Positions 1 through 58,963 of a stretch of DNA of 58,963 nucleotides are shown piece after piece. Location: the IMG/VR virus record IMGVR_UViG_3300024264_002160, positions 1 through 58,963 of that record, one strand, 5' to 3'. Made by a program: the position numbers and the translations under genes. The stretch comes from a virus. The notes beneath the pieces were generated by a model. The model did no database searches. It was not told the DNA's origin and worked only from the letters and a program-made list of their open reading frames with translations. The number at the start of each line of letters is the position of its first letter. The stretch's first letter is position 1.

Positions 1-3000
1 CCATTAACGGATTACGTAAAACTGGTAACGATTATTATAACTTTAAAGAATACTTTAAGACAAAAGTAAAACAAATATGGAATACAAGTTTATCAACAGA
101 TACGATTCGAGATATTGTTGATAAAGCCCTAACTGAAATTAACATTGGTAAAAATACTACATTTAATTACAGCAAGAGTGATATGGTGTATTATAATAGT
201 GAACGTACACAGACTATAAACATTACTAATGCAACTACTATATTCTACACAGATAATACCAGTAACATGTTTAATGATAGTCATAACCATGTTTATGTGT
301 ATATCAAGGATTACAACGGTAGCGAGTATGTTTGGCGTCCATTACAGCGAGATATTGATTATACTATTAATATTGATGAGCTTTCATTAACAACTGCGGC
401 TGTTCTTGACAGTAGTTCAACACCTGCACAATTGGAAATACGTTGGTATGACTTTAATAATTATAGTTATATTCCACCAAGCACAGTTAAACTTGGGTTG
501 ATTAAACCATACACTGTTGAAGTAGTTAATGGCAAACTATTAAACCATGATGGAAGTGTACATGTTTGTGATGGTACTGAATTTTACAATACAGCAGATA
601 CTAACTTTGATATTGTGTCTGCATGCTTATTGGAACTAGAAACAAGAATTGTAGCTGGTCTAATTGATAAACACTATATTATACAGCAACAACTTATGGA
701 TATTTTGCCAAATGCAAATCGCACTACTAGTAATAGTTGGGCCGATATGGCTGATATACTGGACGATTGGTACAACTCATACGCTACTAAAAACAACTTG
801 GTAGGATTTAATAGTGCTTCATATTATGATGTTAGCGATGAGTTTACCTGGAACTACAGTAGCGTTGGACCTAAGATTGGCAGCTGGAAAGGGATATACT
901 CTTACTACTTTGGTACAGATCGACCAGACACACACCCATGGAGAATGCTTGGACATCATCGTAAGCCAAGTTGGTGGGATACAAATTACAGTTGGACTGA
1001 TCCAACCAAACGTGCTGCACTTATTGCAAGTTTAAAAATTGGTGAAATTGGAGATCCGTCCTTGGCTAATAGATATACTGATGTATTGGTTAATCGCTCA
1101 GCATATGATTGGGATAATAATACACTGGTTACTACTGGCGGCACGATAAATGGACCAGTTACAGCAGGCGTTGTGCCTACCCCAACAGCTATTGAGCAAG
1201 CAAAAAACTTCCAGTTTAATGACTGGGGACCGATTGAAAATAGTTGGAGATCAACAAGTTTATTTACTTTTGCTTTAGCTGAAGCAGCATTGTTGTTTAA
1301 ACCATTCCGTGTTTTTGAAAACTTTTACAAACTAAATCATGTTAGTACAATTGAAACTATCAATACTAAACATGCTCAGCGAGTAATAGACACACCGAGA
1401 TTTAGAAGCAATTTAAAAAATACATCAATGCATCAACAGTCTGTAGACAAAAGAACAATTATAAATGTAGTTGTAGATACTTCAGGATCTGGCTATAATA
1501 ATAGTACTACAATAGACGCCAACAATACTAAATTTGGTGATAGTAAGTTCACAGTTAGAGTGGCCGGCGGAGAAGTCAAAGCAATTGGTGTTGCAAAGTC
1601 AGTTGCAGGATACTCAGATAATGTATCTCTTAGTATATCAGGACCAATTGGAGCTAGTGGAGCAACTGCTAGTGGGTTTACTGACATTATTAATCCAGTA
1701 ATACCTGGACTAAACAGTATAGTGGTTGAATGGGCTAGTAACTATAATATTACACCAGATGATCTTATTGAAAGTTTTGGAAATTTACAAAGTGAATTGA
1801 TGATACCAGTTGGTGGATATACTGATAAAAATATTATTTCTGTACTACTGGATAGTAGTTATCAGAAAGGTCCAGTAGAAATACCAAAGCAAGACTATAG
1901 TATTGTATTAACTAAAAGTTCACCTATCAAGAATGTATTTTATTCTGGACTTAAGATTACTAAAGGTGATTTTGGATATAGTGTAACTGGTTTTGATACA
2001 ACAAACAGAACCTTTACTGTGTATCCTGTTAGCGAAGGTGGTCACGTAAGCAAAATAGATATTGGGAATTTAGATGTTAAACGATTCCACAAATACAGAA
2101 ACAACACTGTAAAATATACATATGGGCATACTTTTCTTAAACGTCAAGACTTGTTTAACTTTATACTTGGACTTGGTGAATATTATCAAACGCAAGGATT
2201 TGAAGCTGAAGCTCGTTGGTTGCAAGATGCTCGCACTGCAATGGAATGGAGCCTCAGTGAGTCACCAAGCCCATTATATATCAACGGAGTACTAAACACA
2301 CTAGAGTTTACCCAAGGGTCAGTGGGGTATGTAGACTATATAGGCTATAGTTATGATGGTACTTCTAATATTATTAACAGTGACAACAAGCAGATTAAAC
2401 CAAGTCAGATGCTGGTATTGCGTAACGATACAACTACTGAATTTAGTTTAAAGGATACTACAAAAGAGATGTTTGGTCTTAATGTAAGTGTTGTTGAATA
2501 CGAACATATTATTACATTAAACAACCTTAGCCAGTTTAGTGATATTACATATGATCCAGTAACTGGTATTTCACATACACGCATTAAACTAGAAGGCGAG
2601 CGTACACGTAACTGGAATGGGCGTATTGAAGCACCAGGATATTTGGTTAAATCAGATGGTATTATGAGCAACTTGGAAACAAGTGTTCGTGAAGTTGAAC
2701 GTGATAACATCAACAGTGATAGTAAAACATTAAACCTATCTACTAGACAGACTGCAAGATTTAATACTGGGTACATTGAGGGAAGTTATCTAAGCAATAC
2801 ATTTATTGAAGACAACGCTGGATACAACTTTGGCAAAGGATTACGTAAAATGAAAGGCACAACTGTTGCAGTTGATGCATTTATGCGTAATCAAAACTTA
2901 TTTGGAACTACCCAAAGTTATGATATATATGAAGAGTGGATGGTAAGACTGGGCGATTATGGCGATACTCAAAAGCGTAACCCAATTGAAATACAACTTG

Positions 3001-6000
3001 ATAGTAACTTACTTAAAACTAACCCACAGGCAATACGCTTTAATGAAAATTACGTCAGTGACAATGCTGGCGACCTTATAATAGATTATCACAGTGGTAG
3101 TACTACCCTTATTACTGGCGATTTAACTAAGCCTTTTGACGTATTACCTCCGGAGTATAACAATACCAGTAGTATTAGTGTAAGTGAAAAGTTTAAATCA
3201 CATTTGCCATTAGCGGGATTGCCACTGGCAAGTGAAGCTGAACACAAATTAAAAAGCATTGACGATATTGGAAGTGCATACAGTATCCTGGAAGATTATG
3301 CTACCTTACCAAATTGGAGTGCAGTTGTTGCATACAAAACTGGAGATATGGTACGCAAGGATGGTAAAGTATACCAGTTAAATATTGCAACCACAGGACT
3401 AAGCAGTATAAGTGACACAATTATATTACGTGGTAGCACATTATATCCAAGTGTGCCTAGTGGTGAAACTCTAATAATTGACGGTACTACAATTACAATC
3501 AGTAAAACAAGTACCACTACTGCATATGATGTTATCAATGTGGATGGTACAATTAATAATCCAACAGCACCCAACAATAGTACACTTATTATTGACGGGT
3601 CAACTATAGTTTTAGATAAAACTATAACCACAACAAACTATGCACCTATTGTAGTAACTGGAACTGTAGGCAATCCTACAGTCACAGGTAATGTAGGCGA
3701 AGGCCTACTAATAGATGGTACATTTGTTGACCTTGTACAGAATACTAGCATTACCACTAATATTAGTGCATTGAGTGCATTAGAACAAGGATTTTCACCA
3801 GCGTTTGTTACTAGTGCTAGTGAAAATACTGTAGCAGTTGCTAGAATTAATGCACTGGAAGACTTGCGTGTTGCATACACTGCAATTGAAGGCGGAAGTG
3901 CGTGGACCACATGGATTGGAAACTACTACACTGGCACATTTGCTAATAGTGGATTAAACATACCATATTTGTCTACTGAATTAAGCGGTGCAAATGCTGG
4001 GTACAGTGCAGAGATAACAACATTATTGCAAAATGATGTAGATATTGTTAATGCATGTACAAACCAAAGTTACACCACTGGCAGTTTACCAACAAATAGT
4101 GACAGAACTACATCAGTAAATGCACTGGCAACTGGTACATATATAGATGACTTTGCTACATTTGTAAAAATTGGTGGAAGTATACTAACCGGTTCAACAG
4201 TCGCTACAGTGAATACTACAGTGCCACGTATTTTTGATATTGATGACTTAATAAGTGAGATCCAAAGCTCACTAACAAGTGCTGGTAATTCTACTATTAC
4301 ACCAAGTAAAAATGCTACTAATCAGTTGGTAATTACAAAAACTGCAAGTGCTGGAGACTCAAGTTTAACAATTGGTAGTGCGGGCAGTAATACTGAAGTA
4401 GGATTTAGTACTAATAGTCAAGTATATAATTCACAAACAAGCACAGTGGTATCAGGCGGTACTCTTAATCTTAATGAAATTATACAAGAAATTAATGAAG
4501 CATCTTTAAGTGGTGTTAGTGCATCCGCAAATGGAACACAACTACGTATACAAAGTGTAAATCAAACCATAACTATTGGTTCAGGCACTGCCAATGGTAA
4601 CGTTGGTATCGGAGTTGGTACTACTAATGCCACAACAACAGTTACTACATCACCAACAGATTCACAAATTTACGATATTGTTGATCAAATTAACAGTGCA
4701 TCTATTAGTGGTATAACAGCAACTAATGTTAACAATAATTTGGTGTTAAACAGTACAAATGATACACTTGTTATAGGCTCTGGTACAGCAAACGTCAGTG
4801 TGGGCATAAGTGCAGGTACAATAACTGCATCAACCACAGTTACAAATACATTTAGTGCTAGTGATTGGAATCAGATTGAAGACCCTGCAAATGCCAAATT
4901 AAGTACTTGGGTATTAGACAACATTGGAATTACAACCACTGACTACAGTAGATCTGCAGGATATAATGTATACCAAACATTTGATTATGATTTTGAAATT
5001 ACAGAAATTTGTGCAGGTAATGAAACTGGCGATGATGCACTGATTAAAACTTCAGTAGATCACAATTTGTCAAGTGGTGATTATGTAGTTATAATCAACA
5101 GTACAAGCACACCAAGTGTTGACGGCATACATCAAGTTACACGAGTAGATGATTCAAATCACTTCTATATTGACAAGTATATTGAATCATTGGGTAAAGG
5201 TGGAAAACTTTTAGCACTACGCCCTACTAAATTTAACAACAACACAGAATTAACAAACACATTAACAAATTCCAAATACTATAACAACCTTAAAGGTTGG
5301 CGTGTGGGTATGTTAGCATATGTTGACAATGTTATTACTAACGGTATTAGTACTAACCTTGGTGCAGTTTATCAGACAGTTCAAGGAACTAACGGTATTG
5401 AATTTAAAAAGATAAGAGATCAAGCAAAGCGTACAGACAACAGTATGATCAAAAATGCAATTTTGTATAATACACATACGCAACAAACTGTACAAACATT
5501 TGAAGTATTCCATCCACTGGCTGGCATTATTCCAGGTGTGGTTGATACTGAGTTATCGTATAAGTTAAATTTTGACACAGCTAACTATACCAACACAACT
5601 GATAGCACGTACTCAATTACAGATTCAAATTATTGGGACGAACAGCATATTGGAGAAACATGGTGGGATATAAGTAACGCAGTATATTATGATTATGAGC
5701 AAGGTGATCTTGTTTATAAACAAAGCTGGTGGGCAACATTATTCCCAACTAGTAGTATTGATATATACGAATGGACCAAGAGTACAGTTACACCAGATGA
5801 ATATGAAGCTGAAGTTCGTGCTGGTACTGTTGTTGACGGCATACAGTTAAGTGGCACTCCATATATACGTGATGGCGAATACGGCGAAGCAGTATACTAC
5901 TGGACTGAACTTACTGAATATAATATTTCCAGTGAACAAGAAGAAACATTTTACTACTTCTGGGTCAAAAACAAAACAACAAAAACTGGAGATAATCGTC

Positions 6001-8159
6001 AGTTTACAACAACTCAATTGACTAATATACTGAGTGATCCTAGTACGTTTGGATACAACTGGATTGCATCATCTGGCAGTAGCACAAACCAAGATCAAGA
6101 AAATAGTATACTAGTAAGTAACTTGGAAACATTTATCAACAATGGCGAAAGTGCTTTACAATTAAACTTTGCTAATTCAGATATTGACTTACATCGTGAA
6201 TATGTGTTGCTGGCAGAAAATGACCCAGCTACAGTAATTCCAGAGTGGCTACACATGGGCTTACGTGATAGTATTGCTAGTTTTGATAAAACTTCAGTAA
6301 CTGAACCATACGCCGTGTGGAATGCTTCTGCATCATATACACAGGGTGAATTAGTACAAGCATCAGACGGTACCTTCCATCGTGCATCAACTTCTAATGT
6401 TAACAATGATCCTGTTACTGATTCAGCTAATACATGGAGTCAGATATATGTTAGTAAAATCAATCCTGACACAACTGATATAGATATAAACCAAGCAACT
6501 GTTGAGATACCTCAACCAAATCCAGTACCGGACAGTAATTTACATCCACTGGCACAGTATGGTAGTATGATACGTCCAAGACAAAGTTGGATCAAGTATT
6601 TGCCGGAAGCTAGACGGGTATTGGTTGATAAATTAAACAGACAGTTATTAAAAATTAACTTGATTGACACAGTTAAAAATTGGGATAAGGTTTTAAACTC
6701 AACAATTGTTAGTGGACAGCACAGTTATAAAATTAATGACTATTGGTCGTACACTGACTGGATGGTAGATGGGTTTATTATTGGACAAGATACTGATCGA
6801 ACAGTTACCCTACGCAGTGAACTTGCACTTACTCCTGGTATTGCAGGAGAGACAGCACGTGTCTTAAAGAGTTCACCAAATGAACAAGTAAGAAGACAGC
6901 AGATATTTAAATACAGTGGAACAACATGGGAACTGCAATTTAAAGAAAAAGCAACTATACAGTTTAAAACTTTATTGTGGGATTATAATAAAGAAGATTT
7001 TGGTTGGGATACTGGCAATTGGGACTTTACATTGTGGGATCACGATCCAGGTGCGATGTTGGGAGAAATACTGGATACGCTAAGATTTGATATTTTTGTA
7101 GGACAATATCAGCCATTATATGCTGATATGTGGTTTACAATGCTAAATTATGTAAACAGTGAGCAGAATAATCTTGACTGGGCGTTTAAATCAACGTATA
7201 TTAAAGCAGTGATTAAACACAACTTAGATAAAAATACCAAACTGTTTGAACTTGATAGAATAGACGATGTAATTGATTACATAAATGATATTAAGCCGTT
7301 CCATACTAAAATGCGTAACCTGTATACCCAGCGTGATCATCTAGATCAGTTTAAAGTTACAGCACAAGAGATTATGTATGGAATTAACATTACAGAAAAA
7401 TTAGATGCCCATGCAAACACTGGATTTGATGGCGTATTATTGGAAGGCGGTTCAAACTGGGCAATTGGCACAAATACTGATACTAGTTTGTTTACAACAC
7501 AAGAAACAGCAAGTGGTGCAGACATAAGTAATACTACAATAACAGTGGATGCTAGTAATATTAGTATTGATGGTAGTGATAGTGAGTTTACTGACATATA
7601 CGCAACTCACGGGTTCCTACAACCACAGTATGCAGGACATGGCACAGAACTATATCCAGCACAATTTGATGAAGCACTAGAGCTTCGTGTTACAACAAAT
7701 GTTACTGGTAGTACTGAAGATGCAAATAGTAAACGATTCAGAATGTTTATGGACAGTAACCGTGAAACTGAAGCAGTGGTAATTAATGTTAACACTACAC
7801 TAAGTGGCGACATTACACTTACTGACACTTCGATTCCAGTAACAAGTGGATCAGTGTTGTACAATGCAACACCAGATCAACTGGGTGTGATATGGATTGG
7901 AAATGAGCGTATTACATATACGCATATTGATAACGACACGCTAATAAATTGTACTCGAGGTACAGGTGGCACATGTAGTACAGCGCACAGTAATGGTGAT
8001 ACTGTATACGAATCAGGCCCTACAGTACGTATACCAGCACTAGACGAGCTTCAGGATTACGGTCAGCAACTACTGCCAGCATTTAATGACTTTGGTAAAA
8101 GCATAACCGATGCAACTAGTACTAGTAGTGAAGCCAAGTTTGTATATGACAACGGATAA
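1..8159 (+). CDS. Giant virion structural (tail/baseplate-type) protein, 5'-truncated by window
   Basis: The reading frame is open from base 3 with no stop before 8159, so the ATG at 183 is internal and the true start lies upstream of the window. At least 2718 residues are visible. The sequence is rich in Ser/Thr/Asn/Gly beta-type repeats, with no signal peptide or membrane segment seen. Two W-x(n)-Y-x-x-G-(D/E)-x-V segments at about 3310-3380 and 6310-6380 resemble carbohydrate-binding (CBM5/12-like) motifs. Two repeat blocks lie at about 3409-3774 and 4195-4860. The C-terminal part at about 7850-8020 has a GVIWIGNERITYTH segment followed by a C-T-R-G-T-G-G-T turn, a pattern I associate with very large structural proteins of marine T4-like phages. 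A function as tail, baseplate or fibre component is inferred from size, composition and the downstream fibre genes. Confidence 0.8.
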   Translation, partial: INGLRKTGNDYYNFKEYFKTKVKQIWNTSLSTDTIRDIVDKALTEINIGKNTTFNYSKSDMVYYNSERTQTINITNATTIFYTDNTSNMFNDSHNHVYVYIKDYNGSEYVWRPLQRDIDYTINIDELSLTTAAVLDSSSTPAQLEIRWYDFNNYSYIPPSTVKLGLIKPYTVEVVNGKLLNHDGSVHVCDGTEFYNTADTNFDIVSACLLELETRIVAGLIDKHYIIQQQLMDILPNANRTTSNSWADMADILDDWYNSYATKNNLVGFNSASYYDVSDEFTWNYSSVGPKIGSWKGIYSYYFGTDRPDTHPWRMLGHHRKPSWWDTNYSWTDPTKRAALIASLKIGEIGDPSLANRYTDVLVNRSAYDWDNNTLVTTGGTINGPVTAGVVPTPTAIEQAKNFQFNDWGPIENSWRSTSLFTFALAEAALLFKPFRVFENFYKLNHVSTIETINTKHAQRVIDTPRFRSNLKNTSMHQQSVDKRTIINVVVDTSGSGYNNSTTIDANNTKFGDSKFTVRVAGGEVKAIGVAKSVAGYSDNVSLSISGPIGASGATASGFTDIINPVIPGLNSIVVEWASNYNITPDDLIESFGNLQSELMIPVGGYTDKNIISVLLDSSYQKGPVEIPKQDYSIVLTKSSPIKNVFYSGLKITKGDFGYSVTGFDTTNRTFTVYPVSEGGHVSKIDIGNLDVKRFHKYRNNTVKYTYGHTFLKRQDLFNFILGLGEYYQTQGFEAEARWLQDARTAMEWSLSESPSPLYINGVLNTLEFTQGSVGYVDYIGYSYDGTSNIINSDNKQIKPSQMLVLRNDTTTEFSLKDTTKEMFGLNVSVVEYEHIITLNNLSQFSDITYDPVTGISHTRIKLEGERTRNWNGRIEAPGYLVKSDGIMSNLETSVREVERDNINSDSKTLNLSTRQTARFNTGYIEGSYLSNTFIEDNAGYNFGKGLRKMKGTTVAVDAFMRNQNLFGTTQSYDIYEEWMVRLGDYGDTQKRNPIEIQLDSNLLKTNPQAIRFNENYVSDNAGDLIIDYHSGSTTLITGDLTKPFDVLPPEYNNTSSISVSEKFKSHLPLAGLPLASEAEHKLKSIDDIGSAYSILEDYATLPNWSAVVAYKTGDMVRKDGKVYQLNIATTGLSSISDTIILRGSTLYPSVPSGETLIIDGTTITISKTSTTTAYDVINVDGTINNPTAPNNSTLIIDGSTIVLDKTITTTNYAPIVVTGTVGNPTVTGNVGEGLLIDGTFVDLVQNTSITTNISALSALEQGFSPAFVTSASENTVAVARINALEDLRVAYTAIEGGSAWTTWIGNYYTGTFANSGLNIPYLSTELSGANAGYSAEITTLLQNDVDIVNACTNQSYTTGSLPTNSDRTTSVNALATGTYIDDFATFVKIGGSILTGSTVATVNTTVPRIFDIDDLISEIQSSLTSAGNSTITPSKNATNQLVITKTASAGDSSLTIGSAGSNTEVGFSTNSQVYNSQTSTVVSGGTLNLNEIIQEINEASLSGVSASANGTQLRIQSVNQTITIGSGTANGNVGIGVGTTNATTTVTTSPTDSQIYDIVDQINSASISGITATNVNNNLVLNSTNDTLVIGSGTANVSVGISAGTITASTTVTNTFSASDWNQIEDPANAKLSTWVLDNIGITTTDYSRSAGYNVYQTFDYDFEITEICAGNETGDDALIKTSVDHNLSSGDYVVIINSTSTPSVDGIHQVTRVDDSNHFYIDKYIESLGKGGKLLALRPTKFNNNTELTNTLTNSKYYNNLKGWRVGMLAYVDNVITNGISTNLGAVYQTVQGTNGIEFKKIRDQAKRTDNSMIKNAILYNTHTQQTVQTFEVFHPLAGIIPGVVDTELSYKLNFDTANYTNTTDSTYSITDSNYWDEQHIGETWWDISNAVYYDYEQGDLVYKQSWWATLFPTSSIDIYEWTKSTVTPDEYEAEVRAGTVVDGIQLSGTPYIRDGEYGEAVYYWTELTEYNISSEQEETFYYFWVKNKTTKTGDNRQFTTTQLTNILSDPSTFGYNWIASSGSSTNQDQENSILVSNLETFINNGESALQLNFANSDIDLHREYVLLAENDPATVIPEWLHMGLRDSIASFDKTSVTEPYAVWNASASYTQGELVQASDGTFHRASTSNVNNDPVTDSANTWSQIYVSKINPDTTDIDINQATVEIPQPNPVPDSNLHPLAQYGSMIRPRQSWIKYLPEARRVLVDKLNRQLLKINLIDTVKNWDKVLNSTIVSGQHSYKINDYWSYTDWMVDGFIIGQDTDRTVTLRSELALTPGIAGETARVLKSSPNEQVRRQQIFKYSGTTWELQFKEKATIQFKTLLWDYNKEDFGWDTGNWDFTLWDHDPGAMLGEILDTLRFDIFVGQYQPLYADMWFTMLNYVNSEQNNLDWAFKSTYIKAVIKHNLDKNTKLFELDRIDDVIDYINDIKPFHTKMRNLYTQRDHLDQFKVTAQEIMYGINITEKLDAHANTGFDGVLLEGGSNWAIGTNTDTSLFTTQETASGADISNTTITVDASNISIDGSDSEFTDIYATHGFLQPQYAGHGTELYPAQFDEALELRVTTNVTGSTEDANSKRFRMFMDSNRETEAVVINVNTTLSGDITLTDTSIPVTSGSVLYNATPDQLGVIWIGNERITYTHIDNDTLINCTRGTGGTCSTAHSNGDTVYESGPTVRIPALDELQDYGQQLLPAFNDFGKSITDATSTSSEAKFVYDNG
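3409..3774 (+). repeat. Three imperfect ~40-residue repeats inside the giant structural protein
   Basis: Three successive segments share the pattern V-x-G-T-(x)-N-P-T-x(5-8)-L-(I/L)-I-D-G-(T/S)-x-(I/V)-x-(I/L)-x-(K/N)-T-(x)-T-T. Approximate units are 3409-3534, 3538-3651 and 3652-3774. The repetition is visible at protein level and has diverged at DNA level. It suggests a beta-structured shaft built by internal duplication. Confidence 0.6.
4195..4860 (+). repeat. Three Flagellin-IN-like repeats inside the giant structural protein
   Basis: Three successive segments carry the pattern I-x-x-x-I-N-x-A-S-(I/L)-S-G-(I/V)-x-A followed by L-x-(I/L)-x-S-x-N-x-T-x-x-I-G-S-G-T-A-N. The first copy is the most diverged. 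The pattern (INxAS..GVxAS...L.L.S) resembles the flagellin/hook-protein IN motif seen in bacterial flagellins and FliD. Homology was not tested; the resemblance is by eye. Confidence 0.5.
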
Positions 8160-8179
8160 AATACTAAGATTATAAAACG

Positions 8180-8187
8180 TATAAATA
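8180..8187 (+). promoter_or_regulatory. T4-type late promoter TATAAATA
   Basis: Exact match to the T4 late-promoter octamer, in the 50-base gap before the ATG at 8210. With the usual T4 spacing, transcription would start near 8193. A ribosome binding site AGGAA follows at 8196-8200, nine bases before the ATG. A TATAAT also lies at 8190-8195 but has no -35 match 17 bases upstream. Confidence 0.7.
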
Positions 8188-8209
8188 AGTATAATAGGAA
8201 ATTAAGAAC

Positions 8210-8815
8210 ATGCATCAGTTACAAGAAATTGAAAAAACAGGGTTAGGCGTTATGGGCCACATTAAGATTCAGGATCCTGAATCTGGTGAGGTATTTGTAG
8301 ATAAACGTAATGCTATTAACTATGAAAATATGAGTGTTGCTATTGCGCATCTGTTATCTAATTTAACAGACGGTGATGGTACAACAGGAAACGCATACCA
8401 TGTTTTAAACATGGGCTTTGGTAATGGTGGTGTTAATGTTGATGCTACTGGCGTAGTAACTTATCAAGCAACAAATACAAATAGTGCTACTGGACAATTG
8501 TATAACGAAACATATAGCAAAGGCGTTGCAAATACAGCAAGCGCAGATGCTGACAATCATATGGTTGTGTTACACACCGGCGGTAATACTTATAGTGATA
8601 TTGTTATCACTTGTACACTTGGCTACAATGAGCCAGCTGGTCAGGACGCATTAGATAATGCTGCTAACTTGACTGGAAATTACATTTTTGATGAATTAGG
8701 GTTAAAGACTCCAGGAGGCGTGCATTTAACTCACGTTATTTTCCATCCTGTACAGAAGAGTGCAAACCGTAAAATTCAAATCATATATACAATTAGAATT
8801 ACAGCAGGATCATAA
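8210..8815 (+). CDS. Phage structural protein, probably tail-fibre associated
   Basis: A 201-residue protein without membrane segments or signal peptide. It is Asn/Thr/Gly-rich in the middle and ends in an alternating beta pattern (HVIFHPVQKSANRKIQIIYT). The N-terminal third has charged helix-like sequence (ESGEVFVDKRNAINYENM). It starts at ATG 8210 behind AGGAA and a late promoter, and lies three bases before the next fibre-like gene. The composition and place between the giant structural gene and a fibre gene indicate a virion component. Exact role unknown. Confidence 0.7.
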   Translation: MHQLQEIEKTGLGVMGHIKIQDPESGEVFVDKRNAINYENMSVAIAHLLSNLTDGDGTTGNAYHVLNMGFGNGGVNVDATGVVTYQATNTNSATGQLYNETYSKGVANTASADADNHMVVLHTGGNTYSDIVITCTLGYNEPAGQDALDNAANLTGNYIFDELGLKTPGGVHLTHVIFHPVQKSANRKIQIIYTIRITAGS

Positions 8816-8818
8816 GAC

Positions 8819-9883
8819 ATGGCATATACAGTAGATTATACAGACGGAACAAAAACAGCAATCCTTGTCAATGACGGAACAGTAGACACAACCACTGACC
8901 TCAAGTTAATTGGTAAAAACTACAGCCGTTACGGTGAAGTTGTAGCAGAAGACTTTTTACATCTGCTAGAAAACTTTGCTGGGGGAACAGCGCCAAACCG
9001 GCCAAGTGAGGGCCAGCTTTGGTATGATAGTACAAATAATTGTATGAAATATTTTGACGATACACAAGGAAACAGCGGCAACTGGAAAGGTGTCGGTAGT
9101 ATGACAGTACAAAGTGCTGCACCAAACGGTGTTGGCGAAACAGACGGTCATATGTGGTTAGACAGTGATAACGGTCAGCTTTATATGTATTATAACGGTG
9201 CATGGCAAACAGTTAGTAGTCCACTAGGCACAACACAGTTTGTTGCACGTACTAGAATTGATACAGCAAATGCAAGTCATAGCACATTAGAAATGATTGT
9301 TAACGGTGAAATTGTTTCAATTGTTAGTAGTGATGCGGCAGATTGGGCACCAAACACAGCCGGTGCAACAGCTGAGTACTTGGAGAATGGAACTACATTA
9401 CTTAATACACAGTTTCCAACATTAAAGCAAGGTATTAACATGAACAACGGTTCAAGTTACTTGTTTAATGGTACTGCTACTTCAGCACAGTATGCTGACC
9501 TTGCAGAACGTTATGAAGCAGATCAACCAATTGCATACGGTACAGTTGTAGACTTGGGTGGCGAAAAAGAAGTAACCACCAGTAGTACTGAATGTTCAAG
9601 CGCAGTATTTGGAGTTGTATCAACTAATCCAGGACTTATGCTAAATTCAAATGCAGGAACAGATGATACACATCCGTACATTGCACTTGCAGGTCGAGTA
9701 CCATGCAAAGTAATAGGAACAACCAACAAAGGAGACAGACTAGTCACTTCAAGTACCCCAGGTCATGCCAGAGCAGTTAGTGATGGCGAAGATTGTACAT
9801 ACCAGCACATAATTGGTAGAGCCCTTGATGCTAAAATAAATCAAGAGCCAGGGTTAATTGAAATTGTAGTAGGAGTCAAGTAA
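8819..9883 (+). CDS. Tail-fibre-like protein with C-terminal DLAERYEAD domain
   Basis: 354 residues. The N-terminal half has two copies of a P-x-x-x-x-x-G-x-(L/M)-W-(Y/L)-D-S motif (about residues 63-71 and 110-116), the small beta repeat often seen in phage fibres. The C-terminal 130 residues begin with DLAERYEADQPIAYGTVV, continue through VFGVVSTNPGLMLNS and end in an ALAGRVPCKV beta segment. I recognise this as a common terminal domain of fibre proteins in marine T4-like phages. It acts on the virion surface in host recognition by inference. Start ATG at 8819, three bases after the previous stop. Confidence 0.75.
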   Translation: MAYTVDYTDGTKTAILVNDGTVDTTTDLKLIGKNYSRYGEVVAEDFLHLLENFAGGTAPNRPSEGQLWYDSTNNCMKYFDDTQGNSGNWKGVGSMTVQSAAPNGVGETDGHMWLDSDNGQLYMYYNGAWQTVSSPLGTTQFVARTRIDTANASHSTLEMIVNGEIVSIVSSDAADWAPNTAGATAEYLENGTTLLNTQFPTLKQGINMNNGSSYLFNGTATSAQYADLAERYEADQPIAYGTVVDLGGEKEVTTSSTECSSAVFGVVSTNPGLMLNSNAGTDDTHPYIALAGRVPCKVIGTTNKGDRLVTSSTPGHARAVSDGEDCTYQHIIGRALDAKINQEPGLIEIVVGVK

Positions 9884-9884
9884 A

Positions 9885-11099
9885 GTGGCAGTTAGCATCG
9901 GTCAGGTAATTGAAGCATCACAGTATAATGCTCTTGCAGATTTATGCAATAAGTGTTTTGCTGATGTTTATACCGGACGAGCATATGATGCAACATTTAG
10001 TGGCGGTAATATTGATAATGCCGCAGACTGTAATGCAATTTTTTCAATACATGAAACTGACCATCCATCAGTAAGCCCAGGCATTGGTCCTTTCTCATTT
10101 ACTTCAAATGTAGAATCAACAGATTTTATTGTGGTAGTGATTGGATATGAAACCAAAGTTGGCAGTGGCTATACTATTGATTATAGTGCTAATACTATTA
10201 CATTTACTACAGCCGTTCCAGCAGCAACAAGAGTGGTAGTTTTTAATCGCACTTCACATAGGTTTGGTTACGGTAACAGTGCAGTAATTAATAATTTAGC
10301 AGCGGGTACACTGGTTGAAAGCGTACACACCAATAGTTTAATCGATCGCACTAATGCTTCATTGACACATGTGGGCGATACTACCCAAATTACCAATGTT
10401 GCAACTGGTCAAAGTATTACAGCAAATGACGGTAACACGATCGAAACTCTTATTAACACTAATTTATTTCAAAATAATGTTCATCTATCAGTGGGATCAA
10501 CTGAAGCTAGTGAATTAAATTCTGCTAATTTTGTAAGATCAACTGATTGGACTACCAGACTAGAAGGAATTTTTGCATACACATTCTCTAGTTATAGTGA
10601 AGCCAGATACTTCTTCAACAGTGGCGGACAAATAAGATTTAGTTTAGATATGACAGGCAATGCTTCAAACAATGGATATCTAAATTGGAATAGTATTTGC
10701 GAACAGTTAGGTACAGTTCGTATGAATCATGATAATACATTACAAAGTGGTACAGGTGGAATTAGCAATGCTAAAGGCTTTTATCATTTAACTGATAGTT
10801 TTCAAACTATCTACAGTAGTGCAACACCCAGCGGTGGAGGCTATGGCGGCGGCGGATATGCAAGTTTACGTGCTAGATTTTATGCAAAATATGTAACCAC
10901 TGGTTCAGGCGAACATCAGATACAAATTAGATGTGTTATGGACGATAGTGCATACAATGCAGATCCTATTACTGGTACAACAACATATTATGCCAAGGTG
11001 TATCAACCAAACAGTATTACAAAAAATTCAGTCACTTACAGTGTAACTGGACCAACAGCTAGTGTCATTGAAGATTTTAATTCAGGTAATGACAGCTAA
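9885..11099 (+). CDS. Virion structural protein, tail-fibre-like
   Basis: 404 residues starting at GTG 9885, with AGGAG at 9871-9875 upstream; the start nearly abuts the previous stop. It has an N-terminal helical stretch (about residues 1-30, ASQYNALADLCNKCFADVY), a middle beta-type Asn/Thr/Ser-rich region and a short Gly-rich loop (SGGGYGGGGYASL, about residues 315-327). A beta pattern R-x-R-F-Y-A-K-Y follows. The neighbourhood and composition point to a virion protein. The Gly-rich loop may be a receptor-facing tip, which is inference. Confidence 0.65.
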   Translation: MAVSIGQVIEASQYNALADLCNKCFADVYTGRAYDATFSGGNIDNAADCNAIFSIHETDHPSVSPGIGPFSFTSNVESTDFIVVVIGYETKVGSGYTIDYSANTITFTTAVPAATRVVVFNRTSHRFGYGNSAVINNLAAGTLVESVHTNSLIDRTNASLTHVGDTTQITNVATGQSITANDGNTIETLINTNLFQNNVHLSVGSTEASELNSANFVRSTDWTTRLEGIFAYTFSSYSEARYFFNSGGQIRFSLDMTGNASNNGYLNWNSICEQLGTVRMNHDNTLQSGTGGISNAKGFYHLTDSFQTIYSSATPSGGGYGGGGYASLRARFYAKYVTTGSGEHQIQIRCVMDDSAYNADPITGTTTYYAKVYQPNSITKNSVTYSVTGPTASVIEDFNSGNDS

Positions 11100-11104
11100 T
11101 CCGC

Positions 11105-11133
11105 TTGACAAACAATCATAAATAAGTTATAGT
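11105..11133 (+). promoter_or_regulatory. Sigma70-like promoter TTGACA-N17-TATAGT
   Basis: A perfect -35 box TTGACA (11105-11110) is followed after exactly 17 bases by TATAGT (11128-11133), one mismatch from TATAAT. It lies in the 70-base gap before the gene at 11170. It would let host RNA polymerase transcribe the downstream block without phage late factors. Confidence 0.6.
11117..11124 (+). promoter_or_regulatory. Late-promoter-like CATAAATA inside the sigma70 spacer
   Basis: One mismatch from the T4 late octamer. The surrounding ATAAATAAGTTATAG closely copies the 8180 element (ATAAATAAGTATAAT). Predicted start near 11130. The ribosome binding site GGAGG lies at 11155-11159, before the ATG at 11170. 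Confidence 0.5.
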
Positions 11134-11169
11134 AGTAGTTAAATAACCGTAAACGGAGGTAGAAACACT

Positions 11170-11517
11170 ATGGATGACCGCTTAGAAAAAGCATTGGAAT
11201 TTTCTAATTATCGAATGACAATAGAAAATCAAAAGAAAAACCTCAAAATCAGAATGGAAACGCAACAGACGTTCATGCATAACAAAGGTACATGGCGTGC
11301 AAATCAAACGCTACTCAGCTTTATTGAAACGCTGTTAGCAAACGATCTTACTATGGCTGTAGTACAGGATAGTAGAGACAATCCAATTGAAATTGATGAC
11401 CTACATGAGTTTCAAGAAATTGCATTTGGAAAATATAATGAATCAATGAATGAATTTTTAATAGAATCAAACAAACTTTCAAAAGCAAGAAGTATTAAGA
11501 AAGCAATGGACTGGTAA
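11170..11517 (+). CDS. Small helical phage protein, function unknown
   Basis: 115 residues, predicted mostly helical and charged. It opens with MDDRLEKALEFSNYRMTI and ends with LSKARSIKKAMDW. This outline resembles a small conserved protein of T4-like cyanophages that I know only as hypothetical. It has a strong GGAGG ribosome binding site, sits behind the sigma70-like promoter, and its stop abuts the ATG of the next gene (TAA-ATG). It may mark the boundary between the virion block and the tailoring genes. No catalytic motif seen. Confidence 0.7.
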   Translation: MDDRLEKALEFSNYRMTIENQKKNLKIRMETQQTFMHNKGTWRANQTLLSFIETLLANDLTMAVVQDSRDNPIEIDDLHEFQEIAFGKYNESMNEFLIESNKLSKARSIKKAMDW

Positions 11518-12405
11518 ATGAGTTATAACGGTTGCTGCTTTTTTGCATATAACAACAGTGAAATAGATTATGTAAAGTTAGCAATGCTAGCTGCCTTGTA
11601 TGTAAAAAAGCATATGAAAAACAACAACACTTGCCTCATTACTAGTGAGGGAGATTATGCTTGGTTAGAGAAAAGTCAAGATCCTGATATACTTAATAGT
11701 GCATTTGATGAAATAGTAATTACAAATGATAAGCAAGCTGATAACATAAGAACGCATTATGATAGTCCGTGGACTACTTTTGATAGTCATTTCCAGAATA
11801 GTAATAAGCATTTGATCAATGAGTACTCCCCATTTGATAAGACATTACTATTGGATATTGACTATATTGTACGTAATGATACCCTAGACTATCTGTTTGA
11901 GCAAGATGAAATTCATGTTGGTATGTATAATTCTGCATGTGATTTACGTGGCGATTTACCACATTTATATGAACAGTATTTAAATCCAGTTGGTATCCCA
12001 ATGTGGTGGAGTACTGTAGTTTATTTTGACCGTAGCGAAACCAGTGATATGTTTTTTGATATATGGGCACACTGTCAGCAAGAATATAGTTTCTACAAGT
12101 TTTTATATAATATGCCGGGTAATATGTACCGTACAGACTTTTGTGTAAGTATAGCTACCCATATTATGAATGGTATGGCTGACGGTAGTATAATACATAA
12201 AATAATTGATGGCCCAATGCAATATATGGATCAAAAAGATGAATTAGTTGAAATAAAAAGTGCTACTGACTGGGTATTTTTAGCTAATGATCGAGAAGAA
12301 CCATGGAAAGATATTCTAACAAGAAATTATAGTCGAAATTTACATGTGATGAATAAACGATCAATTGATCGCAACTATACAGCACTCTTGGGAGCAATTA
12401 CATGA
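11518..12405 (+). CDS. Glycosyltransferase-like protein (GT-A fold, DxD)
   Basis: 295 residues. The sequence TLLLDIDYIV at about residues 106-115 gives the D-x-D nucleotide-sugar and metal site expected after a hydrophobic strand, in a small soluble protein without membrane helices. A later MWWSTVVYFDRS segment fits the acceptor side of a GT8-like fold. The start abuts the upstream stop and the 3' end overlaps the next gene by four bases, so the genes are translationally coupled. Sugar donor and acceptor are unknown. It could transfer onto virion protein, DNA or a surface glycan. Confidence 0.6.
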   Translation: MSYNGCCFFAYNNSEIDYVKLAMLAALYVKKHMKNNNTCLITSEGDYAWLEKSQDPDILNSAFDEIVITNDKQADNIRTHYDSPWTTFDSHFQNSNKHLINEYSPFDKTLLLDIDYIVRNDTLDYLFEQDEIHVGMYNSACDLRGDLPHLYEQYLNPVGIPMWWSTVVYFDRSETSDMFFDIWAHCQQEYSFYKFLYNMPGNMYRTDFCVSIATHIMNGMADGSIIHKIIDGPMQYMDQKDELVEIKSATDWVFLANDREEPWKDILTRNYSRNLHVMNKRSIDRNYTALLGAIT

Positions 12406-13253
12406 CACAGGGATATATTACAATTGCTGATAAATCTGCTGGCGATATGCAAATTAAACAAGCAGTGGCACTTGCTAGTAGTTTAAAACTAATTGATCCA
12501 ACTCGTGAGGTTTGTTTAGTTGTGGAAAAATTTGAAAATGTGCCACAAAAATTTGAAAATGCATTTGATAGTATCGTAGAACTTCCATATGGTAATTTTG
12601 ACCCAACTGAAGATATTAATATTAATCTATGGCAAATTTATAGCTGTAGCCCATATGAACAGACTATTTACTTTGATAGACATACACTTGTTACTGCACC
12701 GTTAGATGATATTTGGAATAATGTAACACAACACGACTATGTTTTTAACACCCAAACAGTAAATTATAGGGGTGAGATTTCACCCACTGTTTCACAATTT
12801 TATATTCATGATAAAAACAAGATACCCAATTACTATACTGACGTATTTTACTTTGGTAAGAATGAACAATCCCAGCAATTCTTCAAGATGCTGGATGTTG
12901 TTCTTAAAGAGTTTCGTCGTGTATATGTGCAATTTGTTACAGAAAATCGTCCTAATTATTTTGATCTTAACTTGTTAATTAATATTACAATCAAACTATT
13001 AGGTCAAGAGAGTAATATACATGGTAACATTCCATATACATTATTAAGACTGGATAACATAACACTTGATGATCAGGATCTTCCATTGGACTGGGTAGAA
13101 TATATGAGCCATTGGGTGTCTGATGGAGTTATAAAAATAAGTAACCATCGAGTAAACGGTATAATATGTTACAGTAGTGACCAATTTTTAGATGACGAAA
13201 TATTAGAAGAGTATAGGCAACGTGTTAGAGATATCAACATCAAAATCAACTAA
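12402..13253 (+). CDS. Glycosyltransferase-like protein with altered DxD
   Basis: 283 residues, overlapping the previous gene by four bases. The order of elements is that of a GT-A fold: ITIADK-type opening strand, alternating helices and strands, and a hydrophobic strand ending TIYFDRHTLV at about residues 88-97. There D-x-D is replaced by D-R-H. Length and layout resemble the gene just upstream, so I read it as a diverged relative. Activity is less certain because of the altered metal motif. Confidence 0.5.
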   Translation: MTQGYITIADKSAGDMQIKQAVALASSLKLIDPTREVCLVVEKFENVPQKFENAFDSIVELPYGNFDPTEDININLWQIYSCSPYEQTIYFDRHTLVTAPLDDIWNNVTQHDYVFNTQTVNYRGEISPTVSQFYIHDKNKIPNYYTDVFYFGKNEQSQQFFKMLDVVLKEFRRVYVQFVTENRPNYFDLNLLINITIKLLGQESNIHGNIPYTLLRLDNITLDDQDLPLDWVEYMSHWVSDGVIKISNHRVNGIICYSSDQFLDDEILEEYRQRVRDINIKIN

Positions 13254-14205
13254 ACAGTTTTATGTTTTTTATGATGAATGGACTGGTGCAATTAGTAATA
13301 TAACTACTGTATTGGATCAAGACGCAGACATGTCTGAATCGTTTAACCCGTATATTATATCTAACAGCGATCTTATTGAACAAATACTTAAAGGTCATAA
13401 AAATGAGAATGATTATATAGTATCATTCAATGACGATAACAATTTAAGTGTTGTTGAAAAGGGCAATACTTTAAGATTGCGTAGTAGTGAAAAATTTCTA
13501 TATCAACTGCCAAGATCTAAGCCTGCAGAGTGGGATATTAAGGTTGCAGTATATGCTGGTAATAGTAAACTGGTAGTAGAAGTAAACCCAGAGGCTATAC
13601 GAAAACTTAGTAGTATGACATTTAATAAGCGTATAGTAGTTGACGATCAAAATGATTTGTCTTTACATATAGTTAAATATAACGCACCAGATTATCTAAT
13701 TGCAACTATCCAAATTGACGCACAAGAATTACTAGATACTGGAAACGTAATCTACGACATTTCTAATATACGACAACATGTTAGTTTATCAGATATTGGC
13801 ATACTTACACGCCGGTGCTTTAAGAATTATTATATGGAAGTGTTTAACAGCTCATTAAACATTGTTCAACAGAGTCTAGTTAAAAATCTAAGCTATCTCA
13901 ATCGAACATGCGAACAAGATTTAAAGTACAGTCATATTAGTATTACTCAACATGATGACATTGTTACATTTTCTACAACACTAAGTAGTGGTGAGTTGGC
14001 TGATATTGGATTGTACGAAGATAAGATATTATTGCATGCAACTGGTAATACCCCAGATCAATACTATGGAAGCATACCAATAAACATACGAGATTTAAAA
14101 ACAAAGAAAAAGGCTGTAGTTAAAGTAAAAGGAAAGTTAAGCGATTACTTCTTATGGCACAAAAAACATAGAGTTATATTTTCAATTAAAGGAAACAATA
14201 CATGA
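13222..14205 (+). CDS. Unknown phage protein in glycosyltransferase block
   Basis: 327 residues from GTG 13222, overlapping the previous gene by 32 bases. No ATG occurs in frame until residue 37, and the sequence before it is strand-like, so the GTG start is preferred. The protein is largely beta-type and acidic, with a basic tail (about residues 297-322, DLKTKKKAVVKVKGKL). No cysteine cluster, P-loop or nucleotide-sugar motif is evident. I do not recognise the family. Its four-base ATGA overlap with the next gene suggests co-translation with a glycosyltransferase. Confidence 0.55.
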   Translation: MLEISTSKSTKQFYVFYDEWTGAISNITTVLDQDADMSESFNPYIISNSDLIEQILKGHKNENDYIVSFNDDNNLSVVEKGNTLRLRSSEKFLYQLPRSKPAEWDIKVAVYAGNSKLVVEVNPEAIRKLSSMTFNKRIVVDDQNDLSLHIVKYNAPDYLIATIQIDAQELLDTGNVIYDISNIRQHVSLSDIGILTRRCFKNYYMEVFNSSLNIVQQSLVKNLSYLNRTCEQDLKYSHISITQHDDIVTFSTTLSSGELADIGLYEDKILLHATGNTPDQYYGSIPINIRDLKTKKKAVVKVKGKLSDYFLWHKKHRVIFSIKGNNT

Positions 14206-15188
14206 GTAAAATAGTACCCATTAACGAATTTGACGTGGTATTCATTAGTTACGACGAACCAAATGCTGATCAAAATTATCAAGACTTACTGGAAAAATGT
14301 CCTTGGGCATTACGCAGTCATGGAGTATGGGGTAGTGATGCGGCACACAAAGCGGCCGCAGCAATGGTTGAAACTGATAGATTTATCACCATTGATGCAG
14401 ATAATGTCGTGCGTGGTGACTTTTTTAATGTCGAGTTGGATATGGACCAAATCGGCGATAATGATGTTATTAGTTGGGCAGGCAAAAATGCAGTAAACGG
14501 ACTTGTATACGGCAACGGTGGTATCAAGTGTTGGCCAGTACATGTTGTAAATGCAATGCGTACACACGAAGCGGCTCCTGAGAATGATACACATGCACAA
14601 GTAGACTTTTGCTGGAACATCAACTATGTACAAATGAATAATATCTACTGTGATGTTGCAAACAATGGTAGCCCGTACCAAGCATATCGTGCAGGATTTC
14701 GTGAAGGCTGTAAGATGAGTTTGGAAGACGGAAACATTGTTGATAAGCGAGCTCTTAAAAAATTACATCGTAAAAACTACCAGCGTATGTTAGTATGGAT
14801 GAGTGTTGGTGAAGATGTAATCAATGGATTATGGGCAGTGTATGGTGCAAGGTTAGGATGTTATATGACTAACTTGGATAGGGATGCCTGGGATTGGCGT
14901 GATGTGCGTGACTTCAAATGGCATACTAAGTTTTGGACTGAGACAGTGATGCCACAATTTGCAGATCCTGAAGGAGAACTGTGTCCAGCAACTGGATATA
15001 GATACAATATAGACAAGCTAAAAGCTGAAACTGTACGCTTGGGTCGAATTTTGCAGGACGAGTTAGAATTAGAGATAGCGGACATGGATGACAAAGCCAG
15101 TAAGTTTTTTAAAGAGGTATATGTCAATCCCAGTCGCATGGCCGCAATGGTGCGTGAAGACGATGTTATTGATTCACTAGAAGGATAA
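14202..15188 (+). CDS. Phage glycosyltransferase-like protein (SYDEP family)
   Basis: 328 residues. It opens with a strand ending FISYDEPNADQNY and has a D-x-D site in ITIDADNVV (about residues 63-71), as expected for a GT-A enzyme using a nucleotide sugar. The gene at 34649 is a clear paralogue: both share SYDEP-x-A-D-x-N, (V/I)DAD-x-(V/I) and N-x-V-(N)-x-LVYG-x-G(A/G)-(V/I)K. It ends four bases before the first radical SAM gene, which ties glycosyl transfer to the array. Acceptor unknown. Confidence 0.65.
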   Translation: MSKIVPINEFDVVFISYDEPNADQNYQDLLEKCPWALRSHGVWGSDAAHKAAAAMVETDRFITIDADNVVRGDFFNVELDMDQIGDNDVISWAGKNAVNGLVYGNGGIKCWPVHVVNAMRTHEAAPENDTHAQVDFCWNINYVQMNNIYCDVANNGSPYQAYRAGFREGCKMSLEDGNIVDKRALKKLHRKNYQRMLVWMSVGEDVINGLWAVYGARLGCYMTNLDRDAWDWRDVRDFKWHTKFWTETVMPQFADPEGELCPATGYRYNIDKLKAETVRLGRILQDELELEIADMDDKASKFFKEVYVNPSRMAAMVREDDVIDSLEG

Positions 15189-15192
15189 AGTA

Positions 15193-16758
15193 TTGGACTA
15201 CTTTAACAGTGCAAAAGAAGCACGAGAAAAACTAAACGCAATTTCTCCATCAATGTGTATGGCAAAGTGGTTACAGGTAAGTTTGCACTTACCACAAGGA
15301 AGAACACATAGTTGTTACCATCCTCCCACACATGCGATTCCATTGGATGAACTTAAAGCTAATCCCAATGCATTGCATAATACAAAATTTAAAATGCAAG
15401 AGCGAAAGCAAATGCTAAATGGTGAGCGGCCCAAAGGATGTGAGTACTGTTGGAATGTAGAAGATGCACCAAACCCACCACAAGATGGTAGACTTAGTGA
15501 CCGGCACTACCGTTCAAGCGAATGGTGGGTTAAAGATGCATGGGATGAAGTTGTTAATAATCCCTGGGATCATGACATCAAACCACGTTATGTAGAAGTA
15601 AATTTTAACCAAGCATGTAATTTAAAATGTAGCTATTGCAGTCCACACCTAAGTAGTGCGTGGGAAGAAGATGTTAAAAAGAACGGTGGATTTTGGTTTA
15701 GCAATGGCACAGGACACAATGACACAAGCTATCTAAAACGTAGTGGGCTAATGCCATTGGAAGTCGCACGTAAGGATAATCCATATGTTGAGGCATTTTG
15801 GAAATGGTTCCCAGATATATACCGTGGACTAAAGGTATTTCGCATGACCGGTGGCGAGCCTCTTATGGACAACAATACTTTTAAAGTATTAGATTATGTC
15901 ATTGATAACCCTAATCCACAATTAGATTTAAGTATCACTAGTAATATGTGTCCCCCATCAAACAGTTTGATGGATAAGTTCATTGACAAAATTCGTAAAC
16001 TAGAAGAAGTAAGAGTATGGGAAGACCATATAAATCTTAATCCAGACAGTGGTAATGAATGGTATGTAGCACCAGCTTGCAAGCACTTTAGTTTATATGT
16101 TAGTGTAGATGGAGTTGGTGATCAGGCAGAGTATATGCGTGATGGTTTAGATTTTGACACAATGTATAACAATTGCAGACGGGTACTAAGTGAAACTAAC
16201 GGCACTGAAATATCTTTCATCAATACGTTTAATTTATTAAGTATTCCAAACCTACGTGGATTTTTGAATATGATATTAAAACTGCGTGAAGAATTTGGTT
16301 ATGAAAATCAGACTGATATTGAGATACAGCCGCCAGATAGAAACGGATTTGTACATCCAAAATTTATTCGTAAGCGCCGTCAGCGCATATGGTTTGATAC
16401 ACCATACTTAAGATACCCAGACTGGATGACTATTCAACTAGCTGATCAATCAATGCGTAGTCTTATACAAGAAAATATCGACTTTATGCACGACAACGTC
16501 TTGCCTGATGACGAGTACGGACGCAAGTATACTGGATTTAAAAATTATGAAGTTGCTAAAATGGAACGTGACTTAGCATGGGCCAAAGAGGGACTAAATA
16601 TTGATGAAGAGAAAAGAAACGATAACTTTATTCGATTTTATGAATATTTTACTCAATACGACAAGCGAAGAAATTTAAACTTTCTGGATACATTTCCAGA
16701 AATGGCTGAGTTTTGGAATCGCTGTAAAAAATTAAAGGAAAAAAAATATGGGCCGTAA
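15193..16758 (+). CDS. Radical SAM protein, N-terminal twitch type (SCYHPP variant)
   Basis: 521 residues from TTG 15193, with AGGAT at 15182-15186 upstream. The radical SAM motif is C142-x3-C146-x2-C149, followed by SPHLSSAW, and GGEP lies at 220-223. The auxiliary-cluster (twitch) residues lie before the barrel: C22, C41 within SCYHPP, C83 and C86. This N-terminal placement fits the twitch-domain radical SAM family (N_Twi_rSAM type). Most neighbours have CC where this protein has S-C-x-H-P-P, so a histidine may be a ligand (inference). A DGVGDQAEYMRDG segment is kept in the barrel. Substrate unknown; such enzymes usually modify peptides or small metabolites. Confidence 0.92.
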   Translation: MDYFNSAKEAREKLNAISPSMCMAKWLQVSLHLPQGRTHSCYHPPTHAIPLDELKANPNALHNTKFKMQERKQMLNGERPKGCEYCWNVEDAPNPPQDGRLSDRHYRSSEWWVKDAWDEVVNNPWDHDIKPRYVEVNFNQACNLKCSYCSPHLSSAWEEDVKKNGGFWFSNGTGHNDTSYLKRSGLMPLEVARKDNPYVEAFWKWFPDIYRGLKVFRMTGGEPLMDNNTFKVLDYVIDNPNPQLDLSITSNMCPPSNSLMDKFIDKIRKLEEVRVWEDHINLNPDSGNEWYVAPACKHFSLYVSVDGVGDQAEYMRDGLDFDTMYNNCRRVLSETNGTEISFINTFNLLSIPNLRGFLNMILKLREEFGYENQTDIEIQPPDRNGFVHPKFIRKRRQRIWFDTPYLRYPDWMTIQLADQSMRSLIQENIDFMHDNVLPDDEYGRKYTGFKNYEVAKMERDLAWAKEGLNIDEEKRNDNFIRFYEYFTQYDKRRNLNFLDTFPEMAEFWNRCKKLKEKKYGP

Positions 16759-18322
16759 GCATTGGGAAGGCGAAACCCTTCATGAATTTAAAGAGCGTAT
16801 AATTGATCCGATTAGTAAATCGTATTGTGCTGCAAAATGGTACAATGCTACTATTTGGTTAGGACACGGCCAAACTACAAGTTGTCATCACCCGCCGGGC
16901 CATTGGATTCCTCTTGAAGAACTAGAAGATAATCCTTCAGCAATTCATAATACGCCACATAAGAAAAAGATGCGTAAGATGATGCAAGAGGGTGAACGTC
17001 CCAGTGAGTGTGAGTACTGCTGGAAAGTAGAAGATATGGGTAAAAACAATATCTCTGATAGAGTATTTAAAACTGAGATATTTTCAGATAAAGACATCAC
17101 TGACAGTGCGGTAGCTAATTGGGACGAAAATGTTATGTTACGTACACTTGAGATTAGTTTTGATAGAGCATGCAACTTAAAGTGCAGTTATTGTAATCCT
17201 GCTTTTAGTACAGCATGGGTTAAAGACATTAACACATTTGGTGCATATCAAAATATACAGAGTGATGGTCGTGGACATTTCATCGACACTGCTCCATGGG
17301 CTGCACCAGCGGCCAAAAAAGAAGCAAATAATCCGTATATTCAAGCATTTCACAAATGGTGGGAAACTGGGCTAGCAGATAATTTGGAAGAAATACGCAT
17401 TACAGGCGGAGAGCCAATCATGCATGCCAGTACTTGGAAGTTGTTTAACTGGTTTGAGCAAAACCCTCAACGTGGCAGAAGTATGAGGTTTGCTATTAAT
17501 AGTAATCTTAGTCCAGAAACACCCAAGGTATTGGACAAGTTAATTGATAAAAGTTGGCACGTTCCAAATTTTGAAATCTATACAAGTTGTGAAGCAGCAA
17601 AAGATCAAGCTGAATACATACGTGATGGATTGCGATATGACTTATGGATGAATAATATACATCGAGTGCTAAAAGAATCTAATGTTAGTAAAGTACACAT
17701 GATGATGACAATTAATGCACTATGCTTAACTACAATCACAGAGTTTATGGATGAAATGTTAGATCTTCGCGAAGAATATGGTCGCAGAGCGCCGACAATG
17801 ACATTAAACATTTTACGTTTTCCTAGCTTCCAAAGTTGTGCAATTATTCCAGTGGAAATAAAATCATACTATAAAGATAAATTACAAGATTGGTTTGATA
17901 GTGATCGTCCAATTGATATGTTAACTGATGCTGAGAAAGAAAGTATACAGCGATTAATTAATTATTTGGATATTGTAAAAACTCCACATAAAAATACAGC
18001 AGACATGCCCAAACTATACAACGATTTTAAAGCATTCTTTGCACAGTATGACATACGTAGAAATAAAAATTTCGTGGAAACTTTCCCCGGTCCATTTGCT
18101 GAATGGTTTGAAAGTATTGATGCTGTTGTACCAACTCGAGAACAAATTGAAAACAAAGAAATTATGTTTGTAAGTGATAGAGCTGGTGATCCAGCCACTA
18201 CTGAAGAATATGCAGGCGGTGATGATGAGCATGAACATGAAGATTACAGTGAACAAAAATTTCATGGGGGTTGGGATACTGAAACAGACGGACTGGGTGG
18301 AATATCTGTAGATGAAGCGTAA
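16748..18322 (+). CDS. Radical SAM protein, N-terminal twitch type (SCHHPP variant)
   Basis: 524 residues, closest in the window to its upstream neighbour, which it overlaps by 11 bases. Cluster motif C142-x3-C146-x2-C149 and GGEP 220-223 are at identical positions. Twitch residues are C27, C46 (in SCHHPP), C88 and C91. The usual S-x-D-G segment of the barrel is changed to TSCEAAKDQAEYIRDG. An acidic, His-rich tail of about 50 residues (DDEHEHEDYSEQ near residue 500) is absent from the paralogue. The pair probably arose by tandem duplication. Confidence 0.92.
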   Translation: MGRKHWEGETLHEFKERIIDPISKSYCAAKWYNATIWLGHGQTTSCHHPPGHWIPLEELEDNPSAIHNTPHKKKMRKMMQEGERPSECEYCWKVEDMGKNNISDRVFKTEIFSDKDITDSAVANWDENVMLRTLEISFDRACNLKCSYCNPAFSTAWVKDINTFGAYQNIQSDGRGHFIDTAPWAAPAAKKEANNPYIQAFHKWWETGLADNLEEIRITGGEPIMHASTWKLFNWFEQNPQRGRSMRFAINSNLSPETPKVLDKLIDKSWHVPNFEIYTSCEAAKDQAEYIRDGLRYDLWMNNIHRVLKESNVSKVHMMMTINALCLTTITEFMDEMLDLREEYGRRAPTMTLNILRFPSFQSCAIIPVEIKSYYKDKLQDWFDSDRPIDMLTDAEKESIQRLINYLDIVKTPHKNTADMPKLYNDFKAFFAQYDIRRNKNFVETFPGPFAEWFESIDAVVPTREQIENKEIMFVSDRAGDPATTEEYAGGDDEHEHEDYSEQKFHGGWDTETDGLGGISVDEA

Positions 18323-19700
18323 TATACCTATATGGAATGATGATGGCAGCTGTAATGAAGAAAGTGAAAACAAAACTTTCTGTATGGCACCCTGGACACA
18401 CACCTACATATCACCACAAGGCGAACGGCGTATGTGTTGTGCTAGTAGAGAAGAGCATAGTTTTCAAAAACAATATATTGATGCTACAAATGATGAAAAG
18501 TACGGGGAGATACGTGAAAGCGAAACCGAAGCCGACAAATTTAATCCACAAACATTAACTGAACACTGGAACTCTCCTTATATGCGAGATATTCGCAAGA
18601 AGCTAATGGCTGGAGAACGTATTAGTCAGTGTGATGTTTGTAATGATGATATTTTAAGTATTAGTAGTTACCGTAAGTGGTTTACTGGTGTATTGTTTAA
18701 AGACAAGATTCAAGAAGCATTTGACAAAACTGACGATGATGGGTATACTACAATGCCCACTATTAGCTTTGACTATCGTTACTCGAACTTGTGTAACTTC
18801 AAGTGTCGTATGTGTGGAGAGCAACTCTCAAGTGCATGGGAAGCTGAAAAGAAAAAGCATGACATGTGGAGCCCAGAACATCAGCCATTTATGATTCCTG
18901 AAGTAAAACGTAAAATGAACGCCTTTCAGAAAGATGTTGCTGAGCCTGAATTTAAACAAGCCATTAGTGACGGTATTGTAGAAGAAATATACTGGGTAGG
19001 CGGTGAGCCACTTATGTATGATATACACTGGTGGGCATTAGAAGAGATGACTACTAACGGTAGTGCTAAAAACTGTTATTTGCGTTATAATAGTAATCTT
19101 TCAAGGATTGACTTCAAGGGAAAAAACTTGTATGATTACTTACCACAGTTTAAAGACTGGCTAATGTGTGCAAGTATTGACGGCACAGGAGATATTGTAG
19201 AGTTTATACGCAAAGGGATCGTATGGGAAGAGTGGTTAGCAAACTTTAAGCAAGGATTGGAATTGCCAGGTGGCAAAGAAAAAATGCGGTTTGATTTAAC
19301 TATCACTGGTCCTGGTATGTTTAGTTTACGTGATTTATTTGATCTGAGTTTAGAATTAGATGTAAGTATGGAAACTAAAATTATGTTTGCATTCCATCCG
19401 GATATTGTGTTTAGTCCATTCGCTTGGCCCAAACATATATTACACAGGCATATTGATGAACTACTTGCATACATGGAACCACGTGCTACTTGGAGACAGC
19501 AGACCTTAATTAATACACTGCGTGAAATGAAAAATAGACCAACATTTGATGAACAGTTTCCAGACACACATGAACAACAATTTAAGAATGGCAAGGGGTA
19601 TCAGGATCGTTTAGACCAAATACGCCAGGAACAGTTTAGATTAGAAGATATATATCGCAACGACGATGAGTTGTATAATTGGTGGAAACGTTTTGAATAA
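18312..19700 (+). CDS. Radical SAM protein, N-terminal twitch type
   Basis: 462 residues, ATG 18312 overlapping the previous gene by 11 bases. Twitch cysteines C24 (FCMAPW), C42/C43, C107 and C110 precede the radical SAM motif C161-x3-C165-x2-C168; GGEP is at 230-233. After the third cysteine comes G-E-Q-L-S-S-A-W, the local version of the family signature. The barrel keeps SIDGTGDIVEFIRKG, where most relatives have EY. Confidence 0.92.
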   Translation: MKRNIPIWNDDGSCNEESENKTFCMAPWTHTYISPQGERRMCCASREEHSFQKQYIDATNDEKYGEIRESETEADKFNPQTLTEHWNSPYMRDIRKKLMAGERISQCDVCNDDILSISSYRKWFTGVLFKDKIQEAFDKTDDDGYTTMPTISFDYRYSNLCNFKCRMCGEQLSSAWEAEKKKHDMWSPEHQPFMIPEVKRKMNAFQKDVAEPEFKQAISDGIVEEIYWVGGEPLMYDIHWWALEEMTTNGSAKNCYLRYNSNLSRIDFKGKNLYDYLPQFKDWLMCASIDGTGDIVEFIRKGIVWEEWLANFKQGLELPGGKEKMRFDLTITGPGMFSLRDLFDLSLELDVSMETKIMFAFHPDIVFSPFAWPKHILHRHIDELLAYMEPRATWRQQTLINTLREMKNRPTFDEQFPDTHEQQFKNGKGYQDRLDQIRQEQFRLEDIYRNDDELYNWWKRFE

Positions 19701-20895
19701 TAACCTTTGTATACTCCCATGGATACACTTACACGCATTTGCCAATGGCGATGTGTATCCTTGTTGTATGGCTGATTACAATTACAAATTAGGAAACAGT
19801 AGAGATCAAACCTTTACTGATATATGGAATAGTGATGGTATGAAAGAGTTGCGTGTGTCAATGATAAACAATCAGAAACACAGTGCATGTAACAAATGTT
19901 ATAATATTGAAAACAGTGGCGGAACAAGTATGCGTCAAAACATGAACGCTCAATTCAGTCATAAATTTACAAATGTGGATACTACACACCCAGATGGCAC
20001 TGTGGACAAAGTTGATATGGCATACATGGATATAAGATTTAGCAACATATGTAACTTTAAATGTAGAAGTTGTGGCCCAACGTTTAGTAGTCAGTGGAAA
20101 GACGAATGGGAACAACTGTATACAGGTGGTACCTGGCCACGCATAACACGTGTTAAAAATACTCTGGAAGAAGTGTGGGAAGATATCGAAACTTGGATTG
20201 ACACTGTGGAAAATATTTACTTTGCTGGTGGCGAACCATTAATAATGGATGAACATTACAAAATTCTAGAGTACCTTATTGCTAATAATAGAACTGATAT
20301 TAATATAAGTTATAATACTAATATGAGCACACTTGCTTATAAAAAATACAACTTGATTGATCTATGGCAGAATTTTAAAAATATAAGGATTGATGCCAGT
20401 TTAGACGGTTATGGAAAGCATGCTGAATACATACGTGCTGGCACTGACTGGAACCAAATTGAGAAAAACATAGAGCATATCAAATTACACTGTCCTAATA
20501 TTGTATTGTCAATATCATGCACTGTAAGTATATACAATGCATTTCATTGTATTGACTTTATTAAATATTGCATTGACAAGAAGTTTGTAGATTGTGGTGA
20601 TATGATTAATATTAATCTGGTACAGTTTCCTGAGTTATTAAACACACAGGTATTACCGATTCATTTAAAAAATCAAGTGGTAGAAAAGGTCAATAAATAT
20701 ATACAAGATGATATACCAGAATACAACACATCATTGCTTAAGAATAATCTAAGAATGTATCAAAAATTTTTACTAGATCAAAATATAGATAAGTTTGATG
20801 AGTTTGTTGGCTGGACAAAAAAATTAGATGAGATACGAAATGAAAATGTCATCGATATCCTGCCTGAAATCAAGGACTTAATAGATGACCGATAG
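19693..20895 (+). CDS. Radical SAM protein, N-terminal twitch type
   Basis: 400 residues if started at TTG 19693, which has GGTGGA at 19681-19686 upstream and overlaps the previous stop by eight bases. An ATG at 19666 would add nine residues but lacks a ribosome binding site. Twitch cysteines are C6 (CILPW), C24/C25, C66 and C69. The radical SAM motif is C120-x3-C124-x2-C127 followed by GPTFSSQW, with GGEP from 179. The SLDGYGKHAEYIRAG segment is present. It is one of the shorter and most canonical members. Confidence 0.92.
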   Translation: MNNNLCILPWIHLHAFANGDVYPCCMADYNYKLGNSRDQTFTDIWNSDGMKELRVSMINNQKHSACNKCYNIENSGGTSMRQNMNAQFSHKFTNVDTTHPDGTVDKVDMAYMDIRFSNICNFKCRSCGPTFSSQWKDEWEQLYTGGTWPRITRVKNTLEEVWEDIETWIDTVENIYFAGGEPLIMDEHYKILEYLIANNRTDINISYNTNMSTLAYKKYNLIDLWQNFKNIRIDASLDGYGKHAEYIRAGTDWNQIEKNIEHIKLHCPNIVLSISCTVSIYNAFHCIDFIKYCIDKKFVDCGDMININLVQFPELLNTQVLPIHLKNQVVEKVNKYIQDDIPEYNTSLLKNNLRMYQKFLLDQNIDKFDEFVGWTKKLDEIRNENVIDILPEIKDLIDDR

Positions 20896-22120
20896 ATTTA
20901 AAGATAACAAAGCGATCTGCGCCGCACCCTGGACACATTTACACGTACAGCCTGATGGTAAAGTATATCCATGCTGTACTGCATTAGAGCCTGAAGTTAC
21001 ATACGGCAATACACATGAAATGACGATACAACAAGCATGGCACAGTGATATTGCTCAGAGATTTAGAAAAAATCTATTGGAAGGCAAAAAACAACCAGCA
21101 TGTAGTGTATGTTATAATCAAGAAAAATATTATCAAGATGGCGGCAGTCTACGCACTAGTTTAAATAACAGATATGGAGAATTCATTACTGATAACCTTA
21201 CTCCAGATTTTCATATTAAATATCTAGATGTTCGTAGTAGTAATACATGTAACATGGCATGCGTTATGTGTTATCATGGTCTTAGCAGTAGCTGGTATGA
21301 AGACGGTCTTGCAATAGATTTTGGTGTGGAACCTAATAGTCCAAAGTTTATTGAAATAAACAATGCTGCAGAAGCTGAGATTTTAAAAATTGTAGGTTCA
21401 GATTTAGATATAGTATACTTTGCAGGCGGTGAGCCTTTGCTTACCCCATATCATTATACTGTCTTGGACTATTTAATAGAGCAAGACCTTGCTAAAAATA
21501 TTAGACTAGAGTACAATACTAATTTAAGTGTACTCAGGTATAAAAAGCGTAATGTATTTGATATATGGAAAAACTTTAAGTCAGTTGAAATCAGAGCTAG
21601 TGTCGATATGATGGGAGAACATGCAGAATATCAACGTTACGGCACCAAATGGGATACTATTGTAAAAAATTGGAAAGAAGTACTAACATATCCAGACATA
21701 GTAATAAGGCCACAAATTACAGTTACATCACTGAGTATTGGAGTACTGCCAGAGTTTTTAAATTTTTTAACAACTGAGCTTGAGTGTAAAATCGATCGAT
21801 CCAAAGGTATTAATGGTATAACTTTTAATTTATGTTATGGGCCTAACCGACTATGTGTGCAAAATTTACCAGACAGTATTAAGAAATTGTATACAGACAG
21901 ATTGACTACATTTATACAGCACGGTAACGATTTGGCTAATACAATGTTGCAACCGTGTATTGATTTTATGAATGAAAAACCAGCCACATCATGGTATTTT
22001 GAACATGACTTATTACGTTATATGACACAGTTAGATGAACGTCGTGGATTGAATTGGAAAAAATTATGGCCAGAATTTATTCCACATTTTAAAAAGGAAA
22101 TTATGCATGAGCAACACTGA
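20885..22120 (+). CDS. Radical SAM protein, N-terminal twitch type
   Basis: 411 residues, overlapping the previous gene by 11 bases. Twitch cysteines are C12 (CAAPW), C30/C31, C73 and C76. The radical SAM motif is C122-x3-C126-x2-C129 followed by YHGLSSSW, and GGEP is at 181-184. The barrel segment is SVDMMGEHAEYQRYG. The C-terminus has the L-D-x-R-R-x-x-x-W-x-x-x-(F/W)-P-E pattern that closes most members of this group. Confidence 0.92.
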   Translation: MTDRFKDNKAICAAPWTHLHVQPDGKVYPCCTALEPEVTYGNTHEMTIQQAWHSDIAQRFRKNLLEGKKQPACSVCYNQEKYYQDGGSLRTSLNNRYGEFITDNLTPDFHIKYLDVRSSNTCNMACVMCYHGLSSSWYEDGLAIDFGVEPNSPKFIEINNAAEAEILKIVGSDLDIVYFAGGEPLLTPYHYTVLDYLIEQDLAKNIRLEYNTNLSVLRYKKRNVFDIWKNFKSVEIRASVDMMGEHAEYQRYGTKWDTIVKNWKEVLTYPDIVIRPQITVTSLSIGVLPEFLNFLTTELECKIDRSKGINGITFNLCYGPNRLCVQNLPDSIKKLYTDRLTTFIQHGNDLANTMLQPCIDFMNEKPATSWYFEHDLLRYMTQLDERRGLNWKKLWPEFIPHFKKEIMHEQH

Positions 22121-23420
22121 TACCAAATGCCCGTTACCTTGGATGCATACTAGTATACAAACGTCTGGAGCATTACGAAGTTGTTGTATTGCCAGTGACT
22201 TAGTACGCCATGACGGCGATATTGTCAATATTAAACATACTAGTCTGTCAGAAGCAATCAACAGTAGTAGTATGCAGGAACTACGTGATAGCATGCGCCG
22301 TGGTGAGAAACACAGTAATTGTAGTACTTGTTGGAAAGATGAAGAAAATGGTAAAATTAGTAAAAGAATGTATGAAACAGCATATCTCAAGGACACACTA
22401 AAGAATACGATACAACAAGGTGATTCAATTAGTATACAACAACACAATACATTGGATTATGATAGTGAGCCAACACGGTATCTTGACATTCAATTGGGTG
22501 TTGGCAATGTGTGTAACTTAAAATGCCGTACCTGTAGTCCTTATTGTAGTACAAAATGGATTGATGAATTTAAACACCGTACTGGTGAACAAAAATATGA
22601 GTTCAATAATTTAGAAGTTGATAAGAGTATTACTGACAGTAAATTTTGGGAAGAATTGGACGAATGGAGTAGTACAGTAAAGCGTCTGGAAATTATGGGC
22701 GGCGAGCCGTTTTACATGAAAGAATTTCATATACTAATAGATAAACTTATCGCCAATGGCAATAGTAAACATATAACACTGGCAATGAGTACAAATGGTA
22801 CAATTTTTAATGAAAAGTTATGCAATAAGATACGAGAAAACTTTAAATCTTTAGGTTTGAATGTCAGTATAGATGGAATTGGTAAACACTTTGATTTCCT
22901 TAGACATGGCAATAACTGGGACAAGGTAAAGAAAAATCTAGACGGATTTTATGAAATGTTTCAGAAACATGAAAATTTTAATATGGGTGCCACAATTACT
23001 ATTAGTCAGATTAATATGTATTACATACGAGAGATACATGAGTTTTTTGAACAAAACTATCCTGATATCGATCATGGCACACATTATAGTACATTCAATA
23101 TCTTTAATAATATTATACATTATCCTAGCTATTATAGCAGTAATACTATGCCAGCTGATCTTAAAGAGCATTATCTACACAAGATTAAGTACCCTTCAAA
23201 TTATGGACTGTCCGATTGGAACGAAGACAAATTTCAACAACAAATACAGCCATTGATAAATCACGTATTAACACCAACTAGTTATGTGGACTGGCGGGAT
23301 TTTATAAGAGAAACAAATTCAGCTGATCAATATCGTAATGAAAATTTTCAAGAAACTTTTCCTGAGCTATGGGAAATGTTTAAGCCCTACTGGCATTTAA
23401 TGGAGGACATTAAATGGTAA
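22107..23420 (+). CDS. Radical SAM protein, N-terminal twitch type
   Basis: 437 residues, overlapping the previous gene by 14 bases. Twitch cysteines are C8 (CPLPW), C26/C27, C72 and C75. The radical SAM motif is C136-x3-C140-x2-C143, with an additional C147 in SPYCSTKW. GGEP starts at 198. A SIDGIGKHFDFLRHG segment replaces the usual EY-x-R with DF-x-R. All cluster ligands are intact. Confidence 0.92.
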   Translation: MSNTDTKCPLPWMHTSIQTSGALRSCCIASDLVRHDGDIVNIKHTSLSEAINSSSMQELRDSMRRGEKHSNCSTCWKDEENGKISKRMYETAYLKDTLKNTIQQGDSISIQQHNTLDYDSEPTRYLDIQLGVGNVCNLKCRTCSPYCSTKWIDEFKHRTGEQKYEFNNLEVDKSITDSKFWEELDEWSSTVKRLEIMGGEPFYMKEFHILIDKLIANGNSKHITLAMSTNGTIFNEKLCNKIRENFKSLGLNVSIDGIGKHFDFLRHGNNWDKVKKNLDGFYEMFQKHENFNMGATITISQINMYYIREIHEFFEQNYPDIDHGTHYSTFNIFNNIIHYPSYYSSNTMPADLKEHYLHKIKYPSNYGLSDWNEDKFQQQIQPLINHVLTPTSYVDWRDFIRETNSADQYRNENFQETFPELWEMFKPYWHLMEDIKW

Positions 23421-24610
23421 AAGACACATTTTGTCCATTACTGTTTCAACACTTAGCTACCCACCCACATGGCGGCGTAACACATTGTTGCATTGCAGAC
23501 CATCGCGGCGCTATCAGCAGTAGTCGCACAGACAACAAGTATTTTAATTTAAATGTTGATACAGTACATGATACGATGAATAGTGATACATTTAAAACTG
23601 CACGATTACAGTCATTGAATGGGCAAGTACCCAAAGCATGTATGAGATGTTTTAGCGAAGAAGCCAAAGGAATGAGTAGTAAACGGCTGGAGGAAATTAA
23701 ATCCTATCCACATTATACGCCGGAAGTAGCACGTGATGTAATAGATGAAACTGGTTATATCAATGATGTACAACTTGAGTTTGTTGAGTTACGTTTAGGT
23801 AACGTTTGTAATGTAGCGTGTCGTAGTTGCAATCCAGCCAGTAGTAGTAAATGGCGCAATGACTATGACCAACTGCAAAAAAACTTATCATTTAAAATAA
23901 ACAACTATGATACAATGCAAGGATTTAGATGGCCAGAACGTGAAGGATTTTGGGAAGACTTGTTACAGCACTGTGACAATGTTAAAACATTCTACATTAA
24001 TGGTGGAGAGCCAACACTAATCAAAGAACACTTTAGGTTCTTGGAGCGTTTAGTTGAGATGGGTAAAACAGATATCAAACTGTGGTACAACATCAACATG
24101 ACTAACATGAATGAAGATATCATTGCACTATGGCGCAAGTTCGATCATGTGAAGATTAGTTGTAGCATCGACGATTTGGGTGACAGAAATCATTACATCC
24201 GATACCCAACTAAATGGGATATCGTGATGAAGAACTTCTTGCGACTTAAAGAAGAAGACTTTGAACTAGATGTTACTCAGACAGTATCCTGGATGAACTA
24301 TACATCAATTCCAGAATTTTACAACTTCTTTTATCATGAGCATGGTGTTTGGGTACATCATAATTATGTATACGATCCAGATATCTTATCTCCAGCTGCC
24401 CTACCTAAACGAATGCGTGATCAAATACATCAGTCATTTGAAGGAGTATTTGAAGATTGGAAAGTGCAAGAGTTTAAAAATATGTTTGGTGGACCTGACA
24501 ATGAAATTAAATGGCAACAGGCAATCGAGTATACTCAGCGGCTTGATCTTATAAGAAACCATACAATTGTTGATTACTTGCCGGAGTTTAAAGGAATATA
24601 TAATGTATAA
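23414..24610 (+). CDS. Radical SAM protein, N-terminal twitch type
   Basis: 398 residues, overlapping the previous gene by seven bases. Twitch cysteines are C7 (CPLLF instead of CxxPW), C25/C26, C76 and C79. The radical SAM motif is C132-x3-C136-x2-C139 followed by NPASSSKW, and GGEP is at 197-200. The SIDDLGDRNHYIRYP segment shows drift in the DGxG motif. It is the last of seven consecutive genes of this type. Confidence 0.92.
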   Translation: MVKDTFCPLLFQHLATHPHGGVTHCCIADHRGAISSSRTDNKYFNLNVDTVHDTMNSDTFKTARLQSLNGQVPKACMRCFSEEAKGMSSKRLEEIKSYPHYTPEVARDVIDETGYINDVQLEFVELRLGNVCNVACRSCNPASSSKWRNDYDQLQKNLSFKINNYDTMQGFRWPEREGFWEDLLQHCDNVKTFYINGGEPTLIKEHFRFLERLVEMGKTDIKLWYNINMTNMNEDIIALWRKFDHVKISCSIDDLGDRNHYIRYPTKWDIVMKNFLRLKEEDFELDVTQTVSWMNYTSIPEFYNFFYHEHGVWVHHNYVYDPDILSPAALPKRMRDQIHQSFEGVFEDWKVQEFKNMFGGPDNEIKWQQAIEYTQRLDLIRNHTIVDYLPEFKGIYNV

Positions 24611-25766
24611 TTATAATCAAATATTACATTTAGACTTTGAGAGCAGTAGTTTGTGCAATGCACTTTGTGCTATATGTAATCGACGGCACAATGGCGGTGT
24701 AAAAACTGATATGGTTGAAACCTATGTTACGCTTAAACAGTTTACAGCTTGGTTCCCGCAAACATTTTTACGTCAGTTGTCGAGTATGAGTATGTGTGGA
24801 AACTATGGCGATAGTATGACCAATCCAGAGTTATTGGATATTATGCGTTATACTAAAAGTATAAATCCAAACATAATGTTTACTGTAAACACAAATGCTA
24901 GTGGCCGCACACCAGAATTTTGGACTGAACTTAGTGAATTAATTGGACCTAATGGACACATAACCTTTAGTGTTGACGGGCTTGCAAATACCAATTGGAT
25001 ATATCGTCGAGGAACACATTGGGATAAGATTATGATGGCCATGGAGAATTATAAAAAAGGTCCAGGTGGCAGTGAATGGCATTTTTTAGTATTCAAACAT
25101 AATCAGCATCAAATTGAAGAAGCTAGGGCGTTAAGCAAGTCGCTGGGTATTGATAAATTTTATCCTAAACAGGCCTTTGGGTTTAACGATGACGCATCCA
25201 GTGGCACTGTTACTAAACAATTTAATGTATACAATGATCAAGACAATAAGATATATTCAATTGAAGCCCCTACTGATGATGAGTTTGACATAGGAACACA
25301 TATTATGAGTTTCGAAAAGGCTGACTTAGATACCACAACTGGATACAAGCGTCCGGCATATAATAAAAAATATGATGATACCACTTTAACTGATTGGGAA
25401 ATTAAACTTGGTCAAACTGAAATAAAATGTCAAATAATACCTACTCGTGGAGTATTTGTAAGCAGTGAAGGACTAGTATTTCCATGTTGTATGACTGCTG
25501 GGAAATTGTATGCGCCCAATAATCCCGAAAGCGATCAGCTAAGAAAGTTTGTTAGTGATATAGGTCGAAACAATATGGACTTAAACCATACTACATTACA
25601 AAATATTGTGGATGGCGATATATTTCAACATCGTTGGCCAGACACCTGGCAGGATAATAATATAAAAAATAAACGCCTACGAGTATGCAGCATGTTCTGT
25701 GGTGTTGAAACAAATGCAACTTGGAAAAGTGTAGCATCCAGTGTGGGGTCATATTATGGAAAATGA
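24603..25766 (+). CDS. Radical SAM protein, GN(x)GD type with C-terminal cysteines
   Basis: 387 residues from ATG 24603, preceded by AAGGA and overlapping the previous gene by eight bases. The radical SAM motif is near the N-terminus (C18-x3-C22-x2-C25), so no N-terminal twitch exists. Where GGE is expected there is MCGNYGDS (GNYGD at 66-70). C-terminal cysteines in E-I-K-C, F-P-C-C-M-T-A-G and V-C-S-M-F-C-G probably form a SPASM/twitch-like auxiliary cluster. The SVDGLANTNWIYRRG segment matches the three other members of this architecture (38415, 40058, 45167). Confidence 0.9.
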   Translation: MYNYNQILHLDFESSSLCNALCAICNRRHNGGVKTDMVETYVTLKQFTAWFPQTFLRQLSSMSMCGNYGDSMTNPELLDIMRYTKSINPNIMFTVNTNASGRTPEFWTELSELIGPNGHITFSVDGLANTNWIYRRGTHWDKIMMAMENYKKGPGGSEWHFLVFKHNQHQIEEARALSKSLGIDKFYPKQAFGFNDDASSGTVTKQFNVYNDQDNKIYSIEAPTDDEFDIGTHIMSFEKADLDTTTGYKRPAYNKKYDDTTLTDWEIKLGQTEIKCQIIPTRGVFVSSEGLVFPCCMTAGKLYAPNNPESDQLRKFVSDIGRNNMDLNHTTLQNIVDGDIFQHRWPDTWQDNNIKNKRLRVCSMFCGVETNATWKSVASSVGSYYGK

Positions 25767-26586
25767 AAAAGAAGTCCCTAGCCATTTGATACCCGGTAAT
25801 TTTTCATACAGCTTCGACGAAGCTCTTCAAATTGAAGATTCAACACGTACCCCATTGGACACTGATTGGAAAAATAAAACTATCATACCATTTTTTGGGT
25901 GCAGTTTTACATATGGACCAGGTCTGACATACAACGATGTGTTCACCAATATGATACAAAATAAATTACAGTCGGATCATTTAGCATTAAATATAGGATC
26001 ACCAGGTGGTAGTATGGATCTGATAACACGGGTCATAACCCAATATTATAATAGAATAGAGTTAAAAAATAGCAAAATTATGGTAATCAATATCCCACCT
26101 ATCAATCGGCGTGAACATTTTTATAGTTTAACAGCCAATTACGATAATCCAAATTGGAGAAAAGAGAGTGTATATGAAAGTAAAATAGAATCTCGGCGTC
26201 TACTTCCAAGTGTTATTAACAAAGCTATGGCTAACGAAGATTGGAGAAGTTATATTCATTTATCAAATCCAGTAACAGATCTTAATAATTTTGAACGCAA
26301 TCTTGTATTTCTATCCAACTTTAGTAAAGCAAACAACATTAAAGTTTTTTTATGGGGAGAGAATGCTGTCCAAAGTAGTATGGTTTGCTCTGCAGATATG
26401 CAACGTATCAGAGCCTATATACATAAATTGGGATTAAAAGCAATTGATATATCAGAAGTTGTTTTGCCCGATCCAAATGACTCGTCCAAATATGTTATAA
26501 GTGAGACTGACCGTCACTACAATAAACTTGGAAACCAAATTATTGCAGATCGTATATACGATTCAATCCAACAATATCTCAACTAA
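25756..26586 (+). CDS. SGNH/GDSL-type hydrolase-like protein
   Basis: 276 residues from ATG 25756, overlapping the previous gene by 11 bases. The block I nucleophile appears as FFGCSFTYG (Ser at about residue 50), block II as NIGSPGGS, and the C-terminal acid/base pair in ETDRHYNKLGNQ. The family includes esterases and acyl- or acetyltransferase partners acting on glycans. No signal peptide, so it acts in the cytoplasm or on assembling product. Its 3' end overlaps the convergent gene on the minus strand by 24 bases. A second, more canonical member is at 58228. Confidence 0.7.
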   Translation: MENEKEVPSHLIPGNFSYSFDEALQIEDSTRTPLDTDWKNKTIIPFFGCSFTYGPGLTYNDVFTNMIQNKLQSDHLALNIGSPGGSMDLITRVITQYYNRIELKNSKIMVINIPPINRREHFYSLTANYDNPNWRKESVYESKIESRRLLPSVINKAMANEDWRSYIHLSNPVTDLNNFERNLVFLSNFSKANNIKVFLWGENAVQSSMVCSADMQRIRAYIHKLGLKAIDISEVVLPDPNDSSKYVISETDRHYNKLGNQIIADRIYDSIQQYLN

Positions 26587-27666
26587 ATTCCTGTACACTT
26601 CTCCAAAGCAATCGCTAGTAGCGACAACATTGCGATTATGCAGTGCTTGCGCAGTATAGTCACCTGGAGTTAAATCTATCAGTCTAGACAGTTCATTAAT
26701 TAATCCATCCATCCGTTGTTCGTCTGGTAATGTGTTATAAGTATGGTCCACTAAGTCATCATATAACTGGAAGCCCATTTGCCTAAGGTCTTCAATTTGA
26801 TTTTGATATCCGCACAAAACAAACGGTTGCGGGTATATTAAATTTTTAATTGCTTTTTCTGTCACTAACTTTTTTTCCGTGCCATAGAAATTTGTTTCGC
26901 TTACTACAGCATATGGTATGTGTATGAAGTGTTCAGTTGTTACTTGTGGCCAACCATATTCAGAATCAATATTAGTGTCATATGGACTAACTTCAATACC
27001 ACTTGCATTGCTGAGATCGTCACTAGCCGAGCCTTGTTTTATTGTACATATACTTTCAGATTGTGAATAACGGCTTCTTAATTTATCTCTAAGCTCAATT
27101 CTAAATCTTCTAGGGCGTTGCTGTAAACTAATAAATTTATAATGCCAATCAGCCAGTTGCCTTTCTTTACAAATACGAGTAAATCTTTTTTTATCAGCTA
27201 TTCGATCTACACCACTACCCCAGTTATCAAACCAAACATAACGACATACATCTACGATAAACGGCTTACTTATCACAGTGTATGTATTAGTTGGGTGATA
27301 ATTTAAATTACCTGTCATGTATACAATGTGATCATGATCCTGTTGATCAAATCCGTTTGCCCGACACCAAAGTTTAATGCGAATATCAATAATTGATCGT
27401 TCATGACCCTCTTGGGTGTCGTCAATTAATATTATACATTTTTTATCTTTAACTGCTCGTACTACCCGAGCCGGAATTGTGACGTCTGTCAGCCATTCCC
27501 AAAATTGATAATTTGGGTCACGATATCTCCCACTTACACTACCATCATGAGTGTCACTGATCAGATATATAAACTTGTCATCATCTGCCTGTCGTGGACG
27601 AGTAAATTTTGTGTGTATATACGGCACATGATTGCCAATTTGATTGTGCAGTTCACAAGGTATCAC
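26563..27666 (-). CDS. Glycosyltransferase-like protein (SEKT/GF-type C-terminus)
   Basis: 367 residues from GTG at 27666 with AGGA nine bases upstream. The C-terminal half has (V)TEKAIKNLIYPQPFVLCG, then LRQMGFQLYDDLVDHTY. This E-K-x-x-K-x-I...P-F...LR-x-x-G-(F/Y)-x-x-(F/Y)-(D/x) pattern is shared with the gene at 57259 and with glycosyltransferase-like proteins of marine phages. The N-terminal part is diverged. The gene overlaps the upstream minus-strand gene by 14 bases. Donor and acceptor unknown; a GT-B-like role is inference. Confidence 0.5.
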   Translation of the reverse strand: MIPCELHNQIGNHVPYIHTKFTRPRQADDDKFIYLISDTHDGSVSGRYRDPNYQFWEWLTDVTIPARVVRAVKDKKCIILIDDTQEGHERSIIDIRIKLWCRANGFDQQDHDHIVYMTGNLNYHPTNTYTVISKPFIVDVCRYVWFDNWGSGVDRIADKKRFTRICKERQLADWHYKFISLQQRPRRFRIELRDKLRSRYSQSESICTIKQGSASDDLSNASGIEVSPYDTNIDSEYGWPQVTTEHFIHIPYAVVSETNFYGTEKKLVTEKAIKNLIYPQPFVLCGYQNQIEDLRQMGFQLYDDLVDHTYNTLPDEQRMDGLINELSRLIDLTPGDYTAQALHNRNVVATSDCFGEVYRNLVEILLD

Positions 27667-28177
27667 TGGTTACAATCCTTTGTTTGTGTGATAATGCATA
27701 TCGGTATGTATCGTGTATTATTTCGTGTTCGTTATAACCAGTACTGGTTAAATCAATAACACAATCAATTATCACATTGCTGTTATATTTCATATTATTA
27801 ATGCCTAAATCTCTATCTTGTACACATCCAGGAAAACTTACTCCAGCATAATATAGTTCATTTACTTGATTATTCACTAAGTGTGTTATGACTTCCGGCT
27901 TATCCCAACTGATTAATCCAAGTGGTTTAGAGTTGACAGCCATTTCCAATAGTATATGCGGTCGGCTCCATGGATTATGTGTGGGCTTCTCCCAATCGTT
28001 ATATTCAGCATTCCAATAAGTGTTATAGCAAGATAGCACCACTGGGCCTGTCCATTTTTTTACAACATTAACTACACGATTGACAGTTTGTTCATATACA
28101 TTTTGAAATCTATTGTGACCAGGATGATATGTGTCCCACATATCAATTATTATCAATGCGTTATCTGGTGTTGCCAT
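27653..28177 (-). CDS. Isochorismatase-like cysteine hydrolase
   Basis: 174 residues from ATG 28177, AGGA nine bases upstream; a TTG three codons earlier is less likely. The fold is recognisable from IIIDMWDTY (Asp at about residue 12) and the catalytic strand-turn YYAGVSFPGCVQDRDLG (Cys at about 118). These fit the Asp/Cys part of the isochorismatase-family triad; the lysine is less clear. Members hydrolyse amides or N-carbamoyl compounds. It overlaps the genes on both sides (14 and 17 bases), in a three-gene minus-strand operon with a sugar dehydrogenase. Confidence 0.65.
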   Translation of the reverse strand: MATPDNALIIIDMWDTYHPGHNRFQNVYEQTVNRVVNVVKKWTGPVVLSCYNTYWNAEYNDWEKPTHNPWSRPHILLEMAVNSKPLGLISWDKPEVITHLVNNQVNELYYAGVSFPGCVQDRDLGINNMKYNSNVIIDCVIDLTSTGYNEHEIIHDTYRYALSHKQRIVTSDTL

Positions 28178-29387
28178 ATTGTACAATCCTAATTGTGCTA
28201 TTATTTGTGGTAAAATTCCTCCATGGGTCTACAACCACACTGTTATCCGGAATTTTGCAATATAGTTTATCTTGTGTATGTTTATTGGCATAGTTGTATG
28301 TTGTACTTGCACTGTGAGCAAGCATCATAATAACTGGGTCAGTGGGCACAAAGTTATCACCAGTTAACGGATCTATATAATTAGGGATAACTCCCAGTTC
28401 CTGCAAGTAATGCCCCACTAGTAAACTGTAGCTGCCATCTAAATAAGAAACATCTGGCTTATATGATTTGCCATGTATACAAATACTATAATTATTTTCT
28501 TTAGCTAAATCAGCTAATTTTACTGCCATATTTTTTGCTTGAATTTCTCTTGCATTCATTATACTATCAAATAAATCGTAACCCAAATCTAGCTCTTGTG
28601 CCATATAACGAAGTGCAATGTTATCACGTGGATGACATCCGCCTCCATCACCCATGCCTGCTTTCATGTATTGTGGCCCCATAATACGCATTGTACTGTT
28701 TGCAAGTGCATCAGTCACAACATCAACATTGATGTTACCTTGCTTTTCTGCTACGTCTTGGATCATATTAACAAGCCCAATCTTAGCACTAATAAATGTG
28801 TTGTAGAATACTTTGATACATTCACACTCGTCCCATGTACCGATAACATATCGAGGTTGGTTTTCCATAATAGTTTTATAAAAGTCAACCAGCTCTTTAG
28901 CATCACCAGTTTCACTTCCATCTGCTGTGCCTATCATAACCATTTCAGGATTGACCATATCCCATGCAACACTTCCCATTGCAATCAAATAAGGATTGTA
29001 TACAAAGCGTGTGTTGGTAACTAAATCTACAAATTGATTTCTAGTAGTACCAGGCAGTACAGTACTGATAAGCACTAGTAATTGGCTGTCGTTCATGTGC
29101 TTGTTTGCCTCAGCCAATACTTCCTTAACTATGTCATAATTAAAGTCCCGTGGGTCTAAGTGAGCTGTTGGCGCTCTTCCATCATAATTTGGGTCGTGTG
29201 GAGTAGGCACTGCCACAAATACTATATCTCTATCTTTAACACAGCTAGCAATGTCATGATACATAGTAACATGTTTGCTGTGCTGATTAACAACATCATA
29301 TCCACTAACATCATGGCCTTTTTGTGCAATTGCTTCTGCGCACGGCATTCCTAATTTACCGGTACCAATAAATCCTATTTTGTTCAT
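28161..29387 (-). CDS. UDP-glucose/UDP-sugar 6-dehydrogenase family protein
   Basis: 408 residues from ATG 29387 (AGGAT upstream). A longer reading to 29453 runs through the promoter and is rejected. The NAD site is IGFIGTGKLG (GxGxxG at 8-13). The catalytic region has N196/K202 in FYNTFISAKIG and C251 in GDGGGCHPRDN, matching the GxGGxCxxKD motif with R for K. The product would be a uronic acid or related nucleotide sugar for glycan synthesis. First gene of the minus-strand trio driven by TATAAATA at 29414-29421. Confidence 0.85.
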   Translation of the reverse strand: MNKIGFIGTGKLGMPCAEAIAQKGHDVSGYDVVNQHSKHVTMYHDIASCVKDRDIVFVAVPTPHDPNYDGRAPTAHLDPRDFNYDIVKEVLAEANKHMNDSQLLVLISTVLPGTTRNQFVDLVTNTRFVYNPYLIAMGSVAWDMVNPEMVMIGTADGSETGDAKELVDFYKTIMENQPRYVIGTWDECECIKVFYNTFISAKIGLVNMIQDVAEKQGNINVDVVTDALANSTMRIMGPQYMKAGMGDGGGCHPRDNIALRYMAQELDLGYDLFDSIMNAREIQAKNMAVKLADLAKENNYSICIHGKSYKPDVSYLDGSYSLLVGHYLQELGVIPNYIDPLTGDNFVPTDPVIMMLAHSASTTYNYANKHTQDKLYCKIPDNSVVVDPWRNFTTNNSTIRIVQYGNTR

Positions 29388-29413
29388 GTTTAATCCTATA
29401 TTAACTACATACT

Positions 29414-29421
29414 TATTTATA
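29414..29421 (-). promoter_or_regulatory. T4-type late promoter TATAAATA (minus strand)
   Basis: Exact octamer on the minus strand, within TATAAATAAGTATG. Predicted start near 29408, giving a 21-base leader with AGGAT before the ATG at 29387. Confidence 0.7.
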
Positions 29422-29435
29422 TAATTACAAATGTA

Positions 29436-29443
29436 GATAAATA
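29436..29443 (+). promoter_or_regulatory. Late-promoter-like GATAAATA
   Basis: One mismatch from TATAAATA, on the plus strand of the same divergent gap. Predicted start near 29449. The ribosome binding site TAGGAG at 29461-29466 precedes the ATG at 29476. Confidence 0.5.
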
Positions 29444-29475
29444 TAGTTAACAAATCAACATAGGAGATTCATATT

Positions 29476-30495
29476 ATGAATACAGTAAAATTAACATACG
29501 CTTCTGGCAATGAAAGTATTTCTTTAGACTATACTTTGCAAACAGGATACACCGTTGTACACAAATGGTTAGCAATATGGAAAGAATATTATGAGCGCAG
29601 AGAGCACCAACCTACTTTTATTATTAATAGTGAATGCCCATCTACAGTATTACCGATAGCAGACTATCATGATATAGTATTGGAAAATTGTCAAAAATTA
29701 GTAACAGACTACAATAAAACACTGCCCGAAGGTTGGGATAGTGTTCCATATGAACAAACTTTGCTTAATGTAATACATGACAAATTTGCTGCTGAATGTA
29801 TAGAGCTGGGAGAACTATCTGAGGGCGATTATGATCCTGAGTTACTCGCACTATTAAGAGAGCTAAATCATAATATACACACATTAGAAGGTGCAATAAA
29901 CAACAACGGCACACTACAAAATTATGCGAGAAGTGTATTATTAGAGCCATGGCATGTTGTACATAGTGATCAATCTGCAGAAGATTGGCCTAAATCAGCA
30001 GCGCTTTTAACTCAACAAGACCAAGATGCAAAATCAAGTGGCTTCTCACACAGGCACTGTTTGTTTTTAGCATATGCAACCTTGGGCAAGGACATTGAAA
30101 TGATTTTACAAGACAATCATTTAGATCTAATAACTGCAAACAATGTAGAGCCAAAAAGATCAGTAAGTCCATGGTTTACATTTAATATTCCAGCTGAAGG
30201 AGTAACAGCAGAACGTGAATCAGAATTAACACATAGTCGTTTGGAATGGTATAAAGAGAAATCTCAAGAACATGATTTAGTGGGTACTTATAGCGTAGAC
30301 ATTAATGACTGGATTCACACACCTGGTCGCCACATATTGGCTATCAATGAATCAGGCAATGCAGACGACTTTGATTGGTTTATAGAAAGAGCACATACAT
30401 GTAAGATTGTTAAGATAGATTTTGATACAGAAATTTTAAATGCATCGGTTGTTTATGACGAAGATACAGAAACTTATAGTTGGTCTAACGACTAA
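29476..30495 (+). CDS. Unknown phage protein
   Basis: 339 residues, ATG 29476 with TAGGAG upstream and a late-like promoter. It is acidic and mainly helical in the middle, rich in Glu/Asp/His/Trp, with no Cys cluster, P-loop or Rossmann motif. A short SHRHCLFLAYATLG segment at about residue 191 and WIHTPGRHILAINESG at about 276 are the most distinctive stretches. It stands alone between a divergent promoter and a convergent methyltransferase, overlapping the latter by 11 bases. I do not recognise the family. Confidence 0.6.
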   Translation: MNTVKLTYASGNESISLDYTLQTGYTVVHKWLAIWKEYYERREHQPTFIINSECPSTVLPIADYHDIVLENCQKLVTDYNKTLPEGWDSVPYEQTLLNVIHDKFAAECIELGELSEGDYDPELLALLRELNHNIHTLEGAINNNGTLQNYARSVLLEPWHVVHSDQSAEDWPKSAALLTQQDQDAKSSGFSHRHCLFLAYATLGKDIEMILQDNHLDLITANNVEPKRSVSPWFTFNIPAEGVTAERESELTHSRLEWYKEKSQEHDLVGTYSVDINDWIHTPGRHILAINESGNADDFDWFIERAHTCKIVKIDFDTEILNASVVYDEDTETYSWSND

Positions 30496-31141
30496 AGTGC
30501 GCTCTAACTTGAATCATATTTGGATCAGAAGCGTCTGCTGGTAACCCAGAAAATTTCCAAGTTTGCCGTTTTTTAGCAGACGTCTTCCATCCATGATATT
30601 CAAATAGCATACGACAGATCCCCCAACTTGGTTGCCCTGTTGGCATTTGTGATTGCTGGCCATCTGACCATGTTGCCCATTTACTGTCAATTGGTTCAAG
30701 TTGCCATTCCATTATTAAATCTTCATGGTGTGTGGTTTTGGTTTCAAATATAATATGTTTAGCACTTGAATTACTAAGCATTTTGACAATGTCAAAATGA
30801 TTCCTTGCATGATAAAAATGTCCGTGATAAATTATTATATCAAAATTTTGCATATCTATCAGCTGTTGGCTTTTTTGCAATTCATTAGCGTCAAAAAACT
30901 TCCACACATGGTTGTTGGATTTAATATAATCAACGTTAACCCCCTGCGTATCTATCCAGTCATTGAATGTCTCCGGTCTAACATCTGTAAATGTAACATG
31001 TTTTGCACCATGTTCAAGTGCGTACAGTCCATTCATACCAGTACCACAGCAAAAGTCCAGAACCTTTGCACCTGACACTATTGGTTTTAAATTTTTTTCT
31101 AAAAACTCAAGTCTATTAGACGGCTGTTGCCACAATGTCAT
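30485..31141 (-). CDS. Class I SAM-dependent methyltransferase
   Basis: 218 residues. Motif I is clear as KVLDFCCGTGMNG (about residues 26-38), followed by an acidic end to strand 2 in VTFTDVRPE and motif IV-like FDIIIYHGHFYH. It is a small soluble methyltransferase; the target (protein, sugar or metabolite) cannot be told. It overlaps the 3' end of the upstream minus-strand radical SAM gene by 26 bases, so the two are probably made from one transcript, and meets the plus-strand gene at 29476 tail to tail. Confidence 0.8.
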   Translation of the reverse strand: MTLWQQPSNRLEFLEKNLKPIVSGAKVLDFCCGTGMNGLYALEHGAKHVTFTDVRPETFNDWIDTQGVNVDYIKSNNHVWKFFDANELQKSQQLIDMQNFDIIIYHGHFYHARNHFDIVKMLSNSSAKHIIFETKTTHHEDLIMEWQLEPIDSKWATWSDGQQSQMPTGQPSWGICRMLFEYHGWKTSAKKRQTWKFSGLPADASDPNMIQVRAHFSR

Positions 31142-32987
31142 TTATCCATCCTTTATTCTTTCGTGCAAAGTTCATAAATGCAACCCAGTCTTTATCAAAT
31201 CTATCTTCTATTGCATTATTAGTTATTGTATACTGCACTTTTTGGGATGTCAACGGCGCATTGTTGACAATATACTCGTATAAATTATTATTACATGTTA
31301 AGGTGTGCATTCCGTTTTCTGGTTGTCGTTGTATTTTTTCTTGCAAGTCCAAAACTTGACTTAATTGTGGATCAAACTCATTTAACATACTATTAGCAAC
31401 TTCATACACCTCTTTAAAAAACTTAGCTCTGCGGTACTGGCCAATATCTACTAATACTTCACCATATACAAATCCTGCTATAAAGTATTGAAATTCTAAA
31501 TCTTGTGCATGCTTACTCCATTTTTGTAAATGTGGATAATAGACACTATCTTCGTCATTTAAAAATGTTTCTAGCATTGCCTCGTAAAAATCTTGTTGTG
31601 GAATATTATGATATTGTTCCATGTATCTACTTACTAGATGTGTAAACCCATTTGCTTCAAGTTTGTTTGTGAGCCAGGTCCACAACCATACACGGCTCAT
31701 TGTTTCTTCATCCATGGTACGAGTAGCAACAACCATGTCCTGCCATTCTGTTACATAATTACTAAAATAACTCTTTACAGTTTTTGTTTTTATACCATAC
31801 TGTTCTTTATACTTGGGGTTATTCATTTCACTATTTTGCAACAGTGCTAGTGGATAACTCTCGACAATAAAATCGTCTTTAAGCAGTTCGCAAATACCAG
31901 TTTTCCAACTCTCATATGTTTCTTCTGGCAATCCAACAATCATTTCTGTATTAACATTGATGCCTATTTTACGTGCATCATCTACAATGTTGTCCAATTG
32001 CGCACCATTTAAGTTTGTGCGTTTAATGGCTTTAAGCACATCAGGGTTCATACTTTGTAAACTGGCAGTAAATCTACGCATCATACCAGCATTTAATAAT
32101 TTACTTGCCATCTCTACTGTTGCTTGATTGTTATTTTTATTCCAGTTTGTATCAAATATTTCTGGGAACCCATATTTTTTCTTTGTGGCAATAAGCATAT
32201 CAGTAATAGCCATATCACGTTCTTTAAATATACCAAAGTTAGCATCTGTATTGTTTATATATTCAATCTTATTATCAGCGAACCATTTAACTTCTGCTTC
32301 AATTCTTGTTATATCGAACTTCTTAACTTTACTAAATGTAGTACCTCCCCAATCACAGAATGTACACATGAATGGACACCCTCTGTTAGTTTCAATAATG
32401 CCATTGAGTGTCATATCACTGCGTCCATTGTATTTTTTAACAATGTCGTCAAACAATCCAGTTAAGTAAGGACTGGGAACGTCTGTTAAGTCACTAACTC
32501 TTACACTGGGACCTGTTGTAATACGTTTACCATTTTGATTTATACTGATACCAGGCACTTGGGTTTCATCCCGTTCGCCTATAAAGCTCTTGAGTAGTCC
32601 ACTAAAACTAATCTCTCCCTCCTGGTGTATAAGGTAGTCAATATACGGTTTGTCTTCAAAATACATTATATCACTGTCGGGTGCGTTGGCACCGCCTACA
32701 ATAATTTTACATTCAGGCCAACGTGCTTTAACCTTACGAGCAAACTCCTCATTGTAGTTGGTATTCCATATGTAACTACTGAGTCCCAGTACTGCAGGTT
32801 CTTCCATATTGTCCACTATATTATCAATATCTTCTTTAACAAAATATAGTCCTTTAAGTTGATAGTTTTCATGTAATATTGGGATAGCATCAGCATAACT
32901 CCACACTACACCTACACTATAAGGGAAATAGTAATATTTTGATCCTGGCAATTCTAGACTCATCTGACTCAGGTAAACGTTTTTCAT
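31116..32987 (-). CDS. B12-binding-type radical SAM protein
   Basis: 623 residues. The N-terminal 140 residues form a Rossmann-like, cobalamin-binding-type domain (LGLSSYIWN and CKIIVGGANAPD), without an evident D-x-H-x-x-G. The radical SAM motif follows as TNRGC204-x3-C208-x2-C211 and DWGG. The barrel continues to about residue 420, then a helical C-terminal extension of about 200 residues. The order matches class B (cobalamin-associated) radical SAM methylases and relatives. AGGAAAA lies before the ATG, with CATAAATA upstream at 33024-33031. It is the only member of its class here. Confidence 0.88.
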   Translation of the reverse strand: MKNVYLSQMSLELPGSKYYYFPYSVGVVWSYADAIPILHENYQLKGLYFVKEDIDNIVDNMEEPAVLGLSSYIWNTNYNEEFARKVKARWPECKIIVGGANAPDSDIMYFEDKPYIDYLIHQEGEISFSGLLKSFIGERDETQVPGISINQNGKRITTGPSVRVSDLTDVPSPYLTGLFDDIVKKYNGRSDMTLNGIIETNRGCPFMCTFCDWGGTTFSKVKKFDITRIEAEVKWFADNKIEYINNTDANFGIFKERDMAITDMLIATKKKYGFPEIFDTNWNKNNNQATVEMASKLLNAGMMRRFTASLQSMNPDVLKAIKRTNLNGAQLDNIVDDARKIGINVNTEMIVGLPEETYESWKTGICELLKDDFIVESYPLALLQNSEMNNPKYKEQYGIKTKTVKSYFSNYVTEWQDMVVATRTMDEETMSRVWLWTWLTNKLEANGFTHLVSRYMEQYHNIPQQDFYEAMLETFLNDEDSVYYPHLQKWSKHAQDLEFQYFIAGFVYGEVLVDIGQYRRAKFFKEVYEVANSMLNEFDPQLSQVLDLQEKIQRQPENGMHTLTCNNNLYEYIVNNAPLTSQKVQYTITNNAIEDRFDKDWVAFMNFARKNKGWINDIVATAV

Positions 32988-33014
32988 GTTGTAATTTTCC
33001 TAATAATATGTTAT

Positions 33015-33022
33015 TATAAATA
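33015..33022 (+). promoter_or_regulatory. T4-type late promoter TATAAATA, half of a divergent palindrome
   Basis: Exact octamer. Predicted start near 33028, which leaves a 25-base leader before ATG 33053. Together with the minus-strand element it forms a perfect inverted repeat, ATAAATA-C-TATTTAT (33016-33030). Confidence 0.7.
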
Positions 33023-33023
33023 C

Positions 33024-33031
33024 TATTTATG
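33024..33031 (-). promoter_or_regulatory. Late-promoter-like CATAAATA (minus strand), other half of the palindrome
   Basis: One mismatch from the octamer. Predicted start near 33018, giving a 31-base leader before the minus-strand ATG at 32987, with AGGAAAA in between. Confidence 0.55.
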
Positions 33032-33052
33032 ACACCAGTAGAAAGCGACCAT

Positions 33053-34540
33053 ATGATTATATGGGGATGGACAGGCTTGAGCCATGATGCTAGCCTATCA
33101 GTATTCAGTAAATCAGATAATTTAAAACTATTGTGGAGTGCTCACAGCGAGCGTTACACTAGAGTTAAAAATGATGCTGAGCTTAATACTGATATGTTAC
33201 AAGAGGCATTACAGTGGGGCGATCCACAGCGTGTATACTATTATGAAAATCCACTGTGGAAAAAAACTAGACAACTATATGCTGGACAATATGACCAGTT
33301 AACAAGCATGTCACCAACTAAACATATGAGAAACTTTTATACAGATGCACCACGCAGTCAGTATACTTCGCACCACCATAGTCATGCGGCGGCTGGGTAT
33401 TATACTGCGCCGTTCAATAATACTGCGGTGCTTGTTATTGATAGCATAGGTGAATGGAATACCACTAGCATTTGGACCGGTCGAGATAATAAACTAAAGC
33501 GCAAGTGGAGTCAAAACTATCCACACAGTGTGGGGATCTGGTACAGTGCTATGACACAACGTATAGGACTAAAGCCACAGGAACACGAATACATCCTCAT
33601 GGGTATGGCGGCTATAGGTGATCCCAGCAAGTATTATGATCTTATTAAACATGACTTTATTAAAAAGATGCCTAGTTTAAAAGATCCACGTACACTATTC
33701 AAGCGTAACTGTCACAGAGGATGTTTGGACTGGCGTACTGCCTTGAATAGTGAACAAGACTATGCTGACATTGCTGCCGCTACCCAACTTATATATGAAG
33801 AAATATTAAATATATTATTAATGTCTGCTCAGGCATTGACAAACCAAGAAAACATTGTTATAATGGGTGGGTGTGCATTAAATTGTGTAGCAAATAGTCT
33901 AGCACACAAATATTTTAAAGACGTGTGGATTATGCCAAATCCAGGCGATGCAGGAAGTAGTATAGGGTGTGTGTTGGCACATGAACAAACACATATTAAG
34001 TTTGCGTCAGCATATCTAGGACATAATATACAAGGAGAATATCCAGTTAACGATGTTATTCAACAACTTAAGAAGCATAAAATTGCGGCAGTAGCTGCTG
34101 GGCCAGCAGAGTTTGGACCACGTAGTTTGGGCAATCGTAGTATTTTAGCTGATCCAAGAGGCAGTGATGTTAAAGATAGAGTCAATAAATTAAAAAAACG
34201 AGAACTATTCAGGCCATTCGCACCAGCAATACTTGCTGAACATGCTGATGATTACTTTCAAGGAGTTACTGGTCCTTATATGCAATATACAGCAAAGTGT
34301 AAACAACCTGATAAATTCCCTGCTATTATACACTTGGATGGTACTAGTCGAGTACAGGCTGTATCTAAAGACGATACCAGCGGATTTAGAACACTATTAG
34401 AAACTTGGTATGCAGAAACTGGTTGTCCAATGTTGCTCAACACTAGTCTTAACATAAGGGGCGAGCCATTGGTAAATACAAGACAGGATGCTACACGCTG
34501 GACTAAAAACTATGGAGTACAGGTATGTTTACCCAAATAA
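33053..34540 (+). CDS. Carbamoyltransferase, NodU/CmcH/TobZ family
   Basis: 495 residues from ATG 33053. The ATG at 33029 would sit at the predicted transcription start and adds eight residues foreign to the family; MIIWGWTGLSHDASL is the expected opening. Family motifs are HHHSHAAAG (107-115), the MGGCALNCVAN strand-turn (about 271-281) and GPAEFGPRSLGNRSILADPR (about 350-369), which contains the carbamoyl-adenylate region. It transfers carbamoyl from carbamoyl phosphate via carbamoyl-AMP to a hydroxyl, typically on a sugar or antibiotic. It is somewhat shorter than bacterial relatives. Acceptor unknown. Confidence 0.9.
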   Translation: MIIWGWTGLSHDASLSVFSKSDNLKLLWSAHSERYTRVKNDAELNTDMLQEALQWGDPQRVYYYENPLWKKTRQLYAGQYDQLTSMSPTKHMRNFYTDAPRSQYTSHHHSHAAAGYYTAPFNNTAVLVIDSIGEWNTTSIWTGRDNKLKRKWSQNYPHSVGIWYSAMTQRIGLKPQEHEYILMGMAAIGDPSKYYDLIKHDFIKKMPSLKDPRTLFKRNCHRGCLDWRTALNSEQDYADIAAATQLIYEEILNILLMSAQALTNQENIVIMGGCALNCVANSLAHKYFKDVWIMPNPGDAGSSIGCVLAHEQTHIKFASAYLGHNIQGEYPVNDVIQQLKKHKIAAVAAGPAEFGPRSLGNRSILADPRGSDVKDRVNKLKKRELFRPFAPAILAEHADDYFQGVTGPYMQYTAKCKQPDKFPAIIHLDGTSRVQAVSKDDTSGFRTLLETWYAETGCPMLLNTSLNIRGEPLVNTRQDATRWTKNYGVQVCLPK

Positions 34541-34641
34541 AAAATTTCCTATTATGGCCATATCGAAAGATACGTGCCCACTATGCCTTGAAGCGTAAAT
34601 TAAAAAGTTTACGTGATCGTGACCCTTTTATATACAAGTGA
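34525..34641 (+). CDS. Small basic 38-residue protein
   Basis: ATG 34525 to TGA 34641, overlapping the carbamoyltransferase end by 16 bases and stopping seven bases before the next ATG. It opens with a short amphipathic stretch (MFTQIKNFLLWPYRKIRAHY) followed by a Lys/Arg-rich helix and a D-P-F-I-Y-K end. It fills an otherwise empty 108-base gap. The layout is like that of short membrane-peripheral or partner proteins. I recall similar tiny ORFs beside tailoring genes in marine phages but cannot name a family. Confidence 0.65.
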   Translation: MFTQIKNFLLWPYRKIRAHYALKRKLKSLRDRDPFIYK

Positions 34642-34648
34642 GATCTAA

Positions 34649-35356
34649 ATGTTAGACGTTATATTTTTAAGCTATGATGAACCCACAGCAGACGAAAACT
34701 TTGAACTACTACAACTGTTTGCTCCACATGCAAAGCGTGTACACGGTGTTGATGGTATCTTAAACGCACATAAAGAATGTGCAAAAGCAAGTTCAACCAA
34801 TTACTTTTATGTAGTTGATGCAGATGCCATTATAGACGAATTATTTACATTTAAGTTTAATCCTAGTAATCAAAAGGAAGTTTACCCTGGTGTGACTGAA
34901 GACAAATGCGTATACACCTGGCGTAGTTTAAACCCAGTAAACAAATTGGTGTATGGTTATGGTGCAGTTAAACTATTTCCCAAGCGTCAGTTACTGGAAT
35001 CTGAAGAATTTAAAGTAGACATGACCACTACTATTGGTTGCCCATTTGTTCCCAAGTTTCAGATCAGTAACATCACAGCATTTAATACAGATCCTTTTAG
35101 TACGTGGAAGGGTGCGTTTAGAGAAACAACTAAACTAGCGTCCAGTATAATTCCAAATGGCGATAATACTGACAACGAGTATAGACTTAAAATCTGGTGT
35201 GAGCGTGGAATTAAAGCTGATTTTGGTGAATATAGTATTATGGGTGCTCAACAAGGTAGAGATTTCGGCAATTACTATCGAAACAAGCCACAAACTCTGC
35301 ATTTAATCAATGATTACAAATGGTTACGGGAGAAATTTGATGAGTCAACAGCGTAA
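34649..35356 (+). CDS. Phage glycosyltransferase-like protein (SYDEP family)
   Basis: 235 residues, a shorter paralogue of the gene at 14202. It opens VIFLSYDEPTADENF, has the D-x-D site in YVVDADAII (about residues 53-61), and shares NPVNKLVYGYGAVKL. The C-terminal 90 residues present in the 14202 protein are missing, so it is either a compact form or a truncated copy. The core motifs are intact. Its 3' end overlaps the next gene by 17 bases. Confidence 0.62.
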   Translation: MLDVIFLSYDEPTADENFELLQLFAPHAKRVHGVDGILNAHKECAKASSTNYFYVVDADAIIDELFTFKFNPSNQKEVYPGVTEDKCVYTWRSLNPVNKLVYGYGAVKLFPKRQLLESEEFKVDMTTTIGCPFVPKFQISNITAFNTDPFSTWKGAFRETTKLASSIIPNGDNTDNEYRLKIWCERGIKADFGEYSIMGAQQGRDFGNYYRNKPQTLHLINDYKWLREKFDESTA

Positions 35357-36311
35357 TAATGAACCAGAACTAAGTTCGGATGGATCGCATGTGGTCAATC
35401 ATGAACTGAGTACAAATTTACACTGGATGCACGGACTTGAAGAATACCTAGAATTTAATAATCATCCTGACATTAGAATATATCAAGATATTAAACGAGC
35501 CATACTGTATGGAAACATCTGGCATATTAAGCATTTATTGACAAGTGAAATACATCGTGGCTATACTGACTTAACTGACGATTTTCTTAATATCATACTA
35601 GCACACTACACTGGTTATGGGCACGTAAATCACCGTAAAGTTTTACAGTATATTGCACATTGTGTTGACAGTGAGTATATACGTAAAATGAGTAGTTGGA
35701 GTATTAAATGGCAACACCGAGCAAACCTCAATGATCACTTTAGTCGCGGACAAATGAAAAGTAAATGTTGGATGGTATCTGAATTGTCACAAATATATCA
35801 GGATGAATATCTGGGCACTGTGGCGCATTATGGCGGATGGTATGCAACAGTTGCACAAAACATATTTGAGAAGTTTAGAGTTAAGAATTATTACAATCTG
35901 GAAGTTGATCCTGACTGTATTGAGATCTCAGATGACTTTAATTATGAACAAACTGTTGGATGGAAGTTTAAAAGCACATTGCAAAACGTTAGTGACATTG
36001 TGTGGAAAGACAACAATAATTTTGATATAAAAATAAAAAACCTTACCAATGACACGATTACTACCAATGTCAAACCTGATCTTATTATCAATACCAGTTG
36101 TGAACACATGAATGAAGATTGGTTTAATAATATACCCACTGGTAAGGTGGTGTGTTTACAAACTAACGATTATTTTGATAACTCACAGCATGTAAATTGT
36201 TGTCGAGATTTAGCTGATGCTATTGCAAAATATCCAATGAGTGAAGTTTATTACAGTGGTGAAATTGATACACACTTGTATAAACGATTTATGATAATTG
36301 GTGAAAAGTAA
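35340..36311 (+). CDS. SAM-methyltransferase-like protein (FSRGQ family), copy 1
   Basis: 323 residues from ATG 35340 (GGGAG upstream). A conserved block FSRGQMKSK-x-W-M-V-SEL (about 134-149) precedes a Rossmann-like segment: HYGGWYATVAQNIFEK (nucleotide-binding glycine turn), then YNLEVDPDCIEIS, where an acidic residue ends strand 2. DLIINTSCEHM follows, and the protein ends in KRFMIIG. This order fits a class I methyltransferase with an atypical motif I. A diverged tandem paralogue follows directly. Substrate unknown. Confidence 0.6.
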   Translation: MSQQRNNEPELSSDGSHVVNHELSTNLHWMHGLEEYLEFNNHPDIRIYQDIKRAILYGNIWHIKHLLTSEIHRGYTDLTDDFLNIILAHYTGYGHVNHRKVLQYIAHCVDSEYIRKMSSWSIKWQHRANLNDHFSRGQMKSKCWMVSELSQIYQDEYLGTVAHYGGWYATVAQNIFEKFRVKNYYNLEVDPDCIEISDDFNYEQTVGWKFKSTLQNVSDIVWKDNNNFDIKIKNLTNDTITTNVKPDLIINTSCEHMNEDWFNNIPTGKVVCLQTNDYFDNSQHVNCCRDLADAIAKYPMSEVYYSGEIDTHLYKRFMIIGEK

Positions 36312-37270
36312 TGATGGACGATTTAACCCTGCGTGAACTACAAACTGAAATGGCGGTTACAACACATGAACTATTAGACCGTTACGAAATACTGTATCCA
36401 CAAATAGATGAGCTTGCTGATCTAAGACGTTCAGTTATTGATCAAGATTTAAGTAGTATATTCAGACTACTGCCCAATCATGTATCAGGCGATATTGAAG
36501 AACTACGCAAAGCAGTACTAGAACAAAATTTACACAGCATATTTAGATTAGTCGATGATGAAGATTTACGTAAATTAATATTAGAAGACAACACATGGAA
36601 ACTTTGGCCTATACTAGACAGTTATGTAGATACACAATTTACTAGTGCGTTTAAAAGTTTCTTTATAAACAATACAGTTATTGACACTGACTGTTTTAGT
36701 AGAGGACAACTACAAAGCAAACAATGGTTAGTAACTGAACTAGGAAACCTAGATGTCCAACTAGGCACAGTATTCCTGTGCGCTGGATGGTACGCTACAC
36801 TTGCTACAATGTTATTTGAAAGCGACATTAAAGTAGATAAAGTTAGATCTTTCGACATTGATCCTACTTGTGTAGACATTGCTGAAACATTCAACAAGCC
36901 GTGGTTTATGGAACAATGGCGATTCAAAAGTATTACACAAGATATAATGGATATAGATTATAACGAACATATGTGGCAGTTCTGGAGTAATGCCAATAAT
37001 CGAATGAGCTATCCAATCACGGACAGTCCTGATACAATTATAAATACAAGTTGTGAACACATTGAAAACTTTGCAGAATGGTATGCTAAGATACCAGATG
37101 GTAAACTAGTAATACTACAAAGTAATAACTTTTTTGATGTCCAGGAGCATATTAACTGTGTTAAAGACATTACTGAGTTTAGCAATATGGCACCTATGTC
37201 AAATACATTATACGCAGGCGATTTAGACTTGCCCAAATACAAAAGGTTTATGTTAATTGGATATAAGTGA
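36311..37270 (+). CDS. SAM-methyltransferase-like protein (FSRGQ family), copy 2
   Basis: 319 residues. The ATG overlaps the previous stop by one base (TAATG); a second ATG three bases on is equally possible. It shares with copy 1 the blocks FSRGQLQSKQWLVTEL, FLCAGWYATLATMLFE, SFDIDPTCVDIAE, TIINTSCEH and KRFMLIG. Its N-terminal 90 residues differ: they contain leucine-rich repeats of R-x-x-(V/I)-x-(D/E)-(Q/D)-x-L-x-S-I-F-R-L that look helical. The opening DLTLRELQTE recurs in the next small gene. Confidence 0.6.
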   Translation: MMDDLTLRELQTEMAVTTHELLDRYEILYPQIDELADLRRSVIDQDLSSIFRLLPNHVSGDIEELRKAVLEQNLHSIFRLVDDEDLRKLILEDNTWKLWPILDSYVDTQFTSAFKSFFINNTVIDTDCFSRGQLQSKQWLVTELGNLDVQLGTVFLCAGWYATLATMLFESDIKVDKVRSFDIDPTCVDIAETFNKPWFMEQWRFKSITQDIMDIDYNEHMWQFWSNANNRMSYPITDSPDTIINTSCEHIENFAEWYAKIPDGKLVILQSNNFFDVQEHINCVKDITEFSNMAPMSNTLYAGDLDLPKYKRFMLIGYK

Positions 37271-37478
37271 TCTAAGTGTACGACAACTGCAAACTGAAAG
37301 CGCAAGAGCTTTGAGTACAATGCAAGCCACCAATAACAACATTTACAAGTTTAATAAATTGGCGCACCACGATAGTCAAAACTGGTATAAGGCTGTCATT
37401 GAATGGTATGTAAATACATATGGTGATTTACCTAGCAGAGTCGGACCAGGTAAAGATGTAGAACTGATACTTAAATGA
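37257..37478 (+). CDS. Small protein sharing the N-terminal module of its upstream neighbour
   Basis: 73 residues from TTG 37257, overlapping the previous stop by 14 bases and the next ATG by four. Residues 5-14 (DLSVRQLQTE) closely match the N-terminus of the 36311 protein (DLTLRELQTE), which supports the TTG start. The rest contains WYKAVIEWYVNTYGDLPSR, a short helical stretch. It may be a stand-alone copy of a docking or oligomerisation module, or a remnant of a third methyltransferase-like gene. Function unknown. Confidence 0.5.
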   Translation: MDISDLSVRQLQTESARALSTMQATNNNIYKFNKLAHHDSQNWYKAVIEWYVNTYGDLPSRVGPGKDVELILK

Positions 37479-38422
37479 AATATTTAACAAACGATAGACC
37501 AGACAGTATGCACGCTGAATGGGTAGTAAGTAATGTGTGTAACTATACTTGTACCTATTGTGATCCAAAACTGTACAGCGGTAGCAGTGGTTGGCCTAGC
37601 TTAGAAAAAAGTCTTGAGTTCTGGAGTCACATACATACAGATGTAAACAGTAACGATAAAATGCTTACACTTAGCGGCGGTGAACCAACTATATGGCCAC
37701 ACCTTAGTGAATTTTTTAATAAGTTGGACCCTAGTTATAAAAAAGCTATTGTTACTAATGGTAGTAGAACACTTCGTTGGTGGCAAAAGTTTATTGATAC
37801 AACTGAAATGGATCAGATTGCTATTAGTGTACACTTACAATTTGCTGATGCTGAACATATCAAAGAAGTTGTCAGAATAATCGGACCACATTGTAGAGCA
37901 ACAGTGCTTATCATGTTAGATGAAGACCTAGTACAAAAAGGTAGACAGTTTGCGCAGACAATTGCTGATGCTGATTTGTACTGTAAAATTGTAATTAAGC
38001 CAGTTACACGCAGACACAAGGCAGGCGATAACGAATCACAAAGTTACGATCAAGACACAATCGACTGGATGCGAGAGTTTGATTATAATAAAGATGCTCC
38101 TATACTTAAAACTAGATCTCGAACAACTGCTGTAAATATTATTATTGATGGTCAAGAGCATGGTGTTTTTCATATGTATGATATGATAGCAAATAATCAA
38201 CACAAGTTTAGAGGCTGGAGATGTCATGCTGGTACACACAGATTAATTGTCTGGCATGATGGAAATGTATACGGAGCGCAGTGTAGTACAGCAAAAAGAA
38301 ATAAACTAGGCAATATAGCACATGGCAAATTAGATGGTGAGATTAAGCCTCTTATATGTGATACAGAATTCTGTGCGTGTGTTCCTGACATACGTATACC
38401 CAAGGAAAGTATAGATGTATAA
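37475..38422 (+). CDS. Radical SAM protein, short GGEPT type
   Basis: 315 residues, ATG 37475 overlapping the previous gene by four bases. The radical SAM motif is C22-x3-C26-x2-C29, without an N-terminal twitch, and GGEPT is at 68-72. Later cysteines (RGWRCHAG, GAQCSTAK, CDTEFCAC) sit where a C-terminal auxiliary cluster would be. The W-x-C-x-A-G pattern recurs in the genes at 49790 and 52655, which define this group. The barrel is otherwise compact. Substrate unknown. Confidence 0.9.
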   Translation: MKYLTNDRPDSMHAEWVVSNVCNYTCTYCDPKLYSGSSGWPSLEKSLEFWSHIHTDVNSNDKMLTLSGGEPTIWPHLSEFFNKLDPSYKKAIVTNGSRTLRWWQKFIDTTEMDQIAISVHLQFADAEHIKEVVRIIGPHCRATVLIMLDEDLVQKGRQFAQTIADADLYCKIVIKPVTRRHKAGDNESQSYDQDTIDWMREFDYNKDAPILKTRSRTTAVNIIIDGQEHGVFHMYDMIANNQHKFRGWRCHAGTHRLIVWHDGNVYGAQCSTAKRNKLGNIAHGKLDGEIKPLICDTEFCACVPDIRIPKESIDV

Positions 38423-39491
38423 TATAGATGATATCAAAACCATACACTTGGAAGTCACACAAAATTGCCAAGCTAGTTGTCCTATGTGTGATCGTAATGA
38501 AAATGGTGGAGCAGTTAATAAGCATATTGATCTTAGTGAACTAAGTTTAGCTGACTGTAAACACATATTCTCACCTAAATTTATTTCACAACTTGATACA
38601 ATGTACATGTGTGGCAACTTGGGAGATCCTATTGTTGCTCGTGATACATTAGAAATATTTGAATACTTTAGATCTCATAATCCTAACATGTGGCTAAGTA
38701 TGAATACAAACGCTGGAGCCAAGAGTGCTGAATGGTGGAGCGAATTGGCTAGTGTTATTGGCAGGATGGGTGCTGTTATTTTTAGTGTTGATGGTTTAAG
38801 AGATACCAATCACCTATATCGTCAAGGTGTAGTATGGGATAATGTAGAACGTAATGCTCGTGCTTTTATTGATGCTGGTGGGAGAGCTCGTTGGGACTTC
38901 TTGATATTTGAACATAATCAACATCAAGTTGAAACAGCTAGAGCTATAAGTGAGCGACTAGGATTTGAAAAGTTTATTGCTAAAAAAACTGGTAGGTTTA
39001 TAAATGCCAGCAGTAATAAAAAAGAAGAACATCAAGCTGTAAATCGCAAAGGTGAGAAGACAACTAAACTAAAGAAACCAGAACAAAAATATCAAAATAA
39101 AGAACTAAGTAAACAACACAGTTTAATAGAAAAATATGGTAGTATGAATGCTTACTATGATGCTGTACCTATTAGCTGTAAAGTAGCAAAAGAAAAAAGT
39201 TTGTTTATTACAGCAGAAGGTATCGCATTACCTTGCTGTTGGACTGCTGGACGCATGTATAAGTGGTGGCATAAAGATCCTAAAGTAGAACAAATATGGG
39301 ATTTTATAGATGCTGCTGGCGGTAAATCAGCATTAAATGCTAAACAAGGATTAGCCACAGTATTTAAAAGTGGCATATTCGATAATATAACTAACAGTTG
39401 GAACAAACCCAGTTGTGGCGAAGGCAAACTAAACGTATGCGCAATGAAGTGCGGCGTTGAGTTTGATCCATTTACGGCACAATTTAAATAG
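38415..39491 (+). CDS. Radical SAM protein, GN(x)GD type
   Basis: 358 residues, overlapping the previous gene by eight bases. Radical SAM motif C18-x3-C22-x2-C25; GNLGDP at 67-72 in place of GGEP. A conserved SVDGLRDTNHLYRQG follows. A Lys/Gln-rich insert at about residues 200-225 separates barrel and C-terminal domain. C-terminal cysteines in VPISCKVAKE, LPCCWTAG and VCAMKCGVEF probably bind the auxiliary cluster. Closely similar in layout to 40058 and 45167. Confidence 0.9.
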   Translation: MYNIDDIKTIHLEVTQNCQASCPMCDRNENGGAVNKHIDLSELSLADCKHIFSPKFISQLDTMYMCGNLGDPIVARDTLEIFEYFRSHNPNMWLSMNTNAGAKSAEWWSELASVIGRMGAVIFSVDGLRDTNHLYRQGVVWDNVERNARAFIDAGGRARWDFLIFEHNQHQVETARAISERLGFEKFIAKKTGRFINASSNKKEEHQAVNRKGEKTTKLKKPEQKYQNKELSKQHSLIEKYGSMNAYYDAVPISCKVAKEKSLFITAEGIALPCCWTAGRMYKWWHKDPKVEQIWDFIDAAGGKSALNAKQGLATVFKSGIFDNITNSWNKPSCGEGKLNVCAMKCGVEFDPFTAQFK

Positions 39492-39500
39492 GAGAAAAAC

Positions 39501-40070
39501 ATGACTTGGATTAAATTGGAAAACTTTCCACAAGATCTATTACAAGAACTAAAAGATATATGGTACGAAGGCGAATGGGTTAAGGAATTAGAAGCAAGCC
39601 CTGGAGCAATGTGGCACCACTGTCTGCGAAGCTCTCATCCTGTGTTTAAAAACTTCCCAGAAGAAACTCGCACACTAGAGTACTTTAGTAACCCACCACA
39701 CTGTGGCAATGGGCCACATTTGGACAGAGGACGTTGGAGCGCACTAAACATTCCAATTGAAATGGACCACGACAATAGTTATTTCTTTACAGGCAAAACA
39801 CACTTGCTAAAAGGATACGATAGAAAGCGGCACTTAGATCAATACAAAGACGGACATGTGGTCAAAAGCACAAATGGCCCTACAGGATTTTTTAGAGAAG
39901 AGGCGGATAAGTTTGATTATTATAACTTAGAGAAGCCTGTGCTGTTTAGTACAAAAACTCCACACGGATTTGAAAACAAAAGCGATAAGCCTAGAGTATT
40001 ACTGAGTGTAACATTTGATCTTACATTTGAGCAGATGATTAATATACTACCAGAGGAATGGTTCGAGTAG
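39501..40070 (+). CDS. 2OG-Fe(II) oxygenase-like hydroxylase
   Basis: 189 residues, ATG 39501 with AGGAGAAA upstream. The iron ligands are visible as H73-x-D75 in NGPHLDRGRWS and H155 in KTPHGFENKS. R165 in KPRVLLSV probably binds 2-oxoglutarate. The length fits a minimal double-stranded beta-helix hydroxylase of the kind common in marine T4-like phages. It lies between two radical SAM genes of the GN(x)GD type, nine bases after one and overlapping the other, suggesting sequential modification of one substrate (inference). Confidence 0.78.
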   Translation: MTWIKLENFPQDLLQELKDIWYEGEWVKELEASPGAMWHHCLRSSHPVFKNFPEETRTLEYFSNPPHCGNGPHLDRGRWSALNIPIEMDHDNSYFFTGKTHLLKGYDRKRHLDQYKDGHVVKSTNGPTGFFREEADKFDYYNLEKPVLFSTKTPHGFENKSDKPRVLLSVTFDLTFEQMINILPEEWFE

Positions 40071-41068
40071 TGTTTTATAACCTGCCACTGAGTTACATAC
40101 ACATAGAGCTTACTACAAAGTGTAATGCTGCGTGTCCTATGTGTATGCGTAACTTAAATGGTGATAGAGATCATCCTAGCCTTGTTAAACAAGACTTTGA
40201 TATTGACTGGTTAGATAATTTAGACCTACCAGCAAACAAACTAACACTGTGTGGCAATTACGGCGACCCGTGTGTACATCCACAGTTACATACTATAATT
40301 GATCGTTGGTTAACCAAACACAACAAGCCTATATTAATGATGACCAACGGCGGTGCTAGAAAGCCTGAGTACTGGGCAAGTTTAGCACAGCTTGCTGGAG
40401 ATCGTTTACATGTTGTGTTTGGTATTGATGGATTAGCTGATACTAATCATTTGTACAGACGCCATGTACAGTGGGATAAACTTATGCTTAATACTCAAGC
40501 ATATATAAACGCAGGTGGCAATGCTACATGGAAGTATATTATATTTGATCACAACAAACATCAAGTTGAAAGCGCAAATGCTCTGGCAAAACAAATGGGG
40601 TTTCGTAAGTTTGAAAAAATTAAAACAAATAGATTTGAGCAGGACTTTCTTCCTGTTTTTGATAAAGACGCAAATGAACTTTATAGACTGTATGAAGCAA
40701 AAATAGACAATACTGGATTTACTGCTAAAAACCCTAACAGAATACAAACTACAAAAGTATGGACTGGTGATATTGATTGTTATGCCAAGAAAGAAAGCAG
40801 TGTGTATATTGCTGCTGATGGCAGAGTGTATCCTTGTTGTAACACAGGATATCATTACAACGATGATAGGTCATTGAACAAAGAAATTATTGAATTACAA
40901 CAGCAAATTGGTGCGCCTAATTTAAAAACGCAACAGTTAAGCAAGATTGTTGATAGCAAGTTTTTTGAAACAATACAAAACAAATGGGAAGATACTCCAC
41001 TAAAGAAATGTAAAAAAACATGTGGTGTACTTAGAGATAATCTACATGCTGTTGAAACTTTTAGTTAA
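40058..41068 (+). CDS. Radical SAM protein, GN(x)GD type
   Basis: 336 residues from ATG 40058. GAGG lies only a few bases before this ATG, so GTG 40070, which overlaps the previous stop by one base, is an alternative. Radical SAM motif C22-x3-C26-x2-C29; GNYGDP at 66-71. GIDGLADTNHLYRRH and FDHNKHQVESANALAKQMGF match the 38415 and 45167 proteins closely. C-terminal cysteines in DIDCYAKK, VYPCCNTG and KKCKKTCGV form the probable auxiliary site. Confidence 0.9.
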   Translation: MVRVVFYNLPLSYIHIELTTKCNAACPMCMRNLNGDRDHPSLVKQDFDIDWLDNLDLPANKLTLCGNYGDPCVHPQLHTIIDRWLTKHNKPILMMTNGGARKPEYWASLAQLAGDRLHVVFGIDGLADTNHLYRRHVQWDKLMLNTQAYINAGGNATWKYIIFDHNKHQVESANALAKQMGFRKFEKIKTNRFEQDFLPVFDKDANELYRLYEAKIDNTGFTAKNPNRIQTTKVWTGDIDCYAKKESSVYIAADGRVYPCCNTGYHYNDDRSLNKEIIELQQQIGAPNLKTQQLSKIVDSKFFETIQNKWEDTPLKKCKKTCGVLRDNLHAVETFS

Positions 41069-41078
41069 CTAAACACTT

Positions 41079-41086
41079 AATAAATA
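41079..41086 (+). promoter_or_regulatory. Weak late-promoter-like AATAAATA
   Basis: One mismatch from TATAAATA in the only gap (23 bases) of this plus-strand run. The predicted start would coincide with the ATG at 41092, so it would give a leaderless message. Kept as a weak candidate only. Confidence 0.25.
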
Positions 41087-41091
41087 CATAT

Positions 41092-42501
41092 ATGAAAAAT
41101 AAAACTTTACCCTCAGAAACATTTTGTGCTTTACCCTGGATGCATCTTAGCAGTAGACCAGATGGTAAAATGCGTACTTGTTGTACCAGCAATGCTAGTA
41201 GCGTACAAGACCCCAATAGTGATATAAAAATTGGCGGCGGCGAAGTGGGCGTTGTTAAAACAGATGACGGCACACCAGCAAATTTTAATCACACAAGTTT
41301 AGAAGAAGCATGGAATAGCAGCTATATGCGTAATGTTCGTAATATGATGTTACGTGGTGAAAAGCCTGCTAGTTGCTTAAAATGCTACAAAGAAGAAGAG
41401 CAGGGGCATCTTAGTAAACGTAACTGGGAAACACAATATTGGGGTAATAGATTTAATATTGATGAACTAGTTGCTGAAACAAAAGAAGATGGAAGCATAC
41501 CTCCTAAAATTAGATATATTGATTTACGTTTAGGTAGTAAGTGTCAACTTGCCTGTGTAATGTGTTCACCACATGATAGTACAGGATGGATCAAAGATTG
41601 GCAAGCAATTAGTCCTAAAATAAAAAACAAAAAACTTGCTAATACTAGTCAGTGGGAAAATAAAGGTCGTAACAATGGAGCAAGTTATAATTGGCATAAA
41701 AATAATCCACGTTTTTGGAATGACCTTATGGATCAAATCCCTCATATGTATCAGCTATATTTTGCAGGCGGTGAGAGTCTTATCATTGATGAACACTACG
41801 AACTCTTAGAAGAATGTATAAAGCGTGGGCATGCCAAAAATATGGAACTACGTTATAACAGTAACGGTGTTGAATGGCGTAAAGATTTACCTGAGTTATG
41901 GAGTCACTTTAAGCGTGTACGTTTTCATTACAGTATAGATGCTCTGGGTGAACAAAACGATTATATACGTTATCCGAGTAATTGGGAACATCAAGAACGT
42001 GTATTCCACATGCTAGATAACACGGCACCACAGGTTGAAGTTACTACAGCTACTACTATAATGGCACTCAATGTAGCGTACATACCAGAGTTTGTCAAGT
42101 GGAAAGTTGAACAGGGATTTAAAAAGATCAACAGTTGGCCTTTTGGAGCGGGCGGTATTAATATGCACTTTGCTTATTGGCCACCTCAACTAAATGTAAA
42201 AGTATTGCCCGAACATATTAAACAAGAAATTACCGAGAAGTATGAGAATGAATTTTATCCATGGATGGAAGAAAACTGGCAGAGTTTTACAGGTGTAGAG
42301 CAAATGGGTATAACAAAAGAAGAATGGTTAAATGCGCCATATGGATTAAAACGCTTTAAAGGTATTATTAAATTTATGAACAGTGAAGACTGGAGTGCTA
42401 GACTGCCTGAAACAAAAGAGTATTTAAACTTACTTAATAAACATCGAGGCTGGCACAATAGATTCCCTGAAGTATTTCCTATACTGAAAGATATAGTATG
42501 A
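41092..42501 (+). CDS. Radical SAM protein, N-terminal twitch type
   Basis: 469 residues. Twitch cysteines are C12 (CALPW), C30/C31, C95 and C98, with a Gly/Asp-rich insert at about 40-62. The radical SAM motif is C151-x3-C155-x2-C158 followed by SPHDSTGW. GGE is kept but followed by S (GGES 226-229). The SIDALGEQNDYIRYP segment is a drifted DGxGxxxEY. It lacks a clear ribosome binding site. First of three twitch-type genes in tandem. Confidence 0.92.
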   Translation: MKNKTLPSETFCALPWMHLSSRPDGKMRTCCTSNASSVQDPNSDIKIGGGEVGVVKTDDGTPANFNHTSLEEAWNSSYMRNVRNMMLRGEKPASCLKCYKEEEQGHLSKRNWETQYWGNRFNIDELVAETKEDGSIPPKIRYIDLRLGSKCQLACVMCSPHDSTGWIKDWQAISPKIKNKKLANTSQWENKGRNNGASYNWHKNNPRFWNDLMDQIPHMYQLYFAGGESLIIDEHYELLEECIKRGHAKNMELRYNSNGVEWRKDLPELWSHFKRVRFHYSIDALGEQNDYIRYPSNWEHQERVFHMLDNTAPQVEVTTATTIMALNVAYIPEFVKWKVEQGFKKINSWPFGAGGINMHFAYWPPQLNVKVLPEHIKQEITEKYENEFYPWMEENWQSFTGVEQMGITKEEWLNAPYGLKRFKGIIKFMNSEDWSARLPETKEYLNLLNKHRGWHNRFPEVFPILKDIV

Positions 42502-43817
42502 ATATAAACGAAGACAATTTCTGTGTTGTACCGTTTGTACAGCTCAATACTAGAGGTAAAGGCGATGCTAGAGTTTGTTGTAGTATTGAAGGTATTGATT
42601 ATGGCATACCCAAAGAGCTTGCTCTAGAGGAAATAAATGACGACACTTATAGTAGTGACACAGATGTTTATAATCTCAGCAAAGACAAAATAGAAGATTT
42701 ATGGAACGGAAAATTTATGAAAAATTTCCGTATGAGAATGCTCAGTGGTGAACGTATTAGTAACTGTGAGTTTTGTTTCAGAATGGAAAACAGCGGCTTT
42801 GGGAGTAAGCGTACTGGTAAAAACAAACGCTTCTTGGAAAAAGCAAAACCACATTTACTCAAGTATTGGGAAGCAAACGGTCATGTAGATATAATGCCAC
42901 AGTGGTGGGAAGTAAGACTTAGTACAAAGTGTAATCTAAGTTGTGTGATGTGTAGTCCAAATCTTAGCAGTATGATGTACAAAGAATACAGTAAGTGGGG
43001 CGATACTATGACCAATCAAATGCAAGGTAGTTTAGATATTGCCAAGCGTAGTGGACAAGAGTATCTCAGCCAAAGTGAGTTCTTTAGAGAACAAATTATG
43101 ACTAACTTACAACACGTATTGTTTATGGAGTTCAGAGGTGGCGAAGTATTTGCTGATAGACACAGTATAAACTTTATGTGGGAAATAGCAAACACAGAAT
43201 ATGCTAAAAACATCAGCCTTGACATCAGTACTAATGCAACACTAATAACACCTGAGATAGTTGATTTACTAAATCATTTTAAAGGTGGGCTACTACGTTT
43301 TAGTATTGATGCTGGGCAAGAAAAAGACGAATTAATACGTTATCACACAGACTGGAATAGTGTAATAAGCAGTATTGAAAACTCAAATAGTTTACATGAT
43401 GAATGGGAAATGGTTACACAAACTTGTTTACAAGCACTTAATTGTGTAGGCTTGGTGCCTATGTTGGAATACTTTGATAATATGTGTGAACGTACAAGTA
43501 ACCAACGCTTTCATTTAGGATTTACTAGTGTACGTGGTAAAGAATGGATGCGGCATGAACTAGTACCGTTGGAATATAGACAACAAGAGATTGAAGATTT
43601 AGAAAACTTTATTGATAATAGTTGGATGTGTAATCGCAGTAAGAGTAAAAACAGAGAAACTAAAACTGTACAAGGGTTAATAAAAGCACTAAGTGCGCCC
43701 ACTAGAGAAGACGATAATTTAAATAATAAAGCTCGAGAATATTATTTAAGATTAAACAAATTAAGAAATGTAGACTATTGGACTACATTCCCTCACTTGG
43801 AGTATTTAAATGAATAA
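42498..43817 (+). CDS. Radical SAM protein, N-terminal twitch type
   Basis: 439 residues, ATGA overlap with the previous gene. Twitch cysteines are C9 (CVVPF), C27/C28, C90 and C93. Radical SAM motif C145-x3-C149-x2-C152 followed by SPNLSSMM, where the signature tryptophan is lost. The GGE motif is RGGEV (GGEV 214-217). The barrel segment SIDAGQEKDELIRYH is one of the most divergent, which hints at a different substrate. Confidence 0.92.
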   Translation: MNINEDNFCVVPFVQLNTRGKGDARVCCSIEGIDYGIPKELALEEINDDTYSSDTDVYNLSKDKIEDLWNGKFMKNFRMRMLSGERISNCEFCFRMENSGFGSKRTGKNKRFLEKAKPHLLKYWEANGHVDIMPQWWEVRLSTKCNLSCVMCSPNLSSMMYKEYSKWGDTMTNQMQGSLDIAKRSGQEYLSQSEFFREQIMTNLQHVLFMEFRGGEVFADRHSINFMWEIANTEYAKNISLDISTNATLITPEIVDLLNHFKGGLLRFSIDAGQEKDELIRYHTDWNSVISSIENSNSLHDEWEMVTQTCLQALNCVGLVPMLEYFDNMCERTSNQRFHLGFTSVRGKEWMRHELVPLEYRQQEIEDLENFIDNSWMCNRSKSKNRETKTVQGLIKALSAPTREDDNLNNKAREYYLRLNKLRNVDYWTTFPHLEYLNE

Positions 43818-45186
43818 CACACTATGTCCTGTTCCATGGATGAGTACAAGCCTTAGAGCAAATGGCGATATTAGAGTCTGCTGTCAAGCACAGCATGGAC
43901 CTACTGGCGGTATACTTCGAGATGAAAATGGCAAAGAATATAATGCCAGAAATGCAGACCTACAAATGGTTCGAAACAGCGACCTCAGCAAAGAAATACG
44001 CAAGTATATGATGGAAGGACGTTGGCATCCAGAATGTGTACGTTGTCAGACTGAAGTTGAAAGCGGAATGAATGCTCGTATAGAATATGAAAATAAAATA
44101 TGGATAGAGCGTGGCGAATTTAGTTGGGAAGACTTGTTGAGTAAAACTGAACAAGATGGTACTATACGTGCAGATGAAATCAACTGTAGCTTCTACGATG
44201 TACGCTTTGGTAACTTGTGTAATTTAAAATGTCGTATGTGCGGTCCCACTGACAGCAGCATGTGGTATGAAGATCAAGTTAAACTATGGCAAGACAGTTA
44301 CAAAGACAGTCATGGTAAAGTAAAATTAATTAAAAATGATAAAGGCAAGTATGAGCCTGAAGAGGACTTGTACAATTGGCACACCAGTGATCACTATTGG
44401 GTACAAATGGACGACAACATTGAACAGATACGTAAACTGTATATTGTTGGCGGCGAGCCATTGATGATTGACAGACACTATGAATTTTTACAAAAGTGTG
44501 TGGATCAAGGTCATGCTAAAAACATTATTGTAGAGTACAACACAAACCTTACCAATATACCACAACGTGCTTGGGATGTCTGGAAACATTTTAAACAAGT
44601 AAACATTGGTGCTAGTATTGACGGAGTAGGTGATATAAACTACTATATGCGTCCTCCTAGTAGGTTTGATAAAATATATGAAAATCTAATTAAAGTAAGT
44701 CAAGCTGAAGGCAACTTCAAAGTATGGATCGCGGCAACTATCAATGTGTTTAATGTACTACACTTTCCAGAGTTTATGGAATGGATATTGTTAAACAAGA
44801 TACCACGTGTAAATGACGATGACTGGCGTCCTATTATTACACCACATCCACTGCATGGTCCTAAGTTTTACAATATTAGAATGTTACCAGGTTGGGCAAA
44901 AGACCATATCAAACAAAAGTATGAAGACTACAAACCACGACTGTTAAAAATAATTGATGAAAGCGACTTTACAGAAGAACGTAAAGCCAGTAGTAGAAAA
45001 GAAGCAGTTGCACTTCTGGATCAATATGTAAAGTATATGTACGCCAAAGACTTCAGTGAACACTTGCCACAGTTTTGGTATGCGACACGTAGATTAGACA
45101 AGATACGTAATCATAGTATTGAAACATATATTCCAGAGCTGTACGAATTGTTAAAGGACACTGAAGTTGTTTCTGAATCTGAATGA
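43810..45186 (+). CDS. Radical SAM protein, N-terminal twitch type
   Basis: 458 residues, overlapping the previous gene by eight bases. Twitch cysteines are C6 (CPVPW), C24/C25, C76 and C79. Radical SAM motif C137-x3-C141-x2-C144 followed by GPTDSSMW; GGEP 214-217. SIDGVGDINYYMRPP keeps DGVGD. The 3' end overlaps the next gene by 20 bases. Confidence 0.92.
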   Translation: MNNTLCPVPWMSTSLRANGDIRVCCQAQHGPTGGILRDENGKEYNARNADLQMVRNSDLSKEIRKYMMEGRWHPECVRCQTEVESGMNARIEYENKIWIERGEFSWEDLLSKTEQDGTIRADEINCSFYDVRFGNLCNLKCRMCGPTDSSMWYEDQVKLWQDSYKDSHGKVKLIKNDKGKYEPEEDLYNWHTSDHYWVQMDDNIEQIRKLYIVGGEPLMIDRHYEFLQKCVDQGHAKNIIVEYNTNLTNIPQRAWDVWKHFKQVNIGASIDGVGDINYYMRPPSRFDKIYENLIKVSQAEGNFKVWIAATINVFNVLHFPEFMEWILLNKIPRVNDDDWRPIITPHPLHGPKFYNIRMLPGWAKDHIKQKYEDYKPRLLKIIDESDFTEERKASSRKEAVALLDQYVKYMYAKDFSEHLPQFWYATRRLDKIRNHSIETYIPELYELLKDTEVVSESE

Positions 45187-46225
45187 GATTAAAATAATCC
45201 AAATGGATCACACCAGTAGGTGCCATCTAGCATGTCCGCAGTGTGCTAGATTCCACGGCAGTCAGACTGAACTTAATCCACACATGCCTATTGCTGATAC
45301 AACTGTAGACGACTATAAAATTATACTGGAACCATTTGATCGTGATAGTGTAAAACTATTTCACTGTGGTAACTTTGGCGACAGTCTTAGTAGCCCTACA
45401 CTAGATGATTGTATTGACTATAGTATAAGTCAAGGCGTTAAAGAATTTAAAATGGCAGTAAATGGTAGTGCCAGAACTTCTGCTTGGTGGCGTGACTTGG
45501 CACAAAAAAGTGATCGTATTACTGTAAACTTTAGTATAGACGGACTAGCTGATACCAATCATTTATATAGAGTAAACAGTAACTTTGATAAAATAATGAC
45601 CAACGCACAAGCATTTATAGATGCTGGCGGCAACGCCCGTTGGTACTTTATTGAGTTTGAACACAACTATCATCAGATAGAAACTGCAAAACAAATGGCA
45701 ACAGATATGGGATTCAAACAGTTTAATGCCAAGTATACAGGAAGATTTGCAGAACAACAACAAAAACAAATCGAAACTCGTAAAGGAAGTGTTGTAAAAG
45801 ATAAAAAAGACAATCACAATCAAAGCGATATGAACACTATTAAAAAAACTTACGATAGTTTTGACCAGTATATAGAGCAAACTCCTATTACGTGTAAATA
45901 CAAACAAGAAAACAGTGTGTTTATTGATATGAATATGCGTTTATGGCCATGTACTTGGATGGGAGCACCAGCATATTTTGGACCACACAATCCTCAACGT
46001 CAGAGTTTTGATAATATCTATAACTTATACGGACAAGATTTTAACGATATGAGAACACACGGCTGGGACGTACTACAACACGACTTCTTTGCTAAGTATT
46101 TAGATAGAAGTTGGCATAACGCAGACGAAAAATATAAAAGAATATATACCTGTGGTAGAACATGCGGCGACAAATTTGAATTTAGCAGTGGGTATGGTAA
46201 AAATACAAAGAGAGTAAATCTATGA
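45167..46225 (+). CDS. Radical SAM protein, GN(x)GD type
   Basis: 352 residues from TTG 45167, with AAGGA at 45154-45158 upstream. The first ATG (45203) would cut off the first beta strand of the barrel, so TTG is preferred. Radical SAM motif C19-x3-C23-x2-C26; HCGNFGDS (GNFGD at 69-73). SIDGLADTNHLYRVN and a Lys/Gln-rich insert (about 205-230) match 38415. C-terminal cysteines in PITCKYKQ, LWPCTWMG and YTCGRTCG form the probable auxiliary site, with CC reduced to CT. Confidence 0.88.
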   Translation: MFLNLNEIKIIQMDHTSRCHLACPQCARFHGSQTELNPHMPIADTTVDDYKIILEPFDRDSVKLFHCGNFGDSLSSPTLDDCIDYSISQGVKEFKMAVNGSARTSAWWRDLAQKSDRITVNFSIDGLADTNHLYRVNSNFDKIMTNAQAFIDAGGNARWYFIEFEHNYHQIETAKQMATDMGFKQFNAKYTGRFAEQQQKQIETRKGSVVKDKKDNHNQSDMNTIKKTYDSFDQYIEQTPITCKYKQENSVFIDMNMRLWPCTWMGAPAYFGPHNPQRQSFDNIYNLYGQDFNDMRTHGWDVLQHDFFAKYLDRSWHNADEKYKRIYTCGRTCGDKFEFSSGYGKNTKRVNL

Positions 46226-46878
46226 TAATAGAAAATAGTCAGGATATAATTGAATTTAATTTGCCAGATGACTTTAATAAAATAGGCATTAAACTGAGTG
46301 GTGGAGCAGACAGCGCAATAGTACTTTATATGTTGTGTAAGTATATCACAGAAACTAATAAAGAATGTGAAATTATTCCAATGACAGTTTGTCATGCGGG
46401 CAAGGCGTATCAGCTACAGTTTGCAACCAAAGTGATTTTCTTTATGGAAGAAACATTTCCTGGTATTAAATTTGGTATACATCCAACTGGTGTAAATTAT
46501 CATGGTGAAAGTTATGATTTGGTACAGCAAAAAGTAGTAGACAGCGCATATCGCAACAACCAAATAAACTGTCATTATGTGGGAATTACTAAAAATCCTC
46601 CCAGTGATGTAATGATAGCATTTGATCAAAATGGTCCTGTTGATGATAGAAATTCTGACACTGTTAAGCCAACTGTACGAGGCGGGCATGTGTTTTTACC
46701 TTTAATTAACATAGACAAACAGGGTGTAAGAGAACTGTATGAAAAATTTAATCTTATGGACACACTGTTTCCACTAACAAGAAGTTGCGAAGTATTCACC
46801 GACGACTTTAGCAAGCATTGTGAAACAGACTGTTGGTTTTGTTTAGAACGATATTGGGGGTTTGGTAGATATGAATGA
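46222..46878 (+). CDS. PP-loop ATPase, QueC-like
   Basis: 218 residues, ATGA overlap with the previous gene. The PP-loop SGGADS at 26-31 follows a hydrophobic strand, as in N-type ATP pyrophosphatases. The C-terminus has C189, C200, C204 and C207 in a C-x10-C-x3-C-x2-C pattern, like the zinc site of 7-cyano-7-deazaguanine synthase (QueC). No other queuosine or deazaguanine gene was recognised in the window, so the exact reaction (nitrile formation, amidation or adenylation of a cluster product) is open. Confidence 0.7.
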   Translation: MIIENSQDIIEFNLPDDFNKIGIKLSGGADSAIVLYMLCKYITETNKECEIIPMTVCHAGKAYQLQFATKVIFFMEETFPGIKFGIHPTGVNYHGESYDLVQQKVVDSAYRNNQINCHYVGITKNPPSDVMIAFDQNGPVDDRNSDTVKPTVRGGHVFLPLINIDKQGVRELYEKFNLMDTLFPLTRSCEVFTDDFSKHCETDCWFCLERYWGFGRYE

Positions 46879-48049
46879 TATAATATGTCCATTGGTATAC
46901 AACGGTATTGCTACAGATCCCAGTGGAGGAGTAAGACCTTGCTGTGTGTTTGATCAGAAATACAACTACAGAGGCAGCGTAGCAGAATACAAAGACAGTA
47001 AATTATGGAAAGAAATAGAACAAGACTTTCTAAATGGAAAGTACCATGTTGGATGTCATCACTGTGAAAGACAAGATTCTGCCGGAAGTAGTAGTAAGCG
47101 TACCAGAGAGGTTCGAAACTATCTAGAAAAATACAAACGTGACACAGTTGATTTAGAACATTTAAAAAGTATTGGATATGATTTAATTGATCTGAGGCTC
47201 AGTAACAAATGTAATCTAAGTTGTATTACCTGTAACCCCAAAAGCAGTAGTATGATATTTGATGAAACAAAAAAGCACTACGATGATACAATGTTTCACT
47301 ACAAGAACATATATGATTTAACCAAACACAGGGACTTAACCAATCCTTACAGTGATAAAAATATAGAAGATCTACTAAGTTGCATGAACAAAACCAGTAG
47401 ATTATATTTTACAGGCGGCGAACCCAGTGTTGTTAAAGGTGTACTTAAAATACTACAGAGATTGATTGACGAAGGTCTCAATGAAGATGTAGAAATAGAA
47501 TTTAACAGTAACTTTCAAACAACCAATCCCAAGTTTATAGAGCTGTTGAGTCATTTTCCTAGTGGACTTATGATGCCCAGCATTGACGGTGTTGGAGTGA
47601 GAGCAGAATATATACGCTACCCTAGTAATTGGGATATAGTTCATAAAAATATGAAGTACTTCACTGAACGATGTCCGGGTTGGCGTTTTCATGTAGCGCC
47701 TACTGTGAGTATACTAAGTTTGTTTTATCTAGACGAACTGTTAGAATATTGCTATAGAAATAATTATTTTTTAACTTTTACTAATATGTTATGGGGTCCG
47801 ACGTATTTAAATATCAGCAACATACCAGAAAAATACAAAGAGATAGCGATGAATAAATTAAGTAATATGGAAAAGCATATGAAAGTAAGAGGCTTAAAAA
47901 ATATAGAAACTTATCTTTACAGTGCAGATACAGATCTAGAACTGTTATCAAATGCTAGAAGCAATTTAAATAGACTTGACAAAATAAGAAAAAACAGCTA
48001 TCATGATAGCCTGCCAATACTAAAGGAGATGTTCGACGAATGCTTGTAA
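46871..48049 (+). CDS. Radical SAM protein, N-terminal twitch type
   Basis: 392 residues from ATG 46871, which has GGGGG ten bases upstream and overlaps the previous stop by eight bases. Twitch cysteines are C6 (CPLVY), C24/C25, C62 and C65. Radical SAM motif C114-x3-C118-x2-C121 followed by NPKSSSMI; GGEP 182-185. SIDGVGVRAEYIRYP is well kept. Its last ten bases overlap the mini-SDR gene, the same arrangement as 50902/52110. Confidence 0.92.
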   Translation: MNDIICPLVYNGIATDPSGGVRPCCVFDQKYNYRGSVAEYKDSKLWKEIEQDFLNGKYHVGCHHCERQDSAGSSSKRTREVRNYLEKYKRDTVDLEHLKSIGYDLIDLRLSNKCNLSCITCNPKSSSMIFDETKKHYDDTMFHYKNIYDLTKHRDLTNPYSDKNIEDLLSCMNKTSRLYFTGGEPSVVKGVLKILQRLIDEGLNEDVEIEFNSNFQTTNPKFIELLSHFPSGLMMPSIDGVGVRAEYIRYPSNWDIVHKNMKYFTERCPGWRFHVAPTVSILSLFYLDELLEYCYRNNYFLTFTNMLWGPTYLNISNIPEKYKEIAMNKLSNMEKHMKVRGLKNIETYLYSADTDLELLSNARSNLNRLDKIRKNSYHDSLPILKEMFDECL

Positions 48050-48594
48050 TAGGAAATAAAGAATATGGATTAGCAGAAAGTATTGCTAAACTTTATCCAC
48101 ATGCAGAATACTACAGTAGATCCAGTGGATACAACATGGGAAAGCGTGATGTTAGACAGCAAGCGAGTGGAAAATCACTAGACCACGACGTGGTAATACT
48201 ATGTAGCGCATTAGGTGACTTTAGTCAAGTGTTACTTGCTGAAGCTATAGCAAAAGAATGGGTTAAAAATAATCACCAAGGTTATCTAATAGCCGTTGGA
48301 AGTAGTGCAGACACACCTGTTAAAGGATCCCAATGGATTTACCCTGTTGAAAAACGTGCATTGCGAGCATATATGAGACAACTCAGTCAAGCATGCAGTA
48401 GTGATACTCCACCCGCTTGCAAAACAACTTACATTGCTCCGGGCAATATGCATACTCCTAGACAAGATGAAAAAATGCCCGACACTCTGAAGTTAGACAC
48501 AGACTATGTTGCTGGTGTAATTAAATGGTTAATAGATCAACCTCACAATGTTAATATCAGTGAGCTATGTTTGGATCGTATTCAAAAAGTGTAA
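48040..48594 (+). CDS. Mini short-chain dehydrogenase/reductase-like protein, copy 1
   Basis: 184 residues, well below the usual 250 of the SDR family. The N-terminal strand-turn is VIGNKEYGLAESIA (GxxxxGLA, replacing TGxxxGIG). Ser is at 88/89 in AVGSSAD, and Y101-x3-K105 lies in WIYPVEKRALRAY, the classical Ser/Tyr/Lys site. It shares these positions exactly with the 52110 protein. It overlaps the preceding radical SAM gene by ten bases and the convergent gene by 13. Likely an NAD(P)-dependent oxidoreductase acting on the product of the adjacent enzyme (inference). Confidence 0.65.
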   Translation: MLVIGNKEYGLAESIAKLYPHAEYYSRSSGYNMGKRDVRQQASGKSLDHDVVILCSALGDFSQVLLAEAIAKEWVKNNHQGYLIAVGSSADTPVKGSQWIYPVEKRALRAYMRQLSQACSSDTPPACKTTYIAPGNMHTPRQDEKMPDTLKLDTDYVAGVIKWLIDQPHNVNISELCLDRIQKV

Positions 48595-49748
48595 TAGGGA
48601 TAAACTGTTTTAAAATCCTGCGATCTAGACTTATCCCAAAAAGCAGTGTGTGATTTAAACTTATCTAAGATATTGGATTTATCTTCACTGTACATGTATG
48701 TTAAAATATAGTCACATAGATTTTTAATAGTTTCATTTTTGTAGTTGTAGTTGTGATATTTTTGTTTTATAATATCTTTTTGACTCTGTGGTAACACTGT
48801 TAACCCCAAATACAATGGAAACGTTAGGTGTGTAGGGTTTAACATAATATTTCTATCATCCAACCATTCAAGTGTTTCAGGCAAATGATAAGCATTATAG
48901 ATTGTAACCGTGGGTCTTGCTACCACAGTCATTCCAACAGTGTCTGCTATTTCTACATATTTGTCAATATTTTTCAGTGCGCTTTCGTGATTGGTCAAGT
49001 GTCGTTGATATTCATTTTCTTCTTTAATAATACTATCTAAACTAACAGCAAGTTCAATATGGTCAAACTCTTTCCATATATCTACAATTTTCTTCTTGGG
49101 CCACACTGTACAATTGGTACTATAGTTTAATCTTATGTTTTTAGCATAGCCCTTTTCCACAGCATGTTCTATTAGTTTCCAATGATCAGGAATAATAAGG
49201 GGCTCGCCGCCTGTAAATTTAATATATTTCATATCCTTTAGATGAGGGTATATACTATCTAAATTTGCTTTTGTATGTTTTATCTTAGAGCCAGGTTCAC
49301 TGCCAATAGCCTTTCCAACAAACGTTTTGCCATGATATTCTTGTTCTTCATCAAACAGTTTAAAACTATATCGACTGTCGCACATTCTACACATAAGATT
49401 ACAGTCGTTACTTAGGCTAAGTTCCAAGTATTCTAACTTATAATTTTCAGTATCAACAGTTTTAGCGCCAACTTTTGGATGTTCGTTGAGACGCATACGT
49501 AAACTTTTTTTATTGTTGTCTTCTTCTTCATAGCAACGTGTACATCCTTCCAATCTTTCTCCAGCAAGTATACGCTTGCGAAGATCGTTTTGAAAGTCAC
49601 TGTCGAATATTTCCTGGATACTATAATTATCCAGTGTATGATCTTTGGGACGATAGTCTTCTAAGAATCTACAACAGGGCTTTACTCTACCGGTACCGTC
49701 TACCATCTGGTGATTCCATAATACTGAACAAAAGGTTTTATTTTCCAT
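48582..49748 (-). CDS. Radical SAM protein, N-terminal twitch type (only minus-strand member of this type)
   Basis: 388 residues from ATG 49748; an ATG six codons upstream (49766) lies ahead of the TATAAATA. Twitch cysteines are C7 (CSVLW), C25/C26, C69 and C72. Radical SAM motif C116-x3-C120-x2-C123 followed by DSRYSFKL, without the SSxW signature; GGEP 180-183. The barrel segment SLDSIIKEENEYQRHL lacks DGxG. It stands alone on the minus strand between two plus-strand genes, so it has its own promoter. Confidence 0.92.
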   Translation of the reverse strand: MENKTFCSVLWNHQMVDGTGRVKPCCRFLEDYRPKDHTLDNYSIQEIFDSDFQNDLRKRILAGERLEGCTRCYEEEDNNKKSLRMRLNEHPKVGAKTVDTENYKLEYLELSLSNDCNLMCRMCDSRYSFKLFDEEQEYHGKTFVGKAIGSEPGSKIKHTKANLDSIYPHLKDMKYIKFTGGEPLIIPDHWKLIEHAVEKGYAKNIRLNYSTNCTVWPKKKIVDIWKEFDHIELAVSLDSIIKEENEYQRHLTNHESALKNIDKYVEIADTVGMTVVARPTVTIYNAYHLPETLEWLDDRNIMLNPTHLTFPLYLGLTVLPQSQKDIIKQKYHNYNYKNETIKNLCDYILTYMYSEDKSNILDKFKSHTAFWDKSRSQDFKTVYPYYTF

Positions 49749-49753
49749 AAATA
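49746..49753 (+). promoter_or_regulatory. Late-promoter-like CATAAATA, half of a divergent palindrome
   Basis: One mismatch from the octamer. Predicted start near 49759; ribosome binding site GGAG at 49781-49784; start TTG at 49790. With the minus-strand element it forms a perfect inverted repeat, ATAAATA-TATTTAT (49747-49760). Confidence 0.55.
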
Positions 49754-49761
49754 TATTTATA
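49754..49761 (-). promoter_or_regulatory. T4-type late promoter TATAAATA (minus strand)
   Basis: Exact octamer on the minus strand. By T4 spacing the transcript would begin at 49748, the A of the ATG of the minus-strand radical SAM gene, that is without a leader. Confidence 0.55.
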
Positions 49762-49789
49762 TACATATATAATTACAAAAGGAGCAATC

Positions 49790-50914
49790 TTGGAACCCGT
49801 AGCAAGTTATTTTAAATGGAACCCAACTGGCGCATTTAGCGTTGACTGGTATATAGGTAAACGTTGTAACTTTAGTTGTAGTTACTGTGTGGATTATCTA
49901 CATGATTATACAAGTCCACACGTGCCATTGGAAAATATGAAACAGTTAGTAGATGTAATTTATGAAAAAGAAGGCTCGAATGTACTGTGGAGTTTAACCG
50001 GTGGTGAGCCAACAATTAATCCAAAGTTCTTGGATCTATGTGCGTATATACGCAGTAGAGGCAGACGTTATATCAGTGTTACAACAAATGGTTCACGCAC
50101 ACTACAGTATCACAAAGACATGTTTGATCTAGTAGATGGTATTACACAAAGTTTTCACTTTGAGTTTATGGAAGATCGTATAGATGAATATATAGAAAAG
50201 TTTATTGAATTAGAAAAATATAGATTAGAATTAAACAGCAAGTTAGCTAAAGGTGAACCTAAGAAAACACTTATACTTAGATTTATGGTCGAAACTGGAC
50301 AGTTAGATAACGTAGATCGTATGGATCGAGCATACAGAGCTGCTGGTATTACTAATATAGAACATAGATATATCAGACCGCCTGGTAAAGACAAAGGCAA
50401 AGGTATGCAACCAGAAGAGAAGTATAAATTTAAAGATAAAAAAGACCCTAACCAAATTACTGATAAAGCAAAAGTAGAAAAAATAGAATCTAAAGAAGCA
50501 AGTTATTATGGACATAACGAACAAGGTGCTATTAAAGAAATATATCGTAGTACAGCAGACCCTGACAAACGTAAATTAAAGTTTTGGTTTCAGGACAGCA
50601 ACGGCGAATACCACGAAGAAGATTATCACTACAATGAACTAAACTACGATAAAAAGAATAATTACGAAGGCTGGATATGCTGGGCAGGTATGAAACATTT
50701 AAAAGTTACACCCACTGGCGACATATACATTGGCAGTTGTCATGTTGGTGGTAAGCGTGGTAACGTATATGAAAAAGATAGTATTGATTTGCCAACTGAG
50801 CCTATACGTTGTAGCAAATGGCGTTGTACAGACAATACAGATTTAAAAGTACCCAAGATCAAAGATTGGGATCATTACCATTTAGTCAAGGACATGATAG
50901 AATGGAAACCATAG
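49790..50914 (+). CDS. Radical SAM protein, short GGEPT type
   Basis: 374 residues from TTG 49790, preceded by GGAG. Radical SAM motif C26-x3-C30-x2-C33; GGEPT 71-75. A charged Lys/Glu-rich insert at about residues 195-245 (GKDKGKGMQPEEKYKFKDKK) lies between barrel and tail. C-terminal cysteines in GWICWAG, IGSCHVGG, RCSKWRC give the probable auxiliary site; the G-W-x-C-x-A-G motif is shared with 37475 and 52655. Preceded by a divergent late-like promoter. Confidence 0.9.
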   Translation: MEPVASYFKWNPTGAFSVDWYIGKRCNFSCSYCVDYLHDYTSPHVPLENMKQLVDVIYEKEGSNVLWSLTGGEPTINPKFLDLCAYIRSRGRRYISVTTNGSRTLQYHKDMFDLVDGITQSFHFEFMEDRIDEYIEKFIELEKYRLELNSKLAKGEPKKTLILRFMVETGQLDNVDRMDRAYRAAGITNIEHRYIRPPGKDKGKGMQPEEKYKFKDKKDPNQITDKAKVEKIESKEASYYGHNEQGAIKEIYRSTADPDKRKLKFWFQDSNGEYHEEDYHYNELNYDKKNNYEGWICWAGMKHLKVTPTGDIYIGSCHVGGKRGNVYEKDSIDLPTEPIRCSKWRCTDNTDLKVPKIKDWDHYHLVKDMIEWKP

Positions 50915-52113
50915 CCAATCCACCCACACTGTGTAGTTTAATGAGCTACAATATTAGAGTGGATCATATACGTAGAAGAATAGCAAGATGTCCCAAGCAA
51001 GAAGGTGTTGAATTAAGTGCTGAATACTTGAGAACACACGGTGCTGACGTGTTTAATCATCAGCACTTTGCACTTGCACTAGAAGATATGAAATTGAATC
51101 AAACAGCTAATATATGTAGAATGTGTCATCCAAGCTACAGAGACAGTAAAAATGAATGGCAAACAACTGAATGGAGTGTGAATAATTTTAAAAATTTAAA
51201 AATAAACACAACACCGGCAGCCATATGTGATTATATTTTCAGTGATGTGTGCAACATGACCTGTATGTATTGTGACGCTCATCACAGTAATCTGTGGGCT
51301 AAATTAACAAATAACCCTCAGCCAATGAATCAAGAATGGGATAGCGCAGCAGAAGACTGTTTAGTTGATTACTTAAATCGTTATATTATAAATCAAGTGC
51401 CTCAATTTAGATTACAGATGCTAGGCGGTGAACCGTTATTGAATTGGAATAAACTAGAAAAGTTTTTGTTACGTATTACTACAGTGTTTGAACACACTGA
51501 TACTAGGCTGACCATTGCCGTTATCAGTAACTTAAATGTACTACAAAAGAATGTAGAAAATTTTGTTAAATTTAGTGAGCAACACAATATTCAAACAGAG
51601 ATACAAGGCAGTATAGACACTGTAGGAGATACAGCAGAAAACATTAGAACAGGTTTAAACTTTGATCTGTTTGTAAGCAACATGGATATATTTGCTAGTC
51701 GTAGTCAAATACAGTGCAGTATCAATGCTAGTGTTAATCTATTAAGTGTGAGTACAATGCCCCAACATTATCAATACTGGACTGATTATGCAGTGCGTCA
51801 TCAACGCACACTTGGCAAAGATTTTTTGTTTGGTAACAATACTGTTACTAATCCTAAGAGCATGAGTATTACAATATTACCTAAATCATACATAGATTAT
51901 ATAGAAAAGTCAAGAGAAATATTAAATAAAAGTTTTAGCGATAACTCATTTAAACAAATACTGAATCGAAGGTTTGATATATTAGCTAATAATATTGGTA
52001 TTGACAGAAATGAAAAAAATTTACAAAATGCTAAACAGTTTTATACACAGCAAGGACTACTCAAAGGTATCGATTACTTTGATGTATTTCCAGAATTAAA
52101 TAGTATATTATGA
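50902..52113 (+). CDS. Radical SAM protein, N-terminal twitch type (divergent)
   Basis: 403 residues from ATG 50902, with AAGG about ten bases upstream. An open extension back to 50818 overlaps the previous gene and lacks family features. Candidate twitch cysteines are C11, C30, C72 and C75: the usual CC pair is a single cysteine. Radical SAM motif C117-x3-C121-x2-C124 followed by DAHHSNLW; GGEP 175-178. SIDTVGDTAENIRTG is recognisable. It is followed, with a four-base overlap, by a mini-SDR gene. Confidence 0.88.
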   Translation: METIANPPTLCSLMSYNIRVDHIRRRIARCPKQEGVELSAEYLRTHGADVFNHQHFALALEDMKLNQTANICRMCHPSYRDSKNEWQTTEWSVNNFKNLKINTTPAAICDYIFSDVCNMTCMYCDAHHSNLWAKLTNNPQPMNQEWDSAAEDCLVDYLNRYIINQVPQFRLQMLGGEPLLNWNKLEKFLLRITTVFEHTDTRLTIAVISNLNVLQKNVENFVKFSEQHNIQTEIQGSIDTVGDTAENIRTGLNFDLFVSNMDIFASRSQIQCSINASVNLLSVSTMPQHYQYWTDYAVRHQRTLGKDFLFGNNTVTNPKSMSITILPKSYIDYIEKSREILNKSFSDNSFKQILNRRFDILANNIGIDRNEKNLQNAKQFYTQQGLLKGIDYFDVFPELNSIL

Positions 52114-52658
52114 TTATAACAGGTAACCCACAAAAAGGTTTAGCACATAGTCTACATAAGATATATCCTGACGCAGTATATTGTAGTCGAGCTAGTGGAC
52201 ATGAACTTACTAGTAACAAAGGTATGGACGAATTTGCGCAGTTAGCCGCACAACATGATACTATTATTATTAATAGCGCACTATGGCGCTTTCATCAAAC
52301 TGTACTACTGGATTTAGTATACAAGGCGTGTAGAACCGCCAACAATGACGCACATATTGTATGTATAGGCAGTACCACAGACAGAACTAGCAAAGGCACG
52401 GCATGGCTATATAATGCTGAAAAGAAAGCACTCAGAGATTATTGTAATAGTTTAGCATTGGTGGGAGTGTGGCACAGTGGCCCTAGAGTAAGTTTAATTA
52501 GTTTTGGTACGCTGAGTAATAATCAAGAGAAACACCCTGACAGAGTATGTATGGATATAGATGAAGCAGCTTCATATATCAAGTGGTTGACAGAGCTTCC
52601 TAAGCATGTTACAATAAATGAAATAAGCATGGATCCTATGCAAAAGAGAGTAGTATGA
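52110..52658 (+). CDS. Mini short-chain dehydrogenase/reductase-like protein, copy 2
   Basis: 182 residues, paralogue of the 48040 protein. It has the strand-turn IITGNPQKGLAHSL, Ser 88 in CIGSTTD, and Y101-x3-K105 in WLYNAEKKALRDY. Short ATGA-type overlaps on both sides show translational coupling to a radical SAM gene upstream and another downstream. The canonical TG start of the SDR glycine motif is better kept here than in copy 1. Likely redox partner step in the tailoring pathway (inference). Confidence 0.65.
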   Translation: MIITGNPQKGLAHSLHKIYPDAVYCSRASGHELTSNKGMDEFAQLAAQHDTIIINSALWRFHQTVLLDLVYKACRTANNDAHIVCIGSTTDRTSKGTAWLYNAEKKALRDYCNSLALVGVWHSGPRVSLISFGTLSNNQEKHPDRVCMDIDEAASYIKWLTELPKHVTINEISMDPMQKRVV

Positions 52659-53767
52659 CAGAAGATTTAAAATGGAGCAATTATGACTTTACCAAAATAC
52701 CGTTTGACGACATTGTTAGTGTTGGTCAGCGTACTTTGTTGTACCGTGATCTATTCACTGTCAGCTGGCTGCTCGGAAGATTCTGTAACTACAAATGCTC
52801 CTACTGTTGGCCTTATGCCCGTAGTGACCGTAAAGACCATCGTCCTACCGAACTATGTGTCAAAACAATTGACGAAATAAAGAGGCAAGCACGTGAAAAC
52901 GGATTTAATAGCTTTCATTTTTCTCTTAGTGGTGGTGAGCCTACTTTTCATCCTGGGTACCTGGACATTCTACAACATCTGGCTGATGACATAGACAACA
53001 CAAACTATACTAGCGTTCACATGACATCAAACTGTAGTCGACCAATGAAATGGTTTGAGGACTATGTAGAACGAGTAAAACCTTTCCATAGAGCTAGTAT
53101 AACAGCTAGTTTACACACAGAACACTTAAATACACTTGACAAGCTACAGGAGTTTGCAAACAAACTCATATTATGTCAGGAGCATGATGTACAGGTCACC
53201 ATCAATATGGTTATGGTTCCGGAATGGTTCGAAAGGGATTGGGAAAATGCCTTGTTCTTCCACGAGCAAGGAATCAACGTCACACTCAAGCCACAAAGTG
53301 ACCCAACGGCGTCAAGAGTCGTGGAAGGTTATACGGACGAGATGTTACAGCGATTGTATAACGGAATGCCGCAAATGGCGTATACTGAAACAAAACGTAA
53401 ATGGGCAGCACGCCCAAGGCCTAGTTTCGAACTGCCGCCAGAAACACTAGGCGAAAACGACAAGAGCGTGCCTTGGCATATGCAAGTAGAGTTTCGGGAC
53501 AGTACTGGTAAGAAATGGTACATGGATCAAGCAGAACGCTTTAATGCTTTTAACTTTAATGAGTTTAAAGGCTGGAGTTGTAATGCTGGTTACAGTGGCA
53601 TTATTATACGTGAACCAGATGGCAGTGTCAAGCGTAGTTATAGTTGTGCTGATGTACCATTAGGTAATATTGAGACAGGATTTAAACTGTTTGATAAGCC
53701 TAGAGTTTGTATTAGCGATAATTGTGTAAGTAGTGCTGACAGTAAAATACCCAAGAGAAAAATATGA
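52655..53767 (+). CDS. Radical SAM protein, short GGEPT type (GC-richer)
   Basis: 370 residues. It has an N-terminal extension of about 35 residues, the radical SAM motif C44-x3-C48-x2-C51 followed by WPYARSDRK, and GGEPT at 93-97. C-terminal cysteines in GWSCNAGYSG, YSCADVPLG and VCISDNCVSS are the probable auxiliary site. Base composition stands out: 60 of 120 bases at 53221-53340 are G/C, against 12 of 60 at 51901-51960 in the gene before last. It resembles a radical SAM protein that I recall from other marine phages, so recent transfer is plausible. Confidence 0.9.
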   Translation: MTEDLKWSNYDFTKIPFDDIVSVGQRTLLYRDLFTVSWLLGRFCNYKCSYCWPYARSDRKDHRPTELCVKTIDEIKRQARENGFNSFHFSLSGGEPTFHPGYLDILQHLADDIDNTNYTSVHMTSNCSRPMKWFEDYVERVKPFHRASITASLHTEHLNTLDKLQEFANKLILCQEHDVQVTINMVMVPEWFERDWENALFFHEQGINVTLKPQSDPTASRVVEGYTDEMLQRLYNGMPQMAYTETKRKWAARPRPSFELPPETLGENDKSVPWHMQVEFRDSTGKKWYMDQAERFNAFNFNEFKGWSCNAGYSGIIIREPDGSVKRSYSCADVPLGNIETGFKLFDKPRVCISDNCVSSADSKIPKRKI

Positions 53768-54582
53768 AAACATTTGCTATACTCAGTTATAATCGTACTG
53801 GCAGTACAGTTGTTGGTCAATGTTTAGCACAAGCACATCACAAAGAATATATAGGTGAAATAACTAATATACCACTAGTGTTGATGCGGTATGATGAAAA
53901 CGGCAAAGATGTAAACGTACCATACGATCCACCATTACCTGTGGGAACATATGTAAAAACATATGATCAAATTGATGGAGCAGTACAGCGTAGTTTTTTA
54001 TACGACAATCCCAAGCCGTTTGATATAGGCAGTGAAAGATACTACAACGAAGTAATCAAAAGAAAACAACTATTACAACAAAATGTACACAACCAAGACA
54101 AGAGTTTCTTTAAAATACAAACACAAACATTTGCACAAAACTTTCAAGATCCTAAACTATTAAACGGATATAGTTTTGTATTTTGCGCAAGAAGAGACAT
54201 CAGAGAACAAATAATAAGTTACCTAATAGCTAAACACACTAAAATAATGCACATTGGCTATCAGGATCAAACTGTAGATGTACCTACATTTGATATTCAA
54301 CGTCAGCATTTTGATTTTTGTGTACAAGGACTACAAGAAACAAATCGGTTGTTTGAATACTTTAAACAGCGTAAACAGATAGATACTGTTATACATTACG
54401 AAGACTGGCAAGATGATGTAGATAAAATATTGCCGTTATTAGGTTACCCTACACAGAGTGTTGAAACATTTAAAAAGATAAAATACACACTAGGACACAA
54501 AAGTAATCTTGTAAATAACTTAGAACAGGTGATGGACTGGATGCAAGATCCAGATATATTCGAATACGAATATACACTTTAG
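53764..54582 (+). CDS. Sulfotransferase-like protein
   Basis: 272 residues, ATGA overlap with the previous gene. The opening strand and loop FAILSYNRTGSTVVGQCL (RTGST at 11-15) match the PAPS 5'-phosphosulfate loop of sulfotransferases. FVFCARRDIREQIISYL (about residues 138-154) matches the 3'-phosphate-binding segment (R-R-D-x-x-x-Q-x-x-S). It would move sulfate from PAPS to a hydroxyl or amine of a glycan or small molecule. No membrane segment. Acceptor unknown. Confidence 0.75.
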   Translation: MKTFAILSYNRTGSTVVGQCLAQAHHKEYIGEITNIPLVLMRYDENGKDVNVPYDPPLPVGTYVKTYDQIDGAVQRSFLYDNPKPFDIGSERYYNEVIKRKQLLQQNVHNQDKSFFKIQTQTFAQNFQDPKLLNGYSFVFCARRDIREQIISYLIAKHTKIMHIGYQDQTVDVPTFDIQRQHFDFCVQGLQETNRLFEYFKQRKQIDTVIHYEDWQDDVDKILPLLGYPTQSVETFKKIKYTLGHKSNLVNNLEQVMDWMQDPDIFEYEYTL

Positions 54583-54591
54583 GAAGAAATT

Positions 54592-55311
54592 ATGAATAAG
54601 ATAGCAACACTACTAGATAATAGAAAAAATACTAGATGCTTTAGCAATAAGCCTGTAAGCACAGAAATAATAAATGATTTACTAGCGGTTATTAATCGTA
54701 TACCAGCTAAAGAACAGCAAATGCCAACAGAAGTTTTTGTGCTAGGAAACAACGCACAAGATATGAAACAAGAGCTATATGTTAACACAGAGTGCGAAGT
54801 AGATGTATTTAATCCACAGTTATTAGCACCAGTTGTATTTTGTTTTTGTCCTAAAGCAAATGTAGTAGACGCAAATGGTGTAACAGATCCTAGTGTGCCA
54901 CCAGCGGCATTAAATGAACTACACAGATACTATGCAGGTATGGCTAGTATGGCAGTTGGGTTAGCTGCTTTGGATGCTGGCTTGAACATCGGTTTCTGTC
55001 AAAGTCAAGGGTTAGACGGATGGACAGGCACACAAGATGAGAGCAGAGGCGGAGCATTAACCGTTAACGGTGAGCTTAGAAAAGTATCATTGAGTTTAGG
55101 TGTGGGATATCCTGCTACTGAAACAGACCATATGAGCAGAGCTAGAGTTACACTAGAACAATCAGACAATATGAGTGCTGAAAGTTTGGTAAGACGTGGA
55201 ATAGAAGAAACTCGACCTAGACCAGGATTAGATAGCTATGTAATTATATTTGGACAGGATGATGTATCATTGCCAGACACGTGGCTTAATCTTCCACTGG
55301 CAGGTGCGTGA
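54592..55311 (+). CDS. Nitroreductase-family FMN protein
   Basis: 239 residues, ATG 54592 with AGGAAGAA upstream. The N-terminal RKNTRCFSNKPV pattern is the usual FMN phosphate-binding R-x-x-x-R-x-(F/Y) element, followed by the P-x-x loop. A helical MASMAVGLAALDAGLNIGFCQ segment (about 121-141) matches the G-x-A-x-x-x-x-L-x-A-x-x-x-G-x-x-x-x-x family core, and SLGVGYP follows. Reaction could be oxidation of a thiazoline/oxazoline-type ring or reduction of a small substrate. It is four bases from overlapping its neighbour. Confidence 0.65.
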   Translation: MNKIATLLDNRKNTRCFSNKPVSTEIINDLLAVINRIPAKEQQMPTEVFVLGNNAQDMKQELYVNTECEVDVFNPQLLAPVVFCFCPKANVVDANGVTDPSVPPAALNELHRYYAGMASMAVGLAALDAGLNIGFCQSQGLDGWTGTQDESRGGALTVNGELRKVSLSLGVGYPATETDHMSRARVTLEQSDNMSAESLVRRGIEETRPRPGLDSYVIIFGQDDVSLPDTWLNLPLAGA

Positions 55312-55832
55312 TGTCAGAATTAATTAGCGCAATAGACTACAGTGTAGATTTTAAACAACTAGCAAAAGACACCAAGTTGGTATTAGACAAGTACCCATTT
55401 AATAATCATAATCAAATATGTTTTCAGAATACAGTAGGTGTTGAAGCTGATCCGTATCAAGGCACAGGTGATAGTAGACTAGATCATTGTCCTATGTATG
55501 GGCTAGAAGAATCTGATTTTACTGAGTTTAATCCTGAGTTTAACGGAACAGTGTTTGAAGAAATATTTAAAACATTCCCTCACAACATGGGAAGAATGAG
55601 ATTAATGAAAGTACCTGCTAAGAAATGTTATTGGATGCATAACGATCCAGGTATGGTAAGATATCACTTTGCGGTAGATACAAATGAAAATTGTTTTATA
55701 CTGTATAGAGATCACAAGCATTTCCATATACCCGGTGATGGTGTATGTTATGAGATGAATACAGATGAATATCATACTGCTGTAAATGCTAGTAGAGAAG
55801 ATAGAGTACACTTAGTTATTAGCGGCATTTAA
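55311..55832 (+). CDS. AspH-type 2OG-Fe(II) oxygenase-like protein
   Basis: 173 residues from ATG 55311 (TGATG overlap). The C-terminal half has H110-x-D112 in YWMHNDPG, R118 and H120 in VRYHFAV, and H155 with R165 in EYHTAVNASREDRVHLV. This spacing is that of aspartyl/asparaginyl beta-hydroxylase-like enzymes, with two iron histidines, one Asp and an Arg for 2-oxoglutarate. It differs from the minimal hydroxylase at 39501. The stop abuts the next ATG. Target could be a protein side chain or an amino-acid-like metabolite. Confidence 0.72.
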   Translation: MSELISAIDYSVDFKQLAKDTKLVLDKYPFNNHNQICFQNTVGVEADPYQGTGDSRLDHCPMYGLEESDFTEFNPEFNGTVFEEIFKTFPHNMGRMRLMKVPAKKCYWMHNDPGMVRYHFAVDTNENCFILYRDHKHFHIPGDGVCYEMNTDEYHTAVNASREDRVHLVISGI

Positions 55833-56537
55833 ATGTTTGATAAAATAACAACACATCACGATCATATTCATTTTACTCCAGATAGATTTTCAAAGGAATT
55901 ACCGTTGCTTATAATGAGTCACGGCTCTGGAGGTATAAGTGATATAGATATAGATTTCGCAAACATGGCATGTGCTAACGGATACCAAGTTGTTATAGTT
56001 GATCATTTTACAAAACGTGATGTTAAAAGCCAAATATGGCATGATGTAAATGATGTCTATCCTACTTTTGATGACAGAGCTACTGACATTTATGCTGTAA
56101 GTAAAAAGTATAATGCCACCAAAAAAATATTGTTTGGTATTAGTGCTGGTGGAACATCATGTTTAATATGCAGCGCAGACTTTGATAAAACCTTTGTAGC
56201 GTACCCTGCGCTTGTAGGAATAACAACACCAATGTTAACTGCACGCCATGTAACTATTGTAACAGGCAAAGATGATAATTGGACACCAGTTGCTCAAGCA
56301 CATAGATATGCGCAACATGTAGATGTAGAATTACATGTAGTTGATGGGTTTCATGGATTCTTAAATCCACGTGAAGATAGATTTTTAGAAAATGTTGTAA
56401 GCCTCAGAGATATTGAATTGCCTGTACCGTTTGAAGGAACGTTAGATAAATTAAATTATCAAAAAGGAGTAACTGTAAAGTACAACGAACAAAGTAGGTT
56501 ACTCACTGAAAACTTATTCACTGAGTGGCTATCCTAA
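55833..56537 (+). CDS. Alpha/beta hydrolase (dienelactone-hydrolase-like)
   Basis: 234 residues. The oxyanion strand is LLIMSHGSGG. The nucleophile elbow G-I-S-A-G-G puts Ser at 104, followed by Asp in TGKDDNWTP (about 147) and His in VDGFHGF (about 174), a complete catalytic triad in the expected order. Small cytoplasmic hydrolase; substrate could be an ester or thioester formed by neighbouring enzymes. Overlaps the convergent gene by nine bases. Confidence 0.78.
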   Translation: MFDKITTHHDHIHFTPDRFSKELPLLIMSHGSGGISDIDIDFANMACANGYQVVIVDHFTKRDVKSQIWHDVNDVYPTFDDRATDIYAVSKKYNATKKILFGISAGGTSCLICSADFDKTFVAYPALVGITTPMLTARHVTIVTGKDDNWTPVAQAHRYAQHVDVELHVVDGFHGFLNPREDRFLENVVSLRDIELPVPFEGTLDKLNYQKGVTVKYNEQSRLLTENLFTEWLS

Positions 56538-57227
56538 ACGCTGTAAACGTGTTTTTTGTGTGCTAGCATACACTTGATTATACTCCGCAATACTGATATT
56601 AGGCAACTCAAACCCTCTGTCAATAACGCTTTTAAGCGGTGTGTAGCACACATTTTGCCAGCAGTTAGAGTCTTTGTTTACTCCTATAAACTTGCCAGTA
56701 TCGTTGTGTTGTCTACATGTATTACACATGTTATCGTGTAGTATCCAGTTTCTGTCTTTACTGATATAGTTGACCAAATCCTGCATACTTCGCCTACGCA
56801 TTAGTAACTCAATACTAATGAAAGCATAATCATAACCCAGTTGAATTGCTTTATCTACTTCGTATGGAATAAACCAATCTTCACTCCAACGTACATTACG
56901 CTTACTGCCTCGGTTTCTGTAGTCAGGATGATAATATGTTCTAGTGCTACAGCGCACAGTATTATTGGGATAATGTCCGTTGTTCCACAAGCCACTAAAC
57001 GCAACAATGTTGTTGTCGTCATAAATGATTTCAAAACTATCAAACTTGTCAACAAACTGATCTAAGTTATAATAGTTCTTTGCATTACGATGATTGTCGT
57101 TTTGCTCTATCCATGCACATACATTTTTTAAATTTTCCTTGTGCTTTGGATAGTCTGGGCTTTCAAGAATGTTTATTATTTTCATAATCGATGTCCGATA
57201 AAAGTTACGTTTATTATTTTCATTCAA
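56529..57227 (-). CDS. GNAT-like acetyltransferase-type protein
   Basis: 232 residues if started at 57227; ATG 57185 (218 residues) begins the better-ordered sequence and is an alternative. No ribosome binding site is clear for either. FEIIYDDNNIVAFSGLWNN is a typical GNAT strand-turn-strand, and TRTYYHPDYRNRGSKR resembles the V-x-P-x-(Y/W)-R-x-x-G acetyl-CoA loop. A Cys/His-containing stretch NMCNTCRQHND (about residue 167) is unusual for GNATs. Assignment is by motif order only. Confidence 0.5.
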   Translation of the reverse strand: MNENNKRNFYRTSIMKIINILESPDYPKHKENLKNVCAWIEQNDNHRNAKNYYNLDQFVDKFDSFEIIYDDNNIVAFSGLWNNGHYPNNTVRCSTRTYYHPDYRNRGSKRNVRWSEDWFIPYEVDKAIQLGYDYAFISIELLMRRRSMQDLVNYISKDRNWILHDNMCNTCRQHNDTGKFIGVNKDSNCWQNVCYTPLKSVIDRGFELPNISIAEYNQVYASTQKTRLQRLG

Positions 57228-57248
57228 TAAGTACTAATATTACTTATA
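57226..57248. promoter_or_regulatory. Degenerate divergent promoter palindrome
   Basis: An inverted repeat ATAAGTA (57227-57233) and TACTTAT (57241-57247), loop of seven, in the 31-base gap between divergent genes. On the minus strand it reads TATAAGTA, one mismatch from the late octamer; on the plus strand AATAAGTA, two mismatches. The place and geometry copy the pairs at 33015 and 49746. Confidence 0.35.
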
Positions 57249-57258
57249 AGGATAACAG

Positions 57259-58245
57259 TTGTTAGATATTAGAAAAATTAAAATGTTTCCAGATGATGTG
57301 TTTGTTTTAGATCATGTTACGGCACTACAGGGTCATAAAATAAATTGGGGGCATGATATTGGTAAAATCGAATCGATACTACAACAAAATCTAGATGCAG
57401 CAATAGCATCAAACCAATATAAACACTATGCATTTAATACAAGCCTAGACGGCTGGGTAAAACTGTTTGATAATTTTGTCCAAACAAACCCTAATCTACT
57501 TTGCTTTACAGGTTGCTTAGATGTAGATAATCCAAGATGGATCTGGTGGCCGCATTGGCAAATTGTAACTGACACCGATACACCTCCTATAACAAATCCT
57601 AGTTTACCTAATCTTAGATGGCAATTTTGGGTAAGACGACCTAGACCACATAGAATAGAACTGATTAAACACATTGCTAGATTGCAACCCGAGCAAGGAG
57701 ATATTATATTTCCAACACATTTAATAGAACCTACAGGTAGAACTTATCCCACTACTCGAGAACTATTCCAAGATGACGACCTGTACAATAGTATACATTC
57801 GCAATTTAATCCAGCAGTAGATATACCACAAGGTGAAAACGGCGCATATCACGGCAGTTATCAACTACGTTCACAAAGAGCTATAGATGTTGTAACTGAA
57901 ACTATGACTAATTCACAAAATGGTATATTTTTTAGTGAAAAAACACACAAAGCCATAAGAAGCGGACAATTATTTTTGATACTAGGACAACAACACTGTA
58001 TACGCAGTCTCAGGGATTATGGTTATAAAACTTTTGATAATGTAATTGATCATTCATATGATTTAGAGTCCGATATGCCTACAAGAGCTAAAATGATTGC
58101 AGATGAATTAGATAGGCTTAGTAGTTTAAGTCAGTCTGATTTTCATGACTTGTGGACTAGTACATACAATGATAGATTATATAATCAACAGTATAAGAAA
58201 TATAATTTAGCCTACTGGAAAAAATATCTACATAGTTTCTTTTAA
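57259..58245 (+). CDS. Glycosyltransferase-like protein (SEKT/GY-type C-terminus)
   Basis: 328 residues from TTG 57259, with AAGGA at 57248-57252 upstream. The C-terminal half carries FFSEKTHKAIRSGQLFLILG and LRDYGYKTFDNVIDHSYD, shared with the minus-strand protein at 26563. The N-terminal half has FTGCLDVDNPRWIWWPHW (D-x-D at about residues 94-96, not certain as catalytic). GT-B-like role is inferred from family resemblance. Its 3' end overlaps the minus-strand SGNH gene by 18 bases. Confidence 0.52.
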   Translation: MLDIRKIKMFPDDVFVLDHVTALQGHKINWGHDIGKIESILQQNLDAAIASNQYKHYAFNTSLDGWVKLFDNFVQTNPNLLCFTGCLDVDNPRWIWWPHWQIVTDTDTPPITNPSLPNLRWQFWVRRPRPHRIELIKHIARLQPEQGDIIFPTHLIEPTGRTYPTTRELFQDDDLYNSIHSQFNPAVDIPQGENGAYHGSYQLRSQRAIDVVTETMTNSQNGIFFSEKTHKAIRSGQLFLILGQQHCIRSLRDYGYKTFDNVIDHSYDLESDMPTRAKMIADELDRLSSLSQSDFHDLWTSTYNDRLYNQQYKKYNLAYWKKYLHSFF

Positions 58246-58833
58246 GTCTTTGTGTATTGTTTCAGCATACAATATTTGTGCTTGTTTTCCAGGATGTGTT
58301 CCGTCAAGAGCTTTATCTGTTTCTCGAAACTTAAACATATTGCCGCCTACAGTTGTAATATTTTGCATCCAATCTTTCATTTTAAAGTCTTTACCAGTTG
58401 TAAAACTATGATAGTTTTTGATACCAATTGAATCAAGAAAAAAAGCACAATGACTGATCCTAAGTTGATTGTCTAGTTTAATATCAGTATCGCTGTAAAA
58501 GTTTTCATAAAATATATCAGTAAGTTTTTTATTTGCATAACGTGTTGACATACCTATCTTAACAGTGTTATCGTTGTTAAAAAAACAAAATCTGTGTGCA
58601 GTATTCCAATTGACTATCACAAAATCATTGTCTTGATATTCAAAGTTTACGATATTGTGCCATATTTCTTTATTACTTGCTCCTGGAACTCCACAGTTTT
58701 TTAAGTCTACTTGTAGTGTTTTAGCAAGCACAGAAGGCCACGAGTATATACTAGGAACAGTTGGTGTATCTATGTTATCATCTAGCGCATAGCCAAAAGT
58801 GATACTATCTCCAAATGCTACTAGTCTATTCAT
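58228..58833 (-). CDS. SGNH/GDSL hydrolase
   Basis: 201 residues. Block I FGDSITFGYA puts the nucleophile at Ser10, block II is CGVPGASN (about 47-54) and block V is D177-G-T-H180-P-G-K. All are canonical, more so than in the relative at 25756. Cytoplasmic, no signal peptide. Likely esterase/deacylase acting on a glycan or acyl intermediate. Its ATG overlaps the stop of the upstream minus-strand gene (ATGA). Confidence 0.82.
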   Translation of the reverse strand: MNRLVAFGDSITFGYALDDNIDTPTVPSIYSWPSVLAKTLQVDLKNCGVPGASNKEIWHNIVNFEYQDNDFVIVNWNTAHRFCFFNNDNTVKIGMSTRYANKKLTDIFYENFYSDTDIKLDNQLRISHCAFFLDSIGIKNYHSFTTGKDFKMKDWMQNITTVGGNMFKFRETDKALDGTHPGKQAQILYAETIHKDLKETM

Positions 58834-58963
58834 ACCGCCATTGGAGCCTTGATAGTATCCATTGGATTGTAACCCATTAATTTATAGTCTTCAGTCTTTG
58901 TACTTAGTAATTGTTCCAGGTTGTCGAACGATGGCATCACTAACATTGGATGTTTTCTGGTTG
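58830..58963 (-). CDS. 3' end of an unidentified gene, cut by window edge
   Basis: On the minus strand an open frame enters from the right edge and runs 43 codons to TGA at 58832-58830, overlapping the SGNH ATG by four bases. The visible end has H-P-M-L-V-M-P-S-F-D-N-L-E near the edge and closes Y-N-P-M-D-T-I-K-A-P-M-A-V. Coupling to the SGNH gene supports it as real. Too short to identify. Confidence 0.6.
   Translation of the reverse strand, partial: TRKHPMLVMPSFDNLEQLLSTKTEDYKLMGYNPMDTIKAPMAV

Follow-up and report, generated by a model that had tools for sequence, protein, structure and literature searches.

Radical SAM (rSAM) genes have been described in high numbers in several phages. 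The Campylobacter phages CP220 and CPt10 encode 11 and 12 rSAM proteins, respectively, and several of the genes are clustered with two nucleotide-diphospho-sugar transferase-like genes, with tail genes nearby, in what was described as an interchangeable module (PMC2853527). The T4-like marine genome TARA_ERS488813_N000010 carries 12 rSAM genes alongside Fe-S assembly genes (PMC5332604), and pelagimyophages carry rSAM cassettes and glycosyltransferases beside tail-fibre genes within a hypervariable host-recognition region (PMC7029224). Here we analysed a viral stretch of 58,963 bases (the window), in which adjacent rSAM and sugar-transfer genes likewise lie near tail genes, as in CP220 and CPt10. 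Calling of open reading frames combined with a motif scan identified exactly 21 CxxxCxxC rSAM genes between 15193 and 53767. The features of the window are as follows (coordinates, strand, description and basis).

183-8159, +, 2658-aa virion structural protein (phrog_10938, E=5.7e-181; tblastn to PA5oct, 121Q, SCTP-2 and relatives)
8210-8815, +, virion structural protein, CBB gp230 homologue (phrog_11259; 46% to a Pectobacterium phage CBB structural protein)
8819-9883, +, fibre-like, weak Peptidase_G2 (intramolecular chaperone) match (Pfam E=4.1e-5, below cut-off; PHROGs tail fibre/structural)
9885-11099, +, probable variable fibre/adhesin, position conserved in relatives (27-35% in relatives; no family)
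11518-14205, +, three conserved genes, 11518, 12402 and 13222 (orthologues in relatives)
14202-15188, +, GT-A-like glycosyltransferase, paralogue of 34649 (DxD motif in family alignment; 65-71% in marine relatives)
15193-16758, +, N-terminal-twitch (N-twitch) rSAM, block A (Pfam, cysteine alignment, NF033640)
16748-18322, +, N-twitch rSAM, block A (Pfam, cysteines, NF033640; 49% homologues in a bacterial chromosome)
18312-19700, +, N-twitch rSAM, block A (Pfam, cysteines, NF033640; 49% in a bacterial chromosome)
19666-20895, +, N-twitch rSAM, block A (NF033640, 420 bits)
20885-22120, +, N-twitch rSAM, block A (Pfam, cysteines, NF033640)
22107-23420, +, N-twitch rSAM, block A (Pfam, cysteines, NF033640)
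23414-24610, +, N-twitch rSAM, block A (Pfam, cysteines, NF033640)
24567-25766, +, GN(x)GD-type rSAM with C-terminal SPASM-like cysteines (weak SPASM match, group alignment)
28161-29453, -, UDP-glucose/GDP-mannose dehydrogenase-like (PF03721, PF00984)
31116-32987, -, B12-binding rSAM, KedN5-like, below the family cut-off (KedN5-type B12 rSAM C-methyltransferase model NF033712, 249.5 vs 700 bits)
33029-34540, +, carbamoyltransferase, Nol-like (PF16861, PF02543; phrog_1601)
34649-35356, +, core: predicted GT-A glycosyltransferase (GT; AF2 pLDDT 90.5; Foldseek)
35310-36311, +, core: SAM-methyltransferase-like (MT) by inspection, paralogue of 36311 (family alignment)
36311-37270, +, core: SAM-methyltransferase-like by inspection (directly 5' of the small protein in 69/80 loci)
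37257-37478, +, core: small 73-aa three-helix protein, TTG start (at least 502 virus loci)
37475-38422, +, short GGEPT rSAM (Pfam, group alignment)
38415-39491, +, core: GN(x)GD rSAM, D1 (found in 77/80 N1-seeded virus loci)
39501-40070, +, oxygenase-like by inspection (no Pfam match)
40058-41068, +, GN(x)GD rSAM (Pfam, group alignment)
41092-42501, +, core: N-twitch rSAM, N1 (at least 594 virus loci; bacterial homologues)
42498-43817, +, N-twitch rSAM (Pfam, cysteines, NF033640)
43810-45186, +, N-twitch rSAM (Pfam, cysteines, NF033640)
45167-46225, +, GN(x)GD rSAM (Pfam, group alignment)
46222-46878, +, PP-loop ATPase-like (QueC/TilS-like), weak (matches below all cut-offs)
46862-48049, +, N-twitch rSAM (Pfam, cysteines, NF033640)
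48582-49766, -, N-twitch rSAM (Pfam, cysteines, NF033640)
49790-50914, +, short GGEPT rSAM (Pfam, group alignment)
50818-52113, +, divergent N-twitch rSAM, below the NF033640 cut-off (137.7 vs 170 bits)
52655-53767, +, core: short GGEPT rSAM, T1 (57-70% in bacterial loci, up to 88% in phages)

Homologous virion structural proteins link the window to jumbo myoviruses of the PA5oct/121Q/CBB type, and we read the phage, known from the 58,963-base fragment only, as one of a group of aquatic jumbo myoviruses that are still uncultivated. An earlier, sequence-only reading had placed the rSAM island after the fibre genes and mixed with glycosyl-, carbamoyl- and methyltransferase genes; PHROG and tblastn matches put it directly behind structural and fibre genes, and genes resembling these three kinds of transferase are indeed present. 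Genes 11518 and 12402 look like glycosyltransferases by inspection only, and profile searches with these two and 13222 gave no informative family match.

The same reading's count of 21 intact rSAM genes in four groups (13 N-twitch, four GN(x)GD, three short GGEPT and one B12-type) was reproduced, and the profile searches agreed with it. Pfam Radical_SAM matched 20 of the 21 proteins at E<=0.01, the exception being 24567, which has only a weak SPASM match in Pfam yet aligns with the GN(x)GD group, and NCBIfam NF033640 (N_Twi_rSAM) matched 19 of 21 at E<=0.001. All N-twitch proteins but 50818 (12/13) exceeded the curated cut-off of NF033640 (170 bits, whole-protein score), a shared family name that states no substrate. 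The N-terminal twitch architecture was confirmed by seven Fe-S cysteines, comprising C15, C33, C75 and C78 together with C129, C133 and C136 of the CxxxCxxC motif, which are invariant in 13 of 13 N-twitch proteins, too divergent a set for their alignment to serve as a search profile. These cysteines were kept wherever the column was filled in a 154-row alignment of window proteins and relatives, with one serine at C78.

The selection test covered the 16 rSAM genes with an orthologue of more than 40% identity; 20885, 22107, 24567, 31116 and 50818 lie outside it. The pN/pS ratios ranged from 0.08 to 0.56 and dN/dS, where dS was unsaturated, from 0.03 to 0.34, well below 1, and these 16 genes are under purifying selection. 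For them, the suggestion of selection rather than decaying duplicates is upheld, and decay of the copies was rejected. Gene content outside the core differs strongly among relatives, which might point to a non-functional accumulation of mobile gene copies, but the invariant Fe-S cysteines, the low dN/dS of the 16 genes and the lack of decayed copies in the window, together with conserved synteny and selection for the core, make this scarcely credible. Recent tandem duplication was also rejected: in a tree built with FastTree only, whose deep branches were not relied on, each of the 13 N-twitch copies has its nearest tip in another genome. The N-twitch copies are old, distinct lineages common to other phages and Bdellovibrionota, so the number of rSAM genes reflects many separate enzymes and not an expansion within the phage.

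The rSAM set falls into two blocks with separate orthologues, a split that the sequence-only reading overlooked. Bacterial counterparts exist for block A (15193-24610), and block B contains an operon of GT, MT, small protein, D1 and N1, with T1 placed downstream. Of the virus loci that extend 6.5 kb or more upstream, 55 of 64 keep the order GT-MT-D1-N1, and in 46 loci the small protein lies between MT and D1; fused GT-MT frames occur as well. When loci were seeded with the small protein, MT lay directly upstream in 69 of 80 and an rSAM gene downstream in 67 of 69. The best Foldseek matches of 34649 were glycosyltransferases (probability 0.99) with low TM-scores (0.3-0.4), and its family alignment shows a DxD-like motif; a PDB sequence search with the GT and methyltransferase-like families returned no match. 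No close homologue of the module was found among 50,697 GenBank phage records. The island consists of a conserved core operon, another block and a remainder of flexible genes; of the combinatorial modification system proposed earlier, the intact enzymes stand, whereas its undifferentiated character does not.

The small gene at 37257-37478 had been overlooked and was absent from the earlier list. Its product is cysteine-free, predicted to be well folded (pLDDT 91.9) and conserved over its full length, and a PDB search with its fold gave no match at E<=0.001. An N-terminal motif common to this protein and 36311 occurs only in the window and in the record nearly identical to it. The small protein is locked beside rSAM genes, and these enzymes might directly modify residues of it or of a virion protein by cross-links, epimerisation or C-methylation, in the manner of rSAM peptide maturases. 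The N-twitch, GN(x)GD and GGEPT classes have additional conserved cysteines of twitch/SPASM type, typical of peptide maturases, and many peptide-maturase NCBIfam models match weakly. Such protein modification is nevertheless unlikely, since no named peptide-maturase model was matched at its own cut-off by the island members scanned, the small protein is absent from bacterial rSAM triads, and in 110 loci no conserved small frame around the core adjoins rSAM genes except this one, predicted to be folded. A short precursor peptide gene beside an rSAM maturase, as in RiPP clusters, was thus not seen, and the 73-aa protein was rejected as a RiPP precursor, being cysteine-free, conserved throughout and predicted to fold, unlike a leader-core peptide. 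It may instead be a phage-specific recognition or scaffold partner.

The triad of N1, D1 and T1 is also clustered in contigs of Bdellovibrionota, a phylum with many predators, whose members may be hosts of module-bearing phages. GT2 glycosyltransferase genes adjoin the triad in two Bdellovibrionales loci (L141 and L146), the latter also with asparagine synthase-like and acyltransferase-SGNH genes, and several of the bacterial triads have housekeeping genes (MoxR/DUF58, PheT, Hsp90) as neighbours, not polysaccharide genes. Three further loci (L193, L198 and L205) are not established as T4-like by their DnaK, aldehyde dehydrogenase-like and DNA ligase genes.

Hydropathy, a crude test, revealed no convincing transmembrane segment in any window protein (the highest value, 1.62, belonged to an SDR-like protein that is soluble), which points to a probably cytosolic substrate. 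O-antigen conversion usually requires a membrane glycosyltransferase, flippase or polymerase, unless host machinery serves, and by hydropathy the window holds none of these. A role in altering the lipopolysaccharide or capsule of the infected host, for instance as a means of shutting out competing phages, is thus quite unlikely, although the GT2 genes of the two Bdellovibrionales loci would suit it and a like suggestion was made for pelagimyophage LPS genes (PMC7029224). Nucleic-acid or small-molecule chemistry, such as the hypermodification of bases, the modification of tRNA or the synthesis of a diffusible compound, could be suspected from the weak QueC/TilS similarity of 46222 and from a QueC-like gene near the rSAM genes of KVP40. 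With the former match below all cut-offs, the island placed with fibre genes and no gene for replication or base modification recognised among those of the window, we consider it very unlikely.

We favour, at a probability of roughly 40%, a cytosolic glycan-tailoring pathway whose core makes an unusual sugar or glycan substituent, the product most likely decorating a virion adhesin. This is suggested by the conserved GT-MT-D1-N1 synteny, the Foldseek matches of 34649, the adjoining structural and fibre genes, purifying selection, the UDP-sugar dehydrogenase and carbamoyltransferase within the island, and the GT2 genes beside the bacterial triad. First, the predicted GT-A enzyme, the MT-like proteins, the small helical protein, D1, N1 and T1 would together build one such substituent. 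In this scheme the rSAM enzymes, with their auxiliary Fe-S clusters, would attack unactivated C-H bonds by hydrogen abstraction, while transferases would attach methyl, carbamoyl and sugar groups. Second, block A and the flexible rSAM genes among the core members would introduce further, lineage-specific changes. Third, the product would most likely be placed on the adhesin encoded just upstream. Gene content, intact clusters, selection, conserved synteny, a predicted GT-A fold and the lack of evident membrane-protein genes are observed; sugar as the substrate and the virion as the destination are what we infer. Action on a virion surface protein or glycan, as proposed by the sequence-only reading, is accordingly plausible. 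Against glycan tailoring, most functionally characterised SPASM/twitch rSAM enzymes have peptide substrates, the TM-scores of the glycosyltransferase matches are low, several bacterial triads occur beside housekeeping genes, and the region behind fibre genes also houses exchangeable phage cargo.

More tentatively, and with some doubt, the core could be an undescribed biosynthetic system for a new virion decoration, distributed among hundreds of aquatic, uncultivated phages, with a helical partner protein exclusive to phages and a version in Bdellovibrionota, possibly the hosts; we found no published description of the core module, the small protein or the Bdellovibrionota link. A curiosity of many rSAM genes thereby becomes a defined, testable pathway of about six core genes in conserved order in uncultivated viruses. 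Should the product prove to be a sugar, a virus particle would carry a glycan built by radical chemistry. In addition, the shared genes offer a lead to the hosts of module-bearing phages and to an unexplained rSAM gene set in Bdellovibrionota.

Compared with the window, CP220 and CPt10 have fewer rSAM genes and include an amidinotransferase, and their enzymes are not closely homologous: the closest shows 24% identity over 76% of 38415, and no homologue of N1, T1 or the small protein was found in them. For TARA_ERS488813_N000010 the accessible text describes neither the function nor the family of its rSAM genes (PMC5332604). Pelagimyophages are a different phage group, for which the accessible text reports no core module (PMC7029224). 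The isolated Vibrio phages K566 and KVP40 have N-twitch homologues, five frames in the K566 stretch and three in the KVP40 stretch, with best matches of 21-26% identity and no core operon, and these genes do not adjoin annotated fibre genes in the stretches examined. The sequence-only reading found it striking that a single phage should devote so much sequence to radical chemistry; since rSAM-rich phages have already been published (PMC2853527, PMC5332604, PMC7029224), the count of 21 is better viewed as the extreme of a known phenomenon.

Reading of open frames and motifs over the 58,963 bases of the window, an IMG/VR virus record, identified 21 radical SAM genes with CxxxCxxC (genes are named here by their first coordinate), and Pfam and NCBIfam profile searches backed their assignment to the four classes proposed by the sequence-only reading: 13 with an N-terminal twitch/SPASM-like domain (N-twitch), four GN(x)GD, three short GGEPT and one B12-binding. 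The SPASM-like domain lies N-terminal to the radical SAM domain in the 13 N-twitch proteins, 12 of which passed the NF033640 (N_Twi_rSAM) cut-off of 170 bits, with 50818 below it. For 24567 the Pfam search returned no radical SAM domain, and the gene was assigned to its class by motif and alignment. Consistent with the earlier claim that no radical SAM cluster cysteine had been lost, all 13 aligned N-twitch proteins retained the three cysteines of the radical SAM motif and the four of the twitch domain, and relatives carried the same seven wherever the column was filled, a single serine excepted. Selection, as had been proposed, was also evident for the 16 of 21 genes with orthologues above 40% identity in related virus and bacterial loci (five had none): pN/pS was 0.08-0.56, and dN/dS was 0.03-0.34 where synonymous change was unsaturated. 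As to duplication versus import, the nearest tip for each N-twitch copy of the window belonged to another genome (FastTree, 209 proteins).

Comparison of about 20 relatives distinguished one gene set common to nearly all marine relatives and another variable in presence. The later part of the island (Block B) holds a conserved core of a glycosyltransferase-like gene (34649, GT), methyltransferase-like genes (35310/36311, MT), a GNxGD radical SAM gene (38415, D1) and an N-twitch gene (41092, N1), to which the carbamoyltransferase 33029 and the GGEPT gene 52655 (T1) are frequent additions. Within it lies a small gene:

37257-37478: between 36311 and 37475; 73-aa protein, TTG start

The 41092 seed recovered at least 594 virus loci. 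Of the best 80, 77 contained a 38415-type gene, 75 a glycosyltransferase-like gene, 61 a methyltransferase-like gene and 53 the small protein; a 52655-type gene was counted in 28, a figure that is probably too low because this gene sits near the margin of the DNA covered. GT-MT-D1-N1 order was kept in 55 of the 64 virus loci having 6.5 kb of upstream DNA. The small gene overlaps the next start codon through ATGA; its protein, a compact three-helix fold in the predicted structure with no match to any known fold, is conserved over its whole length and has relatives encoded in 502 virus loci. When it served as an independent seed, 69 of 80 loci had a methyltransferase-like gene directly upstream of it, and 67 of 69 had a radical SAM gene downstream. 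Three virus contigs (L193, L198, L205) carried ClpS-like genes and the GT-MT-D1-N1 order and lacked the small protein; a PaaD/SufT-like gene occurred in L193 and L205, and DnaK in L205.

Separate orthologues of Block A (15193-24610; seven N-twitch genes) occur in two virus records, G009 and G002, and in bacterial DNA. In two other records (G003, G007) the open frames that contain N-twitch matches are 842 and 879 aa long and may each represent two fused copies. Related SDR-like genes (48040-48594 and 52110-52658) each lie directly upstream of a radical SAM gene, and the 52110 type adjoins the 52655 type in several relatives. An SGNH-hydrolase-like pair (25741-26586 and 58228-58833) was assigned by inspection, the former having no match in Pfam or NCBIfam.

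A 2658-aa structural protein and two more structural/fibre-like proteins are encoded 5' of the island and are related to counterparts in PA5oct, 121Q and CBB-type jumbo phages; around the matching structural gene of CBB, no gene was annotated as radical SAM. N-twitch genes were present in 28 of 30 records, comprising the window, a near-identical record (via 19666) and relatives (via structural gene 8210), with a maximum of 18 in one partial contig when the near-identical record was set aside.

At a probability of roughly two in five, we favour a role for the island in cytosolic decoration of the virion with glycan, because the window encodes a predicted glycosyltransferase fold, a carbamoyltransferase and a UDP-sugar dehydrogenase and lacks membrane enzymes, the fibre genes adjoin the island, and two bacterial loci contain GT2 glycosyltransferase genes. 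The main rival to this reading, which is inferred from gene content, is direct protein modification by the radical SAM set.

One scan of genome contigs placed 41092-type genes in 30 loci, most of which carry the label Bdellovibrionales, Bdellovibrionia, Bacteriovoracaceae or Oligoflexia, and many have 38415 and 52655 types nearby; N-twitch genes reach 20 per genome here. Among 192 Bdellovibrionota genomes, 56 matched at E<=1e-30 (nine already found by the contig scan), all but one also at 1e-60, the threshold at which 2/200 and 1/198 matched in the phyla to which a Neisseriaceae MAG and a Flavobacteriales MAG belong; these counts include the genomes on which the samples were centred, and bacterial matches are mostly MAGs, possibly contaminated by phage DNA. 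Block A homologues sit on a 2.66-Mb contig, which makes at least these chromosomal. The small protein went undetected in the 192 genomes in a search without an internal positive control; loci L138 and L139 among the bacterial hits, which encode it, resemble phage DNA. Tandem Block A homologues (15193, 16748, 18312 and 23414 types) were seen in L162 (Bacteriovoracaceae MAG contig) and L252-L253 (the 2.66-Mb contig, same phylum). In a Bdellovibrionales MAG (JABGUH010000022.1, 7477-21289), a PheT gene is followed by N1- and T1-type genes and then by homologues of 9885, 11170, 11518, 12402 and 14202 in unchanged order; this may be a prophage or a tail region that has been domesticated, and it gives a lead to the host.

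We found no description of the core module in the open-access literature, to which the search was confined. Against 50,697 GenBank phage records, N1, D1, T1 and the small protein gave either no match or weak ones at most (22.8-25.1% identity). Radical SAM-rich phages have precedents, as earlier papers describe: CP220 and CPt10 encode 11 and 12 such proteins, described as an exchangeable module (PMC2853527), a T4-like marine genome encodes 12 (PMC5332604), and radical SAM cassettes occur within a host-recognition region (PMC7029224); PMC3322345 also belongs to this prior art. In one region of the well-studied Vibrio phage KVP40, three N-twitch-like ORFs occur together with NadV and a QueC-like gene. 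Vibrio phage K566, an isolated 255-kb phage, has five N-twitch-type ORFs (161527-178915 of its record) near nicotinamide metabolism genes and offers a tractable relative.

Follow-up and report, generated by a model that had tools for sequence, protein, structure and literature searches.

What do two compact SDR genes do in the genome of an uncultivated phage, each of them directly behind a radical SAM (rSAM) gene, and are the two gene pairs copies of one unit, as the first-pass annotation had proposed? Both SDR genes lie inside a 39-kb island that is crowded with radical-chemistry enzymes and is preceded by the gene of a 2658-aa virion structural protein. In the window, i.e. the whole analysed stretch of 59 kb, 21 of the 52 ORFs code for rSAM proteins, and an rSAM gene next to any other gene is therefore expected. 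This abundance was under-weighted in the first-pass annotation. Genes of the UDP-glucose/GDP-mannose dehydrogenase family and for a carbamoyltransferase are also present in the window.

Radical SAM genes around the two compact SDRs

The gene positions given previously for the two pairs, including the overlaps of 10 and 4 bases between rSAM and SDR gene, were found to be correct. The genes of this part of the island are the following:

43810..45186, + strand: TWI43, N-terminal-twitch radical SAM (N_Twi_rSAM; NF033640, 370 bits)
45167..46225, + strand: rS45, radical SAM with a C-terminal four-Cys twitch-like domain (alignment and AlphaFold)
46222..46878, + strand: QueC-like PP-loop ATPase between rS45 and TWI46 (PF06508 QueC, 19.6 bits, below cut-off)
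46871..48049, + strand: TWI46, N-terminal-twitch radical SAM, 10-base overlap with SDR48 (NF033640, 299 bits); start at TTG 46862 or ATG 46871
48040..48594, + strand: SDR48, compact SDR, 184 aa, S88/Y101/K105; aaaggag 5' of the gene
48582..49766, - strand: TWI48r, N_Twi radical SAM between the two SDR genes, on the opposite strand (NF033640, 312 bits)
49790..50914, + strand: rS49, radical SAM 5' of TWI50 (PF04055, 48.6 bits)
50902..52113, + strand: TWI50, divergent twitch-type radical SAM, 4-base overlap with SDR52 (NF033640, 137.7 bits)
52110..52658, + strand: SDR52, compact SDR, 182 aa, S88/Y101/K105, without the alphaC-beta3 element
52655..53767, + strand: rS52, highly conserved radical SAM with Cys-rich C-terminus

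The cluster motif CxxxCxxC is present in rS45, TWI46, TWI50 and rS52 and invariant in the alignments. Both rSAM proteins preceding the SDRs had been described as twitch-type. Four N-terminal cysteines are indeed kept in TWI46 and TWI50 (C6, C24, C62 and C65; invariant in a 19-row alignment), and TWI46 is a member of the NCBIfam family N_Twi_rSAM (NF033640), but TWI50 stays below the curated cut-off of 170 bits. The auxiliary cysteines of rS45 and rS52 are instead located C-terminally; in rS45, C19/C23/C26 and C243/C262/C329/C333 are invariant among 22 aligned sequences. The AlphaFold model of rS45 (pLDDT 89) matches SuiB, BlsE and SkfB with Z 18, and its best fold matches also include anSME, ChlB and DesII. 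Peptide and sugar enzymes cannot be told apart in this comparison, as the SPASM proteins SuiB, SkfB and anSME match equally well. The N_Twi profile, in turn, matches the cyclitol dehydrogenase BtrN, TigE (8vpo), SkfB and anSME. Single-sequence searches for solved relatives of rS45 and TWI46 gave none, and profile searches gave generic rSAM matches and BtrN only.

Large viral contigs carry 5-21 N_Twi_rSAM relatives each. rS52 matches at least 594 viral stretches, and its identity to the best 80 of them is 80-93%, plus one near-copy of 100%. Matches of TWI41 and TWI23 in cultured phages, mainly Vibrio phages, reach only about 23%, and the cultured phages of the searched collection hold no relatives of SDR48, SDR52 or rS52.

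Fold and active site of the compact SDRs

Ser88, Tyr101 and Lys105 occupy identical positions in SDR48 and SDR52, as had been noticed before, and the two proteins also coincide at G5, S26, R27 and Q63. G5, S26, Q63, S88, Y101 and K105 are invariant among 47 aligned sequences. Both proteins give weak matches to Pfam adh_short and NCBIfam SDR profiles. The AlphaFold SDR model is confident (pLDDT 93, pTM 0.90) and has 1278 PDB matches at E<=0.001, with Z 17-18 to classical SDRs; the Rossmann fold on which the first-pass interpretation depended is thus predicted. Since weak family matches coincide with a confident SDR fold and with 144 viral relatives of SDR52, we regard SDR48 and SDR52 as real genes.

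The remark that the proteins are far shorter than usual holds as well: with 182-184 aa, they are about 65 aa shorter than the YdfG/farnesol dehydrogenase branch. The classical core of about 250 residues is not complete, the alphaC-beta3 segment being missing (order in the model: E2-4 H10-18 E23-25 H36-46 E51-54). In the profile alignment, Ser, Tyr and Lys fall on the S, Y and K of farnesol dehydrogenase and YdfG, and a C-terminal 'NINEL'-like motif is common to all of them. Compared to TGxxxGxG, the Gly-rich loop is non-canonical, of the type TGNxxxxGLA in SDR52 and IGNxxxxGLA in SDR48, i.e. longer and with the last Gly replaced by Ala; more distant phage members carry TGHTxGIG. In the compact SDRs, the position of the tetrad's conserved Asn was not identified. 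S26-R27 follow beta2, the classical site of an NADP-preferring Arg, and the compact SDRs are probably NADP(H)-dependent. Judged by their sequences, SDR48 and SDR52 represent two lineages of one compact, classical-type SDR of about 180-190 aa, and together with their relatives they define a shortened-fold SDR clade without confident PHROG assignment.

Partner genes in viruses and bacteria

It had been suggested to search other phages for the same adjacent pair. The association between mini-SDR and rSAM genes is conserved, but the adjacency of an upstream rSAM is at background, and neither TWI46 nor TWI50 is a stable partner. An rSAM gene lies immediately upstream of 36/52 phage-island SDRs compared to a background of 143/230 (p=0.43); downstream, the numbers are 37/52 and 59/189, with the excess coming largely from rS52. 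In 32 virus loci, 14 different rSAM families supply the gene immediately 5' of SDR52; TWI50-like genes (140-146 bits) lie one or two genes upstream of SDR52 in L060, L070, L085 and L089. rS52, on the other hand, follows SDR52 in 38 of the 39 loci where both are seen, and none of the 15 tested viral contigs with SDR52 and a length of 75 kb or more lacks it. Of 17 viral loci with SDR48, 11 have TWI46 as its immediate upstream neighbour; TWI46 is absent there in phages L245 and L250, where rS45 directly adjoins the mini-SDR. Thus, the most persistent partners are rS45 for SDR48 and rS52 for SDR52. Most viral loci with SDR48 have a TWI43 orthologue a short distance before rS45/SDR48, and the QueC-like gene is an optional member found in some of these loci only. 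In L005 and L008, which lack TWI50 and SDR52, rS49 directly precedes rS52 with a 30-base gap. When the conservation of SDR48, rS45 and TWI46 was compared, the L008 sequence of rS45 was left out, as its frame was wrong. A carbamoyltransferase and an NDP-sugar epimerase gene directly follow SDR48 in L244. In one SDR52 sub-clade, the SDR gene is flanked by a gp47-like and a gp46-like gene of T4-like phages and has no adjoining rSAM; three of four contigs of this kind, which are fragments, gave no rSAM match.

Related SDRs are also found in Bdellovibrionota, which are predatory bacteria with 14-54 rSAM matches per genome of 1.5-4.5 Mb, corresponding to about 1% of the genes. Of the 21 compact SDRs detected there, 14 directly neighbour an rSAM gene, mostly on the same strand and nearly touching or overlapping. 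Without the short and perhaps misbinned contigs L215 and L219, the count is still 10/17. In the other seven members (L222 and, with flanks, L216, L218, L220, L224, L227 and L229), no rSAM was found within two genes. An rS45-like gene directly adjoins the mini-SDR in L213, L219, L225 and L226; in L225 and L226, as in viruses, rS45 stands before a gene of the SDR48 clade. Orthologues of TWI43 accompany the bacterial mini-SDRs of L213, L214, L219 and L230, and L215 holds an rS52-SDR pair with a 4-base overlap. Since related SDRs stand beside rSAM enzymes in predatory bacteria, the pairing is real, and the linkage recurs in both viruses and bacteria. Gammaproteobacteria were rejected as a source: one of 185 genomes matched, through a phage-like contig in a MAG.

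Role of the SDRs and comparison with known systems

Gene order, overlaps and active-site spacing are alike in both places of the island, as they would be if an ancestral unit of twitch-rSAM and mini-SDR had been copied within the phage and both copies carried out one two-step reaction. We consider this extremely unlikely. In a copied unit, each gene would have its counterpart in the other unit as closest relative; TWI46 and TWI50 match with 14 bits and 20% identity compared to 147 bits between TWI46 and TWI23, so they are no sisters, and they are unrelated beyond the rSAM superfamily. A duplication of the cassette was rejected on these scores and on the placement of the SDRs: SDR48 and SDR52 fall into separate supported clades with their nearest relatives in other genomes, viral or bacterial, and the syntenic place in SDR48-carrying relatives holds neither TWI50 nor SDR52. 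By these sequence relationships, the two SDR copies are of separate origin. The mini-SDRs might instead be independent metabolic genes drifting through hypervariable, rSAM-dominated islands, their adjacency being without functional meaning. The background level of upstream adjacency, the switching among 14 upstream families, the SDR52 genes between gp47- and gp46-like genes and the seven bacterial members without adjacent rSAM all fit such passengers. We nevertheless judge this to be unlikely, given the frequency of direct rSAM neighbours in bacteria and the persistence of the rS45-SDR48 order from viruses to bacteria.

Peptides are possible substrates because rS45 matches SuiB, SkfB and anSME no less well than it does sugar enzymes. 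The rSAMs could then mature a ribosomal peptide or neighbouring virion proteins, with the SDR reducing a keto or aldehyde group that the radical reaction had formed on the polypeptide. ChlB among the rS45 matches, the TigE, SkfB and anSME matches of the N_Twi profile and the position of the island behind the virion structural gene are in line with this. Such a role appears improbable to us, as no RRE/PqqD-like peptide-recognition domain was noticed in the reported families, the one small ORF seen to be conserved (37257-37478) is about ten ORFs away from SDR48, and the islands hold sugar-type genes. Pterin or 7-deazapurine chemistry, in which pteridine-type SDR reductases would act with QueE-like rSAMs and the QueC-like gene, is very improbable. 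Pteridine and sepiapterin reductases are among the SDR fold matches, QueC-like genes recur in the islands, and the SDR of bacterial L218 starts a few bases after a GTP cyclohydrolase I gene; however, this neighbour was seen only once, the QueC-like score is below the Pfam cut-off, and the island rSAMs have auxiliary-cluster domains, which QueE lacks.

The best reading is, by analogy to AprD4/AprD3, that the compact SDRs are reductases in a saccharide or small-molecule pathway, where they serve its rSAM tailoring enzymes. More specifically, each SDR, probably NADP(H)-dependent, may serve one such pathway, SDR48 with rS45 (plus TWI43/TWI46) and SDR52 with rS52 (plus interchangeable upstream rSAMs, e.g. 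TWI50), an explanation to which, with the mechanism that follows, we give an even chance. The 5'-deoxyadenosyl radical of the rSAM would abstract hydrogen from a carbon of a polyol, sugar or amino sugar, and the attacked carbon would be oxidised, dehydrated or epimerised. The SDR, presumably acting on the same intermediate, would use NADP(H) to turn the C=O thus produced into CH-OH or the reverse; Tyr101 would be the acid/base, assisted by Lys105, and Ser88 would hold the carbonyl. In this way, the SDR would serve the rSAM as AprD3 serves AprD4. The product may decorate the virion, the host surface or a small molecule. The reaction direction is inferred, and the saccharide-type substrate is suggested by context: BtrN is matched by the N_Twi profile, BlsE and DesII are among the best rS45 fold matches, and sugar-type genes occur in the window, in L244 and in L225 (a Glycos_transf_2-like gene, score below cut-off). 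Counted against the tailoring reading were the bacterial members without nearby rSAM, the SDR52 sub-clade at gp47/gp46 and the background upstream adjacency, and further the peptide enzymes matching rS45, the non-canonical Gly-rich motif and the unlocated tetrad Asn.

The original observation is thus confirmed and its interpretation partly supported, as association and fold hold and the duplication does not. More tentatively, and with more doubt than confidence on our side, an undescribed rSAM and compact-SDR pathway may be shared by exchange between Bdellovibrionota and large, uncultivated phages of aquatic habitats; the phages would hold 10-20 interchangeable auxiliary-cluster rSAMs around a near-invariant core (rS52, TWI41, rS38), with compact SDRs as reductive partners, and the saccharide or small molecule built by them would be variable and radically tailored. 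Through the compact SDRs, the phage-island enzymes rS45 and rS52 are linked with two-gene or otherwise small clusters on bacterial chromosomes, and this bacterial version of the pathway is small enough for knock-out or expression tests. It has been noticed already that some phages carry a dozen radical SAM genes or more, and the compact SDRs offer a handle on what such enzymes make.

Among known proteins, Lin1944 of Listeria innocua (PDB 3d7l, about 200 aa) has a similarly shortened SDR fold (Z 17.2, rmsd 2.5, 166 aligned residues) at 12% identity. To our knowledge, the Lin1944 group lacks the usual active-site residues, whereas S-Y-K is invariant in the phage compact SDRs. The best sequence-profile matches are in the YdfG/farnesol dehydrogenase branch of classical SDRs (3asu, 3asv, 7w61), from which the compact SDRs differ in length, the missing alphaC-beta3 segment and the modified Gly-rich loop. 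In the apramycin pathway, the radical SAM diol dehydratase AprD4 works with its NADPH-dependent reductase AprD3 (PMC5461906); the phage genes would resemble this system in sugar-tailoring logic and in an rSAM that is recurrently paired with an NAD(P)H reductase, but have several rSAMs per SDR. Radical SAM cassettes in host-recognition islands of pelagimyophages (PMC7029224) and the 12 radical SAM genes of a T4-like environmental genome (PMC5332604) likewise point to variable rSAM-rich islands beside tail genes of large marine myophages; the accessible text of these reports does not describe compact SDRs or a link to Bdellovibrionota, and the island studied here belongs to a window with 21 rSAM genes in 59 kb.

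Compact SDRs within a radical SAM island

The window, an IMG/VR virus record of 58,963 bases, has 52 ORFs, 21 of which, spanning 15193-53767, encode radical SAM (rSAM) enzymes, 13 with an N-terminal twitch arrangement and one of the B12-binding type; large related viral contigs carry 5-21 N_Twi_rSAM matches each. Upstream of this island lies the gene for a 2658-aa virion structural protein, whose closest annotated relatives (about 27% identity) are found in large phages such as PA5oct. The nearest published context is the radical SAM cassettes in host-recognition islands of pelagimyophages (PMC7029224) and an environmental T4-like genome carrying 12 rSAM genes (PMC5332604). The following genes are considered here:

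45167-46225, rS45, rSAM
46871-48049, TWI46, twitch-type rSAM
48040-48594, SDR48, compact SDR
49790-50914, rS49, rSAM
50902-52113, TWI50, twitch-type rSAM
52110-52658, SDR52, compact SDR
52655-53767, rS52, rSAM

The two rSAM/SDR overlaps, the gene lengths and the residues named in the first-pass annotation were all correct. Pfam and NCBIfam SDR matches of both small proteins were weak, neither had a confident PHROG family, and no description of them was found in the open-access literature searched. The Rossmann fold expected of them was borne out by an AlphaFold model (pLDDT 93, pTM 0.90), in which the SDR strands and helices are predicted and alphaC-beta3 is missing. Its structural neighbours (Foldseek, VIA-align 2) were the classical SDRs L-threonate dehydrogenase (9x6i), farnesol dehydrogenase (7w61) and YdfG (3asu/3asv), together with Lin1944 (3d7l), itself a compact SDR; a shortened SDR fold has precedent. 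In a profile search of PDB sequences, the S, Y, K and C-terminal 'NINEL'-like motif of farnesol dehydrogenase and YdfG aligned with the compact SDRs. S88, Y101 and K105 are invariant in an alignment of 47 relatives, as are G5, S26 and Q63; that S-Y-K never varies argues for catalysis.

The first-pass annotation had also proposed a duplicated two-gene cassette, which the comparisons contradict. TWI46 matched TWI50 with 14 bits (20% identity), compared to 147 bits for TWI23, another twitch-type rSAM of the window. TWI46 is a full NF033640 member (299 bits), and TWI50 stays below the cut-off of 170 with 137.7 bits, retaining CxxxCxxC and four N-terminal cysteines; in its N-terminal portion, the twitch profile matched the BtrN twitch domain. 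SDR48 and SDR52 (34-35% identity) fell into separate maximum-likelihood clades, SDR48 grouping with L004, L006, L007, L009 and the bacterial L225 (support 100/99) and SDR52 lying in a clade of 58 rows (support 96/93). No SDR52-type gene was seen on six contigs with SDR48 relatives, a result that holds for the contigs only, as they are genome fragments. Because rS52 directly follows rS49 at the syntenic place in two related loci (L005, L008), TWI50 plus SDR52 is an optional insert there.

Conserved partners in phage loci

Neighbours were counted for 58 dereplicated SDR genes. An rSAM gene lay directly upstream in 36 of 52 same-strand cases, compared to 143/230 at positions 2-6 upstream (p=0.43), so immediate pairing is what island composition alone would give. 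The rSAM directly upstream of SDR52 belonged to 14 families across 32 loci; TWI50-like genes (140-146 bits) one or two genes upstream in four other loci are a weaker conserved link. Downstream, rS52 followed SDR52 in 38 of the 39 loci showing both (at most three genes away in 29), and each of the 15 SDR52 contigs of 75 kb or more that were tested contained it. Of 61 distinct rS52 loci, roughly 25 had an SDR within the fetched flanks. Among the best 80 of at least 594 viral stretches, rS52 has 80-93% identity, besides one near-copy of the window virus at 100%, and it was not found in 50,697 cultured-phage records; it is well suited as a marker of an uncultivated phage group.

The usual SDR48 order, in most of 17 viral loci, is TWI43 (twitch-type) - rS45 - (QueC-like) - TWI46 - SDR48. 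Two loci (L245, L250) lack TWI46 there, and rS45 directly precedes SDR48 with a 4-base overlap.

An SDR52 sub-clade (L036:6991-10319; also L028, L035, L039, L043) is flanked by the genes for a gp47-like nuclease and a gp46-like ATPase of T4-like phages and adjoins no radical SAM gene. Separately, a 73-aa ORF (37257-37478) without PHROG match is conserved across eight or more further islands (97-129 bits), shortly upstream of rSAM genes, and is possibly a small partner or substrate.

Bacterial relatives

A pattern scan based on the SDR52 alignment over 84,980 species genomes yielded three relatives, two in Bdellovibrionota and one in a gammaproteobacterial MAG, on a contig that looks like phage. 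Profile searches found members in 12/144 and 6/129 genomes of the two Bdellovibrionota classes and in 1/185 Gammaproteobacteria, namely the phage-like contig. That contig (L090, NZGL01000008.1; 108 kb, MAG MED685) carries the phage-type rSAM island and is probably a binned phage.

With one near-duplicate species set aside, 21 bacterial SDR genes remained, and 14 of them directly adjoined an rSAM gene; without L215 and L219, whose short contigs might be misbinned phage, the count is 10/17. Radical_SAM matches number 14-54 per 1.5-4.5 Mb in these Bdellovibrionota genomes (about 1% of genes), which puts the nominal binomial p for the adjacency at 1e-15 to 1e-19, a figure that leaves clustering and common descent out of account. 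The rSAM genes next to these SDRs are related to those of the phage islands: rS45-like (L213, L219, L225, L226), rS52 (L215; 532 bits, 4-base overlap), rS38-like (L230, L231) and rS24-like (L223). L225 and L213 are chromosomal, lying on contigs of 1.62 and 0.94 Mb, and L226 has a near-bare rS45-SDR pair amid housekeeping-like genes. In L218 (497-1727), the compact SDR starts a few bases past a GTP cyclohydrolase I gene. The adjacency expected elsewhere recurs in bacteria, whereas immediate upstream pairing in phage islands is background; the rSAM/compact-SDR association is real and conserved, and the first-pass annotation had partly misread it.

Proposed role and known systems

In the best-supported view, the compact SDR would act as the reductase for rSAM tailoring enzymes that carry auxiliary clusters. 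In rS45, the rSAM triad is joined by four cysteines in the C-terminal part, a twitch-like arrangement, and the rS45 model resembles SuiB, BlsE, SkfB and DesII, and BtrN somewhat less, so that the fold leaves peptide versus sugar undecided. The sugar reading comes from gene context: the window has UDP-glucose/GDP-mannose dehydrogenase-family and carbamoyltransferase genes, L225 has a weakly glycosyltransferase-like gene, and in L244 (3288-7796) an SDR48-clade gene is followed by carbamoyltransferase and NDP-sugar epimerase genes. The adjoining genes of L244 look like bacterial TctA/TctC transporters, and this contig is therefore perhaps a host genome fragment within the virus collection. On a Bdellovibrionota contig (L224:9058-19001), the compact SDR has as its neighbours an AMP-binding ligase, a thioesterase and a polyketide synthase that contains an aminotransferase domain, which suggests small-molecule work.

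The apramycin enzymes AprD4/AprD3, an rSAM with a reductase partner (PMC5461906), show that such a combination is workable chemistry. Pairing an rSAM enzyme with a reductase is an established idea, and the compact-SDR association would be a fresh variation on it.
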